Assembly: GCF_963675165.1 (NCBI RefSeq)
Contig: NC_087390.1
Location: 4,411,301 to 4,475,300 of the forward strand
DNA from: Halichondria panicea
Taxonomy: Eukaryota; Porifera; Demospongiae; Suberitida; Halichondriidae
Reading direction: 5' to 3'
DNA: 64,000 bases
Positions 1-64,000 of the stretch are shown in pieces (position 1 is the first letter of the stretch; each line of letters opens with the position of its first letter). The notes under the pieces were generated by a model, which saw nothing but the letters and a program-made list of their open reading frames with translations, searched no databases and was not told where the DNA came from. The position numbers and the translations under genes are program-made.

Positions 1-171
1 GAGCCGGAATACTCTACTGTACACGTGGCTCGCAGAATAGGCGTGTTTTAAATTGCTGAAAGAGATGATGTCTCAAGGAAACACAACTTTCTTATTTTGA
101 GGAGTTACTCGGCAAAAAGCCTCGTTTCAAGGCCTCAGTCACTGCAGATGCAATATAAAAGCATCACATGC

Positions 172-200
172 CACCACTTTGTTTCCAATCCCTCCTTTTG
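172..200. repeat. Solo end of a GTTTCCAATCCCTC-type element
   Basis: The motif GTTTCCAATCCCTC here matches the inner end of the long terminal inverted repeat of the 1.5 kb element at 21413-22950. A degenerate opposite end (CATAGAT then AGGATTGGAAGCG) lies near 2144-2175. The two could be the remains of one insertion around the first exons of the Kelch gene, or independent relics. No target duplication was found. Confidence 0.4.
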
Positions 201-300
201 TGTCTAACTGGCGCGTGCGCGTCTATATTTCCACAGCAACGCACTCTACGCGAATAAGTGATAAGCGCCTATTAGTGGTATGTTTTATTCTCCCGTGCAG

Positions 301-3300
301 ACTCTGGACATCTTCCATCCCTCAACAACTCTGAAGTGGGAGGAATGTCCCTCTCTACCAGTGGGGATGAGCGATGCCTCTTCAGTGTATCTGAATAGAA
401 CACTCTATGTTGGAGGTGGATTTACTGATGAACCCGGTTCGAAGGCGGAATCTGCACTGTACTCATTTAAACTTGGAGTTGACAGCACATGGACAGTGAC
501 AGACACACCCACCTATTGGTATACCCTTGTCGCCCATGACTCTGAACTGCTGCTAGTGGGTGGGAGAGAGTGTTCTACGGACGAGATAACAAACGAAGTG
601 TTCACGATGAGGGATGGACAGTTTGTTAAAGTATTGCCTTCTATGAAGGAGAAACGAACTTCACCATCTGCTGTCAGTAGTGGGTCTGCACTAGTTGTGG
701 CTGGAGGGTATGGTACCTCAGAAAATCTCTCTTCTGTGGAAGTGCTCAAAGATGGCCAGTGGACGACTGCACCCTCCCTACCAAGTGCAGGGTTTAGCAT
801 GAAATCTGCTCTCCATGGTGGCCAGTGGTACCTGATCCAGCAAGAAGGGAAAGTATTTCATGCAACACTACAATCACTCGTCTCTAGTATCGACAAATTA
901 CCGTGGGAGTCGCTACCTGATGCTCCAAATGAGGGTTTAGCTGCTGCCTTCTTTGGTGGCCATCTCTTGTCCATTGGAGCAGGGGATAATCGTAACCAAG
1001 TAACAGCTATCCATGCCTTCTCCTCCATCTTCCAGTCCTGGGAACATGTTTCAGAGGATTCTGACCTACTTGTACAACTGGTTAACCCGACAGCCATTGT
1101 CTTATCAAGCGATCAACTAATTTTGATCAATCAGAATGAAGTATTCCATGGACAACTTATTGGTGAGTTGGTGTAACTTGTATGCATGTACAACTGCCTT
1201 GTACAATTGCAGGAATAAACTTATTAATTTCATATAATTTGCAGTGAATCCCTTTGATGTCGACAGTCAGTTCACTGTAAGAGATATAGATTGCCTCAAA
1301 CCCTCAGCAGGAATATCTCTGATAGAGGAGCTTGTACAGCACACGCCCACTGCCTTCCCAGTTGTTGCTGGTGTGAATGTTCGTGCAATGTACAACCTCA
1401 TCTTGAGAGAGTGGGAATCAGGGCGTGGATCACGCCCACCCACATGGACAGAGCTTTTCAGAGCTCTCGAGGAGATGGGCTTGAGTGAGCTGGCTGGTCG
1501 GATGGAGAAGTATTTGAGAGGATTGGTTCCTGAGGACCGACCGCGACCACCCCCTGATGAAGAAGGTGACTAATTACCGTATAGCGCAAAATTTTTGAGG
1601 CAGTTAAATTTCGTGAAATGGCTAAATTTCAATGACACTGTGCCTTTCGTTAGCTAAGCATTGCGTGGATGTAATTTTCGTAGAAGATTGCTTCCATTAG
1701 ATAATAGTTTGTTTTAATTGTTTACAGACGGGACACCAGAGCAAAATAAAAAAATCAGCATTCTGGCAGAAAATACTCTACTGAAGGAGACAAACCAGCA
1801 CCTTGAAGAACAGCTTGCTCGTTTGAAATCGGCGGAAGAGCAATTGGGCCCAGTCAAGAAGGAACGATCATCCGACAAAGGTTTGAAACAATTTTTGTAT
1901 ATACATGCAATGAACTTGAACTTTTTTGAGGTAGATTATCGATCACCCTCATATGCATGTATGTCGACCACAATGATCATAAGTCCAGCTATCCTAAATA
2001 CAGGCTCCGCTCCCTATAGTTATAATCAATTGTCTTTCCTGATCAATTGTCCTTCCTGTTTGCTTATTTGCATGCTTTTTGGTTCTTTCGGAAATCCTAA
2101 CAACTTCCAATGTTTTATACAGTGGATCGAATCTCCATATAACCATAGATAGAACAGGAGAGGATTGGAAGCGACCGGGCCTCCCTGTGTAAATAGTTGA
2201 AACACTCTGCATTAATGTTTTCTTGGGGTTGACCGTTTAGTGGTTGTACTTAGCTCTCCTATTCGGGCTGGGAGGTACTCTAGAGAAGTAAATTTACACC
2301 ACTGACTAGCTCTAAGCCCGTTGTTGACTTTTAACTACTCTTTTAACTAGGGTGGGTTTATAATCGATTCAAAATACCCTTGTGCAAGAACTTCGAAGCA
2401 AAAGAGGGGATGGGAATTTATTCAAGATTAACGTATTTTTACGAGGGTACGGTATGCTCTATGAGTCAATTCCTGCTGCTATGAACTTGCTAACTGTTTC
2501 TCTAGGTCACATGTTTACAGGTTTTGCAATAATTTCTGGGTGAGTCCAGAGGAGGTCCGACATGTGTGCACGAATCACACAAGTTCAGTGCATTATGGTA
2601 ACATGATAATATCCAGGCCAAATACACTAGCATTTGTGCACGCATGCCAAGTCAGAGGAGGTTGAACATGTGTCATCATTCATGTGACATTCCTAAAGTT
2701 TTTTCTCGTGTTACCACAGATACTGAACAATTGTACAAAAATATTGCTATGTCCGACTGTATTGAGTCTGACTAGCTGTTGCCTGCATGGTCGGAGGATT
2801 AGCTAGATCTCAGCTTTTTGGTAGCCACCTTTGAGAGTCTGTCATATCGTTTTGCAGTAAAATGTGAAGAACCAGTCTCACAGCTACCACCTTTGGGACT
2901 GTCTACTACACAGCACCATGCAATACCATTCAGTGAGTTAGGTACCTCATTTGCATTGTTCTATACTGTTACCTCCACTCAGACCTCCCTGGTGTTGAAG
3001 TTGTGGCCAACACTTTTGTGATCGTCACCAACTCACCCCAAACCTTCCACTGGGATGGCTATGGGTTCAGCCTCCACGTACCACAGGGGTCCCTGCCAGC
3101 TGGTGTTGACCAGTGTCGACTAGACATCAAGGCCAGTGTAGCTGGACAGTACCAGTTTCCTGACAATCTCCAGTTAGTCAGCAGTGTCTTCTGGATGCGT
3201 CCTCATCCCTCGGGTCGATTTCAACAGCAGCTGACAGTCGAGATACAGCACTGTGCCAAGATGACCAGCTCGATATCCACAAAGCTCTCATTTGTGAGAG

Positions 3301-4553
3301 CACATTGCTCCCAGGAGTGTCTCCCCTACACATTCAAGCAACTCGAAGGGCGTGGCTCGTTCACTGAGCACAGCTCGTACGGTTGTTTGAGTGTGAATCA
3401 TTTCAGTTCATATGCAATAGCTGCGGAGGGTGATGTTGATCTACAGTATGTCGCTAGTCTATACTACCTGAAGGCTGACCCTCGGTCTGTTGAGATTCAT
3501 TTCACAGTCAATGTTGATGATGAAGTACATAATGCTGTGAGTGACAGATTGTATTGTGTTTTGTGTGTGCTTCTTTGTGAGTAACAGGTATTTTGTGCAC
3601 CTAAATTTCAATACGTACGTATTAATTGACCATGCATTTGTATTGATTCATAAGACTATTAAATAGGAAACACGGAAACACTTTGACATGCTGGGGGCGA
3701 AAGAGAAGCTGAGTTTGGGAGTGGAGTTTGATACAGAGTTTGATAACTCAACTATTTCACTGGATGTTCCATTATCCAGCGGTATTGATATCAATGAATG
3801 GAGTCTACTACCACTTGTTACACCAAAGGTAATGTTTGTAAGTGTTATCAAGTTTGGTTCTATATTTTAAGGTTGCAGATATCGAAGAAAAGAGTCGACT
3901 CATTCAAGCCAGGGAGAAAAGTTCCATCCACAATATTGCTAGCAATACTCTCTGAGAGTAGTTGGAACCGCAAGGTACCAAGACGCTCACACCTAATAAC
4001 ATTGAAAGGAACAAAGGACCCAGATAATCAAATAAGGATAGTGTTGGACCCAGTGGATCCAAAAGAAGGTATTTGAATTGTATGCACTTCTGCTTCAGAT
4101 ACAAAACACGTTTATGTAGGCCTCGTGCGTCTTTCTCAAGTGATCAACTCCATGAGTGTAGTGGCAGTCTCAAATCCCCCAGGCTCCCAGGTTGGACAAC
4201 CCATTGGTGCATCTGAACAATCTTCTATCACAGTTGCTGAAATTGTGAGACATGTGGGCATTAGTGAGGAGGACCTTGATCGAGAATGTTCCAATGAACA
4301 ATTGCAAAAAATCGGTACTTTCCTACCATATTGGCCCAAGTTTGCTGAGGCCCTACTCCTGACAAATGCACAAATTACAGGAATTCAGAACAATCCCAAC
4401 ATCGACTACGAAATGAAGGCAGAGAAAGTGCTAGAATTATGGCATAGGAGAGACATCTTCAAAGCAACTTATCGTCGTCTCGTTGAAATCTGTCTCCTAA
4501 GATTCAAGGATGGTGAATCAGTAGAGAAGATATGCTTACTGGTGAAAGGTTAG
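301..4553 (+). CDS. Kelch / death-fold / coiled-coil / ZU5 / UPA-like / Death-domain protein (5' end missing)
   Basis: Eight exons join with one open frame: 301-1162, 1245-1565, 1728-1880, 2858-2932, 2983-3536, 3667-3828, 3879-4068 and 4120-4553, all with AG/GT borders (2751 nt, 916 aa plus stop). Exon 1 encodes Kelch-type repeats (several VGG/AGG turns, WxxxxxLP motifs). Exon 2 ends in a death-fold helix pattern (PTWTELFRALEEMGLSELA). Exon 3 is a Gln/Glu/Lys-rich coiled coil. Exon 5 is a ZU5 domain (YGFSLHVPQGSLP, CRLDIKASVAGQYQFP). Exons 6-7 occupy the place of a UPA domain. The last exon is a Death domain with the helix core LELWHRR. ZU5-UPA-Death is the known cassette of UNC5 and PIDD, so a cytoplasmic adaptor or signalling role is likely; Kelch repeats would bind a partner. 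The frame starts at a splice acceptor (position 300), so an upstream start exon was not found. An inverted paralogue lies at 37048-44806. Confidence 0.85.
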
Positions 4554-6143
4554 TTCATGCACTGTATTATTATGTAGTACCTATGCATCTCGTTCCTGGC
4601 CCGGCTATCTACTGTAATGCTAGGTAGAAAAGAGGGCTTTTGTACCTATACTGTACCTATAATGCATGGGTGATAGTGCGCAGAACCAAGTTCTGACATT
4701 CAACCACATACAGGGGTAGATGAAATTTGGCTTCAAACGCGCATGCAAGCCTTCTCAACCATCACGACGTCAATAGAGATAGACCTTGGTAGATTATGCT
4801 CAAAACATTGCCTTTTTTTATTAGCGTAGCTATGCCGTTGGTGAGTTACAATAGTAATCATTATAGCGAATCTGTAAATTCCAAAACTGCCGTATAATAT
4901 CGCGAAATTTTCGACTTAAAATGTTCATGGAAATGACTGTAAAAACATTTCATTGGTCAAATGACGTTAAGTACTGAGGCTTGGATCTCTGCTTTTTGAG
5001 CAAATTGGCAAAAATAAAATTTGGCACCCCCTGAAAAAACGTTTTAAACTTACGCAAGAGAAGTGTAGAAATCCAATTAGTGACCCTAAGGTCAAGTGGT
5101 TCCTCCTTTCTCTGATGCTAAACTAGCAATTCAATTGGAGTGGCCTAATTCAAGAGCCTCCAAACAATGTCCAGAGCTCCCAAATGTCCATATAGTCCCA
5201 GACTTGATGCAGTTGCCGTCTTCAGTGGAGAGAACGAAATAATTATAGCAAGCTGCTCGAGTATGAACAATTAGATTTCGGACGAAGGTTTAAGCTGTAC
5301 AAGTATATTATTTTACCTCAAATGACAAGGCACACTAGGGGTGGGTACATCATGCTTTTAAAGTGCGTCAACATTCACTGATTTAATACAAGAATAGTGT
5401 GACATTTTCGAGGCACTTAAATTTTGTGGAATGGCCTGGCCTCTAAAAGAATTTCGTTGAATAAATTTCGTGGATTACCTACTGGAAGCATTCCAAGGTC
5501 ACGTCTTTAATCTTTGATTAAACAACAATTTGCATGCTAACCCACAAAAACAGCGGTAAATTAACCATACTGTAAATTCTTTTGTTGTACTTAAAATTAC
5601 ACTAGACTCTAATTATACCTCAGGATTTGGTTTGACGATCTGTTCAAGTAGGTCAGATCTCGGCAGAATTTAACTGCTGTAGTATGTACTGTTATAAGAC
5701 ATGCATCATGTTTGCAATGCTGCTGAACAATTAAAGTGTGTCCAAAATTATATATGCCTGCATATGTGCCCACCCCCTAATGCACACACCCCCACAGCTA
5801 ACAGAGTGTGAGAAACAACTACAGCAAAGCAAATTAAGTTGAAACAATTTTTAATAATTATAATAGTGGCAGATTTATAATTATGATAACACTGATTTTA
5901 CTAATGTGAATCTACGTACATGTATAATTATTTATAGTGGAATGGTTCGGAACAGTTTATTGCGCTGCGCGCAGCAATAAAAATGTCTGCTGAAATTGCT
6001 ATAATTATGATTATAATTAGCAGTGAATGACTGAGACAGAATACGTAAAGAGGTAATTTCATGACTATAAGTGTGACTAGTGTGTATAAAAGCACAAACA
6101 TTGCACAAAGTTGGTAAACACAAAATAATTAGAATGAATGCAT
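4554..6143. other. Intergenic stretch with fragments of a dispersed repeat
   Basis: No coding exon was recognised. Pieces resembling one dispersed repeat (CCGTATA near GCGAAATTTTCGA, then AAATTTCGTGGA) lie near 4890-4915 and 5398-5480, and another just after a Kelch-gene exon at 1576-1625. The rest is AT-rich and holds nothing I can name. Confidence 0.5.
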
Positions 6144-6225
6144 AGTGTTAGTGAGACACTAACAGCATCAAAAACTATTCATTGGTGTTAGTGAGACACT
6201 AATAACGATCAAATAACGATCAAAA
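6144..6225. repeat. Duplicated TTAGTGAGACACTAA stem-loop in the NLR 3' flank
   Basis: The 15-mer TTAGTGAGACACTAA (6-bp arms, 3-nt loop) occurs twice, about 37 bp apart, each followed by a copy of CAAAAAC/ACTATTCAT-like sequence. The pair sits immediately downstream of the NLR stop codon, which is on the minus strand, so it would lie in the 3' UTR. This may be a simple tandem duplication or an mRNA stem-loop. Confidence 0.5.
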
Positions 6226-6230
6226 ACAAA

Positions 6231-9200
6231 CTATTCATAAGGCCATACATCTGATGACGTAAAATTGTGTGCTATTGTGTTCAACTTTGAACTTATTTTC
6301 TCGATAAATTTGATGCGTTCACTCTTTCGTACATCATCCATCAAGATCGATCCATATTCAATTGGTTCAAATTCTGCAGGGAGGCTAAGTGTTTCAAGAG
6401 TCTTGTTGTCATCTTGTAGTGCACTGATCAGTCTTAGAGCTCCCACATGCCCAATTTGTTTGTTGTGTGAAAGGCAAAGCATTTTTAATGAAGTGTTTAC
6501 TGCAAGCATTGAAGCCAGAGCAGCAGCTCCATTCATATTGATGGGATTACAGCGAAGATCCAATCCAAGGAGAGTTCGATTTTCCTCCAGCCCATTGGAC
6601 AGCAGTTCAGCTGCTTCACCATCGATTGAACAATTATTAATTCCTAACGTTTTTAAAGATGAGTTAGTAGAAAGAGCAACAGAAAGCATTTCTACTACTT
6701 CTGTTGAGAGATTGTTGAAAGAAAGCTCCAAATGGGTAAGAAACTTCGAAAAAGCAACGGTGCTAATCAGTAATTGAAGGGACTCATTCTCAAAAATGTT
6801 TTGTGTAAAATACAATGTAAACTCAGACTGAGATCGTGAACTCAAATATTTACATAATCCAACCATATCAGAGGATGAGATGACAGTCGTTTGGATTCCA
6901 ATGTGAACAAGGTTAGGGTGAAAAGGAAATAGACTTTCAAACATTGATGCTACATTACAAGACACATTTGAAGTTATTGTAAATTGTTTCAATTCCGTTA
7001 GCCGGCCATCACATAAAATATCTTGAACAACAGAACCAACAGGTTCACATGCCGTAATTATCAGTCGATAGATGGAAAAGATATGTTTGGGAAGGGAAAA
7101 GAACAATTTAAGGTTATCCACAGAGGCATCCCTAATCACTAGTCCCCATATGTGGCCCTGGTAAAACTCATCGGGATTGAAAAAGAGAGATGATAAATTT
7201 TGTAGACTGATGTTTAGATACCAACGGCAATTGCTGGAGCGAAGACAATACACTAGGGCATGTAGGTCAAGTGATGTACTTGTTAGGGCAGGACAATAAC
7301 TCACAGTCTCATTTCCCAAGAACTTGCATACATTCTTGGGGGATTGTGTCTCATACAACAAGTGCAAGTGAAATGTTGAGAGATATAGAATATCCGAGTC
7401 TGGAAGCTGAAGACAGTGCAGAACACTGTTGTTTAATCCAACCAGAAAGGTGATAAGCATAGAAAATTGTGGATCTTTGCTGTGAACTTCCAAAAACAAT
7501 TCTTGCACTTGAGATGGTTGTCTTGAGAGATGGTAAGCTGCTAGGAACTCCTGGATTGTGAAATGGAGGAAGCTGTGGGTTACAGTGGTACCAGTATTTA
7601 TGGTGAGTTCAGTTGAGGACTGCATGAGACCCAGGAAATCAAAACACTCGTACAAAGCTGCTTCTGAATTGGTGAACGTGACTTGAACAGTCAGCTTGGT
7701 GAAGCTCATGAAAGCTAGTAGGCAAAGCTGATGGAAATCGGTTTGTACTGGTTCGGGCAAACTACTAAGATAGACAACGCTGACATGGTTAAGATCGGGA
7801 TTTACATGTACCTTCATGTAGCGGAGCAAAAGGCCCTCAACAAGAGCTGTGTAGAGCTGGGTCAACGTGCTAGGGATAACTTGCCGAGAGCGATGAAATT
7901 GCTTGTAGATCTGAACGACAAAAGCGGCATTCAGTGGTATGTGCATGATGGACTCCAGCTGAGGGTGGGAGCGGAGGTACTCCATGAACTCTGTCTTTTC
8001 CTCCTCTGTGAAAGCATGTGAAATGTACCTCAATATGTCATCTCTCGTGAATCCTAAGATTTCTACCTGTCGAGAAATCTGTTCGCCACACTTTTCCTCA
8101 AGTGTCTGCACAGCCCAGGGTCTACTGGTTACTATGATGGTAACTTTGGGAAGAGATTCACCTTGAAGCAAGTTAGAAAGAGGCATGCCATCAGCTAAAC
8201 AAGAAGCTGGAAGCTCGTCTATTCCTTCCATCAGGATGAGAATGCCTTTTCCGCTACTAGAAACAGCTGACCTTGCAACTTCTTTGGAAAAATCAGCATC
8301 TTCTGAGAAGAAGAGATTGCTGAGTTTAGTTGCTTCTCTCACTCTTGTATCACGCATGCGCAACAAAACAACCAGATCATACTGCTGATAAATCTTCCCT
8401 TTGGCCCACTTTCTACAAAACTTCCATGCAAAAGTCGACTTGCCTATTCCTGGGACCCCTTGAATGATTATGGCCCTTGGTAGTGAGCCATCTTTTTCAG
8501 TTAAAAGGTCTTCCATTGAAATGGGATTCATGCTATTGTTTTGCATATACTCATCAATCGATTCGGATCTATTTAGCTTACACGATGCTAAATTAAAGCA
8601 ATCTTTTTCAATTTCAATAGTAGCTAGCTTGATGATCTTTTTACAAGGAGCAGGAGGCCATTTTCCTTTGGTGGGGAGCTTTGATCGAAGGTACACATCT
8701 CTTAGGTAAGTTGCATATTTTCCAATAGTTGATGTGGGTGGAGGCATGTGCACGGTGGAAGAGGATTGAGAGTCGGTAGAGTACTTGCCTATTAAGAGAT
8801 GATAATTATTATGAAAGCATAAATTATAAATATAGGTGGCTTCACAAGACAGTTTGCCAACCAAGCATGCTGAATTCAAGCATACATACCGTACTCAAGT
8901 GAATTAAGGACTGGGTCCTTCAATTATTGCTGATTCAGCTAAAACGAAGCTCCGCCCACGCTTTTTACCAGCAATTGTGCATAAAAATGGATCTCAAACT
9001 GCTTAAATCTTTAGCTCTAATTCCGGAGTCCTAAACGCTCCTTGAAGCACTTACTTTTTAGTGTAGTAGCTAGTTCTAAGGCTAGTACAAACAGTAATAT
9101 TCGGAAGGAGCTGTTTCTTCAACTAAAGGTGAGATATTCTATAAAACATAGTTTTCTAGCTTAATTTTTTACATGTAAAAGCTAATAACTTACTCTACGT

Positions 9201-12200
9201 AGTGCAGACGGCTCCTTACGAATATTACTGTGTGTACTAGCCTTAGAACTAACTACTACACCAACAGTAATATTCGGAAGGAGCTGTTTCTTCAACTAAA
9301 GGTGAGATATTCTATAAAACATAGTTTTCTAGCTTAATTTTTTACATGTAAAAGCTAATAACTTACTCTACGTAGTGCAGACGGCTCCTTTCGAATATTA
9401 CTGTGTGTACTAGCCTTAGAACTAACTACTACACTAAAAAGTCAGTGCTTCAAGGAGCGTTTAGGACTCCGGAATTAGAGCTAAAGATTTAAGCAGTTTG
9501 AGATCCATTTTTATGCACAATTGCTGGTAAAAAGCGTGGGCGGAGCTTCGTTTTAGCTGAATCAGCAATAATTAAAGGACCCAGTCCTTAATTCACCTGA
9601 GTATTACTAGAATGTTTTGCAAGCATTAAACATAGTTTGCGAGCATTGATCCCTTTGGCTAAAATAAGTACTGGTAATTACACACGATCCTTGCCAGAAC
9701 GTAATAGCAAGATCGCAAAGGGTTAATTTTCTGCTGATTTAGCTCAATCGCAAACGTTTTTCATCAGCAAGCATACAAATTATTATGGGGCACCGTTAGT
9801 CTAAAATTAAATTATCATGTTGCATGACTGTTCGTGTATTTGAATTTTCATCATAGACAATAATACGACTTCTATACAATTAATCACTCGAGGACGTTTT
9901 GAGCTCAAGATTTGGTGGTTTTGCGGATTGCATCTTGGTAGAAACAGAGCACTGACGTGCTAAATCCCTGGCGATAACGTCTCACAACTATAGAGTGTTG
10001 TGAAAATCAGTTGGAAACCTATAGCAGCAACTAACACAGGGCAATACAATTAAAACTATACCAGATTATTACTCCTTGATTTCAAGTGCATACTGCAGTT
10101 TTTGTACTCTGATTTAATCAAATATTATGCGAAGGTAACTATTACTTCGAATTGCTTTGAACTAGCTAGCTTGCACAGTGCATAGTAGTATAGTAGTGGC
10201 ATGTCCATCTGGAAAGACTCTTTTGATACTGTTATCTGTCTGATCATGCTGAGAGTATATGTGAGAATGAGGTGGACTTGGACTCATTACCCGAGGCGCG
10301 TGGGCGGCCATGGGTATTAGTAGTCTGTCAGTTTGTCTGTCTGTTTGTTTGTGATTTCTGAGTCTGCTCACCTGGATGCCATGGCGCTGCCTTTACGTTC
10401 GAAACAGATTCTAGCTTTATTATCGAATAAAAGCTAAGTGCAAAACTTCCTTAGCTACTATACTTCCTTAGCTCTGACAGCCAACCCTAGAGGTGGGCTA
10501 TGTTGTGTATCAAGAATACAGTAACTCCTACTCTTCCCATTAGTACCTAGCCAGGGTTTCATCTAGTGGGGGGGGGGGGGGCGGCGGCATGAAATAGGGG
10601 GTATGGTCAACAAATGTGGGAGTGGCCCAAACATTTTGCCAAACCTTCCCCCCAAACTTTGAAATCCTGCAGTAGCTATGAGATGTTTATCTAGCTTTGT
10701 TTTTGAAGCTTGATCTTAGCATCTTCGTTGCCGTATTTGCAATTATCTTACTAAAAGTGGTCATCACCAGTGCGACTAATGAATATTATTAAGCTAATTA
10801 GTTTTTTGGACATTGAACTTCATTTTATATAGATCATTTTTATGTAGCATAAACTGTATAGTGCAGCAGTATAAACATTTATGATGGTGTTGAGAGCCAG
10901 ACCCGGGCCTTAAGTGCACAGGGTCGAACACCTGTAGAAAACCCTACATCCTAAGTACCTATTATGATACTCAGGTATATTAAGAGGACTGGACCTTCAA
11001 TTATTGCTAAATCAGCTAAAACGCAGCCACGCTAATATGTTTTGTGTGTAAAAAATTTCAGTTTAGCTACTTATCTTTTTTAGTTCTAAAAACGGCGGTC
11101 TAAATGTTCCTTTTAGCTCTTAATTATTAGTGTAGTAGGTAGCTCTTACCGTACAGCGGGTATATTTTGAGGGTATAAATGTTCGTGTTTTCGCTGATCC
11201 AGAATCTACCGCGAACACATTTATACCCAAGAATTTAATATCGCATGCATGCATGCTGTAGAAAGGCTGCTATCCACGAAAGTTTATATACCCACTATAT
11301 GGTGTTTGAACGCTATGACAAGGTAGTGGTGCATTGGTCAGACTAAGACTATAGGATCACAGCAGAGTCAGCAGAAATAAGCGTAAAATGTTATACAAAT
11401 AAGGCACCTGACATGCACTCTGGGAGCCCTGGACCGTTATTTGGATCACAGCAGAGGGAGTGTTAAAAGAAGGACACCAAGCAGAGTAGGCTCCCAGTAG
11501 CCAGCAAAGAAGCCTGGAGTCTCTTCCCATGAAAACAAATTATTATGTATCTACGTGGCTGTAATAGTTCCTCGAATTAAAGCCGCGTATGTTTAGCTAA
11601 CTCTATGGACAACGTGCAAGTTCAAGCTTGCTCGCTTTTATTCAACAACAAAGCTTTAACATCAAAATCTGCCACTATTAAAACCAATAACTGGTTGTGT
11701 GAAGGCTATCCATCTGTAAACGCACCGCTATGGCATCCAGGTGAGCAGGCTCAGAATCACAGACACAGACATAGACCAGTAGGCTACTATAATATGGGTG
11801 GCGGCCCACGCGTCTCGTTAATTGTAGACAACGGCACCCTATAACTTATTGCCACAAAATGACACGCACATAGGAAACTTGCAAGAATTCAAAAGTTTTA
11901 AGTTTTAAGCAGTATGGATACTCTTTGATAAGATAAATTCATAAAGCAAAAATCATCCAAAGCCTAAAAATGGCTCAGTATACTCGCCAATAGCACCCAA
12001 AAAACTTTTCACTTACCAATAGACGATGCAATGAGACTGGCGATTTCAGCATACACCAGCTCCTCTCTGAAGACGTCCAAGGCACTCTCAAACTTGTCCG
12101 GATGTACGTCCAGGTGAGCCATCACAGCTAGCATCAACTTGGATACCCTGAGAACTCTCGAGGCGGACGCATTTCCAACCATTTCCATTGTCTCGGTGGA

Positions 12201-12329
12201 AATTATCTGTCGACTGAAGAACTGAGCTCCCAACATAGGCAGGTCTGCTTCTTGTATGGATTTCACCAGTTTGTCATAGTGCTCACGGAAAGCCTTGGCT
12301 GCTGAGGTCTTGAAGTCTTGAGTGGCCAT
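6231..12329 (-). CDS. NLR-family receptor: CARD-like + NACHT + leucine-rich repeats
   Basis: Two exons, 12329-12017 and 8788-6231, join in phase 1 (ATTG|GTAAGT donor, TTAATAG|GC acceptor), giving 956 aa. Exon 1 (104 aa) begins MATQDFKTSAAKAFREHY and has the CARD-like spacing of hydrophobic helices (LPMLGAQFFSRQIIS). Exon 2 has a NACHT NTPase with Walker A GVPGIGKST at about residues 215-223 and Walker B GILILMEGIDELP at about 286-298. Ribonuclease-inhibitor-type leucine-rich repeats occupy about residues 795-925. The architecture is that of intracellular pattern-recognition receptors, and sponges have many with CARD or Death N-termini. Without splicing, exon 2 can be read back to an ATG at 8879, but the in-phase junction makes the spliced form more likely. 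The 3.2 kb intron is full of MITEs. CARD rather than Death is a judgement from pattern only. Confidence 0.87.
8894..9601. mobile_element. 708-bp foldback MITE in the NLR intron (TA target site)
   Basis: The ends are near-perfect inverted repeats of about 150 bp (CTCAAGTGAATTAAGGACTG at the left, its complement ending CACCTGAG at the right), flanked by TA on both sides. The centre carries a direct duplication of a block of about 165 bp (about 9088-9253 and 9265-9430), each itself able to fold. No coding capacity. A TA duplication points to a Tc1/mariner-type mobiliser (inference). Confidence 0.8.
10160..10440 (-). repeat. Dispersed repeat copy (complement of the 11.6 kb copy)
   Basis: Segments such as CTCACCTGGATGCCATGGCG and GGCGCGTGGGCGGCCATGGG are complementary to the copy at 11590-11845 and to the tandem copies at 45.94-46.66 kb. 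It lies in the NLR intron. It may be one arm of an old inverted pair with 11590-11845. Confidence 0.6.
10550..10690. repeat. Decayed poly-G MITE relic
   Basis: A run of 14 G is followed by text ending in CCCCCCAAACTTTGAAATCCTG, resembling the end of the element at 39173-39340 (TACTTCAAAATCCTGTATGACA). Termini are no longer clean, so this is a relic call only. Confidence 0.4.
10970..11150. mobile_element. Degenerate single-arm copy of the 8894-9601 MITE
   Basis: CTCAGGTATATTAAGAGGAC and the following CTTCAATTATTGCTAAATCA match the left arm of the 8894-9601 element with substitutions and small deletions, and the block ends near TTAGTGTAGTAGGTAGCTCT. Only one arm remains. It is in the same intron. 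Confidence 0.6.
11152..11310. repeat. Inverted repeat with a GGGTATAAATG hairpin
   Basis: GGGTATAAATGTTCG at 11171 pairs with CGAACACATTTATACCC ending near 11227, and the outer GGGTATAT pairs with ATATACCC near 11295. The preceding CCGTACAGC resembles the CCGTATAGC start seen at 1577, so this is likely a better-preserved copy of that dispersed family. Confidence 0.5.
11590..11845 (+). repeat. Dispersed repeat shared with 45.94-46.66 kb
   Basis: The block holding TGTGTGAAGGCTATCCAT, GCATCCAGGTGAG and GGGTGGCGGCCCACGCG recurs three times in tandem at 45.94-46.66 kb and inverted at 10160-10440. It contains a short open frame that I do not regard as a gene, because other copies do not keep it open. 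Confidence 0.6.
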
Positions 12330-12881
12330 TGGGTTTTAATAGATAGAAAATCTACCGGTATCTAGTCAAATGATAAAGTAGAATGCTGCTTGTAGGTCTA
12401 GACTATCACAGTTTTGATTAATATATAAGCTGATCAGAGGACAAGCACTCTGACATGACATGAATGTGTAGATCTAGTATATCATCATCTAAGTATACTC
12501 TTGTTTCCAGAATGAAAAGGTGCCCTGCTGGCTAGAAAAGAGCTTGTTAAAGTAGGTTCAAGGTTCAAGTATTTTAATAAAGACTACGTCATTATTAACT
12601 TTTTGGCTTTGTGTCCAGACTTACATACAGTGCTGCTATAGCTTCATACTCCTCCTCCTCCTCCTCCTTCTACATGTAGATCTATAAAGCGGTGTCTTAC
12701 AAGTTAATGGTGGCTGGTACATGGTATGAAGAAAATAGTCTAGTGGCTACAAGTGCTGGTGGAATGAAGAATGGAATGGTGGCTACAAGTTCTGGTGTGA
12801 ATTAGAATGGTGGCTGCATGATTGATCTTGAAATGAATTGAGTGTCATGACAAACTTTGGACAATAGAGCTAGTGCTCATG
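12330..12881. other. NLR 5' flank
   Basis: No exon was recognised. It holds a CTC/CCT microsatellite near 12650-12670 and tandem-like GGTGGCTACAAGT phrases near 12740-12800. Part of this flank (AACTTTTTGGCTTTGTGTCC near 12596) recurs at 23429 beside a second copy of the NLR start, which indicates a segmental duplication. Confidence 0.55.
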
Positions 12882-12941
12882 TAGCCTCGATTCCCGGCCG
12901 CTTGAACAAGGCCTTGTTCAAGCGGCCGGGAATCGAGGCTA
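12882..12941. mobile_element. 60-bp perfect palindrome, TAGCCTC family, 9-bp target duplication
   Basis: The sequence runs from TAGCCTCGATTCCCGGCC to its exact complement with no loop, centred on AAGGCCTT. It is flanked on both sides by the 9-mer GTGCTCATG. It is the shortest clean member of the TAGCCTC/TAGTCTC group and is evidently a non-autonomous insertion. Confidence 0.88.
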
Positions 12942-13449
12942 GTGCTCATGATCCTTGCCAGTATCTACAGTACATGTATATGGACTTTTTAGCGTCAGAT
13001 TTTCTAGAAAACTTTGACCCAGATAACTTATGTTCCTTTCCTTTGGTTTACCCATGCTCTAAATGTCGTCTATAGGCTCCTGAGTTTTGCTCTGTTTACC
13101 ACTCTAATCACTCTATATCAGCTGCTCCAATATTGGAGTAAGTGTGTCAGCTATTTACCAATTTTTAAAGCCTACTCAATTTATTTTGTGCAAAGCTGTT
13201 TCACATGAAACATTATAATAATTATAAGCTTATAGCCAGTGCCACCAGTTTATATCAATATGATTCAAACATGACACATAATAAGTGTGCATGCATAGTA
13301 CACAAATAGTTCATATACTGACACGTCTAGCTAGGTATATACGTGTTGTCACAACTACAAACCAATTAATGATCATTTATTCGGAGTTGACACACAGATA
13401 TGATGCTATAGTGCTGCTGCCAAATGAGGAACACAGTCAATCTGCAGGG

Positions 13450-14121
13450 GCGGATCCAGTAACCTACTCACCCACTCACTCACCAGTTAATTAATGCTGG
13501 GGCCAATGTTGATATACCCAACAAGGTGAGAGTTACATTTGCATGAACTATAATTATTATAGCCCTATCATATAGCTAGAATTGAGTACCCCTGACATTA
13601 CTATATGATTTGAAAATCAGTTGTGTTCACTGAGGCCCTATACCTTCCTTCACTCTGTACAGGATGGTGGTGCCACTGCGTTGTATGTTGCTGCTCAGAA
13701 TAGTCATTTGAGGGCACTAGAATTGTTAATTGCAGCCAAGGCTCAAGTTGATATTCAAAAGAAGGTGCATGCATGATATTATTTCTTGCATTTTTGTTAA
13801 GTCTGTACACTCGGGATGGTTGGACGGCATTGCAGTCAAAATAGTCACTATGCACTTGTTAAAAGCTGTTGGAGGCCAAGGCTAACTTTAACATCAAGAC
13901 TAACGTGAGTCACAGTGCAAGATTAGTGTATATTCCTTATAATTGTTGTCTCCACAGATAATACTGTTTCCGTTTGAATTCATAATAAATTATATATATA
14001 TATACTGCTCAATATCCAAATTATATACAGGATGGCAGTACTGCGTCTGACGTGTCTCGTATAGGAAAGGACGCTCAAGTGTGCAGTGAACTGCTATTAC
14101 CTTTGATACATGATATGTAGA
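13450..14121 (+). pseudogene. Decayed ankyrin-repeat gene, last exons
   Basis: Four short exon-like blocks bounded by AG and GT carry ankyrin motifs: one ending INAGANVDIPNK (about 13486-13530); one with GATALYVAAQNSHLRALELL (about 13662-13764); one with DGWTAL then LLEAKANFNIKTN (about 13812-13904) broken by two in-frame stops; and a terminal DGSTASDVSRIGKDAQ block stopping at 14121. One repeat per exon is common for invertebrate ankyrin genes. The stops in the third block suggest a pseudogene, or that block may be skipped. Upstream exons were not found. Confidence 0.6.
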
Positions 14122-14439
14122 TTCCAATACTTTCCACATTTATTAGCATGCATGTTTGTATTGATATCACAATAGTGCCCAACACACATCTCGTGACTGT
14201 ATTATATACTAATATATACTACGTACACAAACACAACACACATGCAGTGGGGTATATAATGTTCTCAGTATTATAGTTCCTATTATAAAAACGACTTGGT
14301 TTTTTCATTGAATGAGGAAAGAACTGAGTAGACTCTAGTTGTGGTCACATGTAAAAAAAAGTATATATCTAGGATGGGCAGTCACGTATATATGTATATG
14401 CTGAGTGTCTATGTATTGTATATAGCCAACTGAGTAGTT

Positions 14440-15035
14440 TGAGCATTTAAGACTTAGTTGGGTAGTAGCCAGGTAGTTCAGTTGGTATAGTCGAGTAGCT
14501 ATATAGTTGGGTAGTGGAGTAGCTATAGGTAGTTGGGTAGTCAAGTAGTCGAGTAGTTAGGTATAGTGAAGTAGTGCAGTATAGCTAGGTATAGTTGGGT
14601 AGTGAAGTAGTTGGGTAGTGAAGTAGTTGGGTAGTCAAGTAGTCGGGTTAGTCAAGTAGTTAGGTAGTCAAGTAGTTGGGTAGTCAAGTAGTTAGGTAGT
14701 CAAGTAGTTGGGTATAGTTGGGTAGTCAAGTAGTCAAGTAGTTGGGTAGTGAAGTAGTCGGGTAGTTGGGTATAGTGAAGTAGTTGGGTAGTGAAGTAGT
14801 TGGGTAGTGAAGTAGTTGGGTAGTGCAGTAGCTAGGTAGTGAAGTAGTTGGGTAGTTGGGTAGTGAAGTAGTTGGGTAGTGAAGTAGTGAGGTAGTGAGT
14901 GAGGTATAGTGAAGTAGTTGGGTAGTAAAGTAGTTGGGTAGTAAAGTAGTTGGATAGTGCATGCCAGTGAGTGAGGTAGTGAAGTAGTTGGGTAGTGAAG
15001 TAGTTGGGTATAGTGAAGTAGTCGAGTAGTGAAGT
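14440..15035. repeat. GTAGTTGGGTAGTGAA minisatellite
   Basis: About 590 bp of imperfect tandem repeats of a 10-20 bp unit combining GTAGTTGGGTA and GTGAAGTA. Long frames through it on the minus strand (LPNYFTT-like) are artefacts of the repeat. Confidence 0.9.
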
Positions 15036-15204
15036 AATTGTACGGGAGCTCTGTGCTGCACTTAGTGACAAACAGATCTCAATCACTGTGCAAGACTTTC
15101 AGAAGAGAATTGCCAACTTCCCTTTGAACACTGTCAATCCCCAATGGTTCCTAAACAAAACAACTGACAGGACCACGATGCCATCTAGCTAGCATCCATG
15201 CATG

Positions 15205-16050
15205 CTAAGCAAAAGAAGTGCTCGCAGATCTACCAGTCCAGCTTTGACGAGTCTTTTCTCGAAAAGTTGGAAGCAGGTGTACGTAATTATAATAATTATA
15301 ACATTCATCAATATTCATGCTAAAATTATAATTTATCAGGGCATACCTTTAGTATATGCAGCATGCACATAATTATAATCATACAATTTTGTGTCCTTTT
15401 TATAGCTATACATGGAGAAGAGGTGTGTTCAGCTAGAGGAAGTTGACAAGGACTCCAGTGGCCTTTGGGGCAGGGAGAGTCAGACTCCTCCAAAGGAAAC
15501 CAGTGTGGAAAGAGAGACCCCTCCATCATCAGACACTCCTCATGTTGTAGAGACCCCTCCATCAAACAGCAGTACAACTCCTCCTTTGGTAGAGACCCCT
15601 CCACCATCAGACACTCCTCACGTGGTAGAGATCCCTCCATCAAACAGCAGTACAACTCCTCCTGTGGTAGCTGTAGAGACCCCTCCATCAGACAGTGGTA
15701 CGAACAGAGATCCAGCGAGCAGTGGTGAAGCCGTGACAAAACAACTAAAGCGTGCTCTTACACTTTGCACTGAAGACAATACTCCTGTGTTGAAGCGCAG
15801 CAAACGGATGAAGGGGAGACACAGTACCACCCCTGTGGTGAAACGCAGACGCATGAACAAAAGGATCAACAAAAAGATCGACACAAACATTTGTCAGCAG
15901 TGCCAGCAGGCAGGAGACGAGGAGAATTGGGTGGGATGTGATTACTGTCCACGTTGGTTCCACATTAATTGCGTGAGGATTGACCAACATGCATGACATC
16001 CGTGAACAGTGGAAATGCTCGGAACAGTGGAAATGCTCAATATGTTAAAC
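15205..16050 (+). pseudogene. PHD-finger protein remnant with Pro/Thr-rich repeats
   Basis: An exon-like block at about 15205-15262 (donor CAG|GTGTAC) precedes an exon opening after TTTTTATAG at 15406. The latter encodes a Pro/Thr/Ser-rich repeat region (ETPPSSDTPHVVE repeated), a Lys/Arg-rich stretch, then ICQQCQQAGDEENWVGCDYC and PRWFHINCV, the first half of a PHD zinc finger. The final Cys pair (WKC, then C) follows only after a frameshift near 15993, and the WKC phrase is duplicated. A PHD finger reads histone H3 tails, but it is also a frequent passenger in transposons, and the same finger type ends the integrase polyprotein at 20922. An upstream open piece (about 15040-15190, with SDKQISITVQDFQKRIANFP) may be another exon. 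Confidence 0.6.
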
Positions 16051-16194
16051 AGATTGTTCTAAGTTTCTGAGCTATCACTTACGTTTTGTGTTCACCTAGT
16101 AGATATATATCTAGATCTATACTCATTTATTTACTCATTTATACAATAACAGCTCAATGTTCACTTTGTAGTAAATGTCATGGTGTTCAATTAT

Positions 16195-16640
16195 TATGCT
16201 TCGGTGCGCATGCGCAAGTGAGGTATACGGTAGTGTGTCTGTGTGTCTGTGTGTGTGTAGACTGTTTCAGCTGCTCAAGGATCAATGAAGTGCAAGTAAG
16301 AGTTTCTATAGGCTGCTAGTCATGTTTTCTTGGCTTGGTATTTGTGGATTTGCAAAATAAAGCTTCGTTCTCGAGTTATGCCTAGTTTTGCTTACCATTG
16401 CTGCCTTTTCAGAAGAGTCCGTAGCAAAACTTGTTCACCGAGTGTTGCTACTCTACTTAGTAGTTAACTCTGCACTAGAACGCTAGCTATTGGTACCTGC
16501 AAGAGTGAGAAGAGAGCTGCAAGGCTCTGCTTACTTGCCATTAATTTTAGACTGGTATCGATCGTTTTAACAACGATCATCGTCGATCATTACCCACTCT
16601 TTGAGTTTCCCGCAGCAAAATTAATCATGATAATTATATA
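16195..16640 (+). repeat. Dispersed repeat, GCTTCGGTGCGCATGCGCAA start
   Basis: This 440-bp block, including a GT microsatellite and AAGAGTTTCTATAGGCT, recurs inverted at 37540-37990 inside the minus-strand Kelch gene, and in shorter diverged form near 26330-26570 and 49455-49620. Its start pairs a GCATGCGC palindrome with TACGGTAGTGTGT. No tRNA-like head was recognised, so a SINE origin is not shown. Confidence 0.7.
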
Positions 16641-17089
16641 CACTATTAAAGAGTATAAGAGTGTGAATACACAATACGCTAAAGTGATAGCTATTAAATT
16701 GTATTTCCCTTGTAAATCATCCATTCATAGCTACAACTTTGTTGCTCAAAGTCAGTGCAGTTACATATCATGATGCTGGCACTGCTAAATATCTTGAATC
16801 CTTCGTCTTCACAAACAGAGGCTTAGTGGCTTCTCTCGATCTCAGTAGAGTGTTTCTCTGTATTAAAAGGGACAAATATTAAAATGGACAAGCAAGCTAG
16901 CTATACAAATGTAGACTGGTATTTTGGACTTATACCTTCGATGCTCATCACTGCTCTTTAGCTCTAGCTCTTATCAAGGTCTCATGTGCTGTCTGTCTGC
17001 TCTGTAATCTGTGCTGCCATCCCAAGGTGAAGAAACTATTATTAGCTTCCGGTGCAGTGAATTAACTTCCTGCACAGCCTGGACTGGCC
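16641..17089. other. Spacer, nothing recognised
   Basis: AT-rich sequence with no credible exon or terminal repeat. Confidence 0.5.
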
Positions 17090-17095
17090 GACAAT

Positions 17096-17178
17096 CGCGG
17101 TCCGTTTCCAATCCCTCTTACTACACTATCTATGGTTCGACTGCATAGATAGTAGAGGAGAGGGATTGGAAACGCATA
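17096..17178. repeat. Two opposed ends of the CATAGAT...GGAAACG element
   Basis: CGTTTCCAATCCCTCT...ACTATCTATG, a spacer of about 9 bp, then CATAGATAGTAG...GAGGGATTGGAAACG: a right end followed directly by a left end of the 21413-22950 family. This could mark two adjacent insertions that share a target, or a rearranged copy. Confidence 0.6.
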
Positions 17179-17646
17179 CGTAAATGCCCGGCCCATGCGT
17201 GTCACGGTTAAATTTCTTCCTTTCCTGCTCTGCGTAGTTAAGGCCCGGTGTCAGAGGAATGAATGACTCCCCGGTCATTCCTGCCTAAGGTGTGGGTGAC
17301 TCCCCCAGGAGTAAATGACTCCCCTATGCGCATGTTGTTCCCGCCAATGTTGACCTGTTGCCATCAATGTTATAGTAGCAAGAGTACATTCATGCACTCC
17401 TCATAGACATAGTAGAGAATGAAGAGCCATGCAGGACTAAGAGCAAGGTTAGTAGGTAGCAATGAAGCAAGTGTTCATCCAGTAGTGACAGCAAGTGACA
17501 GCTGGAATGTAGACCTATAAATGTGTGAAGAGCAAAGTTGCAAGGTTAATTGTTCTATCCTGTAGTTGACAGCAAGTGACAGCTAGATCTATAGTATAAA
17601 ACCAGTGATCGTTCACAGTCATGTGATTTGAAGAAGGCAGCGAGAA

Positions 17647-20600
17647 ATGAAGAATTTACAAGAGATTGAAAACTATTTACGAAAAGGAGAATACCCTCCT
17701 ACTATTAACAGCAAAACAGAGAAGGCTAACTTTAGAAGAAAATGCAGGCAGAACTTTAAGTTTGAAAATGGTAGCCTCTATTACAAGAAGCACACCAAAG
17801 CTGCTGATGCAGCTGACTGGAGGATATGTGTGCGCAGCGATTAGGAGAAATCAAGAATCCTCGAAGATTGCCATGCAGGTATAATAATTATTATGGCTTT
17901 GGTAAAATGATAATAGTAGGTAATAGAGCAATATGCTTGTAATCTATATTATACCAATTGATGCATGCATGCAGGAATAGCTGGTGGCCACTTTGGAAGA
18001 GATAGAACTATAGACAAGATATGTTCTAGATTCTACTGGAAGTTGATGGTGGAGAATATCCGAGAGTATGTAAAGAACTGCAGCCAGTGCCAGAGAATGA
18101 ACCCAGCATTTGTAAAGACAAATGCCAAACTCCATCCGATATCTGTACAACCCAAAGTCTGGCATCAGGTATATATATACTATAATGGCATTGCATAATA
18201 ATTATAATGACAGATTTGTTTTGAGCACAATCATATATTAATTATAATTATGTAATTCACTTTATAGGTTGGCATAGACTTGATAGGACCTTTGCCGATT
18301 ACATCCAATGGCAGCAAATATGTGGTAACATTGGTCGATTATTTTAGCAAATGGGCTGAAGCAGCCCCACTCCCTGACAACTGCATTTGGAGTGGCAATG
18401 TTCCTGTACAACTTGTTTTGTCGGTAAGCTATGCATGTGTGTGAAATTGTAATCACATGCATCTCTACACATAATTATAATAACACGTATTTAATGATTA
18501 TGGTTATACATGCACGCAGGTTTGGGTTTTGTGAGGTGCTGATATCGGACCAAGGCCGTGAGTTTGTTAATCAGGTCAACACAGAGCTTTTTCGATTCAC
18601 TGGAACAGAGCACAGGGTCACTTCAGCTTACCACCCACAAACCAACGGGCTAACTGAACGTTTCAATCAAATACTTCAAACAGCACTACTCAAATATGTG
18701 AATGACTCACAGACCGACTGGGACTACCACTTGCCCACTATTCTCTTTGCTTATAGGACGAGTAAGCAAAAGGCAACAAAGTATTCACCTTTCGAGTTGA
18801 TGTTCTGTCGGTGAGTTCTTCATATAATTATTATAATAATTACATGATAATCTGGCATGCATGCATTATTATTATAACATTCCACATGCAGGAAACCTGT
18901 ACTCCCTATTCAACTGGAGTTAGGCAGCGAGGGTGAACTTGAGCAGAGCTGGGACATTAGTGCCATTATGACCCACGCTCGAGCTGTTACAAAGTTAAAG
19001 GATGATATCCACAGCAAAGCCAAGAAGAACATTGACAATGCCCAAGAAAAGGACAAGATGTACTATAATCGGAAGCATGCAGACAAGAGGGTAAGCAGGC
19101 TATATATTGTATGAGCGTACCATGGCTATTTTCATTACTCGTTTAATGTCATAGCCATGTCATTTTTCTAATTATATAGGTGTTTAAGACTGGGAGTTTG
19201 GTCTGGCTGAGGAATTCAGCCAGGGAATGTAAGAAGGGAGACAAGCTGAAGCCTCGGTGGTTAGGCCCATACACGGTGGTGGAGTGCTTGGACAAGGGAG
19301 TCTTTAAGATTGCCAACCCTAAGACTGGAAAGACCCTAAAAAAGGCTGTTAACCAACAGCGGTTAAAGCATTACCATGGCTCAGACTCCGAAAAACCTCT
19401 CTTGGATCAACATAGTTCTCTCTCGGGTCCTTCCGAATTATCAGACAACCATCACGATGAATCTCTCGATCAGTTTAACCCTTCTTTGACGAGTACTCCT
19501 GTGAAAGACCCAAGCAAGGTATAATGCATGTGTCTCTAGATTTTGAAGCTAATTATATCTACATTACATTTCTCTTTACGATATTAATTTAATGTTTCTT
19601 TATAATTATGCACTCCATTTTTAGAAGCTGTGGGAAAAAAATTGTGATTTTCCCTCTTCTCACAAGCCAGACGCCCCCTCCTCTCACAAGCCAGACGCTC
19701 CCTCCTCTCACAAGCCAGCCGCTTCCTCCTCTCACAAGCCAGACGCCCCCTCCTCTCACAAGCCAGACGCTCCCTCCTCTCACAAGCCAGCCGCTCCCTC
19801 CTCTCACAAGCCAGACGTCCCTTCCTCTCACAAGCCAGATGCTCACTCCTCTCGCAAGCGAGACGCCCCCTTCTCTCACGTTAAGGCTGCATCCTCTATG
19901 GAGCCACCTTTGAAGAAGCAAAGGACTACTCAGTCTGTAACAAGAAAGGTATATAGTTATATACTTGTTAACAGGAGCTATCATTAATTATTATTAATAT
20001 GTGCACACTATACCATTCATTATAATTATTGTGTGCACATTCGACAAAATTCAAGCTACTGGGTGAAGGATTTGGACCTGAGAACGGGAGACAAGGATGT
20101 AGTTCTTGCTGAGAGCGGGATGCTTTCTGACCGTCATATGTATGCCGCTCATAAACTAATGAGAATGCAATTTCCAAACATTGAAGGCTGCTTCTCTACT
20201 CTTCTGGTTCAGAAGATGTCCTTTCCTGCAGTCACTAGTAGTGAAGCCACAGGTATAATTTCTACTTAAATTAATAGTAGTATTATTTATAGTATTGGTA
20301 TATACATAATTATACCTCATCCTCATCCTTGGCCGTATAATTATATATAATTATATCCTATACAGCCGTGCAGATATTCTTTGTAACAGAGAGGCATCAC
20401 TGGATTGCGACAGCACTCATCAAGGGGGAACTTTTCCTCTTTGATAGCTGCTTCCAATATGGGAAAGACCTGGAGCCGAGTGCTGAGCTGCAAATCGCAC
20501 AGATGTACAAGCCTTTAATAGCGCACAATGGGCTGTTACTGTCAGTGGCCTCCATTCAACAGCAGAGCAGTGGCAGTAACAACTGTGGTTTGTTTGCAAT

Positions 20601-20922
20601 TGCCGCTGCATACCACGCATTGCAAGGAGGCAATCTGGATACCATCACCCTAAATGAAGACAAAATGAGGCCACATCTTGTGCGTTGCTTTGAAAATGAG
20701 AAACTCAGAAGATTTCCAAAGTCAAAAGATGTTAGTAGCCGAAAGAGACCAGAAAGATTTTCCAGCATAGTAATTACGATATACTGCCCTTGTCTCCGCC
20801 CTGACTGTTATGATGAAATGGTCCAGTGCGATACGTGTAATGTGTGGTATCATTATAAATGTGTTTGTATTAAAGTATCTCCACTTGGAGATTGGTTTTG
20901 TCCTACTTGTAGATCTAGATAG
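17647..20922 (+). pseudogene. Gypsy-type integrase / Ulp1-like protease / PHD polyprotein, disabled
   Basis: Nine exons with AG/GT borders: 17647-17880, 17975-18168, 18268-18423, 18520-18810, 18892-19090, 19180-19518, 19625-19947, about 20056-20252, 20366-20922. Order: HHCC zinc domain (CHAGIAGGH ... VKNCSQCQ); DDE core (VGIDLIGPL; LISDQGREF; NGLTERFN); a GPY/F-like tail (LKPRWLGPYTVVE); a linker of 8-residue PSSHKPDA repeats; a Ulp1/C48-like cysteine protease (HHWIATALI, LFDS, GSNNCGLFAIA); and a C-terminal PHD finger (VQCDTCNVWYHYKCV). Two lesions: a TAG at 17842-17844 inside the zinc domain, and a one-base frameshift near 18383 between APLPD and TAFGVAMFLYNLFCR. The copy is therefore probably inactive. 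A minus-strand relative of the protease-PHD end lies at 24414-25021. Confidence 0.83.
19655..19870 (+). repeat. 24-bp in-frame tandem repeats in the polyprotein linker
   Basis: About nine copies of TCCTCTCACAAGCCAGACGC-like units of 24 bp encode PSSHKPDA. Because the unit is a multiple of three the frame stays open, so all frames of this stretch look coding. Confidence 0.85.
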
Positions 20923-21412
20923 AATTTTTATAGCATTTCGTTACCTTCCACTAGCTGTTTTTGTTTATACACTGTTAATTTGCACTGTTGTTTTGTTTGT
21001 TTTTCATGCACTGTAGATCTATTTAATTTGATGGATGTTGTTGTATTATAAGTTTTTTGATAGCATAGCTAGACTGAACCAGTTTACAGTAAGGAACAGC
21101 TGTAATTATAATCAATACATTATACATTTAAACTAGATCTATATAACATTTGTAGGTCTCTCACAGATAGCATGCATGCAGTCCTGATAACAGTCTTGAG
21201 CTTGATTGTATAGTCACACTGTGACAGGTTTTGAGGATGTACTTAGTATAGCCCCTAAAGTCTCTTTAGCTCTATGGATCAGTGTTCGTATATAAATTTC
21301 GGGGGAGTCATTTTTTCCAGGGGGGAGTCATTCGTGACTAGGAGTCAGTGACCGGGGGAGTCATTTATTCCTAGGCGTGGGTGACCGGGGGTCACTGGTG
21401 ACTAGGTAGGAG
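20923..21412. other. Ginger 3' subterminal region
   Basis: The non-coding tail of the element after the polyprotein stop. From about 21298 it contains GGGGGAGTCATT repeats in the same register as the left terminus. Confidence 0.6.
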
Positions 21413-22950
21413 CATAGATGTAGGAGAGAGGGATTGGAAACGGAAGTGGGCCTCGGAAAACATCCGCGCCTCGCTTTCTTGTCTTCTTTTCTTGCCTCAA
21501 ATGAGGAAAACTCATTGCATAAGCGTTGAAAGAATAGGGAAAGAGACACAATCAACAGTGCATTGGTACATGGTAATAGTAAGGAGAATGTGCAGAGCTA
21601 GTGGTATTGGATACTTGTTTCACAGTAGATATAAAATCATCAGAGGATGCTTAGTTCCCTGAAATTGTGAATGTATTTGTGACTGTCAGAGGCTTCTCTT
21701 TTGCTGCCAACTTAATTAAATGAAAAAAAAAACCATCAAGAAGTCCACTAGTTTGAGGCAATAACCATGATCATTCATACGACAAGATACATAATACACC
21801 ATGTAACTTTCTTAATAATTGTTTTCACTTTTGATGAATCAATTGTACGAAGTTTCTATATATACTAGGCTGGTGAGCGTACATTTTAATTTCCAATTCA
21901 TTAAGTATAATTACATACACTTGGAGACAGCAAAACACTCCACAGCACTGCCAGTTGCTTTCTAAGTGTAAAACGAGTGGGATCAAACCGAACAACATTA
22001 ACAAAAACTTACACGATAAAAATGATTATTACAGCTATAATTATGATTAGTTTAGCACTCTAATCAGACAGTCTTAGATGGAGAGAAGCTGGTGAGGTAT
22101 ACAAGGGTGTATATATAGCCGGAACAGCCGATAACATTTACGAGGGCGGTGACGTGTAGGGTGTAGAGAGGAGGGGTATTCTTCTGTCTTCTTTTCTTCA
22201 GCGTACTCAGTAAGTTTTGGCTTGCGAGGTATTGCTATATAAAATATAGATGAAACAGCATTTGTAGTAGTTAAATATCTCGGGCCTACAGGCCCTTCAC
22301 CACAATCTAACTACCGGGCCAATAACAATTATGAGGTAAAAATAGGTGACTACACATTCATGCACACAAAAGCTATACATCCACCTGATCCAAAACTAAT
22401 GCTCTTGGGGTGATCACCAATCATAAGGGAATGTATGCCTAAAATTTAAATTTCTGTAACGCTTAGCGTATTCCCAAAAAAGGGATCTTTAGTGGTGCTC
22501 TTTAATTCAACTTTTTTCTAGCACTAAATTCTACCAGCTGATGTATGACTAATTTTCTTTGGCTTGGGGTGATACCACATGATTTACCAACAAGCATATT
22601 GAAGTATACGACCTAAACATTAATCATTTCAGAGAAAAAGGGATAAATGTGTACAATACAAGATTAAACTTACCTAAATTCAATGAAGAAGATAGTTGCA
22701 ACGGTAAATAGAGCTTGAATAATGGTTATTCACTATCTATATAAAGCACAGTTGCACTGGATACTGGAAAACTTGACAGAATACTAGTGACAACTCATAA
22801 AATCCTAGATTTGCAATAATCTCAGTTACCCGCGAAGTTCCTGGGGAATAGATTAGCCCTCATTAAGCGAGGCGCGGATGTTTATCGAGGTCATATGTGA
22901 AGTACATTGAAATCTACTTTCGTTTCCAATCCCTCTCTCCTACATCTATG
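21413..22950. mobile_element. 1.5-kb non-autonomous element nested in the Ginger terminus
   Basis: Inverted ends CATAGATGTAGGAGAGAGGG and CCCTCTCTCCTACATCTATG extend inward (ATCCGCGCCTCGC on both sides). The 7-mer GTAGGAG flanks both ends (21406-21412 and 22951-22957). Removing it restores a continuous GGAGTCA-type terminus of the host transposon. No coding frame was found. Confidence 0.85.
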
Positions 22951-23004
22951 GTAGGAGTGACCGGGAGTCATTATTTAGGGGAGTCATTCATTCCTATGAC
23001 ACCG

Positions 23005-23470
23005 GCCTTGGCTCCTGAGGTCTTGAAGTCTTGAGTGGCCATTGGGTTTTATATTAAATTTTGAAATACAATGGTATTAACCTGTAAACAAGCGATATAC
23101 CAAGTTTGGAGTTGGTATGGGGTGGGGAACTGATTTTGCATCAGCTAATGTACAGGTAAGTCAAAACCACAAGATTTTGGTGGTTTCACAAAAGCTTCTG
23201 CTACTAAGCAAGGCTCTGTGTTGAACTTGTGATATAGATATTGTTATGAAGAGGATGCAATAAGAATAAAGAATATAAAATTATATAGTTATATAGTACC
23301 TTCAAGGAATAAAATGTTACACTAAGCTAAAGTTTGTACAAAAATTGAGCTGAAACCGCATATCCAAATGGACAACAGGAAGTACTTCCGGTCTGAGAAA
23401 TAAATTTCTGCCTTGGCCATTCAACTGTAACTTTTTGGCTTTGTGTCCAACCTCCTCTGCTCCAGACCTC
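23005..23470 (-). pseudogene. Truncated duplicate of the NLR 5' region
   Basis: The stretch at 23006-23053 matches the first codons of the NLR and their flank at 12296-12340 (minus-strand reading MATQDFKTSGAKA). The phrase AACTTTTTGGCTTTGTGTCC at 23429 matches 12596. The match ends exactly at the Ginger insertion. The other side of that transposon (17248 and below) does not continue the CARD-like domain. Confidence 0.65.
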
Positions 23471-23773
23471 TTTCTCTCTTCCCCCTCCCCCTTCTGAGAG
23501 AAAGAGGTCTGGCCCAGACTACACCCCCCTTTGGAGCTCACTTCCTCATCACTTTGCATAAGCAGCTCTAAAAGATTAATTATCTAAGTGTATCTGGTGT
23601 CTCCTCAAGAGCACAGTTTGCTATAATACTACAAACTATTAATATATTTACTGACATTTTGAGTGCACACACCCCTTTTTGCTCATTACACGCCCCTTTT
23701 TAGCAACTCGCCTCGTCCAACAGAAGTGCTGGGCGTTGTCTATCCCGTTTATCTATGATCGCACATGTACGTA

Positions 23774-24034
23774 CAGTAGACTTTCGCTATTCCGGCTCTC
23801 TGAAGTACGGCCACCTCGATATATCGGCCATTTGGCTTGGCACGGAATGCTAGCTATAATGTTTACTGCACAAAACTCACCCTGAAGTACGGCCACTCGC
23901 TATTCTGTTTACCGGCCAGAGAACAGAATGGAACCCGCAAAAGTAGTCATTAAATTCGAGGTAAGGTCGTTTTTAAGCTGCAGCCACCTCGCTATTCCGG
24001 GTTCCAAAGCCTAAGGGTGACCGAGAGTCTACTG
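23774..24034. mobile_element. 261-bp MITE with CAGTAGACT ends, TA target site
   Basis: CAGTAGACTTTCGCTATTCC at the left and GACCGAGAGTCTACTG at the right, bounded by TA on both sides. Such ends resemble pogo/Tigger-type elements. A diverged copy in opposite orientation is at about 50704-50848. No coding capacity. Confidence 0.8.
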
Positions 24035-24413
24035 TACAATCGATCTTTCTTCTTGCTGAAACAGATGCCCAAGGGAAGGTTGAATATTGTCCATTCTCAC
24101 TTCCAACAGTATTGAGGGGTCGGCAACGGGTGTTTTTAGTGTACGAGATTTCGAAATCTATAGATTTCGAAATGATTTCGTGATTCCAGCTGGATTTCCT
24201 GATTTCCAAGTGATTTCATGGTTTGGTCTAAGATTTCATGATTTCAATAGATTTCTTTTGTTCTCTGCAATGATTTCTGGATTTCATAGAGATTTCGGTA
24301 GATTTCTGGTTTCAGTCACATAGATTTTTGATTTCAGTTAGATTTCAGTTAGATTTCAATACACAACATTAAATTTTGTATACATGGACTACTGATAATT
24401 AATATAATTATAG

Positions 24414-25021
24414 CTAGATCTTCTTACTACAAATGTTACAAATAAAATCTATATCATCATCAGGTATCTTTTGTAAGCATTGCCGATGGAACCAGTCATC
24501 ACATTGGCTGCAATGTACCATTAGTTGGCCATGATCTGGCATGTGACAGTAACAGTACACTGATAAAGTCTCTGTTCTACACACTCGGCTAACATGCCTC
24601 CTCTTCTTCTTCACAGGGAACAGTGTTATCGTGCCTTTTTCTAGGCACTGACAAACGTGTGTTCTTAGCTCATCTTGGTGAAACACAACAGTAGTTGGGT
24701 CATCCTTAAGAATCAAGCAGGTGGCCACTGCCATTGCGTACAGAACACAATCCGCGATTCCTGTTTGACTTTTAATGTTGATGTATCACTTGTTCTCTTT
24801 GATGCTTTATTTTTATGTTCACTGTGACCTCTCTTTCCAAGTGATTGTTTCTTAGCACATAGCTCACTAACAAACTGCTGTATTCTAATCCTGTGCCCAG
24901 GTGGAAACTTCTTGCTTTTCGAAGTTAAAAGGTCAGAGTGTTCATCAGAGATAAATTGTTCTATTTGTTCAATCGAATTTCCCGGCTCATCACTTACATC
25001 AATTTTCAAAATGACTTGCAT
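24414..25021 (-). pseudogene. Ulp1-like protease tail + PHD finger, frameshifted
   Basis: From 24767 downward, one frame reads SQTGIADCVLYAMAVATCL (the Gln/Cys end of a Ulp1/C48-like protease) and continues into a PHD finger (VHCSQCDDWFHRQCL ... FICNICSKK), stopping at 24414. The preceding open frame, 25021 to about 24770 (QFVSELCAKKQSLGKRGHSE), is in a different register with no clear splice site between, so the gene looks broken. The organisation matches the C-terminus of the polyprotein at 20366-20922, so both probably descend from related transposons. Confidence 0.65.
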
Positions 25022-26059
25022 TGTATCAAATCCTGCGGTTGTAAAGCACTTTACACTTTACTATGTACGGGGGAAGAGCATCCTTCATTAATTGCTGTGC
25101 CTCCTTTTCAGCTTCAGAAAATGAAGATTCCTACAAGTAGCAAAAATGTGTATGCTTGACAAAGCCAGGAATCTAGCTAGTTTAGGCTAGCTATACCTGC
25201 AATAATCCTTCAGATTGAGCTTCAGACATCTTCAGTGGAAGCAGCTTGAGATCTGTGAGTATTCAACATTTTTATGGCATCGAGGGCTACCAAAGCCTCG
25301 ACCAGCTCACCTTGAAGGACTTCAGGGTGAGTTTCAGTAGCTTTTTGGAGCTAGAAGTACACGTGACAATTCGGATCTAATCAAGGCCTCTTGAGAGGCT
25401 ATTCAATAAAAGGGTGTGGTCACAATCATACCCACGCCCCTTACCCTTAAACGAGCATGTTGGCTTTAATTACCGGATTAGCCACTTCCGGACCCCGGAG
25501 CGAGTTTTGAGTATAAAAAGAGCTGCCGTGGGCGCGACCTTTGACCCCAAAATGTTCATTCAAGCCTTAGTAACGAGCTCTTTTTTTCTCTTGCGCAAAA
25601 GCGCTCAGAACCCATTCACTACACACTGTGAACACTCAAAAATATACTCAAAGGGAAGGGAAATACATTCTTGGTAGTTTTTCTTTTTTACCAGAAGCAG
25701 AAACAAAAAAACAAAAAAATAAAATTATTATCATAATGGCTGACAAATATTTTATGTAGATACACCAGGTCAGCTTACAGTGAGCATACTCCAGGGAACA
25801 TTGTGGAAGAGTTAGGAAGCTTGCTTTCTTGCATAATAGACGGTATTGAAACTGTGCCATTGTGGAAATTCACTGAAAGTTCGATTCTGAAAAAGAATTT
25901 ATATGAATATCAGTATATATCAAACAAATTCTTTACTACCATTTTAAAATAGGGCAAGTGGAGTGCATGCCACCAGACAGTGAGGCTCTCCTCCCCCCAG
26001 CAAAGAGCTAGGGATATAATAGGATAATTGCTAGATACGCTGAGAAGTAATACTTACAT

Positions 26060-26972
26060 TTTCTACATAGGTTGATGATGTACCCAGGGAGACTGTCAAC
26101 AAGCAAAGGCAGTCGCAGTCCTTCAAAGCGTCCTTCAACGCGACCTGAGAAAAAAATGAATGTTACTGAAAGGGTGATGATGCCTCAGTGTAGGCAATGA
26201 AGCTACATGCAGTACCATTATTAATGAATACACTGTACATATAATTTACAACATTTTAGACGGATTCATCGGCCCTGGTGGATAATGCTTAATTCTTTTT
26301 ATTTTACTTTATTCTCTCGTTATTCCCCTATTTTGCTACACACAAGTTGTACTAGCTTTCAAAGTAAGCAAACATAACCGTAAGCATTATTTTGCAAACC
26401 CAACTAATTGCAATTCAAGAAATAATTATGATTAACAGCCTACAATAATTATACAGAAACTCTTCGAGCTTCATTTATCATCGAGCAGCTGTAACAGTCG
26501 ATCTACACACCATACACAGACACACTACCGTATACCTTGCGCATGCCCAACTGAGGCATAATGACTATATATAAACGAACAAACTGCAAATAGATATTAT
26601 ACAAAGCTCAGTTCCCTACAGACTTTCAACTCTCCTCTTCGTTACTTTATCCATGAAAAATGAACAACAAAATTAATGTTAAAAAGCGAAAAAGCGTTCG
26701 CAGGTTGATGAAGTCACATTACTTTATACTAGACTACTACTTTTACTATAGACCTAGGACTACTTACTTGAGTTATTTATGTCCAGCATCAGTTTGTCAG
26801 ATCCTTATGTTGGGCCAATGCATCTCTGGCAGCAAGATAACGCTTAGCACTGTCAATTATACCTACAAAGACTTGCTTGGTATCTTCAGTCTCGAACTTT
26901 AGCTCCTGTGGAACCCCCAGTTGGCTTCTTTGAGGTTGAGAACAGACTTCTTGAAATAAACTTTTGACAGCC
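26060..26972 (-). other. Possible small exons inside the hAT-like element
   Basis: On the minus strand a frame starts at an ATG at 26972 (MAVKSLFQEVCSQPQRSQLG) and runs to a stop near 26789. A block at 26146-26060 has an acceptor (TTTTCTCAG) and donor (GTAAGT) and reads RVEGRFEGLRLPLLVDSLPG in one frame. I could not join these to each other or to the Ulp1-PHD frame in phase, and I recognise no family. Confidence 0.3.
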
Positions 26973-27245
26973 ATTTTTTGTTTTTAGTTTGTGTCTACTA
27001 TCTCGTGAGAGAGCGGAAGAAGGCGTATCAAAAGAAGAATGTAAAAATGTAAAGAATGTGCATTATAACTGTCAAGGGCGTCTTTTTCAAGACTCAAGAA
27101 TATTCATTGTTGCCATTTTGTCATTTTTTGGTTGCTTCCGGTCGGAGCTGCCCACGGCACGCCCTTTTATAGTCAGCATGCTCGTTTAAAAAGGCGTGGT
27201 TTATAGCCTCGCTCAAGATTTCATTCGAGATTTCATAGAAGATTT

Positions 27246-27327
27246 TAGCCTCGATCCCAGGCCGAGTTTTCGCTTTTATAACGCCTAACCGTTATAAAAG
27301 CGAAAACTCGGCCTGGGATCGAGGCTA
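27246..27327. mobile_element. 82-bp hairpin, TAGCCTCGAT ends, 9-bp target duplication
   Basis: Arms TAGCCTCGATCCCAGGCCGA and complement, with the inner GTTTTCGCTTTTATAACG arm, flanked by AGAAGATTT on both sides (27237-27245, 27328-27336). It is inserted in the GATTTC array of the hAT-like element. The same inner arm recurs without the outer ends at 33650-33712 and with one end at 63668. Confidence 0.88.
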
Positions 27328-27809
27328 AGAAGATTTCAGATTTCTATGCTTGATTTCTATTGATTTCAAGTTGGGCTGTACGAGATTTCCCTCGTTGCCG
27401 GCCCCTCGAACAGTATAGCCGCAATGAACTTCCTTTCCAATGTAAACTTCTTCTGCAATCGATGGTTACTAGAATCGCTCACATAGATAGGCCACACCAA
27501 TTATGTTTCACGGACTTTTAATCTCCAAAAACAGACCAGGGTGGCAGGCAAAAAAAAGAAAAAAATTTGTCATTATAAAACCACAAACAGAGTCACAACA
27601 CACCACAAAAAGTCAAATGAGGTTTAAGCTTGGTTAAACATAGTTAATATTGGTGAGCTCACATGCAACAAAGCCATTAGCGTGGGAGTACGAGAAAGGG
27701 GATGTGGCGACGTACACAGCGCAGTCAGTCGGCCACGTGCATGCAATTGCAAGAAGAACTACTCTATTTCTCTCTTCTCGGTCGTATATACCCCTGCGTC
27801 TCTCGGGCC

Positions 27810-29560
27810 ATGGCCACGGGATCGTCTGAAACTCCCCCTGGATTCTCACAAGAGCAGCTGGAGTGGCTGGAAACACAGTTGCCTGCATACCAGGCGGCCA
27901 TCCAGCTACTGCGACCACCAGAGTCGGTGACTACTCCACAGCCCCAACAGGGTCGGGGACTACCCCACTACTCCCAGGGACTATCCCACCACCCCCAGGG
28001 ACTATCCCACCACCAACATCAGGCGATGCGGGTAAGCACCTAGATTGGTAGCTTGGATATCACAGTGGCATCGGTGATTCTTTGAACCGCCTCGCCTGAT
28101 TAAGACTTGCTATCCATTCCGATGGCTCCACACGCACTGCTGTCCATTCCGATAGCTGCACACTGCCGGGTATAGCTTGAATTAGGGTTGGCACTGGCTA
28201 TCCATTCACACTGCCAAGGGTATGCATTGGCACCGGCTATCCATTCACACTGCCAAGGGTATGCATTGGCACCGGCTATCCATTCCGATAGCTTCACACT
28301 GCCAGATATAACTGGCTGTCCACGCCGATAGCTGCACACTACTGGGGGCATTGGTACCGGCTATCCATTCCGATAGCTTCACACTGCCAGATATACATGT
28401 AACTGAAATAAATTAATTAAGGGCATGGGCACCGGCTATCCATTCCGATAGCTTCACATTGCCAGATATACAGTCATGTAACTGAAATAAATTAATTAAG
28501 GGCATGGGCACCGGCTATCCATTCCGATAGCTTCACGCCAGGCGCCAGTAGCTATCCACTCCGATAGCTCCATATAGGGCACGGTATGGGCCATCACTCC
28601 ATTGGCTATCCATTCTGGCTATCCATTCTGATAGTTTGCTGCCAACACATACAGGCATTCACCTATATCCTTCCCAGGCGAGAGCCGACGCCTCCCCTTG
28701 ATGCCCTCCTCAGCCAGCCAAGGGCTCGACCTACTGGCACTGGCAGCAACCCAGACAGCCCCACCTACCCATCCCCACACTAACACCGCCCATACCAGCA
28801 CCGGATAATCCGGCCGCACTTCTACCGTCAAAGACAGTTAAGAAGATTCTAAACCTGGAGTACGTTGATATGTCCGAGATCACCAGGGACAGTCCGCTCG
28901 ACTCGGCATCGGGTAGACCCCAACCAGCCCACCCACCTGTTCAGGACATATCCCAGTGGGCAGAGCGGTATGCACTCATGGCAGGGATCCTCACCTCTCG
29001 CTTCCCTGAGAAGGCCCCTGCATTGTTCACTTACCTAGGGACTATCATCCGGGCAGAAAGAAACTGGAGCCTACGATAGACAATATCGTCGGAAAGCCCT
29101 AGCCAGACGGGATCTGAACTGGTCGACAATAGACAGCACACTCTTCAACGAGGCCTTCACAGGCCGGGCCAAGACACTCCCGAGGTGCGAGCTATGTCTT
29201 AACACAGACCACACGACGTCCAACTGCCCGTACAACCCCACGAGCAGTTGGCCCAACCCCCAGGCCTGGCCTACTCAGACAGGGGCTTCACAGCAGGCAC
29301 GTCCCAGCTACCCCTACCCTAGAAGGGACCAGAGAGGGGACGTGTGTATAAATTACAACCGTGGCTACTGCTTCGGCAAGAAAGCCCAACGTTGCCTCAG
29401 AGCCCACACCTGCCAAGGATGCTGAGGGTCCCATCCGATCACCTCTTGTCCTCAAAACACCAGTAGACCCCGTTCCCCCCGGCCATCCTTCCCCCCACCA
29501 CAGCCTTCATATGGTCAGGGCCGCCACTGGCATCAATGACATTTCAATCGTAGGGAAACG
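27810..29560 (+). pseudogene. DIRS gag-like protein, interrupted
   Basis: An N-terminal exon begins at ATG 27810 (MATGSSETPPGFSQEQLEWL) and ends at a GTAAGC donor near 28030. A downstream part (about 28710-29087) holds SQWAERYALMAGILTSRFPE, then shifts frame near 29070 into GAYDRQYRRKALARRDLNW and NEAFTGRA, followed by a Cys/His knuckle (CELCLNTDHTTSNCPY) and a second Cys-rich motif (CINYNRGYCF). A TGA near 29421 interrupts CQGC-GSHP. The YDRxYRR ... NEAFTGRA order is that of DIRS gag proteins. Frameshift and stop make this copy defective. Confidence 0.68.
28095..28655. repeat. GGCTATCCATTCCGATAGC minisatellite in the gag intron
   Basis: About nine imperfect copies of GGCACCGGCTATCCATTCCG then ATAGCTTCACACTGCCAGAT, with variable-length units (about 45-75 bp). 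Each unit holds an internal CTATCCATTCCGATAG hairpin. It lies between a GTAAGC donor and a CCTTCCCAG acceptor, so it is probably intronic. Confidence 0.8.
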
Positions 29561-29889
29561 GACCCTTTAAGTAGTTCATTAGGTTGAACCACTCTATAGC
29601 TATTCATTTATTGTGTTGTTGGTGTTGTTTGTAGTAGTTCACCACGTCATTACGTTGAACCACTATTCATTTATTGTGTTGTTAGTGTTGTTTGTGTTGG
29701 TACTGCTCTCAACGTATAGCAGCTAAAAGTATTATATTCAAGGTATGCATGCATAGGTAGAATAATTCATAAGATAGCTAGAGTTGGGTATGCATACACA
29801 CGTAGGATATTAGAAACTCCACCCACAAGGTGTGATACGTGGTCTCTAACTGAGCCATTCTAAAAAATGTAACTCCACACTCTCCCACA

Positions 29890-31643
29890 CAGACATTCTG
29901 TGGGACAACCTGTACCCTTATACCGCCGACCTTCTGGCACTGGACGCATGCCGCCCTCTTCGGGCCCACCCCTGCCCCAAGCTCACTCCATGTCGAATAC
30001 CATTGGTAGTTCCAGCCTGGAAGCATGCCCTCCAGACACACCCAGATAAGGCGTTCGCCAACTATATTATCAATGGGTTAACAGACGGATTCCGAATCGG
30101 GTTCCAGTATGGGGCACCTCTCATCTCAACAACTAGGAATATGCCATCCGCGACCGCACACCCTGAAGTGGTTACGGCATACCTACAGAAAGAGCAGTCC
30201 CTTGGCAGGCTACTCGGCCCATTTCCTCCGAGCCATCTGTTGCCCCCAACCCAACTCAATCGCTTTGGGGTGATCCCAAAGGGCCATAACACCGGCAAGT
30301 GGCGCCTAATCACCGACCTATCCCACCCTCCCACGGGTAGCGTCAACGGTGGAATTGAGCCTGAGCTATGCTCCCTATCCTATACCACGGTGGACGATAT
30401 AGCCAACAGAATACTCCATATCGGAAAAGGAGCACTTCTAGCTAAAGTGGACATCGAAGCCGCATATAGGTTAATACCAGTCCACCCAGACGACCGCCCG
30501 CTTCAAGCCGTACAGTGGAACGGCTCAATGTTTATTGACCCAATGCTCCCTTTTAGGCTCCGTTCGGCACCTAAGATCTTCAATGCAGTTGCGGACGCCC
30601 TGAACTGGCACCTCACACAAACAGGCGTCCCAGAAGTATACCATTATCTGGATGACTTTATCGTCATTGGCCAGCCAAATTCCTCACAGTGTCACCAATA
30701 CCTGGAGATCCTGGAGAGGGAGTGCCGCTCCCTGGGGGTCCCATTGGCAGCCCACAAGCGAGAGGGCCCCTCATCAACATTAACGTTTCTAGGAATAGAA
30801 ATTGACACAGTGGTCGGGCAGCTATGCCTACCTTCCGATAAATTGAAACGCCTGGTCACCACAATTACTCAATGGGGAACCCGAAGGACCTGCTCAAAAC
30901 AGGAACTCCAATCCCTAATTGCCCTCCTGAACCATGCATGCAAAGTGATCCGCCCAGGGCGTACATTCTTACGCCGAATGATTGATCTGGTGACCACGGT
31001 GAGAAGCTCGGCACCAAAATCGGCCACCATTCGTCTGAACAATGAGTTCAGGGCCGACTTGGCCTGGTGGGCAGAATTCCTATCACAATGGAACGGCTCA
31101 TCCTTCTTCCCACCCCCCCTGCATATCCCCCGACTAGCACTCACATCAGATGCCTCAGGTTCTTGGGGTTGCGGGGCTTGGCATGGTACAGCATGGTTCC
31201 AGATACGGTGGAACGAGAGAGCACAGCCTCTCACGATTGCCGAGAAAGAACTTATCCCTATTATTGTGGCCTGTGCAACATGGGGACAATCATGGCAAGG
31301 AAAACACATAACCTGCTACTGCGATAACCAGGTGGTAGTCGCCTGCCTTCGGTCTAGAACCAGCAGACACATGGGCATGATGCACCTGATACGATGTCTA
31401 GCATTTGTAGAGGCACGCTTAAAATTCACATTGGCCTCGACGTACGTTACCACCAAGGCTAACTTTCTGGCTGATGATCTTTCGCGTAACCAATTGCCTT
31501 CTTTCCACCTAAAGCCCCCGCTCATGGACAGACAACCATCACAGACGCCTCTGGCCCTAATGCACCTGTTGCTGAACGAGAAGGCCGACTGGACGTCTTC
31601 CCAATGGCGACCTCAGTTCAGCGCTATTTTCAAGCAGGATTAG
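29890..31643 (+). CDS. DIRS reverse transcriptase / RNase H
   Basis: The frame is open from about 29870 to the stop at 31643; no ATG precedes the conserved region, so its start is probably supplied by splicing or has been lost. RT motifs: AKVDIEAAYRLIPVHP (motif A), LPFRLRSAPKIFNA (B) and YHYLDDFIVIG (C, YLDD box). RNase H residues: Asp in LTSDASGSWG, Glu in AEKELIPI, Asp in YCDNQVVV, and Asp in FLADDLSR. All catalytic positions are present, so the enzyme looks intact. Residue spacing from LVVPAWKHAL places motif A near residue 150 and YLDD near 215. Its last 40 bases overlap the recombinase frame, so the two are read in different registers. Confidence 0.9.
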
Positions 31644-32581
31644 CACCGGCAACTCAAAAAACTTATACCACAGCAATGAACCGTTTTAATAAATTTTGTG
31701 TTAAATGTATGATCACTGACCCTTTCCCTGTGTCGGAATTATTATTATGCTCGTTTGCTTCCTACCTCGCTGATGAGGGTCTGGCGCCCCAGACTGTCAA
31801 AACATACCTTGCATCTGTTAGGAACACCCAACTGTCTCTTGGTCTACCAGATCCTCGTGAAGGATCGTCATTACCTATCCTCAAGTGGGCCCAGGCAGGG
31901 ATCAGCCGGCTCAGGTTGTTAAAAGGCACTAAATCTCGAGTCCGATTGCCCATTACAATCCACATTTTGAGGGCTGTACAGGCACATTTGCACACGGCCT
32001 CATTCCCAGATAGAGAGGTTTTTTGGGCGATCGCTGCTACAGCCTTCTTCGGGTTCTTTCGTCTTGGGGAGTTGATCCAACCCAGGAACACTCACTGGGA
32101 CCCAAACCTCCACCTATCTTGGGGAGACTTCGCCGTCGACAATCACGACAAACCCCAGATGGTACAAATCCACTTGCGTCAATCAAAATGTGACCAGTTT
32201 GGCCGCGGAGCCGATGTCATTGTGGGTCGAACTGATGACAAAATATGCCCTGTTGACGCGATACTGGCGTACCTCAAACATCGCAACAATCACCCCGGCC
32301 CGTTCTTTGTCCTCCGTGACGCGACTTCAGCCTCGAAGGAATGGTTCATCCAGCGTTTACGGGAGAGTTTGGAGGCAATAGGTCTCCCTCAATCCTCCTA
32401 TGCTGGCCACAGCTTCCGAATTGGTGCTGCCACAACAGCCGCTCTTGCAGGGTTGGAGGACTCCATCATCCAGAAGATGGGTCGGTGGAACAGCTCAGCG
32501 TATTTGACATATATTCGCACCCCGAAGGACCAGCTCGCTTCGGTAGCGAAGGCACTAACTAAACCACAAAGGACTGGTTGA
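31604..32581 (+). CDS. DIRS tyrosine recombinase
   Basis: A 325-aa frame with ATG at 31604. An N-terminal SAM-like core-binding region (APATQKTYTTAMNRF) is followed by the catalytic domain: Arg in FFGFFRLGELI (about residue 153), His and Arg in GHSFRIGAAT (269 and 272), Trp in GRWNSSAY (295) and the nucleophile Tyr in AYLTYIRTP (303). These form the full R-H-x-x-R-W-Y set, so the protein appears intact. In DIRS elements this enzyme inserts circular cDNA without target duplication. Start choice follows the overlap with the RT stop. Confidence 0.92.
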   Translation: MATSVQRYFQAGLAPATQKTYTTAMNRFNKFCVKCMITDPFPVSELLLCSFASYLADEGLAPQTVKTYLASVRNTQLSLGLPDPREGSSLPILKWAQAGISRLRLLKGTKSRVRLPITIHILRAVQAHLHTASFPDREVFWAIAATAFFGFFRLGELIQPRNTHWDPNLHLSWGDFAVDNHDKPQMVQIHLRQSKCDQFGRGADVIVGRTDDKICPVDAILAYLKHRNNHPGPFFVLRDATSASKEWFIQRLRESLEAIGLPQSSYAGHSFRIGAATTAALAGLEDSIIQKMGRWNSSAYLTYIRTPKDQLASVAKALTKPQRTG

Positions 32582-32671
32582 ACTCAATTTTGGTTATTAT
32601 TGTGATCTACGATCTATTGTTCTGGACCTGTCATAGTGTCATAATTATCTTCCTACCTCTATACTCCTTTG

Positions 32672-32766
32672 GGGGTCCCAACTAAATATAATTACCCTAA
32701 CCCTATACTGTTACAATTATTAACCTAACTAGGGATAACCACTTTGGGCCAGTTGGGACCCCCATA
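32672..32766. repeat. GGGGGTCCCAACT inverted repeat at the DIRS 3' end
   Basis: TGGGGGTCCCAACT pairs with AGTTGGGACCCCCA about 80 bp later. Inverted or internal complementary sequences are expected at DIRS ends. No matching copy was found at the left end. Confidence 0.6.
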
Positions 32767-33231
32767 CAACTAATTAGATCCGGAATAGCAATATACGCAT
32801 TCCGGCAATGGCCCTACGGAGCCGACGATCACGTGACCACCGAACTAGTCACGTGACTTCCGGCGATCTGGAAAACAGGCCAGAATAAGTAGCTAGGTCC
32901 GGACATAGATACGTAAATATCTACAGTCCGGGTAACACAGCGGGTCAATATTAACTTTAGCAAAACATTACAAGGTTTTGCTAGATCACGTGGCTATTCT
33001 GACCTCTGACCTGGACCACTAATTGGTTTATTTTTTTGGGCATTCTGCAAAAATATGACCCGAATCCGTGAAACATTTGGTGTGGCCATAATTATTGTCA
33101 TAGATGACAAATATCTATGCGAGTGATTCTTAAAATTCAAGAAACTGCGAGGAATTGTGATTGACAAACATCTTCGTCAATCACAATTTGAATTTCAGTT
33201 CTGTTCCAATCCGCTTAACCCTTTCCCAACT

Positions 33232-33458
33232 TAGCCTCGAGACCCGTTCGTTATCTGAAAGAACGCCTGGTCAAGTTATGTGCAACTTGTCTAGCTGAGT
33301 CAGCGTTTTATAGCATCATAATGATATTCATGGGTAATACACCTTTGACCTTGTGCGGGCAATTACCGGTCTAAGAAATTCCTGGACCATAGAACGAGTG
33401 CTACATTAGAACTTGACCAGGCGTTCTTTCAGATAACGAACGGCTGGTCTCGAGGCTA
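33232..33458. mobile_element. 227-bp TAGCCTCGAG element, 9-bp target duplication
   Basis: Arms TAGCCTCGAGACC and GGTCTCGAGGCTA extend through TTATCTGAAAGAACGCC. The flanks are TTCCCAACT and TTCCCAGCT (one mismatch). It is the same length and internally the inverse of the element at 45494-45720. Confidence 0.87.
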
Positions 33459-33649
33459 TTCCCAGCTTTAGCCGGAATGGCTACTTTTCAAAAAATTATT
33501 GTGCGGACTGTGTTGGAGCTATGCACACGCTGTAGGTACCAGCACATGCGCATTGAGCTGCTCTTTCATGTGGTATTTTCATTGTGCTGCCTTGAGGTAT
33601 GCTTCATATAGTATTGTCGAAAGAAATTACTACAGTGCATCCATCTAGA

Positions 33650-33712
33650 GTTTTCGCTTTTATAATGGTTAGGCGAACAAGTCGTTCGCCTAACTGTTAT
33701 AAAAGCGAAAAC
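33650..33712. repeat. GTTTTCGCTTTTATAA hairpin
   Basis: AGTTTTCGCTTTTATAA...GGCGAAC pairs with its complement around a 5-base loop (AAGTC). It is the inner part of the 27246 element without TAGCCTC ends, so either a truncated copy or the core of a separate insertion. Confidence 0.7.
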
Positions 33713-35500
33713 TAGAATACAAAAATAGGTGAGTAGTTGTACTTAAATGTATCTCAAGATTGGAACATGAAATTGTGCTGATACAGGTAAAAGAATAAGC
33801 TACAACATGATTCAAAAATATTTCCCCAAAAGTTGTTGTAGTGGGAAATAATTTTAGGTGATAAAGGGTGATCGTAAAAAAATGCACGTAACCAATTATT
33901 TCCGGAACTAAAGTATTTTTAGAAAAATTTTTCTTATCAAAAGTTTAACAATTTATTCAAGCTTACTCCGTGTAATTTTTAGACCTTAGCCGTAAGATTT
34001 TCTTCAAATCTCTCCCTAGCCGAAAAACTAGCAATTTTGAGCACTGCGGAGGATGTGTACATGTAGAGTAACATCGAATCTTTCATAAGATACATTATAG
34101 CCGGAAACCGTTGGCCTTTTCTCCCTAACCGATTACCCCTATAACAATTGGGTACAGTTTTATTAATCACCACAAACCCACTAACTTATGTTGTCATGGA
34201 AACAATTTTGGATATGTTGTAGCTTATTCATTCGCCTACACAATGGTATCAGCAGATTTTCTTAGAAATGTTCCAATCATAAGATATTTACATTTAAGTA
34301 CAACTATACTCACACATTTTTAGTATTTTAGTATTCTACTCTTTAGACTGGATGGATTGTACAAGATCTTCGTAGGATAATCTTAGCGAGGCTCTAGTGC
34401 AGCTAGACAGTGAGGATATCCATGCCTATGGCCTTGTTGAGTCAGAGGGGAGTGACTGCATGGGATCATAGCCAGATAGGAAGCTACTCCTCAGAGTTCA
34501 ATTAGAAAATAAAGAGCCTGAAGAGCCAGAGGAAGAAGCTCATGCAGCTCTTGAGACGGACCAGGTAAGTAACTATAGAGTAACATCTGTAGTCTTCCTA
34601 GCTTCAATATAAGTTTGTTTAGCTAGTTACATCAGCAGTAGACATCATGAGCCACCATTGAACTTGTAAACCTGTGTGTAGGCGAAGAAAACATTTCCTG
34701 GGAAAAGAGCGTCTGCCGATACGACCTCGGCATAGACAAGTTTCTGCAGATCCTGATTAATTGAACCATGTCACCGTGAGAAGATTGAGAACACTTATTT
34801 AGTGCCTTTAGTCACTTTGTACCTTCATACAATATTGTTTGTGTACATAATTGTGAATGTTTGTAAACAATCGCTAATTAGTTGGGGTTGGTCTGTAGGC
34901 TCTGATAAATTATCCTTTTTTTCACCCATTATTCTAATTCTTGAAAAATGTGCCTATTATTCTCATAAAATCCGATTATTCTCTGATTTTCCCCAAAAAA
35001 TGTGACATAAGGCCACTCCAAATGAGACTGTCCAACTCGCGCTTCCTGCTTTAGCTACCGCATTAATAGCATTATTTCTCTAATTATCCAATGAAATATT
35101 GAAATTACTTCTTTTTATTGATCGTTTACTGTTTGTGGTTGTATGTGCGCACGGTGACATTTTTGTGGGTGATTAATTAAATTCATTGCTGATGCAACAC
35201 ATTTATAATGAGATTCATAGTAATGAATAATGATAATACTGCTCACACCCGCATATAATTTACTAGAGTCTCTGACGGGAAACTACAGTCTCATTTGGAG
35301 TGGCCTAACAAAATTAAGACGTAGAAATAAACACAATACACAACTGACTCAAGACATAATTTATATCGTGTTATCTCGCTGAATTGAACTGATCTATAAT
35401 TAGGTATTCGGCGGCTGATTCTAAATATTCACCATGAAAACATCGTTATGCAAAACTTAATGTAATGATCTTTACCACAAATGGACATTGATTCCTTCTT
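33713..35500. other. Spacer with one possible decayed exon
   Basis: At 34390-34564 a frame reads VQLDSEDIHAYGLVESEG, then a stop, then a Glu-rich stretch (NKEPEEPEEEAHAALE) ending at a good donor (CAG|GTAAGT). It may be a decayed acidic first exon like that of the piggyBac gene, but there is no further evidence. Otherwise nothing was recognised. Confidence 0.35.
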
Positions 35501-35502
35501 TA

Positions 35503-36438
35503 TCCCTTTCCTTGGCAATCTGTTGTAGAAATTACAACAATGGGTAAGGAATCGTTATGATGAATTAGATGAAGTTGTATGTGAGCTCCTCCCTGACAAA
35601 CAAACTGTAGTCTAGGTAACGGCCTTATCAGTCAAGTAGGCTAAAAATCTGTGTCCTTTGATGTAAGCTTTGATGTCTCTTTGTGCATAAAAAAAAAAAA
35701 AAAAAGAAACCTTTGACTAGCTAGGAAGAGTAGCAGCAGTAGTAGTAGGAAGAGTAGCAGTAGTAGTAGTAGCAGTGCAAGCAGGACTAGACTAGATTAA
35801 AAAGTTGGTGGAAAGAATAACTGACCGTTTGGACGTCACCTGGCTGCCAGACTTTCATCTGGACTCTTCCCCCTGAGTAGCTGGCCTTTCTCTAAGCCAC
35901 AAAACTGAGCAAAAAGCTGAAGAAGCAGCTAGACAGAGACATGTACCTAGCCTTGAGAATTGGGAGGCGTGGCTCAACTAGTTAGCCCAGCCCAGAGGAA
36001 TTGTTACCGTGGGTACTGAACAACCGTAGAAGTAGGGCTACCCCTGGCCGGCTTTACTGAATTAACTAGCTGTGTCTGCTGTCTAGTTGGACCAGATTTA
36101 GCTAGATAATGGGGTAGAGAATAGTTGAGCGGTGCTGTGTGTAGCTTGAACTGTACTGGCTGGCAAGAATCTAGTAAGCACCCTATGCACTGATAACTCG
36201 TCAGAATGGAGGGTATGTTCTAGGGATCTGGACAGCTGTACATCCAAAGGAGCCAGGGAGTGCCAATCATCTTCTCCCAGTCTCTGACACGCTAAACAAA
36301 AGGAGCTAGAACTGGGAGTCCCAGCTAGAATTGCTAGCCTGATCTAGAATGACATGGAGGCGTGGTGAGGCGGGATCCACACTAATTGATCGACCTAAAG
36401 ACGCTCCTGTTCCAGATTTCACGAATGGCAAGGAAAGG
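35503..36438. mobile_element. Non-autonomous element with CCCTTTCCTTGGCAA ends
   Basis: CCCTTTCCTTGGCAATCTG at the left and its diverged complement GGCAAGGAAAGGG at the right bound about 935 bp. The same sequence occurs inverted at 58698-59645. Ends of the form CCCTTTCC next to TTAA or TTAG resemble piggyBac-type ends. No coding capacity. Confidence 0.7.
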
Positions 36439-37047
36439 GTTAGACACCTATTATGCTAAAATTATTCCGAGCATAATTTATCAGGGCCTATTGGTCTGTT
36501 GCTAGGTAACGATAATGGTGTCAAGATACCCCTGGGTCTGGGCTACCTGTAGGAAATGGTTACGAGTGATTTCAATGTACGGTTCATGATACGAATTTTT
36601 AATAGAAAAATATGTATTTATTCTGTATTTTCTTGTTTTAATTAAAGCCAGGAAAGGGTTAATTAATCCTAAAGAGTCATGATATAATTATACATGGACT
36701 ATTCATAGGTTGCTAATGTCATTTTTCCTCCAGTTAAACGTCAACAGAAGCCATACAAGTATATATCATTTTACTTTGTGCTGGTCTGCTAGACTCCACA
36801 CATACATGTAATTATACACCATGTATATACATCTAACCAGGTACTCCTGCACGATCTAAGAATATAATTATACTTGTGATACGTAATATCCAATGGTTTG
36901 TTCTCAATGTTACACGGAAGATGATTTGAGCTTCTTCCTGAGAATGCCTGCATGTGCCAGTTTTGTACATCGTATCAATGATAATTACAAGACCATGATG
37001 CAGTAGCTTCATGAAGCACTAGGACCTAACAATTTACGCTGTAAGGT

Positions 37048-40000
37048 TCAATTTAGCATGTTGATACATTGCAAAACAAACACTTTAGTAAAAATTATGG
37101 TTGTTTTTTTACCTTTCTCCTCAATTATATCAGCGAGATTATCTTGTTGGACAGTGTCACTTCTGAGGCCATTGCAAATGTCACTCCATGTACGAGAAGG
37201 TGAAGATCGCAACCAGTGAGTCAGCATTTCACGTAAGTGAGCTTTATTGCTGTTCTTGTTGGAATCAATTGCCTCAAGAGTGTCAACTTTAATCCCCAAA
37301 GCGAGGCCCAACTCAAACCAATCTTTAGCAGCCTTGATTAATAGAGAAAAAATATCTTGCAAATCCTCAATGCACAATTGGTTTTCACCTCTTTCATCAT
37401 CCTCACCTATATACATGGCAATAACAATAATCTAGAGTATATTTCTGTAGTACCAATTGCAATGAAAGCACCGCAGGTGCTGATGCCTCGGTGGAGGTGC
37501 CAAAGCTACATAACATACAGCTAGCTTTTATACACACATTAATTTATCATGATGAATAATTTTGCTGCATACGGGAAACTCAAATAGTGGGTAATGATAG
37601 ACCACGATTGTTGTTAAAAACAATCGATGCCAAAAGTTCAAGTCTAAAATTAATGGCAAGTCAGCAGAGCCTTACAGCTCTCTTCTCACTCTGCAGCTAC
37701 CAATAGTTAGCGTTCTAGTGCAGAGCTAACTACTAAGTAGAGTAGCAACACTCGGTGAACACATTTTGCTACGAACTCTTCTGAAAAGACTGCAATGGCA
37801 TTCCAAGTAAGCAAAACTAGGCATAACTCGAGGACGAAGCTTTATTTTGCAAATCCAACCATTGCAAGCCAAGAAAACATGACTAGAAGCCTATAGAAAC
37901 TCTTACTTGCATTTCATTGATCCTTGAGCAGCTGAAATAGTCTACACACACAGACACACTACCGTATATATACCTCGCTTACGTATGCGCACCGAGGCAT
38001 AACAACTTACGTATGTTTTCCGAAGTGTGAGAGTCTTCAAAGTCTATCAAAATATTCAGTTGTTTCGGTCTTTTCGTCCCATTTAATTTGAGTGTACATT
38101 CTAATTTTGCCATTGTTTTAAGACGATTTGCTTGCAGTTGAAGAGTGGGTATCCAGTGACTTCTACCAGTGTAGTCATCTACTTCACTTTTGGTAATCTG
38201 TAATATTATAAAAATGCCAAAGCACATAATACCGGTGGTTTACTTACAATTAGTGGTGTTGCTAATGCCATTATTTTCCAACCACTTGTAGTCACTATAT
38301 CATTTACGTCCAAGGAAATTCTATCCTCTTCAAATTCCAAGGCTGAGTATTGTTCCAAGACGGCACGCTTTTTTTTGTACTGCCGACTTACAGCCTGAAT
38401 AATGAAAGCAGTTGAAATCGTTTAGTATTATTATAATAAGGAGAAAAGCCCTACCTCACTGTGAATGTCAGTATTCCAAGTTACTACAAAATGAATTCTT
38501 GAAATAGAAGAAGACACCTCAAAATAGTAAAGACTTGCAATATAGTGTCGTTTATCAGTTATTTCGACTGTATTACCATATCCACTGAAATGATTGATTT
38601 CTAGCACCCCATACGAGCTATGTTTTGAGAATGACGCATGACTATCTACTACCTCAAATGTGTATGGAAGATGTTTTTGGGAGCAACATGCTCTCACAAA
38701 TGAGAGCTTGGTGGAGCTGGTAATCTTGGCACAGTGCTGTATCTCGATTGTCAGCTGCTGTTGGAATCGAAACAAGGGATGAGGACGTATCCAGAAAACA
38801 CCGCTGACCAACTGGAGATTGCCAGGAAACTGGTACTGTCCAGCTACACTGGCCTTGATGTCTAGTCGACACTGGCCAACACCAGCTGGCAGGGAGCCCT
38901 GGGGTATAGTGAGCTTGAACCCATAGCCAACCCAATGGAAGGTTTGGGGTGAGTTGGTGACGATCACACACGTGCTGGCCACAACTTCAACACCAGGGAG
39001 GTCTGAGGGGAGGTAACAGTATAGAACAATAAAAATGAGGTACCTAACTCACTGAATGGTATTACATGATGCTGTGAATTAGACGGTTGTAGCTGTGAGA
39101 CTGGTTCTTCATTCACTGCAGGCCATGCCAGGTGTATATATAAACGAGTATATAGTATACAGATATACTCTACAGGGTGTCACACAGGGGGGGGGGAGGG
39201 GGGATACCCCCCTCCTTTCAATTATGACTGAGTGTCCATAGCTGGGTATTGAAATAATAGTTGACCTTTTTTTAGCAACATTTTCTGGTTACTTTTCTCA
39301 TTTCCCCCCCTGTACTTCAAAATCCTGTATGACACCCTGCTCTAATGGGTAGATATAGATTTTAGCATTTCTATTTGTACAATTATGTAAATACATTATA
39401 ACCATGTACTGAATTCTTATCAATGGTGATATCATCACGTACTATAGTTTCGTGCAATAGTAGCAACTGATAATCTACATGTTTATGCGTATACATTCTA
39501 ATTACCGCACCACAAACAACTTTACACTTGGTAGAATGAAAAAAGAATTAGTGCTGATCACATAAGCCAATCAGCTTATCTGAAAGTAGTCAGGTGACCA
39601 TAGATTAAATAACTTAATCCACACTTAAGTGTGCTTTAAGTTGGTTTGTTAATGCACACTTTTTATCAAACAATCATAATACAAGGATTGAATCTGAATG
39701 TCATCATAATTATAATAATAATACAAGCAAATTGAATACGTACACAAGCAAAGCTGAAAAGTATTAGAAAGTTGAATGTTATTGTTTCGATTTGTTTCAT
39801 GTGTACTGAATTGCTGACTTGACCATAGCATCGCTTTTTCGTCTGGAGAAATAGGCTCAGCTTGCTTCGAAGATGTACGTACCTGTACCTAAGCCAGATC
39901 CATATAATCGTTTCATCAAAGGTGCTTCGAATATCATAGCGTTCCAAAAGAGCAAACCAGATAATCATTGCCATATAGTTTGCGCACAAAGTTTCCCATC

Positions 40001-43000
40001 CAGTAAGCCAGATCAGCTGGAGGCATATCCAGTAGTGGGATCGGGACTGTTGGTCAGCAGGAGAAATAAGTCGAGAACATACCCAGTCAGTCCAGATAGC
40101 TTTACATCGTATCTCCTTCTCGTTTGCATCAGTTACTGGATCTACAAACCTACTAAAACTTGCTATTACGTCTAGCTAGCTAGCTAGCCACCAGCAACTG
40201 ATTTAAAATGTAGCTAGATCTAGCTGCCACGAGGCTAGAGCTCATGTGACAGCACTAAATCCTTTAGAACACACCTAGCCAAGTCACGTGTTTTAATGCT
40301 GGTGCACTCGGATGGCCTCTCGGTTACGTAATGCACTCGGCTGCGCCTCGAGCACCACGTTAACCTCGAGGCCATCCTCGGCACGCAGATTAAAACACTT
40401 AATCTTGGCTAGGTGTGTTCTAAATAATACTTAAAGTTCGAGGTTGCATCAATTAGAGCAGTGCATAGCAAAAGAGCGAGTTTGGAGCGTGGTAGTTTAG
40501 TAGAGGAGCGAGAATCTGTAGGTACAGCTTTGGCTACTGAAAAGCAATTCTATTAGCGTTACCACATCACCCCCAGTTCACTGTATTTATGACTGCAATC
40601 CATGTCTCTTTGTATAATATTATTTCGTGGTCATTCTAATTAGCTATAAGCACCAGAAAATAATAATTCAATTTTACACTAGATATTATATTTCGAGGTT
40701 GGTGCTAATACTAAAAGGTATACGGTATGTACAAAACTGTTTCAAACCGTTTCCAGATGTTGGTTCCTCTTTGTTAGCGACTTGTTCTTCTTTCACCTTT
40801 AAAGAAGCAATCTCTTGCTCAGGGTTGTTTGCCTTCTTTAATTGAGTAATCTCCTTCTGTAACACAGTGTTGGCACTAATGTACTCAGCCAGCACACTGT
40901 TTAGCCTGAGAATTTCTTGCTCTGGTGTGGAATCTCAAGTGAAAACAAAAATATGTAATCATCTGATTTGCTCACCATCTTTCTCCTCCTCTGAGTCACC
41001 TTCCTTATCAAAAGGTGGTATGGGTGGGTCCTCAGGAACTGACCCTCTAAAGTACTTCTCCATCCGACCAGCCAGTTCCCTCAAGCCCATCTCCTTGAGA
41101 GCTCTGAACAGCTCTGTCCATGTGGGCGGGCGTGATCCACATCTTGACGCCCACTCTCTCAAGATGTGGTCGTACATCTCCCGAACATCCAAACCAGCAA
41201 CAGCTGGGAAGGCAGTGGGCGTGTGCTGTACAAGCTCCTCTATCAGAGAGATTCCTGCTGAAGCTTTGAGGCGATCAATAGCTCTTACAGTGAAGTGACT
41301 GTCGGCATCAAAGGGAGTCACTGTGAATAGAGGTTAGTATACATGTTTCACCTCACTTAAAGCAAAACAGAAATATTTAGTGATTGTCTACACATCATGC
41401 ACGTATGAACATTGGTGTACATTGTAAAGTTATGTCAATTTAAAGTTTGTACGGACGCGCGTTACTAAGCTGAGGCGCCACTAGCCTCGATCCCAGCTAT
41501 AGGCCGCACTACTTCAGGGGCCTGGTAACGACAGCTTACGCATGCGCTAATCTCACCCCTTTGGTATTATATGCTCAGTAAAACAATGACGTCACAACAA
41601 ACGAATAGATTGAAGGATCCGAAGAGATAATTGAAGGTTTCTAGCCCATCTGATAGCTACCCTTAGCCTACTATGCTACTCACAGCCTCCTACAACACTT
41701 ATAATACTGTGTGGACGACAGTCGTCTGAACGGAGTGAAAGCTGACAATAGGCTATAACTGACAAACGGCTACGCTATGCCCACCTAATACTAACCTTGC
41801 ATGGTGAAAGTCTAACTGATAATACCTGTGCAACAAACCTATAATTAATAGCTCTGCACGTGCACAAAGTTTCCTATTAAACTGAAATTGTTACCATTAC
41901 AGACAAAGAATGTCATACACAGAGCTATATAGTTAGCTAGCTAGAGACAGAGCCAGTGGCGGATCCAGAGGGGGTTCTTAGGGTTCAATTGAACCCCCCT
42001 TTGAGAAAGAAGTGAGTGGGAGGCTCAAGCAACTAGTTAGCAAGTTGTCCCTTTCTTACTAGCTTTCACATGCACTTCTCACTTACCTTTAGTCTTTGTT
42101 AGTCCTGCGAAGCTTTGTCTGTGCAGTTTCAGTGACTATGAACGCTAAAAACTCTCCAGCGTAGTGCATGCATAAAAAGTGATGACCTTTTTTTAGGAAA
42201 AAATTCAGTGTGTTAATGCGCATGCTCTCACTGTTTTGAAGAAGTGACGACCTTTTTTTTAACAGTCCTTGAGCCCTGGAACCCCCCCTTTCAAGAATCC
42301 TAGATCTGCCATTGAGAACTGTAGGTTTGTTGCAGCAGCTTTTTTTCTGATGGAGTCTACATGCCTTTTGTATGCTATCAGATCAGAGGAAGTACAACAG
42401 GCGCGATGCAGCTCAAGAAATTAGCCTTTGATTGAGCAAATATTATCCGCCCACATCATATGTTTTTACTGAGGCTAATTGCTTGAGCTGCACCGCACCT
42501 GTCGGACCTCCTCTGCTATTTAGACGGTCTTCACAATCGAACTTGCATCTACTTTCTTACGTTCGTTGTGTTTTAGCGACATATAATTATGTTTCATTCG
42601 TATATTTATTCAGTATTAGATCCCATTTGAGTGTATTTAGCAGGGAACTATGAGCTATAGTACCGGTACTATAGATTGCTCTGGGCTACAAACTACAACA
42701 TTGTACATTGTATTGTCATTTACAAGAAGATACACATGTAATAACATAAAAATTATTGTAGCTAGATCTAGATGCTTTATCTAGTAATATAATAACAGAA
42801 CTAGAGAGAAGCTCTAGTTTCTTTTTTTGGCTTTGTTCGAGAGTAGTAGGAGACGCTCATTTTTGGGGCAGTGTGCTGTGCTTTTTTGCTGCAAGGCTGC
42901 ATAGGGGAGGAGCTGGATGTATGGCAGTGCTGGGATTCTAGCTTTGGCTTCTTCCTAAAGTTCCTTTCGCTTTGTTCAAGAGTAGTATAGGAGCCGCTCG

Positions 43001-44806
43001 TTTGCTAGGCTTGTTTGCTGCAAATTATAGCTTAGGTGTCTTCCTTTCGCTTTGTGAGAGTAGTACGAGCCGCTCGTTTCTTGGGAAGTGTGCTGGGCTT
43101 GTTTGCTGCAAAACTAGGGGAGGAGCTGGATGTTTCCGTTTTGTGGGTGGAGCTAGGACTATAATTTTGTCCATCAAACTGAGGTGGAGGAACAGGGTTG
43201 ACTTGAATAGAGACCACAGATTTAGTAGAGACACAGATGCCAACTTCAGATATTAGTTTTCAAAAGAATAATGATGCAGTTGCTAGGTTGGCTGTTTATA
43301 TAGGTTGACTGTTGCTAAGCTAGTGCATTTCTAGTAGCCAATAGGTTTTGTAATCTAAATCAGTTAGAACATGTGCATTCGGTATCTATGGTCCCTCGGG
43401 CTAAAGCCCTCGAGCTTTGGGACACTATAACACATATACCTCATGCCCATGTTCTAACTATAACTTATTTCTGATCACCTGCGCATGTGCCTTCCTCTCT
43501 TGAAGGCCTGCGAAGGAGCTACCAGAAACAATGCACAATACAGGTCAACCTAAGATTTTAGTGTGCGTCATTTGGAAACAAATGAACCGCAGAACTTAAT
43601 TGGCCTTCATATTGTTAGAAGCCAATGTTTGTTTTGCGAGTATCAAACGTATGCGAACTTTGCGAGGGTTGATCGCAAAACCTATATTAGTACTACACAC
43701 GATCCTTGTCAGAACACAATAGCAACAGGTGTCAAGCTCATTCACAAAGATTTTTCAAAGTAATACAGTATATAAATCAGTTTGAATATCTGCTACATAT
43801 AGCTGATTGCACGTTTAACAGTGAGTGGCGCTTATCAGTACCTTATAAAAGTGAGATTTTAGGTGAAATGAAAGTTATACAACTATTTATTTGTGGCATA
43901 AGACTCACCAATAAGTTTCCCGTGTAGTACACTACAGCTACTGCTCACAACCAGTTGTTCGCTTGACAAGACAACAGCTGCTGTCAAACCCAGTACAGGC
44001 AGGTGCTGACCTGCCTGTTCGCTTGACGTTGGCAAACCCAGTGATAGAGGCAGGTCAGCAGCATGTACCCAGGACTGGGTGCTAGAGGACAAGGCATAGA
44101 TGGCTGTTGTGGGATTACGGTTATCCCCTCCTCCAATGGACAAAAGGCAGCCACCAAAAAAGGCAGCAGCTGAACAGCTATTAGGAGCATCAGGTAGCGT
44201 CTCCCATGATGACTGGTCGGATCCAGATATGAGTAATAAAAGCGACACACAAAATATTTTTCCCTGATATGTGATCAGGTACCACTGGTCACCATGAAGA
44301 GCCGATTGCATGACAGACCCTGCACTTGGTAGTGAGGGAACAGTCGTCCACTGGCCATCTTTGAACACTTCCACAGAGGAGAGCTCTCCTGAGGTGTCAC
44401 ACCCTCCAGCCACAACTAGTGCAGACCCATCACTGACAGCAGATGCTGACTCACGGCTCTCGATCATAGGAGGCAATGTTTCAACAAACTGTCCATCCCT
44501 CATCGTGAAAACTTTGTTTGTTATATCATGTGTATGATACTCGTACCCACCCACCAGTAGCAGTTCAGAGTCATGGACGACAAGGGTATACCAATAGGTG
44601 GGTGTGTCTGTCACTGTCCATGTGCTGTCAACTCCAGGTTTAAATGAGTACAGTGCAGCATCAGCGCCAAATCCATCGGTTAGGGTTAGAATAGACCCTC
44701 CTCCAAAATATAGTGTTCCATTCAGATACTCTGAGCAGGCACCGCTCATCTTCACCGGTAGAGAGGGCCATTCCTCCCACTCCAGAGATGTTGAGGGATG
44801 AAGAGT
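37048..44806 (-). CDS. Paralogous Kelch / death-fold / coiled-coil / ZU5 / UPA-like / Death-domain protein
   Basis: Eight exons read in phase: 44806-43909, 41320-40976, 40933-40748, 39115-39053, 39002-38455, 38394-38248, 38197-38011 and 37406-37048 (2733 nt, 910 aa plus stop). Intron phases match the plus-strand copy one for one. Kelch repeats, the death-fold exon (PPTWTELFRALKEMGLREL), coiled coil, ZU5 (CRLDIKASVAGQYQFP) and UPA-like exons are clearly homologous. The last exon is also a Death domain (WFELGLALGIKVDTLEAID) but not the same type as in the plus copy. A donor at 37112 leaves open a further exon. Introns 1 (2.6 kb) and 3 (1.6 kb) are swollen by MITEs. As in the other copy, the frame opens at an acceptor, so the first exon is missing. 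Confidence 0.85.
37540..37990 (-). repeat. Inverted copy of the 16.2-16.6 kb dispersed repeat
   Basis: It matches the complement of 16195-16640 over most of its length (for example GGGAAACTCAAATAGTGGGT and AAGCAAAACTAGGCATAACT). It lies in the last intron of the minus-strand Kelch gene and supplies most of that intron. Confidence 0.72.
39173..39340. mobile_element. 168-bp MITE, CAGGGTGTCA ends
   Basis: CAGGGTGTCACACAGGGG at the left and TGTATGACACCCTG at the right. TA precedes the left end, but the right flank is not TA. It is in intron 3 of the minus-strand Kelch gene. Confidence 0.65.
40264..40423. mobile_element. 160-bp foldback, TTAGAACACACCTAGCCAAG ends
   Basis: TTAGAACACACCTAGCCAAG pairs with CTTGGCTAGGTGTGTTCTAA, and inner blocks (GTGTTTTAAT; GGATGGCCTC) also pair. 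It lies in intron 3 of the minus-strand Kelch gene. Confidence 0.75.
41484..41840. repeat. Dispersed repeat starting TAGCCTCGATCCCAG
   Basis: This block (including GGTTTCTAGCCCATCTGATA and TGGTGAAAGTCTA) matches 51598-52150 collinearly, where a MITE is inserted. Its head TAGCCTCGATCCCAG is that of the TAGCCTC elements, but no inverted right end was found. It lies in intron 1 of the minus-strand Kelch gene. Confidence 0.7.
41954..42315. mobile_element. MITE with CAGTGGCGGATCCAG-type ends
   Basis: CAGTGGCGGATCCAGAGGGG at the left and CCCCCCCTTTCAAGAATCCT then AGATCTGCCATTG at the right form imperfect inverted ends. A fragment of the same end (GGGGCGGATCCAG) is at 13448. It lies in intron 1 of the minus-strand Kelch gene. 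Confidence 0.6.
42384..42516. mobile_element. Foldback with CAGAGGAAGTACAACAGG ends
   Basis: CAGAGGAAGTACAACAGG pairs with CCTGTCGGACCTCCTCTG, and GCAGCTCAAG with CTTGAGCTGC. The ends belong to the GAGGAGGTCNGACAT group also seen at 53925-54345 and 55501-56104. Confidence 0.65.
42605..43468 (-). mobile_element. Hairpin-CCAAT-TATA module M1 with basic short frame
   Basis: Read on the minus strand: a hairpin (43468-43355, loop GAGGGCTTTAGCCCGAGGG), CTATTGG, CTATATAAAC, then a frame with PVPPPQFDGQNYSPSS, SFAANKPSTLPKKRAARTTL and TKRKEDT, stop near 43030. The AACAAGCCCAGCACA and AAGCGAAAGGAA units are repeated with divergence downstream. No ATG is in this frame. It is an inverted near-copy of 57845-58690. 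Confidence 0.65.
43469..43908. other. Intron 1 remainder
   Basis: No feature was recognised, apart from a short phrase (CACACGATCCTTGTCAGAAC near 43697) also present at 9682 in the NLR intron. Confidence 0.45.
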
Positions 44807-45493
44807 CTACATGGGAGAAGGAAACATGCGAGTGAAATGTATATAATTATACTGCTGGAGCAAATCGTACGATGATTGCCGACAATCACTATCCTGGCTA
44901 TCCATTAATATGCTGCCAGACCTACAAGATAATGAACCACCTAGACTGAATCAGCTTTAGTGACTATACTATGATATCCCCCTGCACAAGAACTAGATCG
45001 CACAACAATCAAGCACTTTTGTGTATATAGGCAAACTTTTTCAGCTACTTTCTATGGACCTAGTCAGTACTCTTGGACGTTACCTGAACATAATCAGTTA
45101 GTTACCCTATACACTTTTTTATATGGGAGAACCTCGAGAGGCTATAGTGGCCAACTGTTCTACCTATGTGTTTGATTGGTCTACTGGGTATAATTATAAA
45201 TCTATAGAATAACTAGAGCACGGAAGTGCTAACCCTCGGCTGTTGACATGAATAATAAAGATCTACAAGTGTATAGCAACCAAAAAAGTGTTCAATAAAT
45301 TGGCTAAAGCAGCAGAAGCTATAATTCTAGCTTTCTTCTTACACAGAAGGGCTCTCTTTCTTGACCTATAATAGCTTGCCAACACTCTCTGAAGATGGTA
45401 AATGTAAGATCACTACACATACAGCTAGCTACATCCATAAAACTTACACCACAAGGCAGATCAGGTGCACATCACGTGATGATTAGATCTGGC
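44807..45493. other. 5' flank of the minus-strand Kelch gene
   Basis: This should hold the missing first exon and promoter. I see no convincing exon; a region with donors occurs near 45395 (GGTAAATGTAAG), without a supporting frame. Confidence 0.4.
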
Positions 45494-45720
45494 TAGCCTC
45501 GAGACCAGCCGTTTGTTATCTGAAAGAACGCCTGGTCAAGTTCCAATGTACAACTTGTCTAATTGGTCCAGGAATTTCTTGGACCGATAATTGCCTGCAC
45601 AAGGTGTATTACCCATGAATATTATTATGATGCTGTAAACCGCTGACTCAGCTAGACGAGTTGTACATTGGAACTTGACCAGGTATTCTTTCAGATAACA
45701 AACGGCTGGTCTCGAGGCTA
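45494..45720. mobile_element. 227-bp TAGCCTCGAG element, perfect 9-bp target duplication
   Basis: Arms TAGCCTCGAGACCAGCCG and complement, flanked by AGATCTGGC on both sides (45485-45493, 45721-45729). Internally it is the reverse complement of the 33232-33458 element, showing that both are copies of one sequence. Confidence 0.9.
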
Positions 45721-45910
45721 AGATCTGGCCTGGTAAATATTTTTGCCGCGACAACTAGCCCAGTAAATGTTTTTGCCGCGGCAAATGGCTCAGTAAACTT
45801 TTTGGAGCGGTATTTACCCATTCACAATATTGTGCTTTTTGCCGGGGCAATCGTCCCGGTATTTACCGAGCCAAACAGTTTTGCCGCGGCAATATTACCG
45901 GCACAATACT
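45721..45910. repeat. TTTTTGCCGCGGCAA inverted motifs
   Basis: Repeats of CCAGTAAATGTTTTTGCCGC and GGTATTTACCGAGCCAAACA-like phrases in both orientations make an imperfect foldback. There is no coding content. Confidence 0.6.
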
Positions 45911-45939
45911 GACTCAAATTACACACCATAACGCTGCCA

Positions 45940-46660
45940 CTATGAAAAGTAATAACTTGTTGTGTGGAGGCTATCCAAATGCAGTGCTTTAGCATCGTAA
46001 GCAGACCCGGACACAAGCTTCTTACTCGTTTTATTCAAAATCTGCCACAATAACTTGTTATGTGAAGGCTATCCATGCTGTAAATGCAGTGCTCTAGCAT
46101 CCAGGTAAGCAGACCCGGACACAAGCTTCTTAGCTTTTGCTCGTTTTATTCAAAATCTGCCACAATAACTTGTTGTGTGAAGGCTATCCATGCTGTAAAC
46201 GCAGTGCTGTGGCACCCAGGTGAGTAGTCTCGCGAGCAGACGTGGGAGGGAGGGAACGTCTGGTCACTATTGCAGCAATTCTGTGGCCCCTGCCAGAATG
46301 TTGGCAGTGCCAATCAGATTTGAATGTGTTAGTGGGCGGTAACACCCCGTATATTTGCCTTATTATAGCAGTAAATAAACGTGAAAAGAAGGATTATTGA
46401 CTCTAGCAAGGCTAGTTTAAGTGTTGAACTATACCTGGCTGCGAAGGAACTCGTTACAAAGAGCTCAGACCAAGCAAGAGCTAGCTAGCTGCAAATGATA
46501 TTTTGCACATGACTACATTCCTCAGTGCCACGGAATTGCTGCAATAGTGACCAGACGTTCCCTCCCTCCCACGTCAGCTCGCGAGACTACCAGGTGAGTA
46601 GATTCACCTGTTACAAACAAACCAAACGACTACTATACCCGTGGCCGCCCACGCACCTCG
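45940..46660 (+). repeat. Three-fold tandem repeat of about 110 bp, interrupted
   Basis: Units hold CCACAATAACTTGTTGTGTG, GAAGGCTATCCATGC and AAGCAGACCCGGACACAAGC. The last unit is split by the element at 46225-46589 and continues to GTGGCCGCCCACGC near 46650. Related single copies are at 11590-11845 and 10160-10440. Confidence 0.75.
46225..46589. mobile_element. 365-bp TAGTCTCGCGAG element, 9-bp target duplication
   Basis: TAGTCTCGCGAG and CTCGCGAGACTA head long arms (GACGTGGGAGGGAGGGAACG and complement). CCAGGTGAG flanks both ends (46216-46224, 46590-46598). It lies within the last unit of the tandem repeat. Confidence 0.9.
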
Positions 46661-46693
46661 GGTAATTATAATTATGCTCTAGCATAATTATAA

Positions 46694-48600
46694 TTCATGA
46701 CGTTTTCAGAATTGCACGAAACTTGGTACATGTGTGAGGAATGGTATGATAACATCTCAGAAAAAATGTTGGGTTTGTAAACAATATGGCTTCTGAGATT
46801 AAGTTAATTTAAAAATGCAGAATTTCCCCACTTTTAGAAACTGGCTGCTGTTAGTTAAACTGTAACTTTCTAACCATTAACATTCAAGACTAAGAATGTA
46901 TATCATCTTGTTGCCTAAGAAATTCCGCATCATTTGGTATGTTGTATGGCTTCACTCGATAAAGTTTGGGTATTCCGTCTAATTAGTGTTCTTTGAAGTC
47001 TGGTTTCTCAAAAAATGCTGTTTTTTTCCTGTACTTTTTTGAGTATCATGTTCCTTATACAATTCTCTTGAAGTGTGACAAGTTTGATTCTGGGATTCCA
47101 ATGGGATCATGAGATATGTTGTGGGATGTAATGTGATTTGGGAAATATTTGTGGTTTTAGAGAATAAACAGTCCTTAAAAAAATGTTGTAAAGCCTTTCT
47201 GCATTCCCAATTGTTACTGTGCACTTTTCCTTAGTAAGTAAGCTGTGTGTGAGGCCCTTTGTTGTGGCAATATTGCAATTAGCAATATATTGTAGGTGTT
47301 AAGTTGATGAGCGACATTACCTACGTTCAAGCTAACAATTGTACGTTTTAGTTGTGATTTCATAAAAGTTAAGCAGTATAAAACATTAGCATTAACATTT
47401 AAAAACATTAACAAGCCTAGCCCAAATGTTTGGTCAGTATTTCTGATGCAGCTTTAATCTCCTTTTGGATAAATTCGACCTGTTCTGATTTGATGATCAA
47501 TCGTTTAAAAAAATAAAATCATATAGGCAACGTATAAAATTATCTATTTCTGAGGCTGGGATACTTGAATAAGCTGCATTATGGCCCGTGAGGGTAAAGA
47601 AATTGTACACACACTAGTGAGTTGTGTGGTTTTACTTGGAAAACACCCTAGCTAACCACCCATTTTTTTGTGCAAACCAATCACGAAATATTCTCTGGTG
47701 GCATTTCAGTTTCTACTGAGATTACTCAGTGTCCATCTTCTGACTGCAGTACTATACTGTATCAGTAGCTAGAGATGGTTCAAATAATTTATGATGTGTG
47801 TAGTTTGCACGTGTCTGGAATCGTTTGAGAAAACAAGAAATTATTGTTCAAGATGATGCTGCTCTCTCTCATAGTCCTCTGTAGTGCAGTACTCAAATGG
47901 CTGGTATGCTTGTCGCCGCTCAATCAAATAGCTGGTGTAATGTCAGTATTATTTTGCTGCTCGTATGGTCGCTGTAAACTTGTTTAGCTATCAGTCGTTT
48001 TACAGTTCCTCGGCTAAAAATGTCACTCGGCCGAAAGTTCGAATTCTTCCTTGTGATAACATAAGTTCAGGAAAGTTAGCACACATGTTTTAGGTGCATT
48101 ACACAACAAAGAAAGACTGTTTATTCTCTGAAACCACAAATATTGCCCAAATCACACTACATCCCACAACATATCTCATGATCCCATTGGAATCCCAAAA
48201 CCAAACTTGTCACACTTCAAGAGAATGGTATGAGGAACATGATACACAAAAAATTACAGGGAAAAAAACAGCGCTTTTTGAGAAGTCAGAGTTCAAAGGA
48301 TACTAATTAGATGCAATACCTAAAATTTATTAAGTGAAGCCGTACAACATACCAAATGATGCGGAATTTCTTAGGCAACAACATAATATACATTCTTAGT
48401 CTTGAATGTTAATGGTTAGAAAGTTACAGTTTAACTAACAGCAGCCAGTTTCTAAAAGTGGGGAAATTCTGCATTTTTTAATCAACTCAATCTCAGAAGC
48501 CATATTGTTTACAAACCCCAAATTTTTTCTGATATGTTACCATACCATTCCTCACACATGTACCAAGTTTCATGGAATTCTGAAGACGTCACGTTTTAAA
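46694..48600. mobile_element. 1.9-kb foldback with about 500-bp arms
   Basis: Arms 46694-47195 and 48096-48600 are diverged inverted copies (for example GAAACTTGGTACATGTGTGA on one side and its complement on the other; GAATTTCTTAGGCAACA likewise). The central 0.9 kb is unique. Matching short frames in the two arms are the same sequence read on opposite strands. No target duplication was established. Confidence 0.8.
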
Positions 48601-48957
48601 TTTCGTTGAATTGATACGGAATGACCCATAATTGGCATATTATGCTAGTTTGGACTATATACTACATGTAGCAGGAGCACATAAAGGCCTACAGTTGCTC
48701 AGAATAGCTGTTGTCTAAGTGGTGACAAAACCACAACACAACAACATTTCTCTGAATATCGTATACTGGTAATGATATTCATATATTTCACAACTACCAT
48801 ATATGGATATATTTGGTCAAACCACTTGCTCTTCTAATGCTCCTTCCTTTATCTGCTCCTGATACTAAGTTAAATGCAAGCTGCGCTGTGTATAAAGACA
48901 AGAGGGCATGCAACTACGTATTACAAAGGCGTATTACTAACAAGAATTAATTTGAAA
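48601..48957. other. Spacer, nothing recognised
   Basis: AT-rich; only a solo AGAGGGCATGCAAC motif near 48902, shared with the next foldback. Confidence 0.45.
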
Positions 48958-49166
48958 AGAAGAGAGGGCATGCAACCCACTTGATATCAGTGCACGTAGC
49001 TAGCAGAGTTCAAACGGGGGCGGGTGAATGTGCATGACTGTGCATGAAATGCTAAAAATAGAAATTTCTATTTTTAGCACTCATGCAAATGCGCACGCAC
49101 ACACATTCCTCCGCCCACGTTTGAACTCCGCTCATTTGCTGTTGCATGCCCTCTGAGTCTCTTCTT
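48958..49166. mobile_element. Foldback with AGAGGGCATGCAAC ends
   Basis: AGAAGAGAGGGCATGCAAC pairs with GTTGCATGCCCTCTGAGTCT, and AGTTCAAACG with CGTTTGAACT. The centre is CTAAAAATAGAAATTTCTAT and its complement. Confidence 0.72.
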
Positions 49167-49179
49167 TTAAAGACAGCAA

Positions 49180-49311
49180 TAATTTTCACTTCCGGCAGAT
49201 CCTGATAAGCAGAAACCATGCATTAGCTACAATCTACACAACTCTTTTTTTTCACCAATTCCTTTACATGCAGCTTATCAGGATTTCATTTCTGCCGGAA
49301 GTGAAAATTAT
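49180..49311. mobile_element. 130-bp foldback, ATAATTTTCACTTCCGGCAG ends
   Basis: ATAATTTTCACTTCCGGCAG pairs with CTGCCGGAAGTGAAAATTAT, and CCTGATAAGC with GCTTATCAGG. No coding frame. Confidence 0.75.
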
Positions 49312-49454
49312 CCACGTCCATGGAATTGACAATACGTGTATGTAAATATTCAAAGTTCGCAAGGGTTAATTGCTTTCTGGGAGTAAAACTTTGCGGATGC
49401 TATAGGTAAGTACCACAGAAAGTTTTCGAGAACAAATGATGCTACGCATGATTC

Positions 49455-49625
49455 TGAAGAGGCTTTCTGTGAGTCAAACTAAACTTTAGTTTGAAAATCC
49501 ACAAATAAAAGTTCAAGAGAACGTGGCTAGACGGCTGCATTGTAAACGTTGGGACAGACACAAACACACAGTCAGCTTTATCGTATATCCCTCTTGCGGC
49601 TACGCCTCGAGGCATAATCATGGCT
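49455..49625 (-). repeat. Diverged fragment of the 16.2/37.6 kb dispersed repeat
   Basis: Shares the end layout ACACACAGTC ... TCGTATA ... CCTCGAGGCATAAT with 37930-37990 (ACACACTACCGTATA ... CACCGAGGCATAA). Confidence 0.5.
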
Positions 49626-49723
49626 AACTTTATATAGAGCTGGCAACATAGCATGAATACCACCCACTTTTTATTGGATGAGATCTTCAAATTTGCTGTA
49701 TTATACTACTTTATGTGGATCTA

Positions 49724-50085
49724 CAGTGACGATTCAATGTAAAGCAACCTCTCAGGAGCGACCACCTCTCTACTCCGTATAACGAGCAGCTTTAGCTTTC
49801 TAGTCCCCAGCTAGCTTTAGCAATAACCTCCCAGAACGGACAGCCACACCCAGAATTAGCAGAAACTTATTGCATTATTTTGCCCAATCGTGAAAACCTG
49901 GCTGTAGCTTGTCTCTACAGCAGCTTGTATGAGCTAAAAAAAGCAGTTAGCAAAGCCCCAAGGTCCATTTGCAGCAAGAAATAACTCATAAAAAATACAT
50001 AGCTGGCAATCGAAACCTCCCAAGGAAGACCACCACAGCCAAAAGGCTGTTCCTCAATGGTGTCCGTTTTATGGAGGTTCCACTG
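49724..50085. mobile_element. 362-bp MITE, CAGTG ends, TA target site
   Basis: CAGTGACGATTCAATG at the left and GGAGGTTCCACTG at the right, each flanked by TA. Subterminal AACCTCTC and GGTTTCGATTGCC-type blocks are partly inverted. It resembles Tigger/pogo-type MITEs. Confidence 0.7.
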
Positions 50086-51062
50086 TAGTGAGATTCGAAT
50101 TTTTGTACCAGCTTAATTTGCATGTAGAGACTAAAATTAAAATTGTAATATTATCGATACTTAACTATGGTTGTACAGGTTGCGGTATATAGCGAAGGCG
50201 TCATATCCGGCGCGAGGATATTATGTCATATTTTTGGCAGTACCGGATCTATAAGCGTATGTCACGTGCCTCTACGTCTCTGTTCAAGTGTTGCATGCAC
50301 GTGACTGTGGTTAGGTTTTTGGGGGAGTACTGAGAGAGGGGACCCCGCGATTTGCTTTAAGCACTTAAGTGTTGGGGGGCCCTCATTCAGCCCCCCCCCC
50401 CCAACCGGTAATCAACATTGTCGAATAGAAAAGGTAGTTAGGGCTCTAACCGATATGGAATATTGAATGGGAGGGTGGGAGGCAAAGGGTTTGACGAGTC
50501 TTTTGCAAAAGTCTGGCCATTGACGGAAGTGAAGTGGCTATATATTTCAGAAAATTTGCCGCGGTTTTAAAAACAACCTTACTAGCTCGAATCTAATGCT
50601 AAAAATTGCAGTTCTTGTCTCGAGGATAATAGGGTAATGAATTATTCTGCTCTCTATTTAAATTTTATATGCCACCATAATTTTATTACACTAGCAGTCA
50701 GCACTGGCCAGTATACGAAATAGCGAGTGGCCGTACACTATTAGTGTGAGTTTTGTGCAGTAAACATCTAGATAGCAATCCGTGCCAAACCAAATGGCCG
50801 TTATAATTTATTTGTACTTCAGAGAGCTGGAATAGCGAGAGTCTACTGTAGATCTACTGTAATTACAGCGCCACGCGAGGGGTAAATGAAGCGCCTATAT
50901 ATCGCTGGTACTTATGAGAAGGCAATTATCCTGCACACATGATCTTTGTGAACCAAAACTAGACACACACTACATGCACGGTATGAAGGTTGTTCACGAG
51001 TCAGCTCTTAGTTAGCTATAGCGAGTAAAACTGAGCTAGATCCCATTTTCTCTAAAATGTAT
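50086..51062. other. Spacer with a diverged CAGTAGACT MITE
   Basis: No gene. At about 50704-50848 is a diverged copy of the 23774-24034 MITE in reverse (ends GAATAGCGAGAGTCTACTG|TA). A run of 14 C is at about 50389-50402. Confidence 0.6.
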
Positions 51063-51556
51063 ATGCACTTGCCAATCTAATGCCCCATTCCCCCCCCTTT
51101 CGGGGATAGGTGGGGGTTAGACCAATCACATGATCTAATACCCCTACCTTTGGGCATGTTATTTTCTCTAATCCCCTGATAGCCCCTAGTACAACGTGGG
51201 GGTTATATGCATGGGGATTACCCCTGTATTACACTATAGCTATTTCTTCATGGTTTCACTAGCGAGAAGATAACAGATTATTTGAAGTACAGAATCAAAT
51301 AATTGGCAGCTATATATATACTCCTATACAGCTAGTGAAGTCAAAAAGGCAGAGATTGCTCAGGATAAAATTTTGCTCTCACTGTGCTCAGCATGTGTTG
51401 GAAGGAAGAGTGTGGCACACATCGTGTGATTTTTAATTGACCTTTGACCCAACGCATGCATCAGGTGATCCCCCTAGGTAGGGGAGCAACTTCTAGTCTA
51501 ATCCCCACCTATCCCCGGTAGGGGGGAGGTGGGGCATTGCTTTGACAAGTGCATTA
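51063..51556. mobile_element. 494-bp foldback, ATGCACTTGNCAA ends
   Basis: ATGCACTTGCCAATCTAATG pairs with CATTGCTTTGACAAGTGCAT, and GGGGATAGGTGGGGGTTAGA with TCTAATCCCCACCTATCCCC. Confidence 0.75.
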
Positions 51557-51597
51557 TAGCTGTAGAAACATAAGTGCCACAATAATTTAGGCGCCCG

Positions 51598-52150
51598 CTT
51601 AGCCTCGATACCAGGCCGCACTTCCCACTTCACTTAGGGAAGTGGGTCTGGTATTGACTGCTTGCGGATGCGCTAATATCCCCCGGTATCTGGGGGCTTT
51701 GGATAACATCGTATATTCTCAGTAAAACTATGACATCACAACGAACGGAAGTGGATTGAAGGAAGTAGATAGAAAGTTCCATTGAAGGTTTCTAGCCCAC
51801 ACAGCAAAAACACATTATGTTATATGGGATGCATCATCGTATTTAGTGTTAAAATGACAGAAATTTATGTCATTTCTACATTAAATTTCAAATGATGCAT
51901 TTTATTTGAGATGTTTTATGTTATTATAACATATCTGTTTTTACTGTGCATCGGATAGCATTCTCTGATAGCTACCCTTAGCCTGCTATGTTAACGAAAG
52001 ACTCACAGCCTGCAACAGTGTGGATGACAATCGTCTGAACAGAGTGAAAGCTGACAAGAGCCTATATGGACAGGCCACGCCCATTTAACATTAACTTTGG
52101 TGAAAGTCTACTATACTACTGCTACTGCAGAAGAAATTGCTGTACAACAA
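51598..52150. repeat. Second copy of the 41.5 kb dispersed repeat, with nested MITE
   Basis: Collinear with 41484-41840 except for an insertion at about 51800-51948. The insertion has CACAGCAAAAACA and TGTTTTTACTGTG ends. Interruption in one copy and an empty site in the other (CTAGCCCATCTGATAG) establish the insertion directly. Confidence 0.78.
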
Positions 52151-52728
52151 ACCTACACAGCTAGCTATATAGCTGTGTATGACTTTTAGGATATTTTCTC
52201 TGATGAATTCTGTAATATAGGAAATTTTACGGGAAAAAATATCCAATAATTTGGCGCACGCGCAAGCAGTCGATAGCAGGCCTTCTTTTCTATGAAGGCC
52301 GATGAAGGAGGCTAGCGCACGCTAGGCTGAAAGCAAAAGTTGCGCCACTCAGAAGTGGAATAATTATTTATAAATTACAGTAGTAGTAGTCTAGATCTAA
52401 TTTACCACTGTGACACAGGTTTTCAGGTTTAACCATACAGTGTTTTAACGTTATATCAGCCATGTCTTGTCAGCACAAATTTTACAATGGAATGTATTAC
52501 GTCATGTACAAGCTAACGAAACCATAAAAATGTTGCTATGCTCAACCGCATGTAAAGTTTCACTATTGTGAGCAATCTCATTGGTCACGTTGGAAATCCA
52601 CCATGGCCATAAAGAGGGCGGCTGATTCATGAGCTAGCTATCTAGAAGAGGCCCCCTTCTAATAAGGCACCACCTGGAGATTTCTCCCATAAGGCACCAT
52701 GGCCATAATTATGATAGTATTTCTGCAT
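52151..52728. other. Spacer, nothing firmly recognised
   Basis: Contains GGCTGATTCATGAG near 52619, a phrase also found at the end of the 63177-63584 element; otherwise no feature. Confidence 0.4.
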
Positions 52729-52764
52729 TAGCCTCATTCCTAGGCCAATCTGGGAATGAGGCTA
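52729..52764. mobile_element. 36-bp TAGCCTCATT mini-palindrome
   Basis: TAGCCTCATTCCTAGGCC then AATCTGGGAATGAGGCTA; flanks TTTCTGCAT and GTATTGCAT agree at 6 of 9 positions. It is the smallest likely member of the TAGCCTC group. Confidence 0.6.
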
Positions 52765-53383
52765 GTATTGCATACACTTGTCTCGAAAAGGTAATTATTA
52801 AAAAGCGGCGGGTACATATCAGTTTAGATGAACATTATTAATCCATTTATTAATTCTTCAACTAACATTGCATCTAGCTAGATCTACCATCAATCTATTA
52901 TTATGATTATCATGTAGTGTGTCCACGTACGTACATAGTTGGGCGTGGCCCGACCGTCCCTGACAGGAGGTCGGGGGACACGCTTATATAGGATTTGGAC
53001 TGCTGCACTGAGAAGTGCAGCCCAATCAGAGTGCAGTATTTCTGAGATAACGATATTCATGACTCAAATATCGGACATGCGGTTTATAATGTTATTTATG
53101 ATGTATAACACAGCAGTACAAATCCTACATACGTACATAAGCGTGTCACCCAGCCACCCTTTGGGTGCCGGGCCAAGCCCAGCTAGTACGTACACATACC
53201 TGTACAGCGTTTCGAGAAATGCCACAGTGAGATTGCATCTCTCATAGGCCACTTGAGAGAGAACGAAATCTATAACTTTAAACAGAGGTATAAATAACAG
53301 TCGGTCATCGGTCAATTTCCGAGCAATTAGCCTATTTGACCGGCCATTTAGTTACTTGCTCGGTCATTATCATAGAGATAGTA

Positions 53384-53868
53384 CAGCGGTTTTCAGAGTT
53401 CTTGCATCTCCAATGTCTAGAGCGGAAGTTACTTGTCACGTGATATTCCCACAAATATTGCTGAGTCAGACAAGTTTCTTGTTAGATTCAGAGAAGTCTG
53501 AAATAAGAGTGTAGCTTCCCAGTATTATAAGGAACTGGTTGAAGTGGCTTGCCCCGGCCTGCCTACTCATTTTGTGTTGCTGCAAGCTGATGAGTCATAC
53601 AGACAGTAGAATCTCTCTTAGCTCCAGACATCCAGTCTTGTGTTACTAATAGTAGCTCACAAAACTATTTGAACTGCTTACAATCTCAAGGATAGCTTCA
53701 GCGGTGATGCAAAAGGCTTGCAAAGGCTATTTCCAAAGGTTGATTTTCTCCTAAATCATGTATTGGAAAAATATCGGGTTGGAATGAGGTAGAAATTCAA
53801 TCTTGTTACGTAATGGTTCACGTGACAAATACTTCCGCTCTAGACATATAGAACTCTGAAAACCGCTG
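53384..53868. mobile_element. 485-bp MITE, CAGCGGTTTTCAGAGTTC ends, TA target site
   Basis: CAGCGGTTTTCAGAGTTCT and AGAACTCTGAAAACCGCTG flanked by TA; inner CTAGAGCGGAAGT pairs with ACTTCCGCTCTAG. Confidence 0.82.
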
Positions 53869-53924
53869 TAGAGGAAGAAGATTGGAAACGAGATCACGTG
53901 CGCTATAAATCATACGTTGAGAGC

Positions 53925-54345
53925 AAAGGAGGTCGGACATCACTTGAACTTTCACTAATTATGACCTTTTAATGACATTCCAGGCCAAATTGCTTTTTTC
54001 GTTTTTGCTGACTCAGCAGTAGCGTCTACTGTACTTATGCTAGTCTCTATTTTAGCCGCCCTCTAAAAGTTGGGCGGCGTAATCACGAGTCTGTATTATA
54101 GAGGGCGACTGATTCATGAAACAATATTTCTGCACGGTTTCTGTGGCTGAATCTGTTGACAGCTAGTTGTGTTTGGTGTCTATGATGGTTACTGGACCTA
54201 ACCCTATCAGCACATAATAGCCATACTAGCTAGATCCAGTCATGTTCTACTGCTGAGTCAGCAAAAACGAAAAGCAATTTGGCCTGGAATGTCATTAAAA
54301 GGTCATAATTAGTGAAAGTTCAAGTGATGTCCGACCTCCTCTGCA
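53925..54345. mobile_element. 421-bp foldback, GGAGGTCGGACATCACTTGA ends
   Basis: Arms of about 80 bp are nearly perfect (GGAGGTCGGACATCACTTGA and complement; GCTGACTCAGCAGTAG and complement). TTGAGAG flanks both ends (53918-53924, 54346-54352). Confidence 0.85.
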
Positions 54346-54352
54346 TTGAGAG

Positions 54353-55495
54353 GCTCTGTATGGGGTGTTATCTGTGTCAAAATGACTATGACAATGTACA
54401 CACGCGTGCATTCATATGCACATTATAATATGCATGCCAACATGCATATGCACGTTACAATATGCATGTCAACATGCATATGCACATACAATATGCATGT
54501 CAACATGCATATGCACATACAATATGCATGCAACATGCATATGCACCTTACAACATGCATGCATGCCAACATGCATGTCAACATAATATATACACATTAC
54601 AACGTGCATATATACACGTTAAACAATTATCAAGTCAATAATAATTACATATAGTATGCATGTGCATGTATACTTACACATTACACAATATGCATGTATC
54701 CGGATATTGATACACTGTAATTTTGTAGGCAGAAAGGGTGGAGTCTAGATTATGTGGTCATTGGGTCAAAGTGCAAGTGCTCATTATATATGATAGTAGG
54801 ACTAGCACAATAAATTTAGTTGGCGCGAGTAATCTTGTCAGCCATTTATATCACAGCTATAACTAGCTAGCTATAGTCTGATACACTGTCGGTACTTCTT
54901 CTTCCTTATTTTTCTCGCCTCCAGATTTGGAGAGTAGCCAACGAGGGCAGATTATATTTAGAAGCCCACTCTCCACGTGTCGGTACATGTGGAGTGGGCT
55001 TATATTTTTACCGCGCATGCACAATCAAGTCAAGATGTCACACCTACTAACAAACTAATTATTGCGGCGTCTTTTCCAACTCAAATTGGAGTCTTGTGGA
55101 GGAGTCATCCACAATTAATGTTGTGTGTGCCAATGAACCAGTCTACCAATCATTATTATATGGACATGTATATGCATATTATTGGGTGTAAGTGTATAAT
55201 TATGCTGCCGGAGGTATAATTATTGACATCCCATGCATGCAGCATAATACTGTAAATGTGTATAATAATTATATGCATGTTGTAATGTGCATATGCATGT
55301 TGCATGCATGCATATTGTAACGTGCATATGCATGTTGTAATGTTCATATGCATGTTGCATGCACATTGTAACGTGCATATGCATGCACATTGTAACGTGC
55401 ATATGCATGTTGACATGCATATTGTAACGTGCATATGAATGCACGCGTGTGTACATTGTCATAGTCATTTTGACACAGATAACACCCCATAGCTC
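54353..55495. mobile_element. 1.1-kb foldback with ATATGCATGT satellite arms
   Basis: The outer arms (GGGTGTTATCTGTGTCAAAA and complement) lead into tandem CATATGCACGTTACAATATG units on both sides. The centre holds an AAGCCCACTCTCCACGTG hairpin (about 54960-54998). Met/His/Cys-rich frames in the arms are artefacts of the satellite. Confidence 0.8.
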
Positions 55496-55500
55496 TGAGG

Positions 55501-56104
55501 CAGAGGAGGTACGACATAGGTTGACCTTTTGCTAATGAGTTACTCCCGTATTGCATTCCATGCAGCATGACAGGATGTCACGCCCACATGATATTTGCGT
55601 TGACTCAGCAGATATTTTATGCACTGTCAGCGCTATTTTACTGTGCTTTGTGTTTATCTCTTCTGGAGTCTCTCCAAGAGGCTTTTTCTACTAGTCTATC
55701 AATCTTAGTATCTACTATAAGTGTTACATTTAACATAGGAGCCATAGAAAGCGCAACAAACTCTTACACTGTAAGTTTATAGCTCATTTCTTCAACTATG
55801 ACAATGCTATTCATTTTTTTATGTCACAGGATATAGCTAGGCATTATTTATAACTACTGTGGAGTACTATGATTGTTTGTAGTCTTTTAGCTAGCTAGGA
55901 GAGCAAGTTTTGGTGGTATGCTTCCGTCTTCTTTCTCCGTACACTCACAACTCCTCCGTGAAACCATAGTGAAACTTGATGATAAATTATGACGCGAGGC
56001 CACACCTCCTCCAGGTAAATGTGGGCGTTACATCCTGTCATGCTGCAGGAATGCAATACAGGAGTAACTCATTAGCAAAAGGTCAACCTATGTCGTACCA
56101 AGGG
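55501..56104. mobile_element. 600-bp foldback, GAGGTACGACATAGGTTGAC ends
   Basis: GGTACGACATAGGTTGACCT and complement; arms of about 90 bp including GAGTTACTCC and CATCCTGTCATGCTGCA. The outer end resembles the 53925 and 42384 elements. Confidence 0.8.
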
Positions 56105-56149
56105 CGTATACTCTCGCGTGTAAATCAAATATACCACTCGAGGCCATTG

Positions 56150-57020
56150 TTTAACTATAACTTATAACACGGGCACGAGGGATGTATGGAATATATTGCA
56201 CTGAAGCACGAGGGCGTAAGCCCCGAGGGCTGAGTGCAATATATGCCATGCATCCCGAGTTCACGTGTTATAACTAGTTTATATCCCGAGGGCATAGCAA
56301 CATAACACTGTCTTAGTAACACAATATAAACTGCACAAAAAGATGACAAAGACAACTCTAGACACAGCTCCATCTCTTCTCTCTTCTAGACGCCAGTATC
56401 TGCAGCGTATAAGATTGACATGACCGACCAATGGATTGACACAACATTGTTTGAGTCCCAACGCTGAAATCACTGCAAAACAGCCCCACCCCACTTCTGG
56501 TGCTGCAAAACAGCCCCACCCCACTACTGCTGCAAAGAAACAGCCCCACCCCACTTACTGCTGCGAAGAAACAGCTCAGTGTTACTTCTGCTCGAACAGC
56601 CCTCCACGGTGGTCGGCATCACAAACAAGCCAAGAAGCTTGCCTCTACACTGCTGCAAAACAGCTCAAGCCCCCAGCAAAAAGAGCTGCTTCTAGTGCTA
56701 TGGTGAAACAGAATTGACATGCATAACGAGGTCGAGAACTAGGTCTAGGAACACAGAATCTTCCACAAAATGAACCTTGGACAATTTTAAAACCTGCATG
56801 GTTAAGGTTGCAAAGAAGAAGCTCCAGTCCAGCAGTGCTGAACATTCCTGCATGGCTTTACTTTGATACTTGTTATTTATCATGATAATTTTAATAATTG
56901 CGTTTTGTGGTTAGTGCATTATGACTTAATTTGCGGTTAGTACATTATGACTTTCAGCAGTGCATTATGCCGCATATTGCACTTGGCAACAACGTAGCAA
57001 CGGGATATAAGTACTTATGT
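56150..57020 (+). mobile_element. Module M2: hairpin, TATA-like box, Lys/Pro-rich frame
   Basis: A hairpin (56150-56280, loop GAGGGCGTAAGCCCCGAGGG) is followed by ACAATATAAAC at about 56322 and ATG at 56343. The frame runs MTKTTLDTAPSLLSSRRQYL, has one TGA after about 25 codons, then continues in the same frame through repeated AAKQPHPT units to KPPAKRAASSAMVKQN, stop 56717. The body is closed by inverted TTATATCCCG ... CGGGATATAA. Confidence 0.6.
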
Positions 57021-57840
57021 TATAGATAGTACATGGGCATGAGGTATCTATGTGTTATAGTGTCCCATATCACGAGGGATGAGGGACACTATAACCATAG
57101 ATACCGAATGCACATGTGCTAACTGATTTAGATCCCACTTTTCATTGGCTGCCTCAGGCAAGAAGTGTATCTATAAAAGCAGCAAGCCTTAGCAACAGCT
57201 TTATTTTTGAAAATGTCCTGTTTTGACAAGCTAGATGATTTCTGCTTCTCTGCTAAATAACCTTTCATTGGCCTTCTTCAACATTGGAATGGAAAACTAG
57301 TGACTCCACCTTGTGCAGGAAGCACTCTGCAACAAATGAGCCCAGCCTCCTCTTTTCTCTGCACTCATGCAAGCCCCACCCCCAGCTCAGTAAACTGTTC
57401 TGATATGTACGGCTAGCTAGCAAGGAACAGCTTGCAGCAATGCTACAGTGCACTATCGTTCCCAAAAAGACACAGGAGTCTACTGTTTGAAACATGGCTG
57501 CAGGATAGAAACAGAAGTCAAGCAAAGTTGACAAATGCTACAAGTTGAAGACATGCTTTCATGCTTGTGACAATGGACCCAGAACTGTTATAATCATTGG
57601 CTCTTAGTGTTCCTCGTAGAGACAAGAAAAGATACTGGTGAACCCTACCATCAACCCAGCAAACGCTATAGAAACTGGTAGTGAAAAAACTGAACAGCCA
57701 TAGCTAATTATCATGCAGCTATAGCTATTATCATTTCTGTGCATTCAAAAAAATTATACTTGTACTTTATATACCCTCAAGCTTATAATTCCCTGGGAAA
57801 CTATGAGATTATAATTCCCTGCTAAACACACACAAGTGGG
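57020..57840 (+). mobile_element. Module M3: hairpin, inverted CCAAT, TATA box, short frame
   Basis: Hairpin at 57020-57125 (GGTATCTATG ... CATAGATACC), then TTCATTGGCTG, CTATAAAAGC (about 57170), and ATG at 57211 (MSCFDKLDDFCFSAK, stop). No longer basic frame could be read; this copy looks decayed. The end CTAAACACACACAAGTGGGA matches the ends of M1 and M4. Confidence 0.5.
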
Positions 57841-57844
57841 ATCT

Positions 57845-58690
57845 AGGTTATGGTTAGAACATGGGCATGAGGTATCTATGTGTTATAGTGTCCCAAAGCT
57901 CGAGGGCTTTAGCCCGAGGGATGAGGGACACTATAACCATAGATACCGAATGCACATGTTCTAACTGATTTAGATCCCAAAACCTATTGGATACTAGAAA
58001 TGCACTAGCTTAGCAACAGTCAACCTATATAAACAGCCAACCTATAGCAACTGCATCATTATTCTTTTGAAAACTAATATCTGAAGTTGGCATCTCTGTG
58101 TCTCTACTAAATCTGTGATCTCTATTCAAGTCAACCCTGTTCTTCCACCTCAGTTTGATGGACAAAATTATAGTCCCAGCTCCTCCCCCAGTTTTGCAGC
58201 AAACAAGCCCAGCACACTTCACAAGAAACGAGCGGCTCGTACTACTCTCACAAAGCGAAAGGAAGACACCTATAAGCTATAATTTGCAGCAAGCAAGCCC
58301 AGAAAATGAGCGGCTCCTATACTACTCTTGAACAAAGCGAAAGGAACTTTAGGAAGAAGCCAAAGCTAGAATCCCAGCACTTCCATACATCCAGCTCCTC
58401 CCCCATGCAGCCTTGCAGCAAAAAAGCACAGCACACTGCCCAAAAAACGAGCGTCTCCTACTACTTTCGAACAAAGCCAAAAAAAGAAACTAGAGCTTCT
58501 CTCTTTCATTCTATAGTTCTGTTATTATAATTATTACTAGACAAAGCATCTAGCTACAATATGTTATTACATGTGTATCTTCTTGTAAATCACAATACAA
58601 TGTACAATGTTGTAGTTTGTAGCCCAGAGCAATCTATAGTACCGGTACTATAGCTCATAGTTCCCTGCTAAATACACTCAAATGGGGATC
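57845..58690 (+). mobile_element. Module M4: hairpin, inverted CCAAT, TATA box, basic frame
   Basis: Hairpin 57851-57965 with loop GAGGGCTTTAGCCCGAGGG; CTATTGG; CTATATAAAC (about 58025); a frame with VNPVLPPQFDGQNYSPSS, then SFAANKPSTLHKKRAARTTL and TKRKEDTYKL, stop near 58282. Three diverged copies of the AACAAGCCCAGCACA ... AAGCGAAAGGAA unit follow one another. It is the inverse near-copy of M1. No in-frame ATG was seen. Confidence 0.65.
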
Positions 58691-58697
58691 TAAGTAT

Positions 58698-59645
58698 TAG
58701 TTAACCCTTTCCTTGCCATTCGTGAAATCTGGAACAGGAGCGTCTTTAGGTCGATCAATTAGTGTGGATCCGGCCTCACCACGCCTCCAAGTCATTCTAT
58801 TAGTCTAGATCCGGCTAGCAATTCTAGCTGGGACTCCCAGTTCTAGCTCCTTTTGTTTAGCGTGTCAGAGACTGGGAGAAGATGATTGGCACTCCCTGGC
58901 TCCTTTGGATGTACAGCTGTCCAGATCCCTAGAACATACCCTCCATTCTGACGAGTTATCAGTGCATAGGGTGCTTACTAGATTCTTGCCAGCCAGTACA
59001 GTTCAAGCTACACACAGCACCGCTCAACTATTCTCTACCCCATTATCTAGCTAAATCTGGTCCAACTAGACAGCAGACACAGCTAGTTAATTCAGTAAAG
59101 CCAGGGGTAGCCCTACTTCTACGGTTGTTCAGTACCCACGGTAACAATTCCTCTGGGCTGGGCTAACTAGTTGAGCCACGCCTCCCAATTCTCAAGGCTA
59201 GGTACATGTCTCTGTCTAGCTGCTTCTTCAGCTTCTTGCTCAGTTTTGTGGCTTAGAGAAAGGCCAGCTACTCAGGGGGAAGAGTCCAGATGAAAGTCTG
59301 GCAGCCAGGTGACGTCCAAACGGTCAGTTATTCTTTCCACCAACTTTTTAATCTAGTCTAGTCCTGCTTGCACTGCTACTACTACTGCTGCCTACTGCTG
59401 CTACTCTTCCTAGCTAGTCAAAGGTTTCTTTTTTTTTTTTTTTTTTTTTTATAACTACATATGCACAAAGAGACATCAAAGCTTACATCAAAGGACACAG
59501 ATTTTTAGCCTACTTGACTGATAAGGCGGTTACCTAGACTACAGTTTGTTTGTCAGGGAGGAGCTCACATACAACTTCATCTAATTCATCATAACGATTC
59601 CTTACCCATTGTTGTAATTTCTACAACAGATTGCCAAGGAAAGAG
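58698..59645. mobile_element. Inverted copy of the 35.5 kb CCCTTTCC element
   Basis: TTAACCCTTTCCTTGCCATT at the left; GCCAAGGAAAGAGATAA at the right. Same internal sequence as 35503-36438 in reverse, including CTACTACTACTG and poly-T stretches. The left flank gives a piggyBac-type TTAA. Confidence 0.72.
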
Positions 59646-59811
59646 ATAATTACAACAGAATTTACAACAGAGTGGGTTAGGGCCTCTCATATACAACTGA
59701 ATTCTTTATCACAATTTTATTAATCATTGAAATAATACCCCTTTCCTCCCCTCTCCAAGGCCAATTTAGACCAGGAGAGTACCATCTAACAAAAATCAGT
59801 CACACAGCACA

Positions 59812-62610
59812 TTAGCTAGCACATGTGTGTCCGATAACAGAGTGTCCTTTGCATATTCTTATGCGACAGTGGGGACATGCCATTGCAGTGTGTTGCTGCT
59901 CTCTGCTAGGGATCTTCTCCCGAACACACACTTGACAGCGCCCACGAGACACTCCGACACTATTTGCACTCACACGTGCGCCCTGTGATGGGGGGAAAAC
60001 GATATTTAGACTGGCCAGACCTGAGGCACTGCTACGAGTACGTGGCACACCCAATAGACTATGAATTAGTTCCAATCGAAACCCTTTCAAAGGCATGGCC
60101 TTTGAACCCACCCTGACACAGTTGTGCCTGTATAGAATGTATGCATTATTCACACTAACGTCAAGGAATTGAAAGAAAATCCTGAACCAATACCGCCGAC
60201 ACTTTCTATCGTACCCATAGGTTTTCCTCATACGCCCTGTATTGTCAACTCCTCCCATGTACATGTTATATGCAGGGAGACAGGGGGGGACACTCTGAGA
60301 GCGTAGGGTACCGTCTTTGTGCATTCGCATTACAGTGTGGGGCATATGGTCAGGGAACACATTTGTTGCAAAGGACACAACTCTACGGTCGTTAAACATA
60401 GAGTAAGAAATATCACCAACAGTCATGGACGTATAGTCACCTTTGTCGAGTACCACATCCTTAAGACTTGCTGGGAAACCAGCAGCATTCTTCAAAATTG
60501 TGCCGACAGTAAACACATTTTGCTTAGCCAACTCTTCTATCAATGGACCGGACGTGTAAAAGTTGTCCATGTACACAACATGCTGATGACCATAAAAAGG
60601 AGTGAGTAAACGATGGACTACATTTTTCACAAGCCCTTTCACAGCTATCTTTTTCCCAGAGGAATCGGTGAGCTTACCACTGTATACATCAAACACACAG
60701 AGATACCCACAGCATGAACATGAGCAGCACCATACCTTGAACCCCAGTTTAACAGGCTTCTTGGGCATATGAATTTTCCCGCTTTTACGACCCTTGTACT
60801 TTATCATCATCTCATCAACGGAAAGCTCCTGACTGGGATTATACCTCATGAAGTAGTTGGCTTTAAGAGTCTCTAAAACAGTTTTTAGCTTGCTAGTTAC
60901 CTTACGTGCATCAGTGATGGACGTATTGTCCTCACAGTGCAGATACCGCCATAAACTTTGGAACCTTTTGAGCGACATTACATTGCTCACACATTGTACA
61001 CCTAAAAGGGGATCCTTGGACCAGTAGTCCGTAATTTCAGGGAGCCTATGAATGCCCATCTCTAGTACAATCCCCAAAAACACCCACAATTCGGCACTGT
61101 TTGTAGCTGACCAACCCTTAGCACCACACTGCCTAGCGTACAGGTTGGTCTGTTCGGCTATGTACTCACACAAACTATCGGGCCAAAGTAACTTAACAAA
61201 ATCTAGGCATGGAGTTACAGACGGATCAAGTTGATCGACAGGACCGACCACACCGCCAAAGACGGGGTATCTTCCTGTGGACTTAGCTTTTTGGAGTCCA
61301 TTGTCCCTCGCCAGCTTCCTCCGTTTGGGAGTCGGAGCCATGCCATCGACCATTTCGTCATCATCCTCCACTGCAGCATCTGCACGGAAACAAAGCATGA
61401 ATATCATTAGAGTACCACAAGAGTGCTCGCCAGTGCAGGTGGGGGACAGGCTATGAATGTCATTATGTGGGCGTACCACACGCTAGTGGTGCTATGAATA
61501 TCATTAACTACTGGGGGGGGGGGTTAGGGCGCATAGGTACAGTACAGCAGAGGAAAAGGCTCGTCCCCATCAAAGGCTCGTGGGAGGAGCCCAACAAACC
61601 ACAACAACCATGAATGTCATTACGTGGGCGTACCACACGCTAGTGGTGCTATGAATATCATTAACAACTGGGGGGGGGGGGGTTAGGGCACATAGGTACA
61701 GTACAGCAGAGGAAAAGGCTCGTCCCCATCAAAGGCTCGTGGGAGGAGCCCAACAAACCACAACAACCATGAATGTCATTATGTGGGCGTACCGCACGCT
61801 AGTGGTGCTATGAATATCATTAACTACTGGGGGGGGGGGTTAGGGCACATAGGTACAGTACAGCAGAGGAAAAGGCTCGTCCCCATCAAAGGCTCGTGGG
61901 AGGAGCCCAACAAACCACAACAACCATGAATGTCATTATGTGGGCGTACCGCACGCTAGTGGTGCTATGAATATCATTAACTACTGGGGGGGGGTTAGGG
62001 CACATAGGTACAGTACAGCAGAGGAAAAGGCTCGTCCACATCAAAGGCTCGTGGGAGGAGCCCAACAAACCACAACAACCATGAATGTCATTATGTGGGC
62101 GTACCGCACGCTAGTGGTGCTATGAATATAATTAACTACTGGGGGGGTTAGGGCACATAGGTACAGTACAGCAGAGGAAAAGGCTCGTCCACATCAAAGG
62201 CTCGTGGGAGGAGCGCAACAAACCACAACAACCATGAATATCAATATGTGGGCGTAATGCACGCGTGTGGTGCTATGAATATCATTAACAACTGGGGGTT
62301 AGGGTACAGTACAGTACTGCAGTCAAGGCGACGCCAAAAAGAGGCTCACACAATGTAGGAGGAGCCACAAAAGGCATGCACATGACGCCTCCGCCAAAAA
62401 GAGGCCACATATCGTTAGGGCATCACAATGCTGCCTCCCCAACCACTATTTAATGGTGCAATGACACAAACCTGAATCACTCTCCAGATCTGTCTCAAAA
62501 TCGTCATCACTGGGCTCGTCATGGTCATAACAGACTTCCTGGTCCTCCTCAAGCTCTCTGACAGTGTGCTCAAGCTCGCTGACAGTGTCAAGGAGTCCAA
62601 TCAGCTCCAT
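59812..62610 (-). CDS. piggyBac-family transposase
   Basis: Two exons: 62610-62472 (MELIGLLDTVSELEHTVREL, acidic) and 61379-59812, joined in phase across a 1.1 kb intron (GATTCAG|GTTTGT, TTCCGTGCAG|AT), 568 aa. Motifs: SVDEMMIKYKGRKSGK, VVYMDNFYTSGPL and MYMGGVDNTGRMRK hold the three catalytic Asp; the last part is a Cys-rich zinc region (CQVCVREK ... CPHCRIRICKGH). Family length is about 550-600 aa, and no break was seen, so the enzyme may be intact. The usual action is cut-and-paste at TTAA. Matching terminal repeats around this gene were not found, so it could be a domesticated or immobilised copy. Exon 2 alone can be read from an ATG at 61479, but the spliced start has a better acidic N-terminus. 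Confidence 0.87.
61491..62335. repeat. Minisatellite of about 156 bp with decreasing G-runs, in the transposase intron
   Basis: Six starts of GCTATGAATATCATTAACTA at 61491, 61648, 61807, 61963, 62119 and 62272. Each unit has a G-run then TTAGGGCACATAGGTACAGT and GGCTCGTGGGAGGAGCCCAA. G-run lengths in order are about 11, 13, 11, 9, 7 and 5. Confidence 0.9.
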
Positions 62611-62631
62611 TTGGATTCAAAAGTTTTGAAA

Positions 62632-63000
62632 ATTAATGTACAGTGTAGAGGGGTTTATGACGGTAAACCTCCCGACTACGAGGGCGTAAGCCCGAGGGAG
62701 AGGTGTGGTTTACTGTCATAAACCCCGAGGCACTGTGCATTAACTGATATATGTCTCATCTGATTGGCTGACTGGTTGCTATGCATCCAGCTATATAAGC
62801 TTGCGCATGGCTACCAAATAGAAACACTATTCAAACAAGAAGACAACTAGGAAAAAGAGAGCTCGTCCACACCACGTACCATGCAGGGCTCCAGTCCACA
62901 CCTTGCGACAGAATAATATTATGAGTAGCCAGCCCCTCCCTCCAAAGCGACCGGTACAGAGCCACTCCCCCTCTCTGTGCAATTAGTCAGCCCCTCCCTC
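62632..63000 (+). mobile_element. Module M5: hairpin, inverted CCAAT, TATA box, basic frame
   Basis: Hairpin 62632-62745 (loop GAGGGCGTAAGCCCGAGGG), TGATTGGCTG, CTATATAAGC (62791), ATG 62807. The frame reads MATK, a TAG, then KHYSNKKTTRKKRARPHH and QPLPPKRPVQSHSPSLCN, stop near 62987. Shares the layout but little sequence with M2. Confidence 0.5.
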
Positions 63001-63176
63001 CATGCACCTAGTACTGCAGCACTGAACCAGCCAGAAAAAATAACACAGCTAGCTCTCTTTGGCTATGCCAGGCTAGTAAGCAAGCAAAGGTAAGCTTAAA
63101 ATAGCCACTCCTATATTATTATTAAACTGGCTTCTTTTTCTTTGAATACAGAAGCTGAGCAGACCTAGTTCAGTGC

Positions 63177-63584
63177 TAGTCTCATGAATCAGCCGCCGTT
63201 CTTTTGGAACCACCGTCTGAGCACTCTTGTCATCGTTTTATGTGCCAAGACGGAATTCCGTCTTGACCAATCAAATTGCAGAAGTCCAGTCAGGTGATGA
63301 ACTTGGAGGCAGCAAAGAACTGCACTTTGCTCAACGCATTTGGATAATCATTACGCATGCATTACGCATGGTAAACACTTCATACTTAGAAGCTGCTACG
63401 AAGCATAGAGATGCCTTCGCTTGGCAATTTGTATAACAATTAGGAAATATGTGTGGGCGTAAGATCACGATTTAATTACATTCCATTGGTTTTGTGAGCA
63501 ATCAACATTCCATTTTGAAATGACTTCATGACAAGAGTGCTCAGACGGTGGTTCCAAAAGAACGGCGGCTGATTCATGAGACTA
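63177..63584. mobile_element. 408-bp TAGTCTCATGAATCAGCC element, 9-bp target duplication
   Basis: TAGTCTCATGAATCAGCCGC pairs with GCGGCTGATTCATGAGACTA; arms extend to about 60 bp. GTTCAGTGC flanks both ends (63168-63176, 63585-63593). Confidence 0.9.
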
Positions 63585-63666
63585 GTTCAGTGCGTGCAGT
63601 GCTAGTGAGCAAGTCTGCCTGAGCCAGCTAGTCTCCCGGAGTGTCTCTAAATCAGCTCCTTCTGCT

Positions 63667-63735
63667 AGCCTCGATCCCAGGCCGAGTTTTCGCTTTTATA
63701 ACGGTTAGGCGAACAACTGGGCCTGGTACTAGTTG
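63667..63735. mobile_element. Half copy of the TAGCCTCGATCCCAG hairpin
   Basis: TAGCCTCGATCCCAGGCCGA and GTTTTCGCTTTTATAACGGT match the left arm of 27246-27327; the right arm is lost after GGGCCTGGTA. The last 260 bases of the window hold nothing I recognise. Confidence 0.65.
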
Positions 63736-64000
63736 TCTGCGCATGCGTCAAATTTTCATTGTATATTTGTGGTCGGCAAAAATATTTAATAAATCAATAA
63801 TAGAAATTTGTACACAGAAAATGCACAGAGTGAGTATACAAAAGATGCACATAGGGAGCTGCTTCACAAAGGCCTGGGGAGTTGCCAGTTGTGCTGCAGC
63901 ACAATTACAGTGACCCAGGGCAACTTCAGGATGATTGAATGCCTTCAAATTACGTTTCAAAAAGATTTAGCAGGCTGCTGGACTTCTCTGATTCTAGGCC

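Follow-up and report, generated by a model that had tools for sequence, protein, structure and literature searches.

Two inverted gene copies with Kelch, ZU5 and Death exons

The window, by which we mean the whole stretch of 64,000 nucleotides analysed here (G000:C14:4411301-4475300), belongs to the 131 Mb assembly of 39 contigs that was surveyed as the genome, that of an animal and probably of a sponge, and it holds two inverted copies of a multi-exon gene, copy A on the plus strand (301-4553) and copy B on the minus strand (44806-36910). The exons were spliced in silico, and we found GT-AG at every exon border and no internal stop in either spliced frame, which bears out the exons listed in the first-pass annotation of this DNA. 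The seven junction phases are identical in the two copies (1,1,1,1,0,0,1), as that annotation had said, but the identical exon number that it also reported does not hold: copy A stops within exon 8 and copy B has a small ninth exon.

The Kelch propeller head is encoded by one exon in each copy (copy A 301..1162, plus strand; copy B 43909..44806, minus strand), which in both cases begins at a splice acceptor; when the upstream DNA of six genes was compared, the first coding exon was found for neither copy. Pfam Kelch models score above cut-off in both (Kelch_6 at E 1.6e-11 and Kelch_1 at E 1.3e-10 in copy A, Kelch_1 at E 1.9e-15 in copy B), in agreement with the splice borders and phase in copy A and the splice phase in copy B, and the propeller of copy A has, by our reading, six blades. 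The second exon, which we call DD1, follows at 1245..1565 in copy A (plus) and at 40976..41320 in copy B (minus). A coiled-coil-like exon, so named by reading, comes next (copy A 1728..1880, plus; copy B 40748..40933, minus; 45% identity between the copies), supported by splice phase and, in copy A, by kindred exons that a profile seeded with this exon finds at the corresponding position of further family loci. It is separated by about 1.0 kb in copy A and about 1.6 kb in copy B from a short linker exon (copy A 2858..2932, plus; copy B 39053..39115, minus), where the copies have 75% identity over 20 residues and matching phase.

The ZU5 exon, which also carries what would be the first UPA-like strands, lies at 2983..3536 in copy A (plus) and at 38455..39002 in copy B (minus), and at the end of ZU5 the exon alignments place a His-Phe-Ser that is a candidate self-cleavage site (copy A 3399..3407, plus; copy B 38584..38592, minus). 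Two putative UPA-like exons follow, part 1 (copy A 3667..3828, plus; copy B 38248..38394, minus) and part 2 (copy A 3879..4068, plus; copy B 38011..38197, minus). The last exon of copy A (4099..4553, plus) encodes an A-type Death domain and the stop (Pfam Death E 7.6e-6), and in copy B a B-type Death exon (37113..37406, minus; Pfam Death E 2.4e-6) is followed by the ninth exon (36910..36947, minus), a basic 12-residue tail with the stop, for which there is an acceptor, a fitting phase and a matching tail in the relative L008. Pfam detected no NACHT in the exons of copy A or copy B, and no BTB-BACK was present in the exons read.

Support for the individual domains

Kelch, ZU5 and Death, all three expected from the first reading of the locus, are found by Pfam in both copies. 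ZU5 is above cut-off in copy A (E 4.5e-5) and just under it in copy B (E 7.4e-4; 20.2 bits where 21 would be needed), and Death is above cut-off in the last large exon of both copies when the search is made exon by exon; with the spliced ZU5-to-Death query of copy A, Death, at 22.4 bits, just misses its cut-off of 22.6, and ZU5 still passes. Among 22 aligned ZU5 exons, 16 match Pfam ZU5 at E <= 0.01 and no other family was matched. The fold model of this exon has a pLDDT of 53 and is poor beyond residue 88; with this low-confidence model Foldseek places the ZU5 of ZO-1 first (probability 1.00) and UNC5b 3g5b third (probability 0.95), neither with a significant E-value, and a PDB sequence search with the ZU5 alignment returned only Spindly (E 0.61) and ZO-1 (E 0.8).

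The UPA part of the annotated cassette is not recovered by HMM search: Pfam UPA matched neither spliced copy, and copy B gave one unrelated sub-threshold match. Exons related to each of the two parts are present at 21 of 22 ZU5 loci, as judged from family profiles, which for copy A were seeded with the same exons, and in copy B the phases also fit. The UPA label for these two exons, which we use below, is thus one of position, between ZU5 and Death.

DD1 is weakly supported as a death-like domain, so that the second death-fold exon of the first-pass annotation is retained here in a weakened form. Pfam Death matches it below cut-off in both copies (E 0.059 in copy A, E 0.018 in copy B). In an alignment of DD1 exons Death is the commonest Pfam match (in 8 of the 19 members at E <= 0.5, with 0.004 as the best value), and a model with five helices (pLDDT 65) has as its two best Foldseek matches RIPK1 death domains (probabilities 0.63 and 0.41, E 0.43 and 0.80). 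A PDB profile search with the same alignment put thioredoxin domain-containing protein 5 at the top (E 2.6e-4, with no stretch passing alone) and sulfhydryl oxidases second; THO complex subunit 1 (E 0.05) and TNFR1 (E 0.3), matches that we take to be death domains, came lower.

A family of at least 16 genes with mosaic 3' halves

The two copies belong to a larger family. Defining window-type Kelch exons as those at least 65% identical to copy B, we found at least 16 in the whole genome, copy B included (131 of 396 candidates scored), the next Kelch exons having 31-38% identity to copy B. The matched part of all 16 is free of stops. A same-strand ZU5 exon lies within about 5 kb downstream of every one of them (16/16), and further downstream each has a same-strand Death exon, of B-type in nine genes and of A-type in seven, with the A-type Death of gene C14:4949558 uncertain at a distance of about 7 kb. 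DD1 is likewise present in all 16, as a strong match in 12 and as a divergent copy in four; the only other strong match, making 13, is in L007, behind a Death-NACHT frame.

Copies A and B are mosaics, with a common 5' half and different UPA and Death ends. Their identity is 68% in Kelch, 78% in DD1 and 68% in the ZU5 exon, but only 27% and 26% in the two UPA-like exons, and no alignment is obtained between their Death exons (blastp E 5.2). We therefore discarded the idea of an identical paralogue pair, since the 3' halves differ; of the inverted paralogue pair described in the first-pass annotation, the inverted copies stand and the simple pair gives way to a family of at least 16 genes. Across the 120 pairs formed by these 16 genes, the more alike two Kelch exons are, the more alike the fronts of their ZU5 exons tend to be (Spearman 0.43), and the backs show no such correlation (-0.04). 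The two genes with the closest Kelch exons (95% identity) are 91% identical in the ZU5 front and 40% in the back, and they carry different Death types; each of the two main back types is found with each of the two Death types (classification by hand).

The DNA match between copies A and B ends about two codons past Phe-Ser, an observation that had prompted the idea of recombination at the scissile bond. Recombination exactly at that bond was rejected: the best single splits between front and back of the ZU5 exon fall at codons 109, 131-132 and 161, and Phe-Ser occupies codons 140-141.

Related ZU5 loci and NLR-like neighbours

Counting copy B, 38 close ZU5 exons have at least 62% identity to that of copy B, and 22 of them are without a window-type Kelch upstream. 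Thirteen of these 22 loci were read with their flanks (L006-L009, L011-L019). In L011 a coiled-coil-like stretch and ZU5 share one open frame and are hence joined in one gene. L008 has coil and linker exons with its ZU5 and neither Kelch nor DD1 in the 10 kb read, which indicates that the coil belongs to the ZU5 unit; a long coil-like frame also lies upstream of this ZU5 as a putative part of the gene. Putative members of the same gene as ZU5 are also the COR-like frame (by reading) and Death exon upstream in L018, the Death-like exons upstream in L012, and the Death-NACHT upstream in L007. At L020, a more distant ZU5 locus, there is a kinase upstream.

Between copies A and B lies an NLR gene (8894-6231, minus strand; NACHT E 1.4e-24, with LRR). 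The home-made NACHT profile run on the ZU5 loci matches only this window NLR and L007. Of the eight NACHT matches listed at 0.5-1.7 Mb of the same contig, C14, seven are preceded on their own strand, at a distance of up to about 2 kb, by a match to the B-type Death, with 42-47% identity among the matches listed; we conclude that NLR-like genes share the B-type Death.

The Kelch face appears diversified

The Kelch exon varies at the protein level more freely than the ZU5 exon behind it. Median pairwise dN/dS among the 16 genes is 0.69 for Kelch, 0.60 for DD1 and 0.33 for ZU5, and Kelch exceeds ZU5 in 116 of the 120 gene pairs. Within Kelch, with borders drawn by eye on copy A, dN/dS is 1.21 in the 2-3 loops, 1.00 in the 4-1 loops and 0.41 in the rest, and the 2-3 loop value is reached by none of 299 circular shifts of these by-eye borders. 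A mechanical rule that takes the columns after GG as loops, although a non-loop position is among its six anchors, gives 0.92-0.93 in the loops against 0.58-0.62 elsewhere, with the loop dN reached by 0 of 281 circular shifts when 5, 6 or 8 columns are taken and by 1 of 281 when 10 are taken. Because loop dN/dS is about 1 and dS is raised in the loops as well, selection above neutrality is not proven, and gene conversion may act there.

In KEAP1 the ligand face is made by the 4-1 and 2-3 loops of the propeller, and the residues that contact ligands presumably sit in these same loops, the ones that are hypervariable here. Among those contacts are Tyr334, Ser363, Arg415, Ser508, Tyr572 and Ser602, in the portion of the KEAP1 report available to us (PMC6891428). 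The proposal that a ligand-binding Kelch head is set on a Death-domain platform gains from these data, as the order is kept in 16/16 genes and a hypervariable Kelch face goes with a conserved ZU5, a pattern in the sequences that would suit a recognition head.

The nearest other Kelch type offers an independent comparison. It is found in L010, a kinase-coil-Kelch gene that is a member of arrays on C1, C6 and C28, and whose Kelch head has KEAP1 and KLHL12 chains among its PDB matches. We compared L010 with seven further genes that have kinase and Kelch close together on one strand (8 genes, 28 pairs). Their kinase parts are 99.5% identical with a dN/dS of 0.08, and their Kelch parts are 86% identical with a dN/dS of 1.06. 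With the six blades of this head named by hand, there are 22 columns that hold at least four different residues, and every blade contributes one or more of them from its 4-1 loop and one or more from its 2-3 loop. At those 22 columns the window family has a mean entropy of 1.96 against 0.55 elsewhere, which none of 270 circular shifts reaches, with columns 137 and 270 hardly varying in the window family; over all 271 shared columns the variability of the two families is correlated (Spearman 0.36). The kinase chassis is shown for eight genes, and related Kelch exons number more than 100 and for the most part form arrays. We also asked whether the window-type Kelch genes have such a kinase exon in front of them, and rejected this: a tblastn search of 11 loci, among them six with a window-type Kelch, found only the kinase exon of L010 itself.

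Phe-Ser is conserved at the end of ZU5

The ZU5 domain ends in Phe-Ser in 38/38 close ZU5 exons, and the pair is kept in all four back-part types (types drawn by hand). The residue before it varies in these 38 exons (H, Q, K, R, Y, N or E), and is His in 12 of the 16 window-type Kelch genes, copies A and B included. At 20 more distant ZU5 loci, 13 have Phe-Ser, four have Phe-Cys (L021, L064, L067, L069), one has Phe-Glu (L065) and two have neither (L066, L068). In the accessible part of one study, the cut sites are HF/S in PIDD, after the ZU5 domains, and SF/S in CARD8 and NLRP1; cleavage of CARD8 needs the Phe and the Ser and is hardly affected by mutating the residue before Phe, and UNC5b has Leu at the Phe position (PMC3210808). 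Self-cleavage has already been predicted for ZU5/FIIND proteins joined to TRADD-N, according to the passages available of PMC8195603.

The catalytic triad of NLRP1 is given as H1186, E1195 and S1213 (PMC9700037, in part). In our alignment A1 of 22 ZU5 exons there is no conserved counterpart of the catalytic His at the NLRP1 spacing, 27 residues before Ser, and no conserved NLRP1-like pair of catalytic His and Glu (H1186, E1195) was found in these exons; the single invariant His in A1 is residue 89 of the exon, 52 residues before Ser. In a family with many invariant columns, the conservation of Phe-Ser is suggestive of cleavage and not proof of it, and by this sequence sign the ZU5-UPA-Death platform is possibly self-cleaving.

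A model of diversified Kelch sensors and its alternatives

We hypothesise that these genes encode a germline-diversified, multigene set of intracellular Kelch sensors on a possibly self-cleaving ZU5-UPA-Death platform, and we give this reading a probability of about 0.5. They appear to be innate immune sensors of a kind not described before, the role in innate sensing itself being predicted. In this model recognition would fall to the Kelch propeller, whose 4-1 and 2-3 loops have become different between genes by germline diversification, and DD1 and the coiled-coil-like stretch would link the propeller to the platform in a single predicted transcript. The chain may cut itself at Phe-Ser into two halves, Kelch-ZU5 and UPA-Death, which would remain bound to each other, and either ligand binding or degradation of the sensor half would free UPA-Death for assembly and signalling. 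This last step is transferred by analogy from NLRP1 and CARD8, whose inflammasomes are driven by freed C-terminal fragments (PMC7483925, in the text available). Recombination of UPA and Death modules among genes would wire similar heads to different outputs, one of which, the B-type Death, resembles the Death domains adjoining NACHT genes.

The same Kelch-Death sensor could also work uncut, with ZU5-UPA clamping Death as in UNC5b and Phe-Ser playing a structural part. The missing conserved His at the NLRP1/CARD8 spacing agrees with this, as do ZO-1 and UNC5b being the structural matches of the ZU5 model; the retention of Phe-Ser in all 38 close exons, and of Phe-Ser or Phe-Cys at 13 and 4 of the 20 distant loci, argues the other way, as does the Leu at the Phe position of UNC5b (PMC3210808, as available), and we regard this variant as rather doubtful, though it is the most serious of the alternatives. 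Improbable, in our view, is allorecognition, in which the Kelch face would read polymorphic self partners instead of microbes and Death would lead to rejection or cell death: a hypervariable face and a clustered multigene family with module exchange would be expected of such a system too, but the presence of NLR genes, both within the window and as arrays along this contig, favours innate sensing, if by association only.

Two further readings do without a diversified sensor of one chain. A Kelch-DD1-coil gene might simply lie next to a separate ZU5-UPA-Death gene, as the 22 of 38 close ZU5 exons without a window-type Kelch upstream would allow, and as would the position of the longest gap between adjacent copy A exons (977 bases), which falls between coil and linker. 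This is made quite unlikely by the order kept in 16/16 genes, by phases that match across the coil-linker gap in both copies, by L005, where Kelch and DD1 share one open frame with a predicted stop-free 51-base intron, and by L008, in which the coil goes with the ZU5 unit. Least probable of all, and very much so, is relaxed decay, in which the genes would be recent tandem duplicates that drift and sense nothing; the Kelch dN/dS of 0.69 would fit relaxed selection, yet ZU5 is held at 0.33, all 16 Kelch exons are free of stops where they match, and the variable columns largely coincide with those of the independent kinase-Kelch family.

If the sensor reading is right, the ZU5-UPA-Death switch of PIDD and of the NLRP1/CARD8 inflammasomes takes exchangeable heads in an early-branching animal, and Kelch propellers can be a diversified recognition scaffold. 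It also makes two questions testable: did self-cleaving ZU5 sensors exist before the inflammasomes of vertebrates, and by what means do invertebrates achieve high-diversity recognition within the cell? More tentatively, a ring of about 12 variable positions on one germline-diversified Kelch scaffold may serve two chassis, a kinase and a self-cleaving ZU5-UPA-Death platform with shuffled outputs. Such a Kelch recognition system would be an intracellular counterpart of variable-receptor repertoires, of which we found no description in the literature consulted in part.

Comparison with known systems

The first-pass annotation knew of no described protein with this order of domains, and our search is in line with that, no description of the Kelch-headed ZU5-Death order having been found in the open-access literature searched, as far as its text was available; the same is true of the kinase-Kelch arrays in the available part of the literature on kinase, Kelch and sponge. 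PIDD1 has the order LRR-ZU5-UPA-Death, and UNC5 receptors carry ZU5-UPA-Death as their cytoplasmic part. Copies A and B share with PIDD1 the ZU5, the UPA position and the C-terminal Death in the same order, and their His-Phe-Ser corresponds to its HF/S cut site (PMC3210808, in part); they differ in that PIDD1 has an LRR and they have a Kelch head, a DD1, a coil, one ZU5 per copy and a UPA-like part without a profile match. With UNC5 they share the module order and the Foldseek match of the low-confidence model to UNC5b 3g5b (probability 0.95), and they differ in the Kelch head and in Phe-Ser, where UNC5b has its Leu (PMC3210808, same portion).

In NLRP1 and CARD8 the FIIND, that is ZU5-UPA, is followed by CARD (PMC7483925, text available in part). 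An N-terminal part, a ZU5 ending in Phe-Ser, a UPA-like part and a death-fold effector are common to these proteins and to the genes described here; there the parts are NACHT-LRR and CARD and here they are Kelch and Death, and the catalytic His of FIIND was not found conserved in our exons. KEAP1 and the KLHL proteins share the Kelch propeller, which here is joined to ZU5-Death and has loops that are hypervariable among paralogues. Among sponges, the available main text on Dysidea avara mentions NACHT-ZU5 proteins and has no occurrence of "Kelch" (PMC12909245); its NLRs and NACHT-ZU5 proteins resemble our family as expansions of death-fold immune genes, and copies A and B differ from the NACHT-ZU5 proteins in being without NACHT. 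In two sponges, genes with Kelch motifs and genes with DEATH domains, separately, respond to microbial products, as described in the part available of PMC6208332.

Other Kelch, ZU5 and NACHT genes

Genes that join a kinase and a coil to Kelch repeats, the nearest other Kelch type to the family of the window, form arrays at 15.4-17.4 Mb of G000:C1, at 0.48-0.80 Mb of C6 and on C28; L010 is one of these genes. Among 8 genes taken from these arrays, the kinase was near-invariant in sequence (dN/dS 0.08) and the Kelch part had a dN/dS of 1.06, with variable positions in each blade.

Among the more distant ZU5 loci, one has a kinase upstream (L020, G000:C1:5168800-5176799) and another a COR-like frame and Death-like exons upstream, by reading (L021, G000:C6:2621500-2629499); the ZU5 of L021 carries Phe-Cys in place of the candidate self-cleavage pair Phe-Ser. 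At L007 (G000:C14:593500-603499) the exons for the death-like DD1, coil, ZU5 and the UPA-like part, elsewhere 3' of Kelch, are directly preceded by a Death-NACHT frame, possibly a head swap or a truncated neighbour. Within the window, a NACHT-LRR gene (6231-8894, minus strand) lies between copies A and B; its possible N-terminal exon (12335-12009, minus) had no Pfam match at E <= 0.1.

Possible mobile-element frames in the window

Three frames carry a PHD finger, at the end of each, matched by Pfam at 15406-15996 and 20341-20922 (both plus) and recognised by reading at 24414-24785 (minus), and are perhaps pieces of a mobile element family. At 29850-32581 (plus), a frame that resembles reverse transcriptase precedes a recombinase-like one, and their translation reads as DIRS-type; a 556-residue frame (59812-61482, minus) reads like a piggyBac-type transposase.
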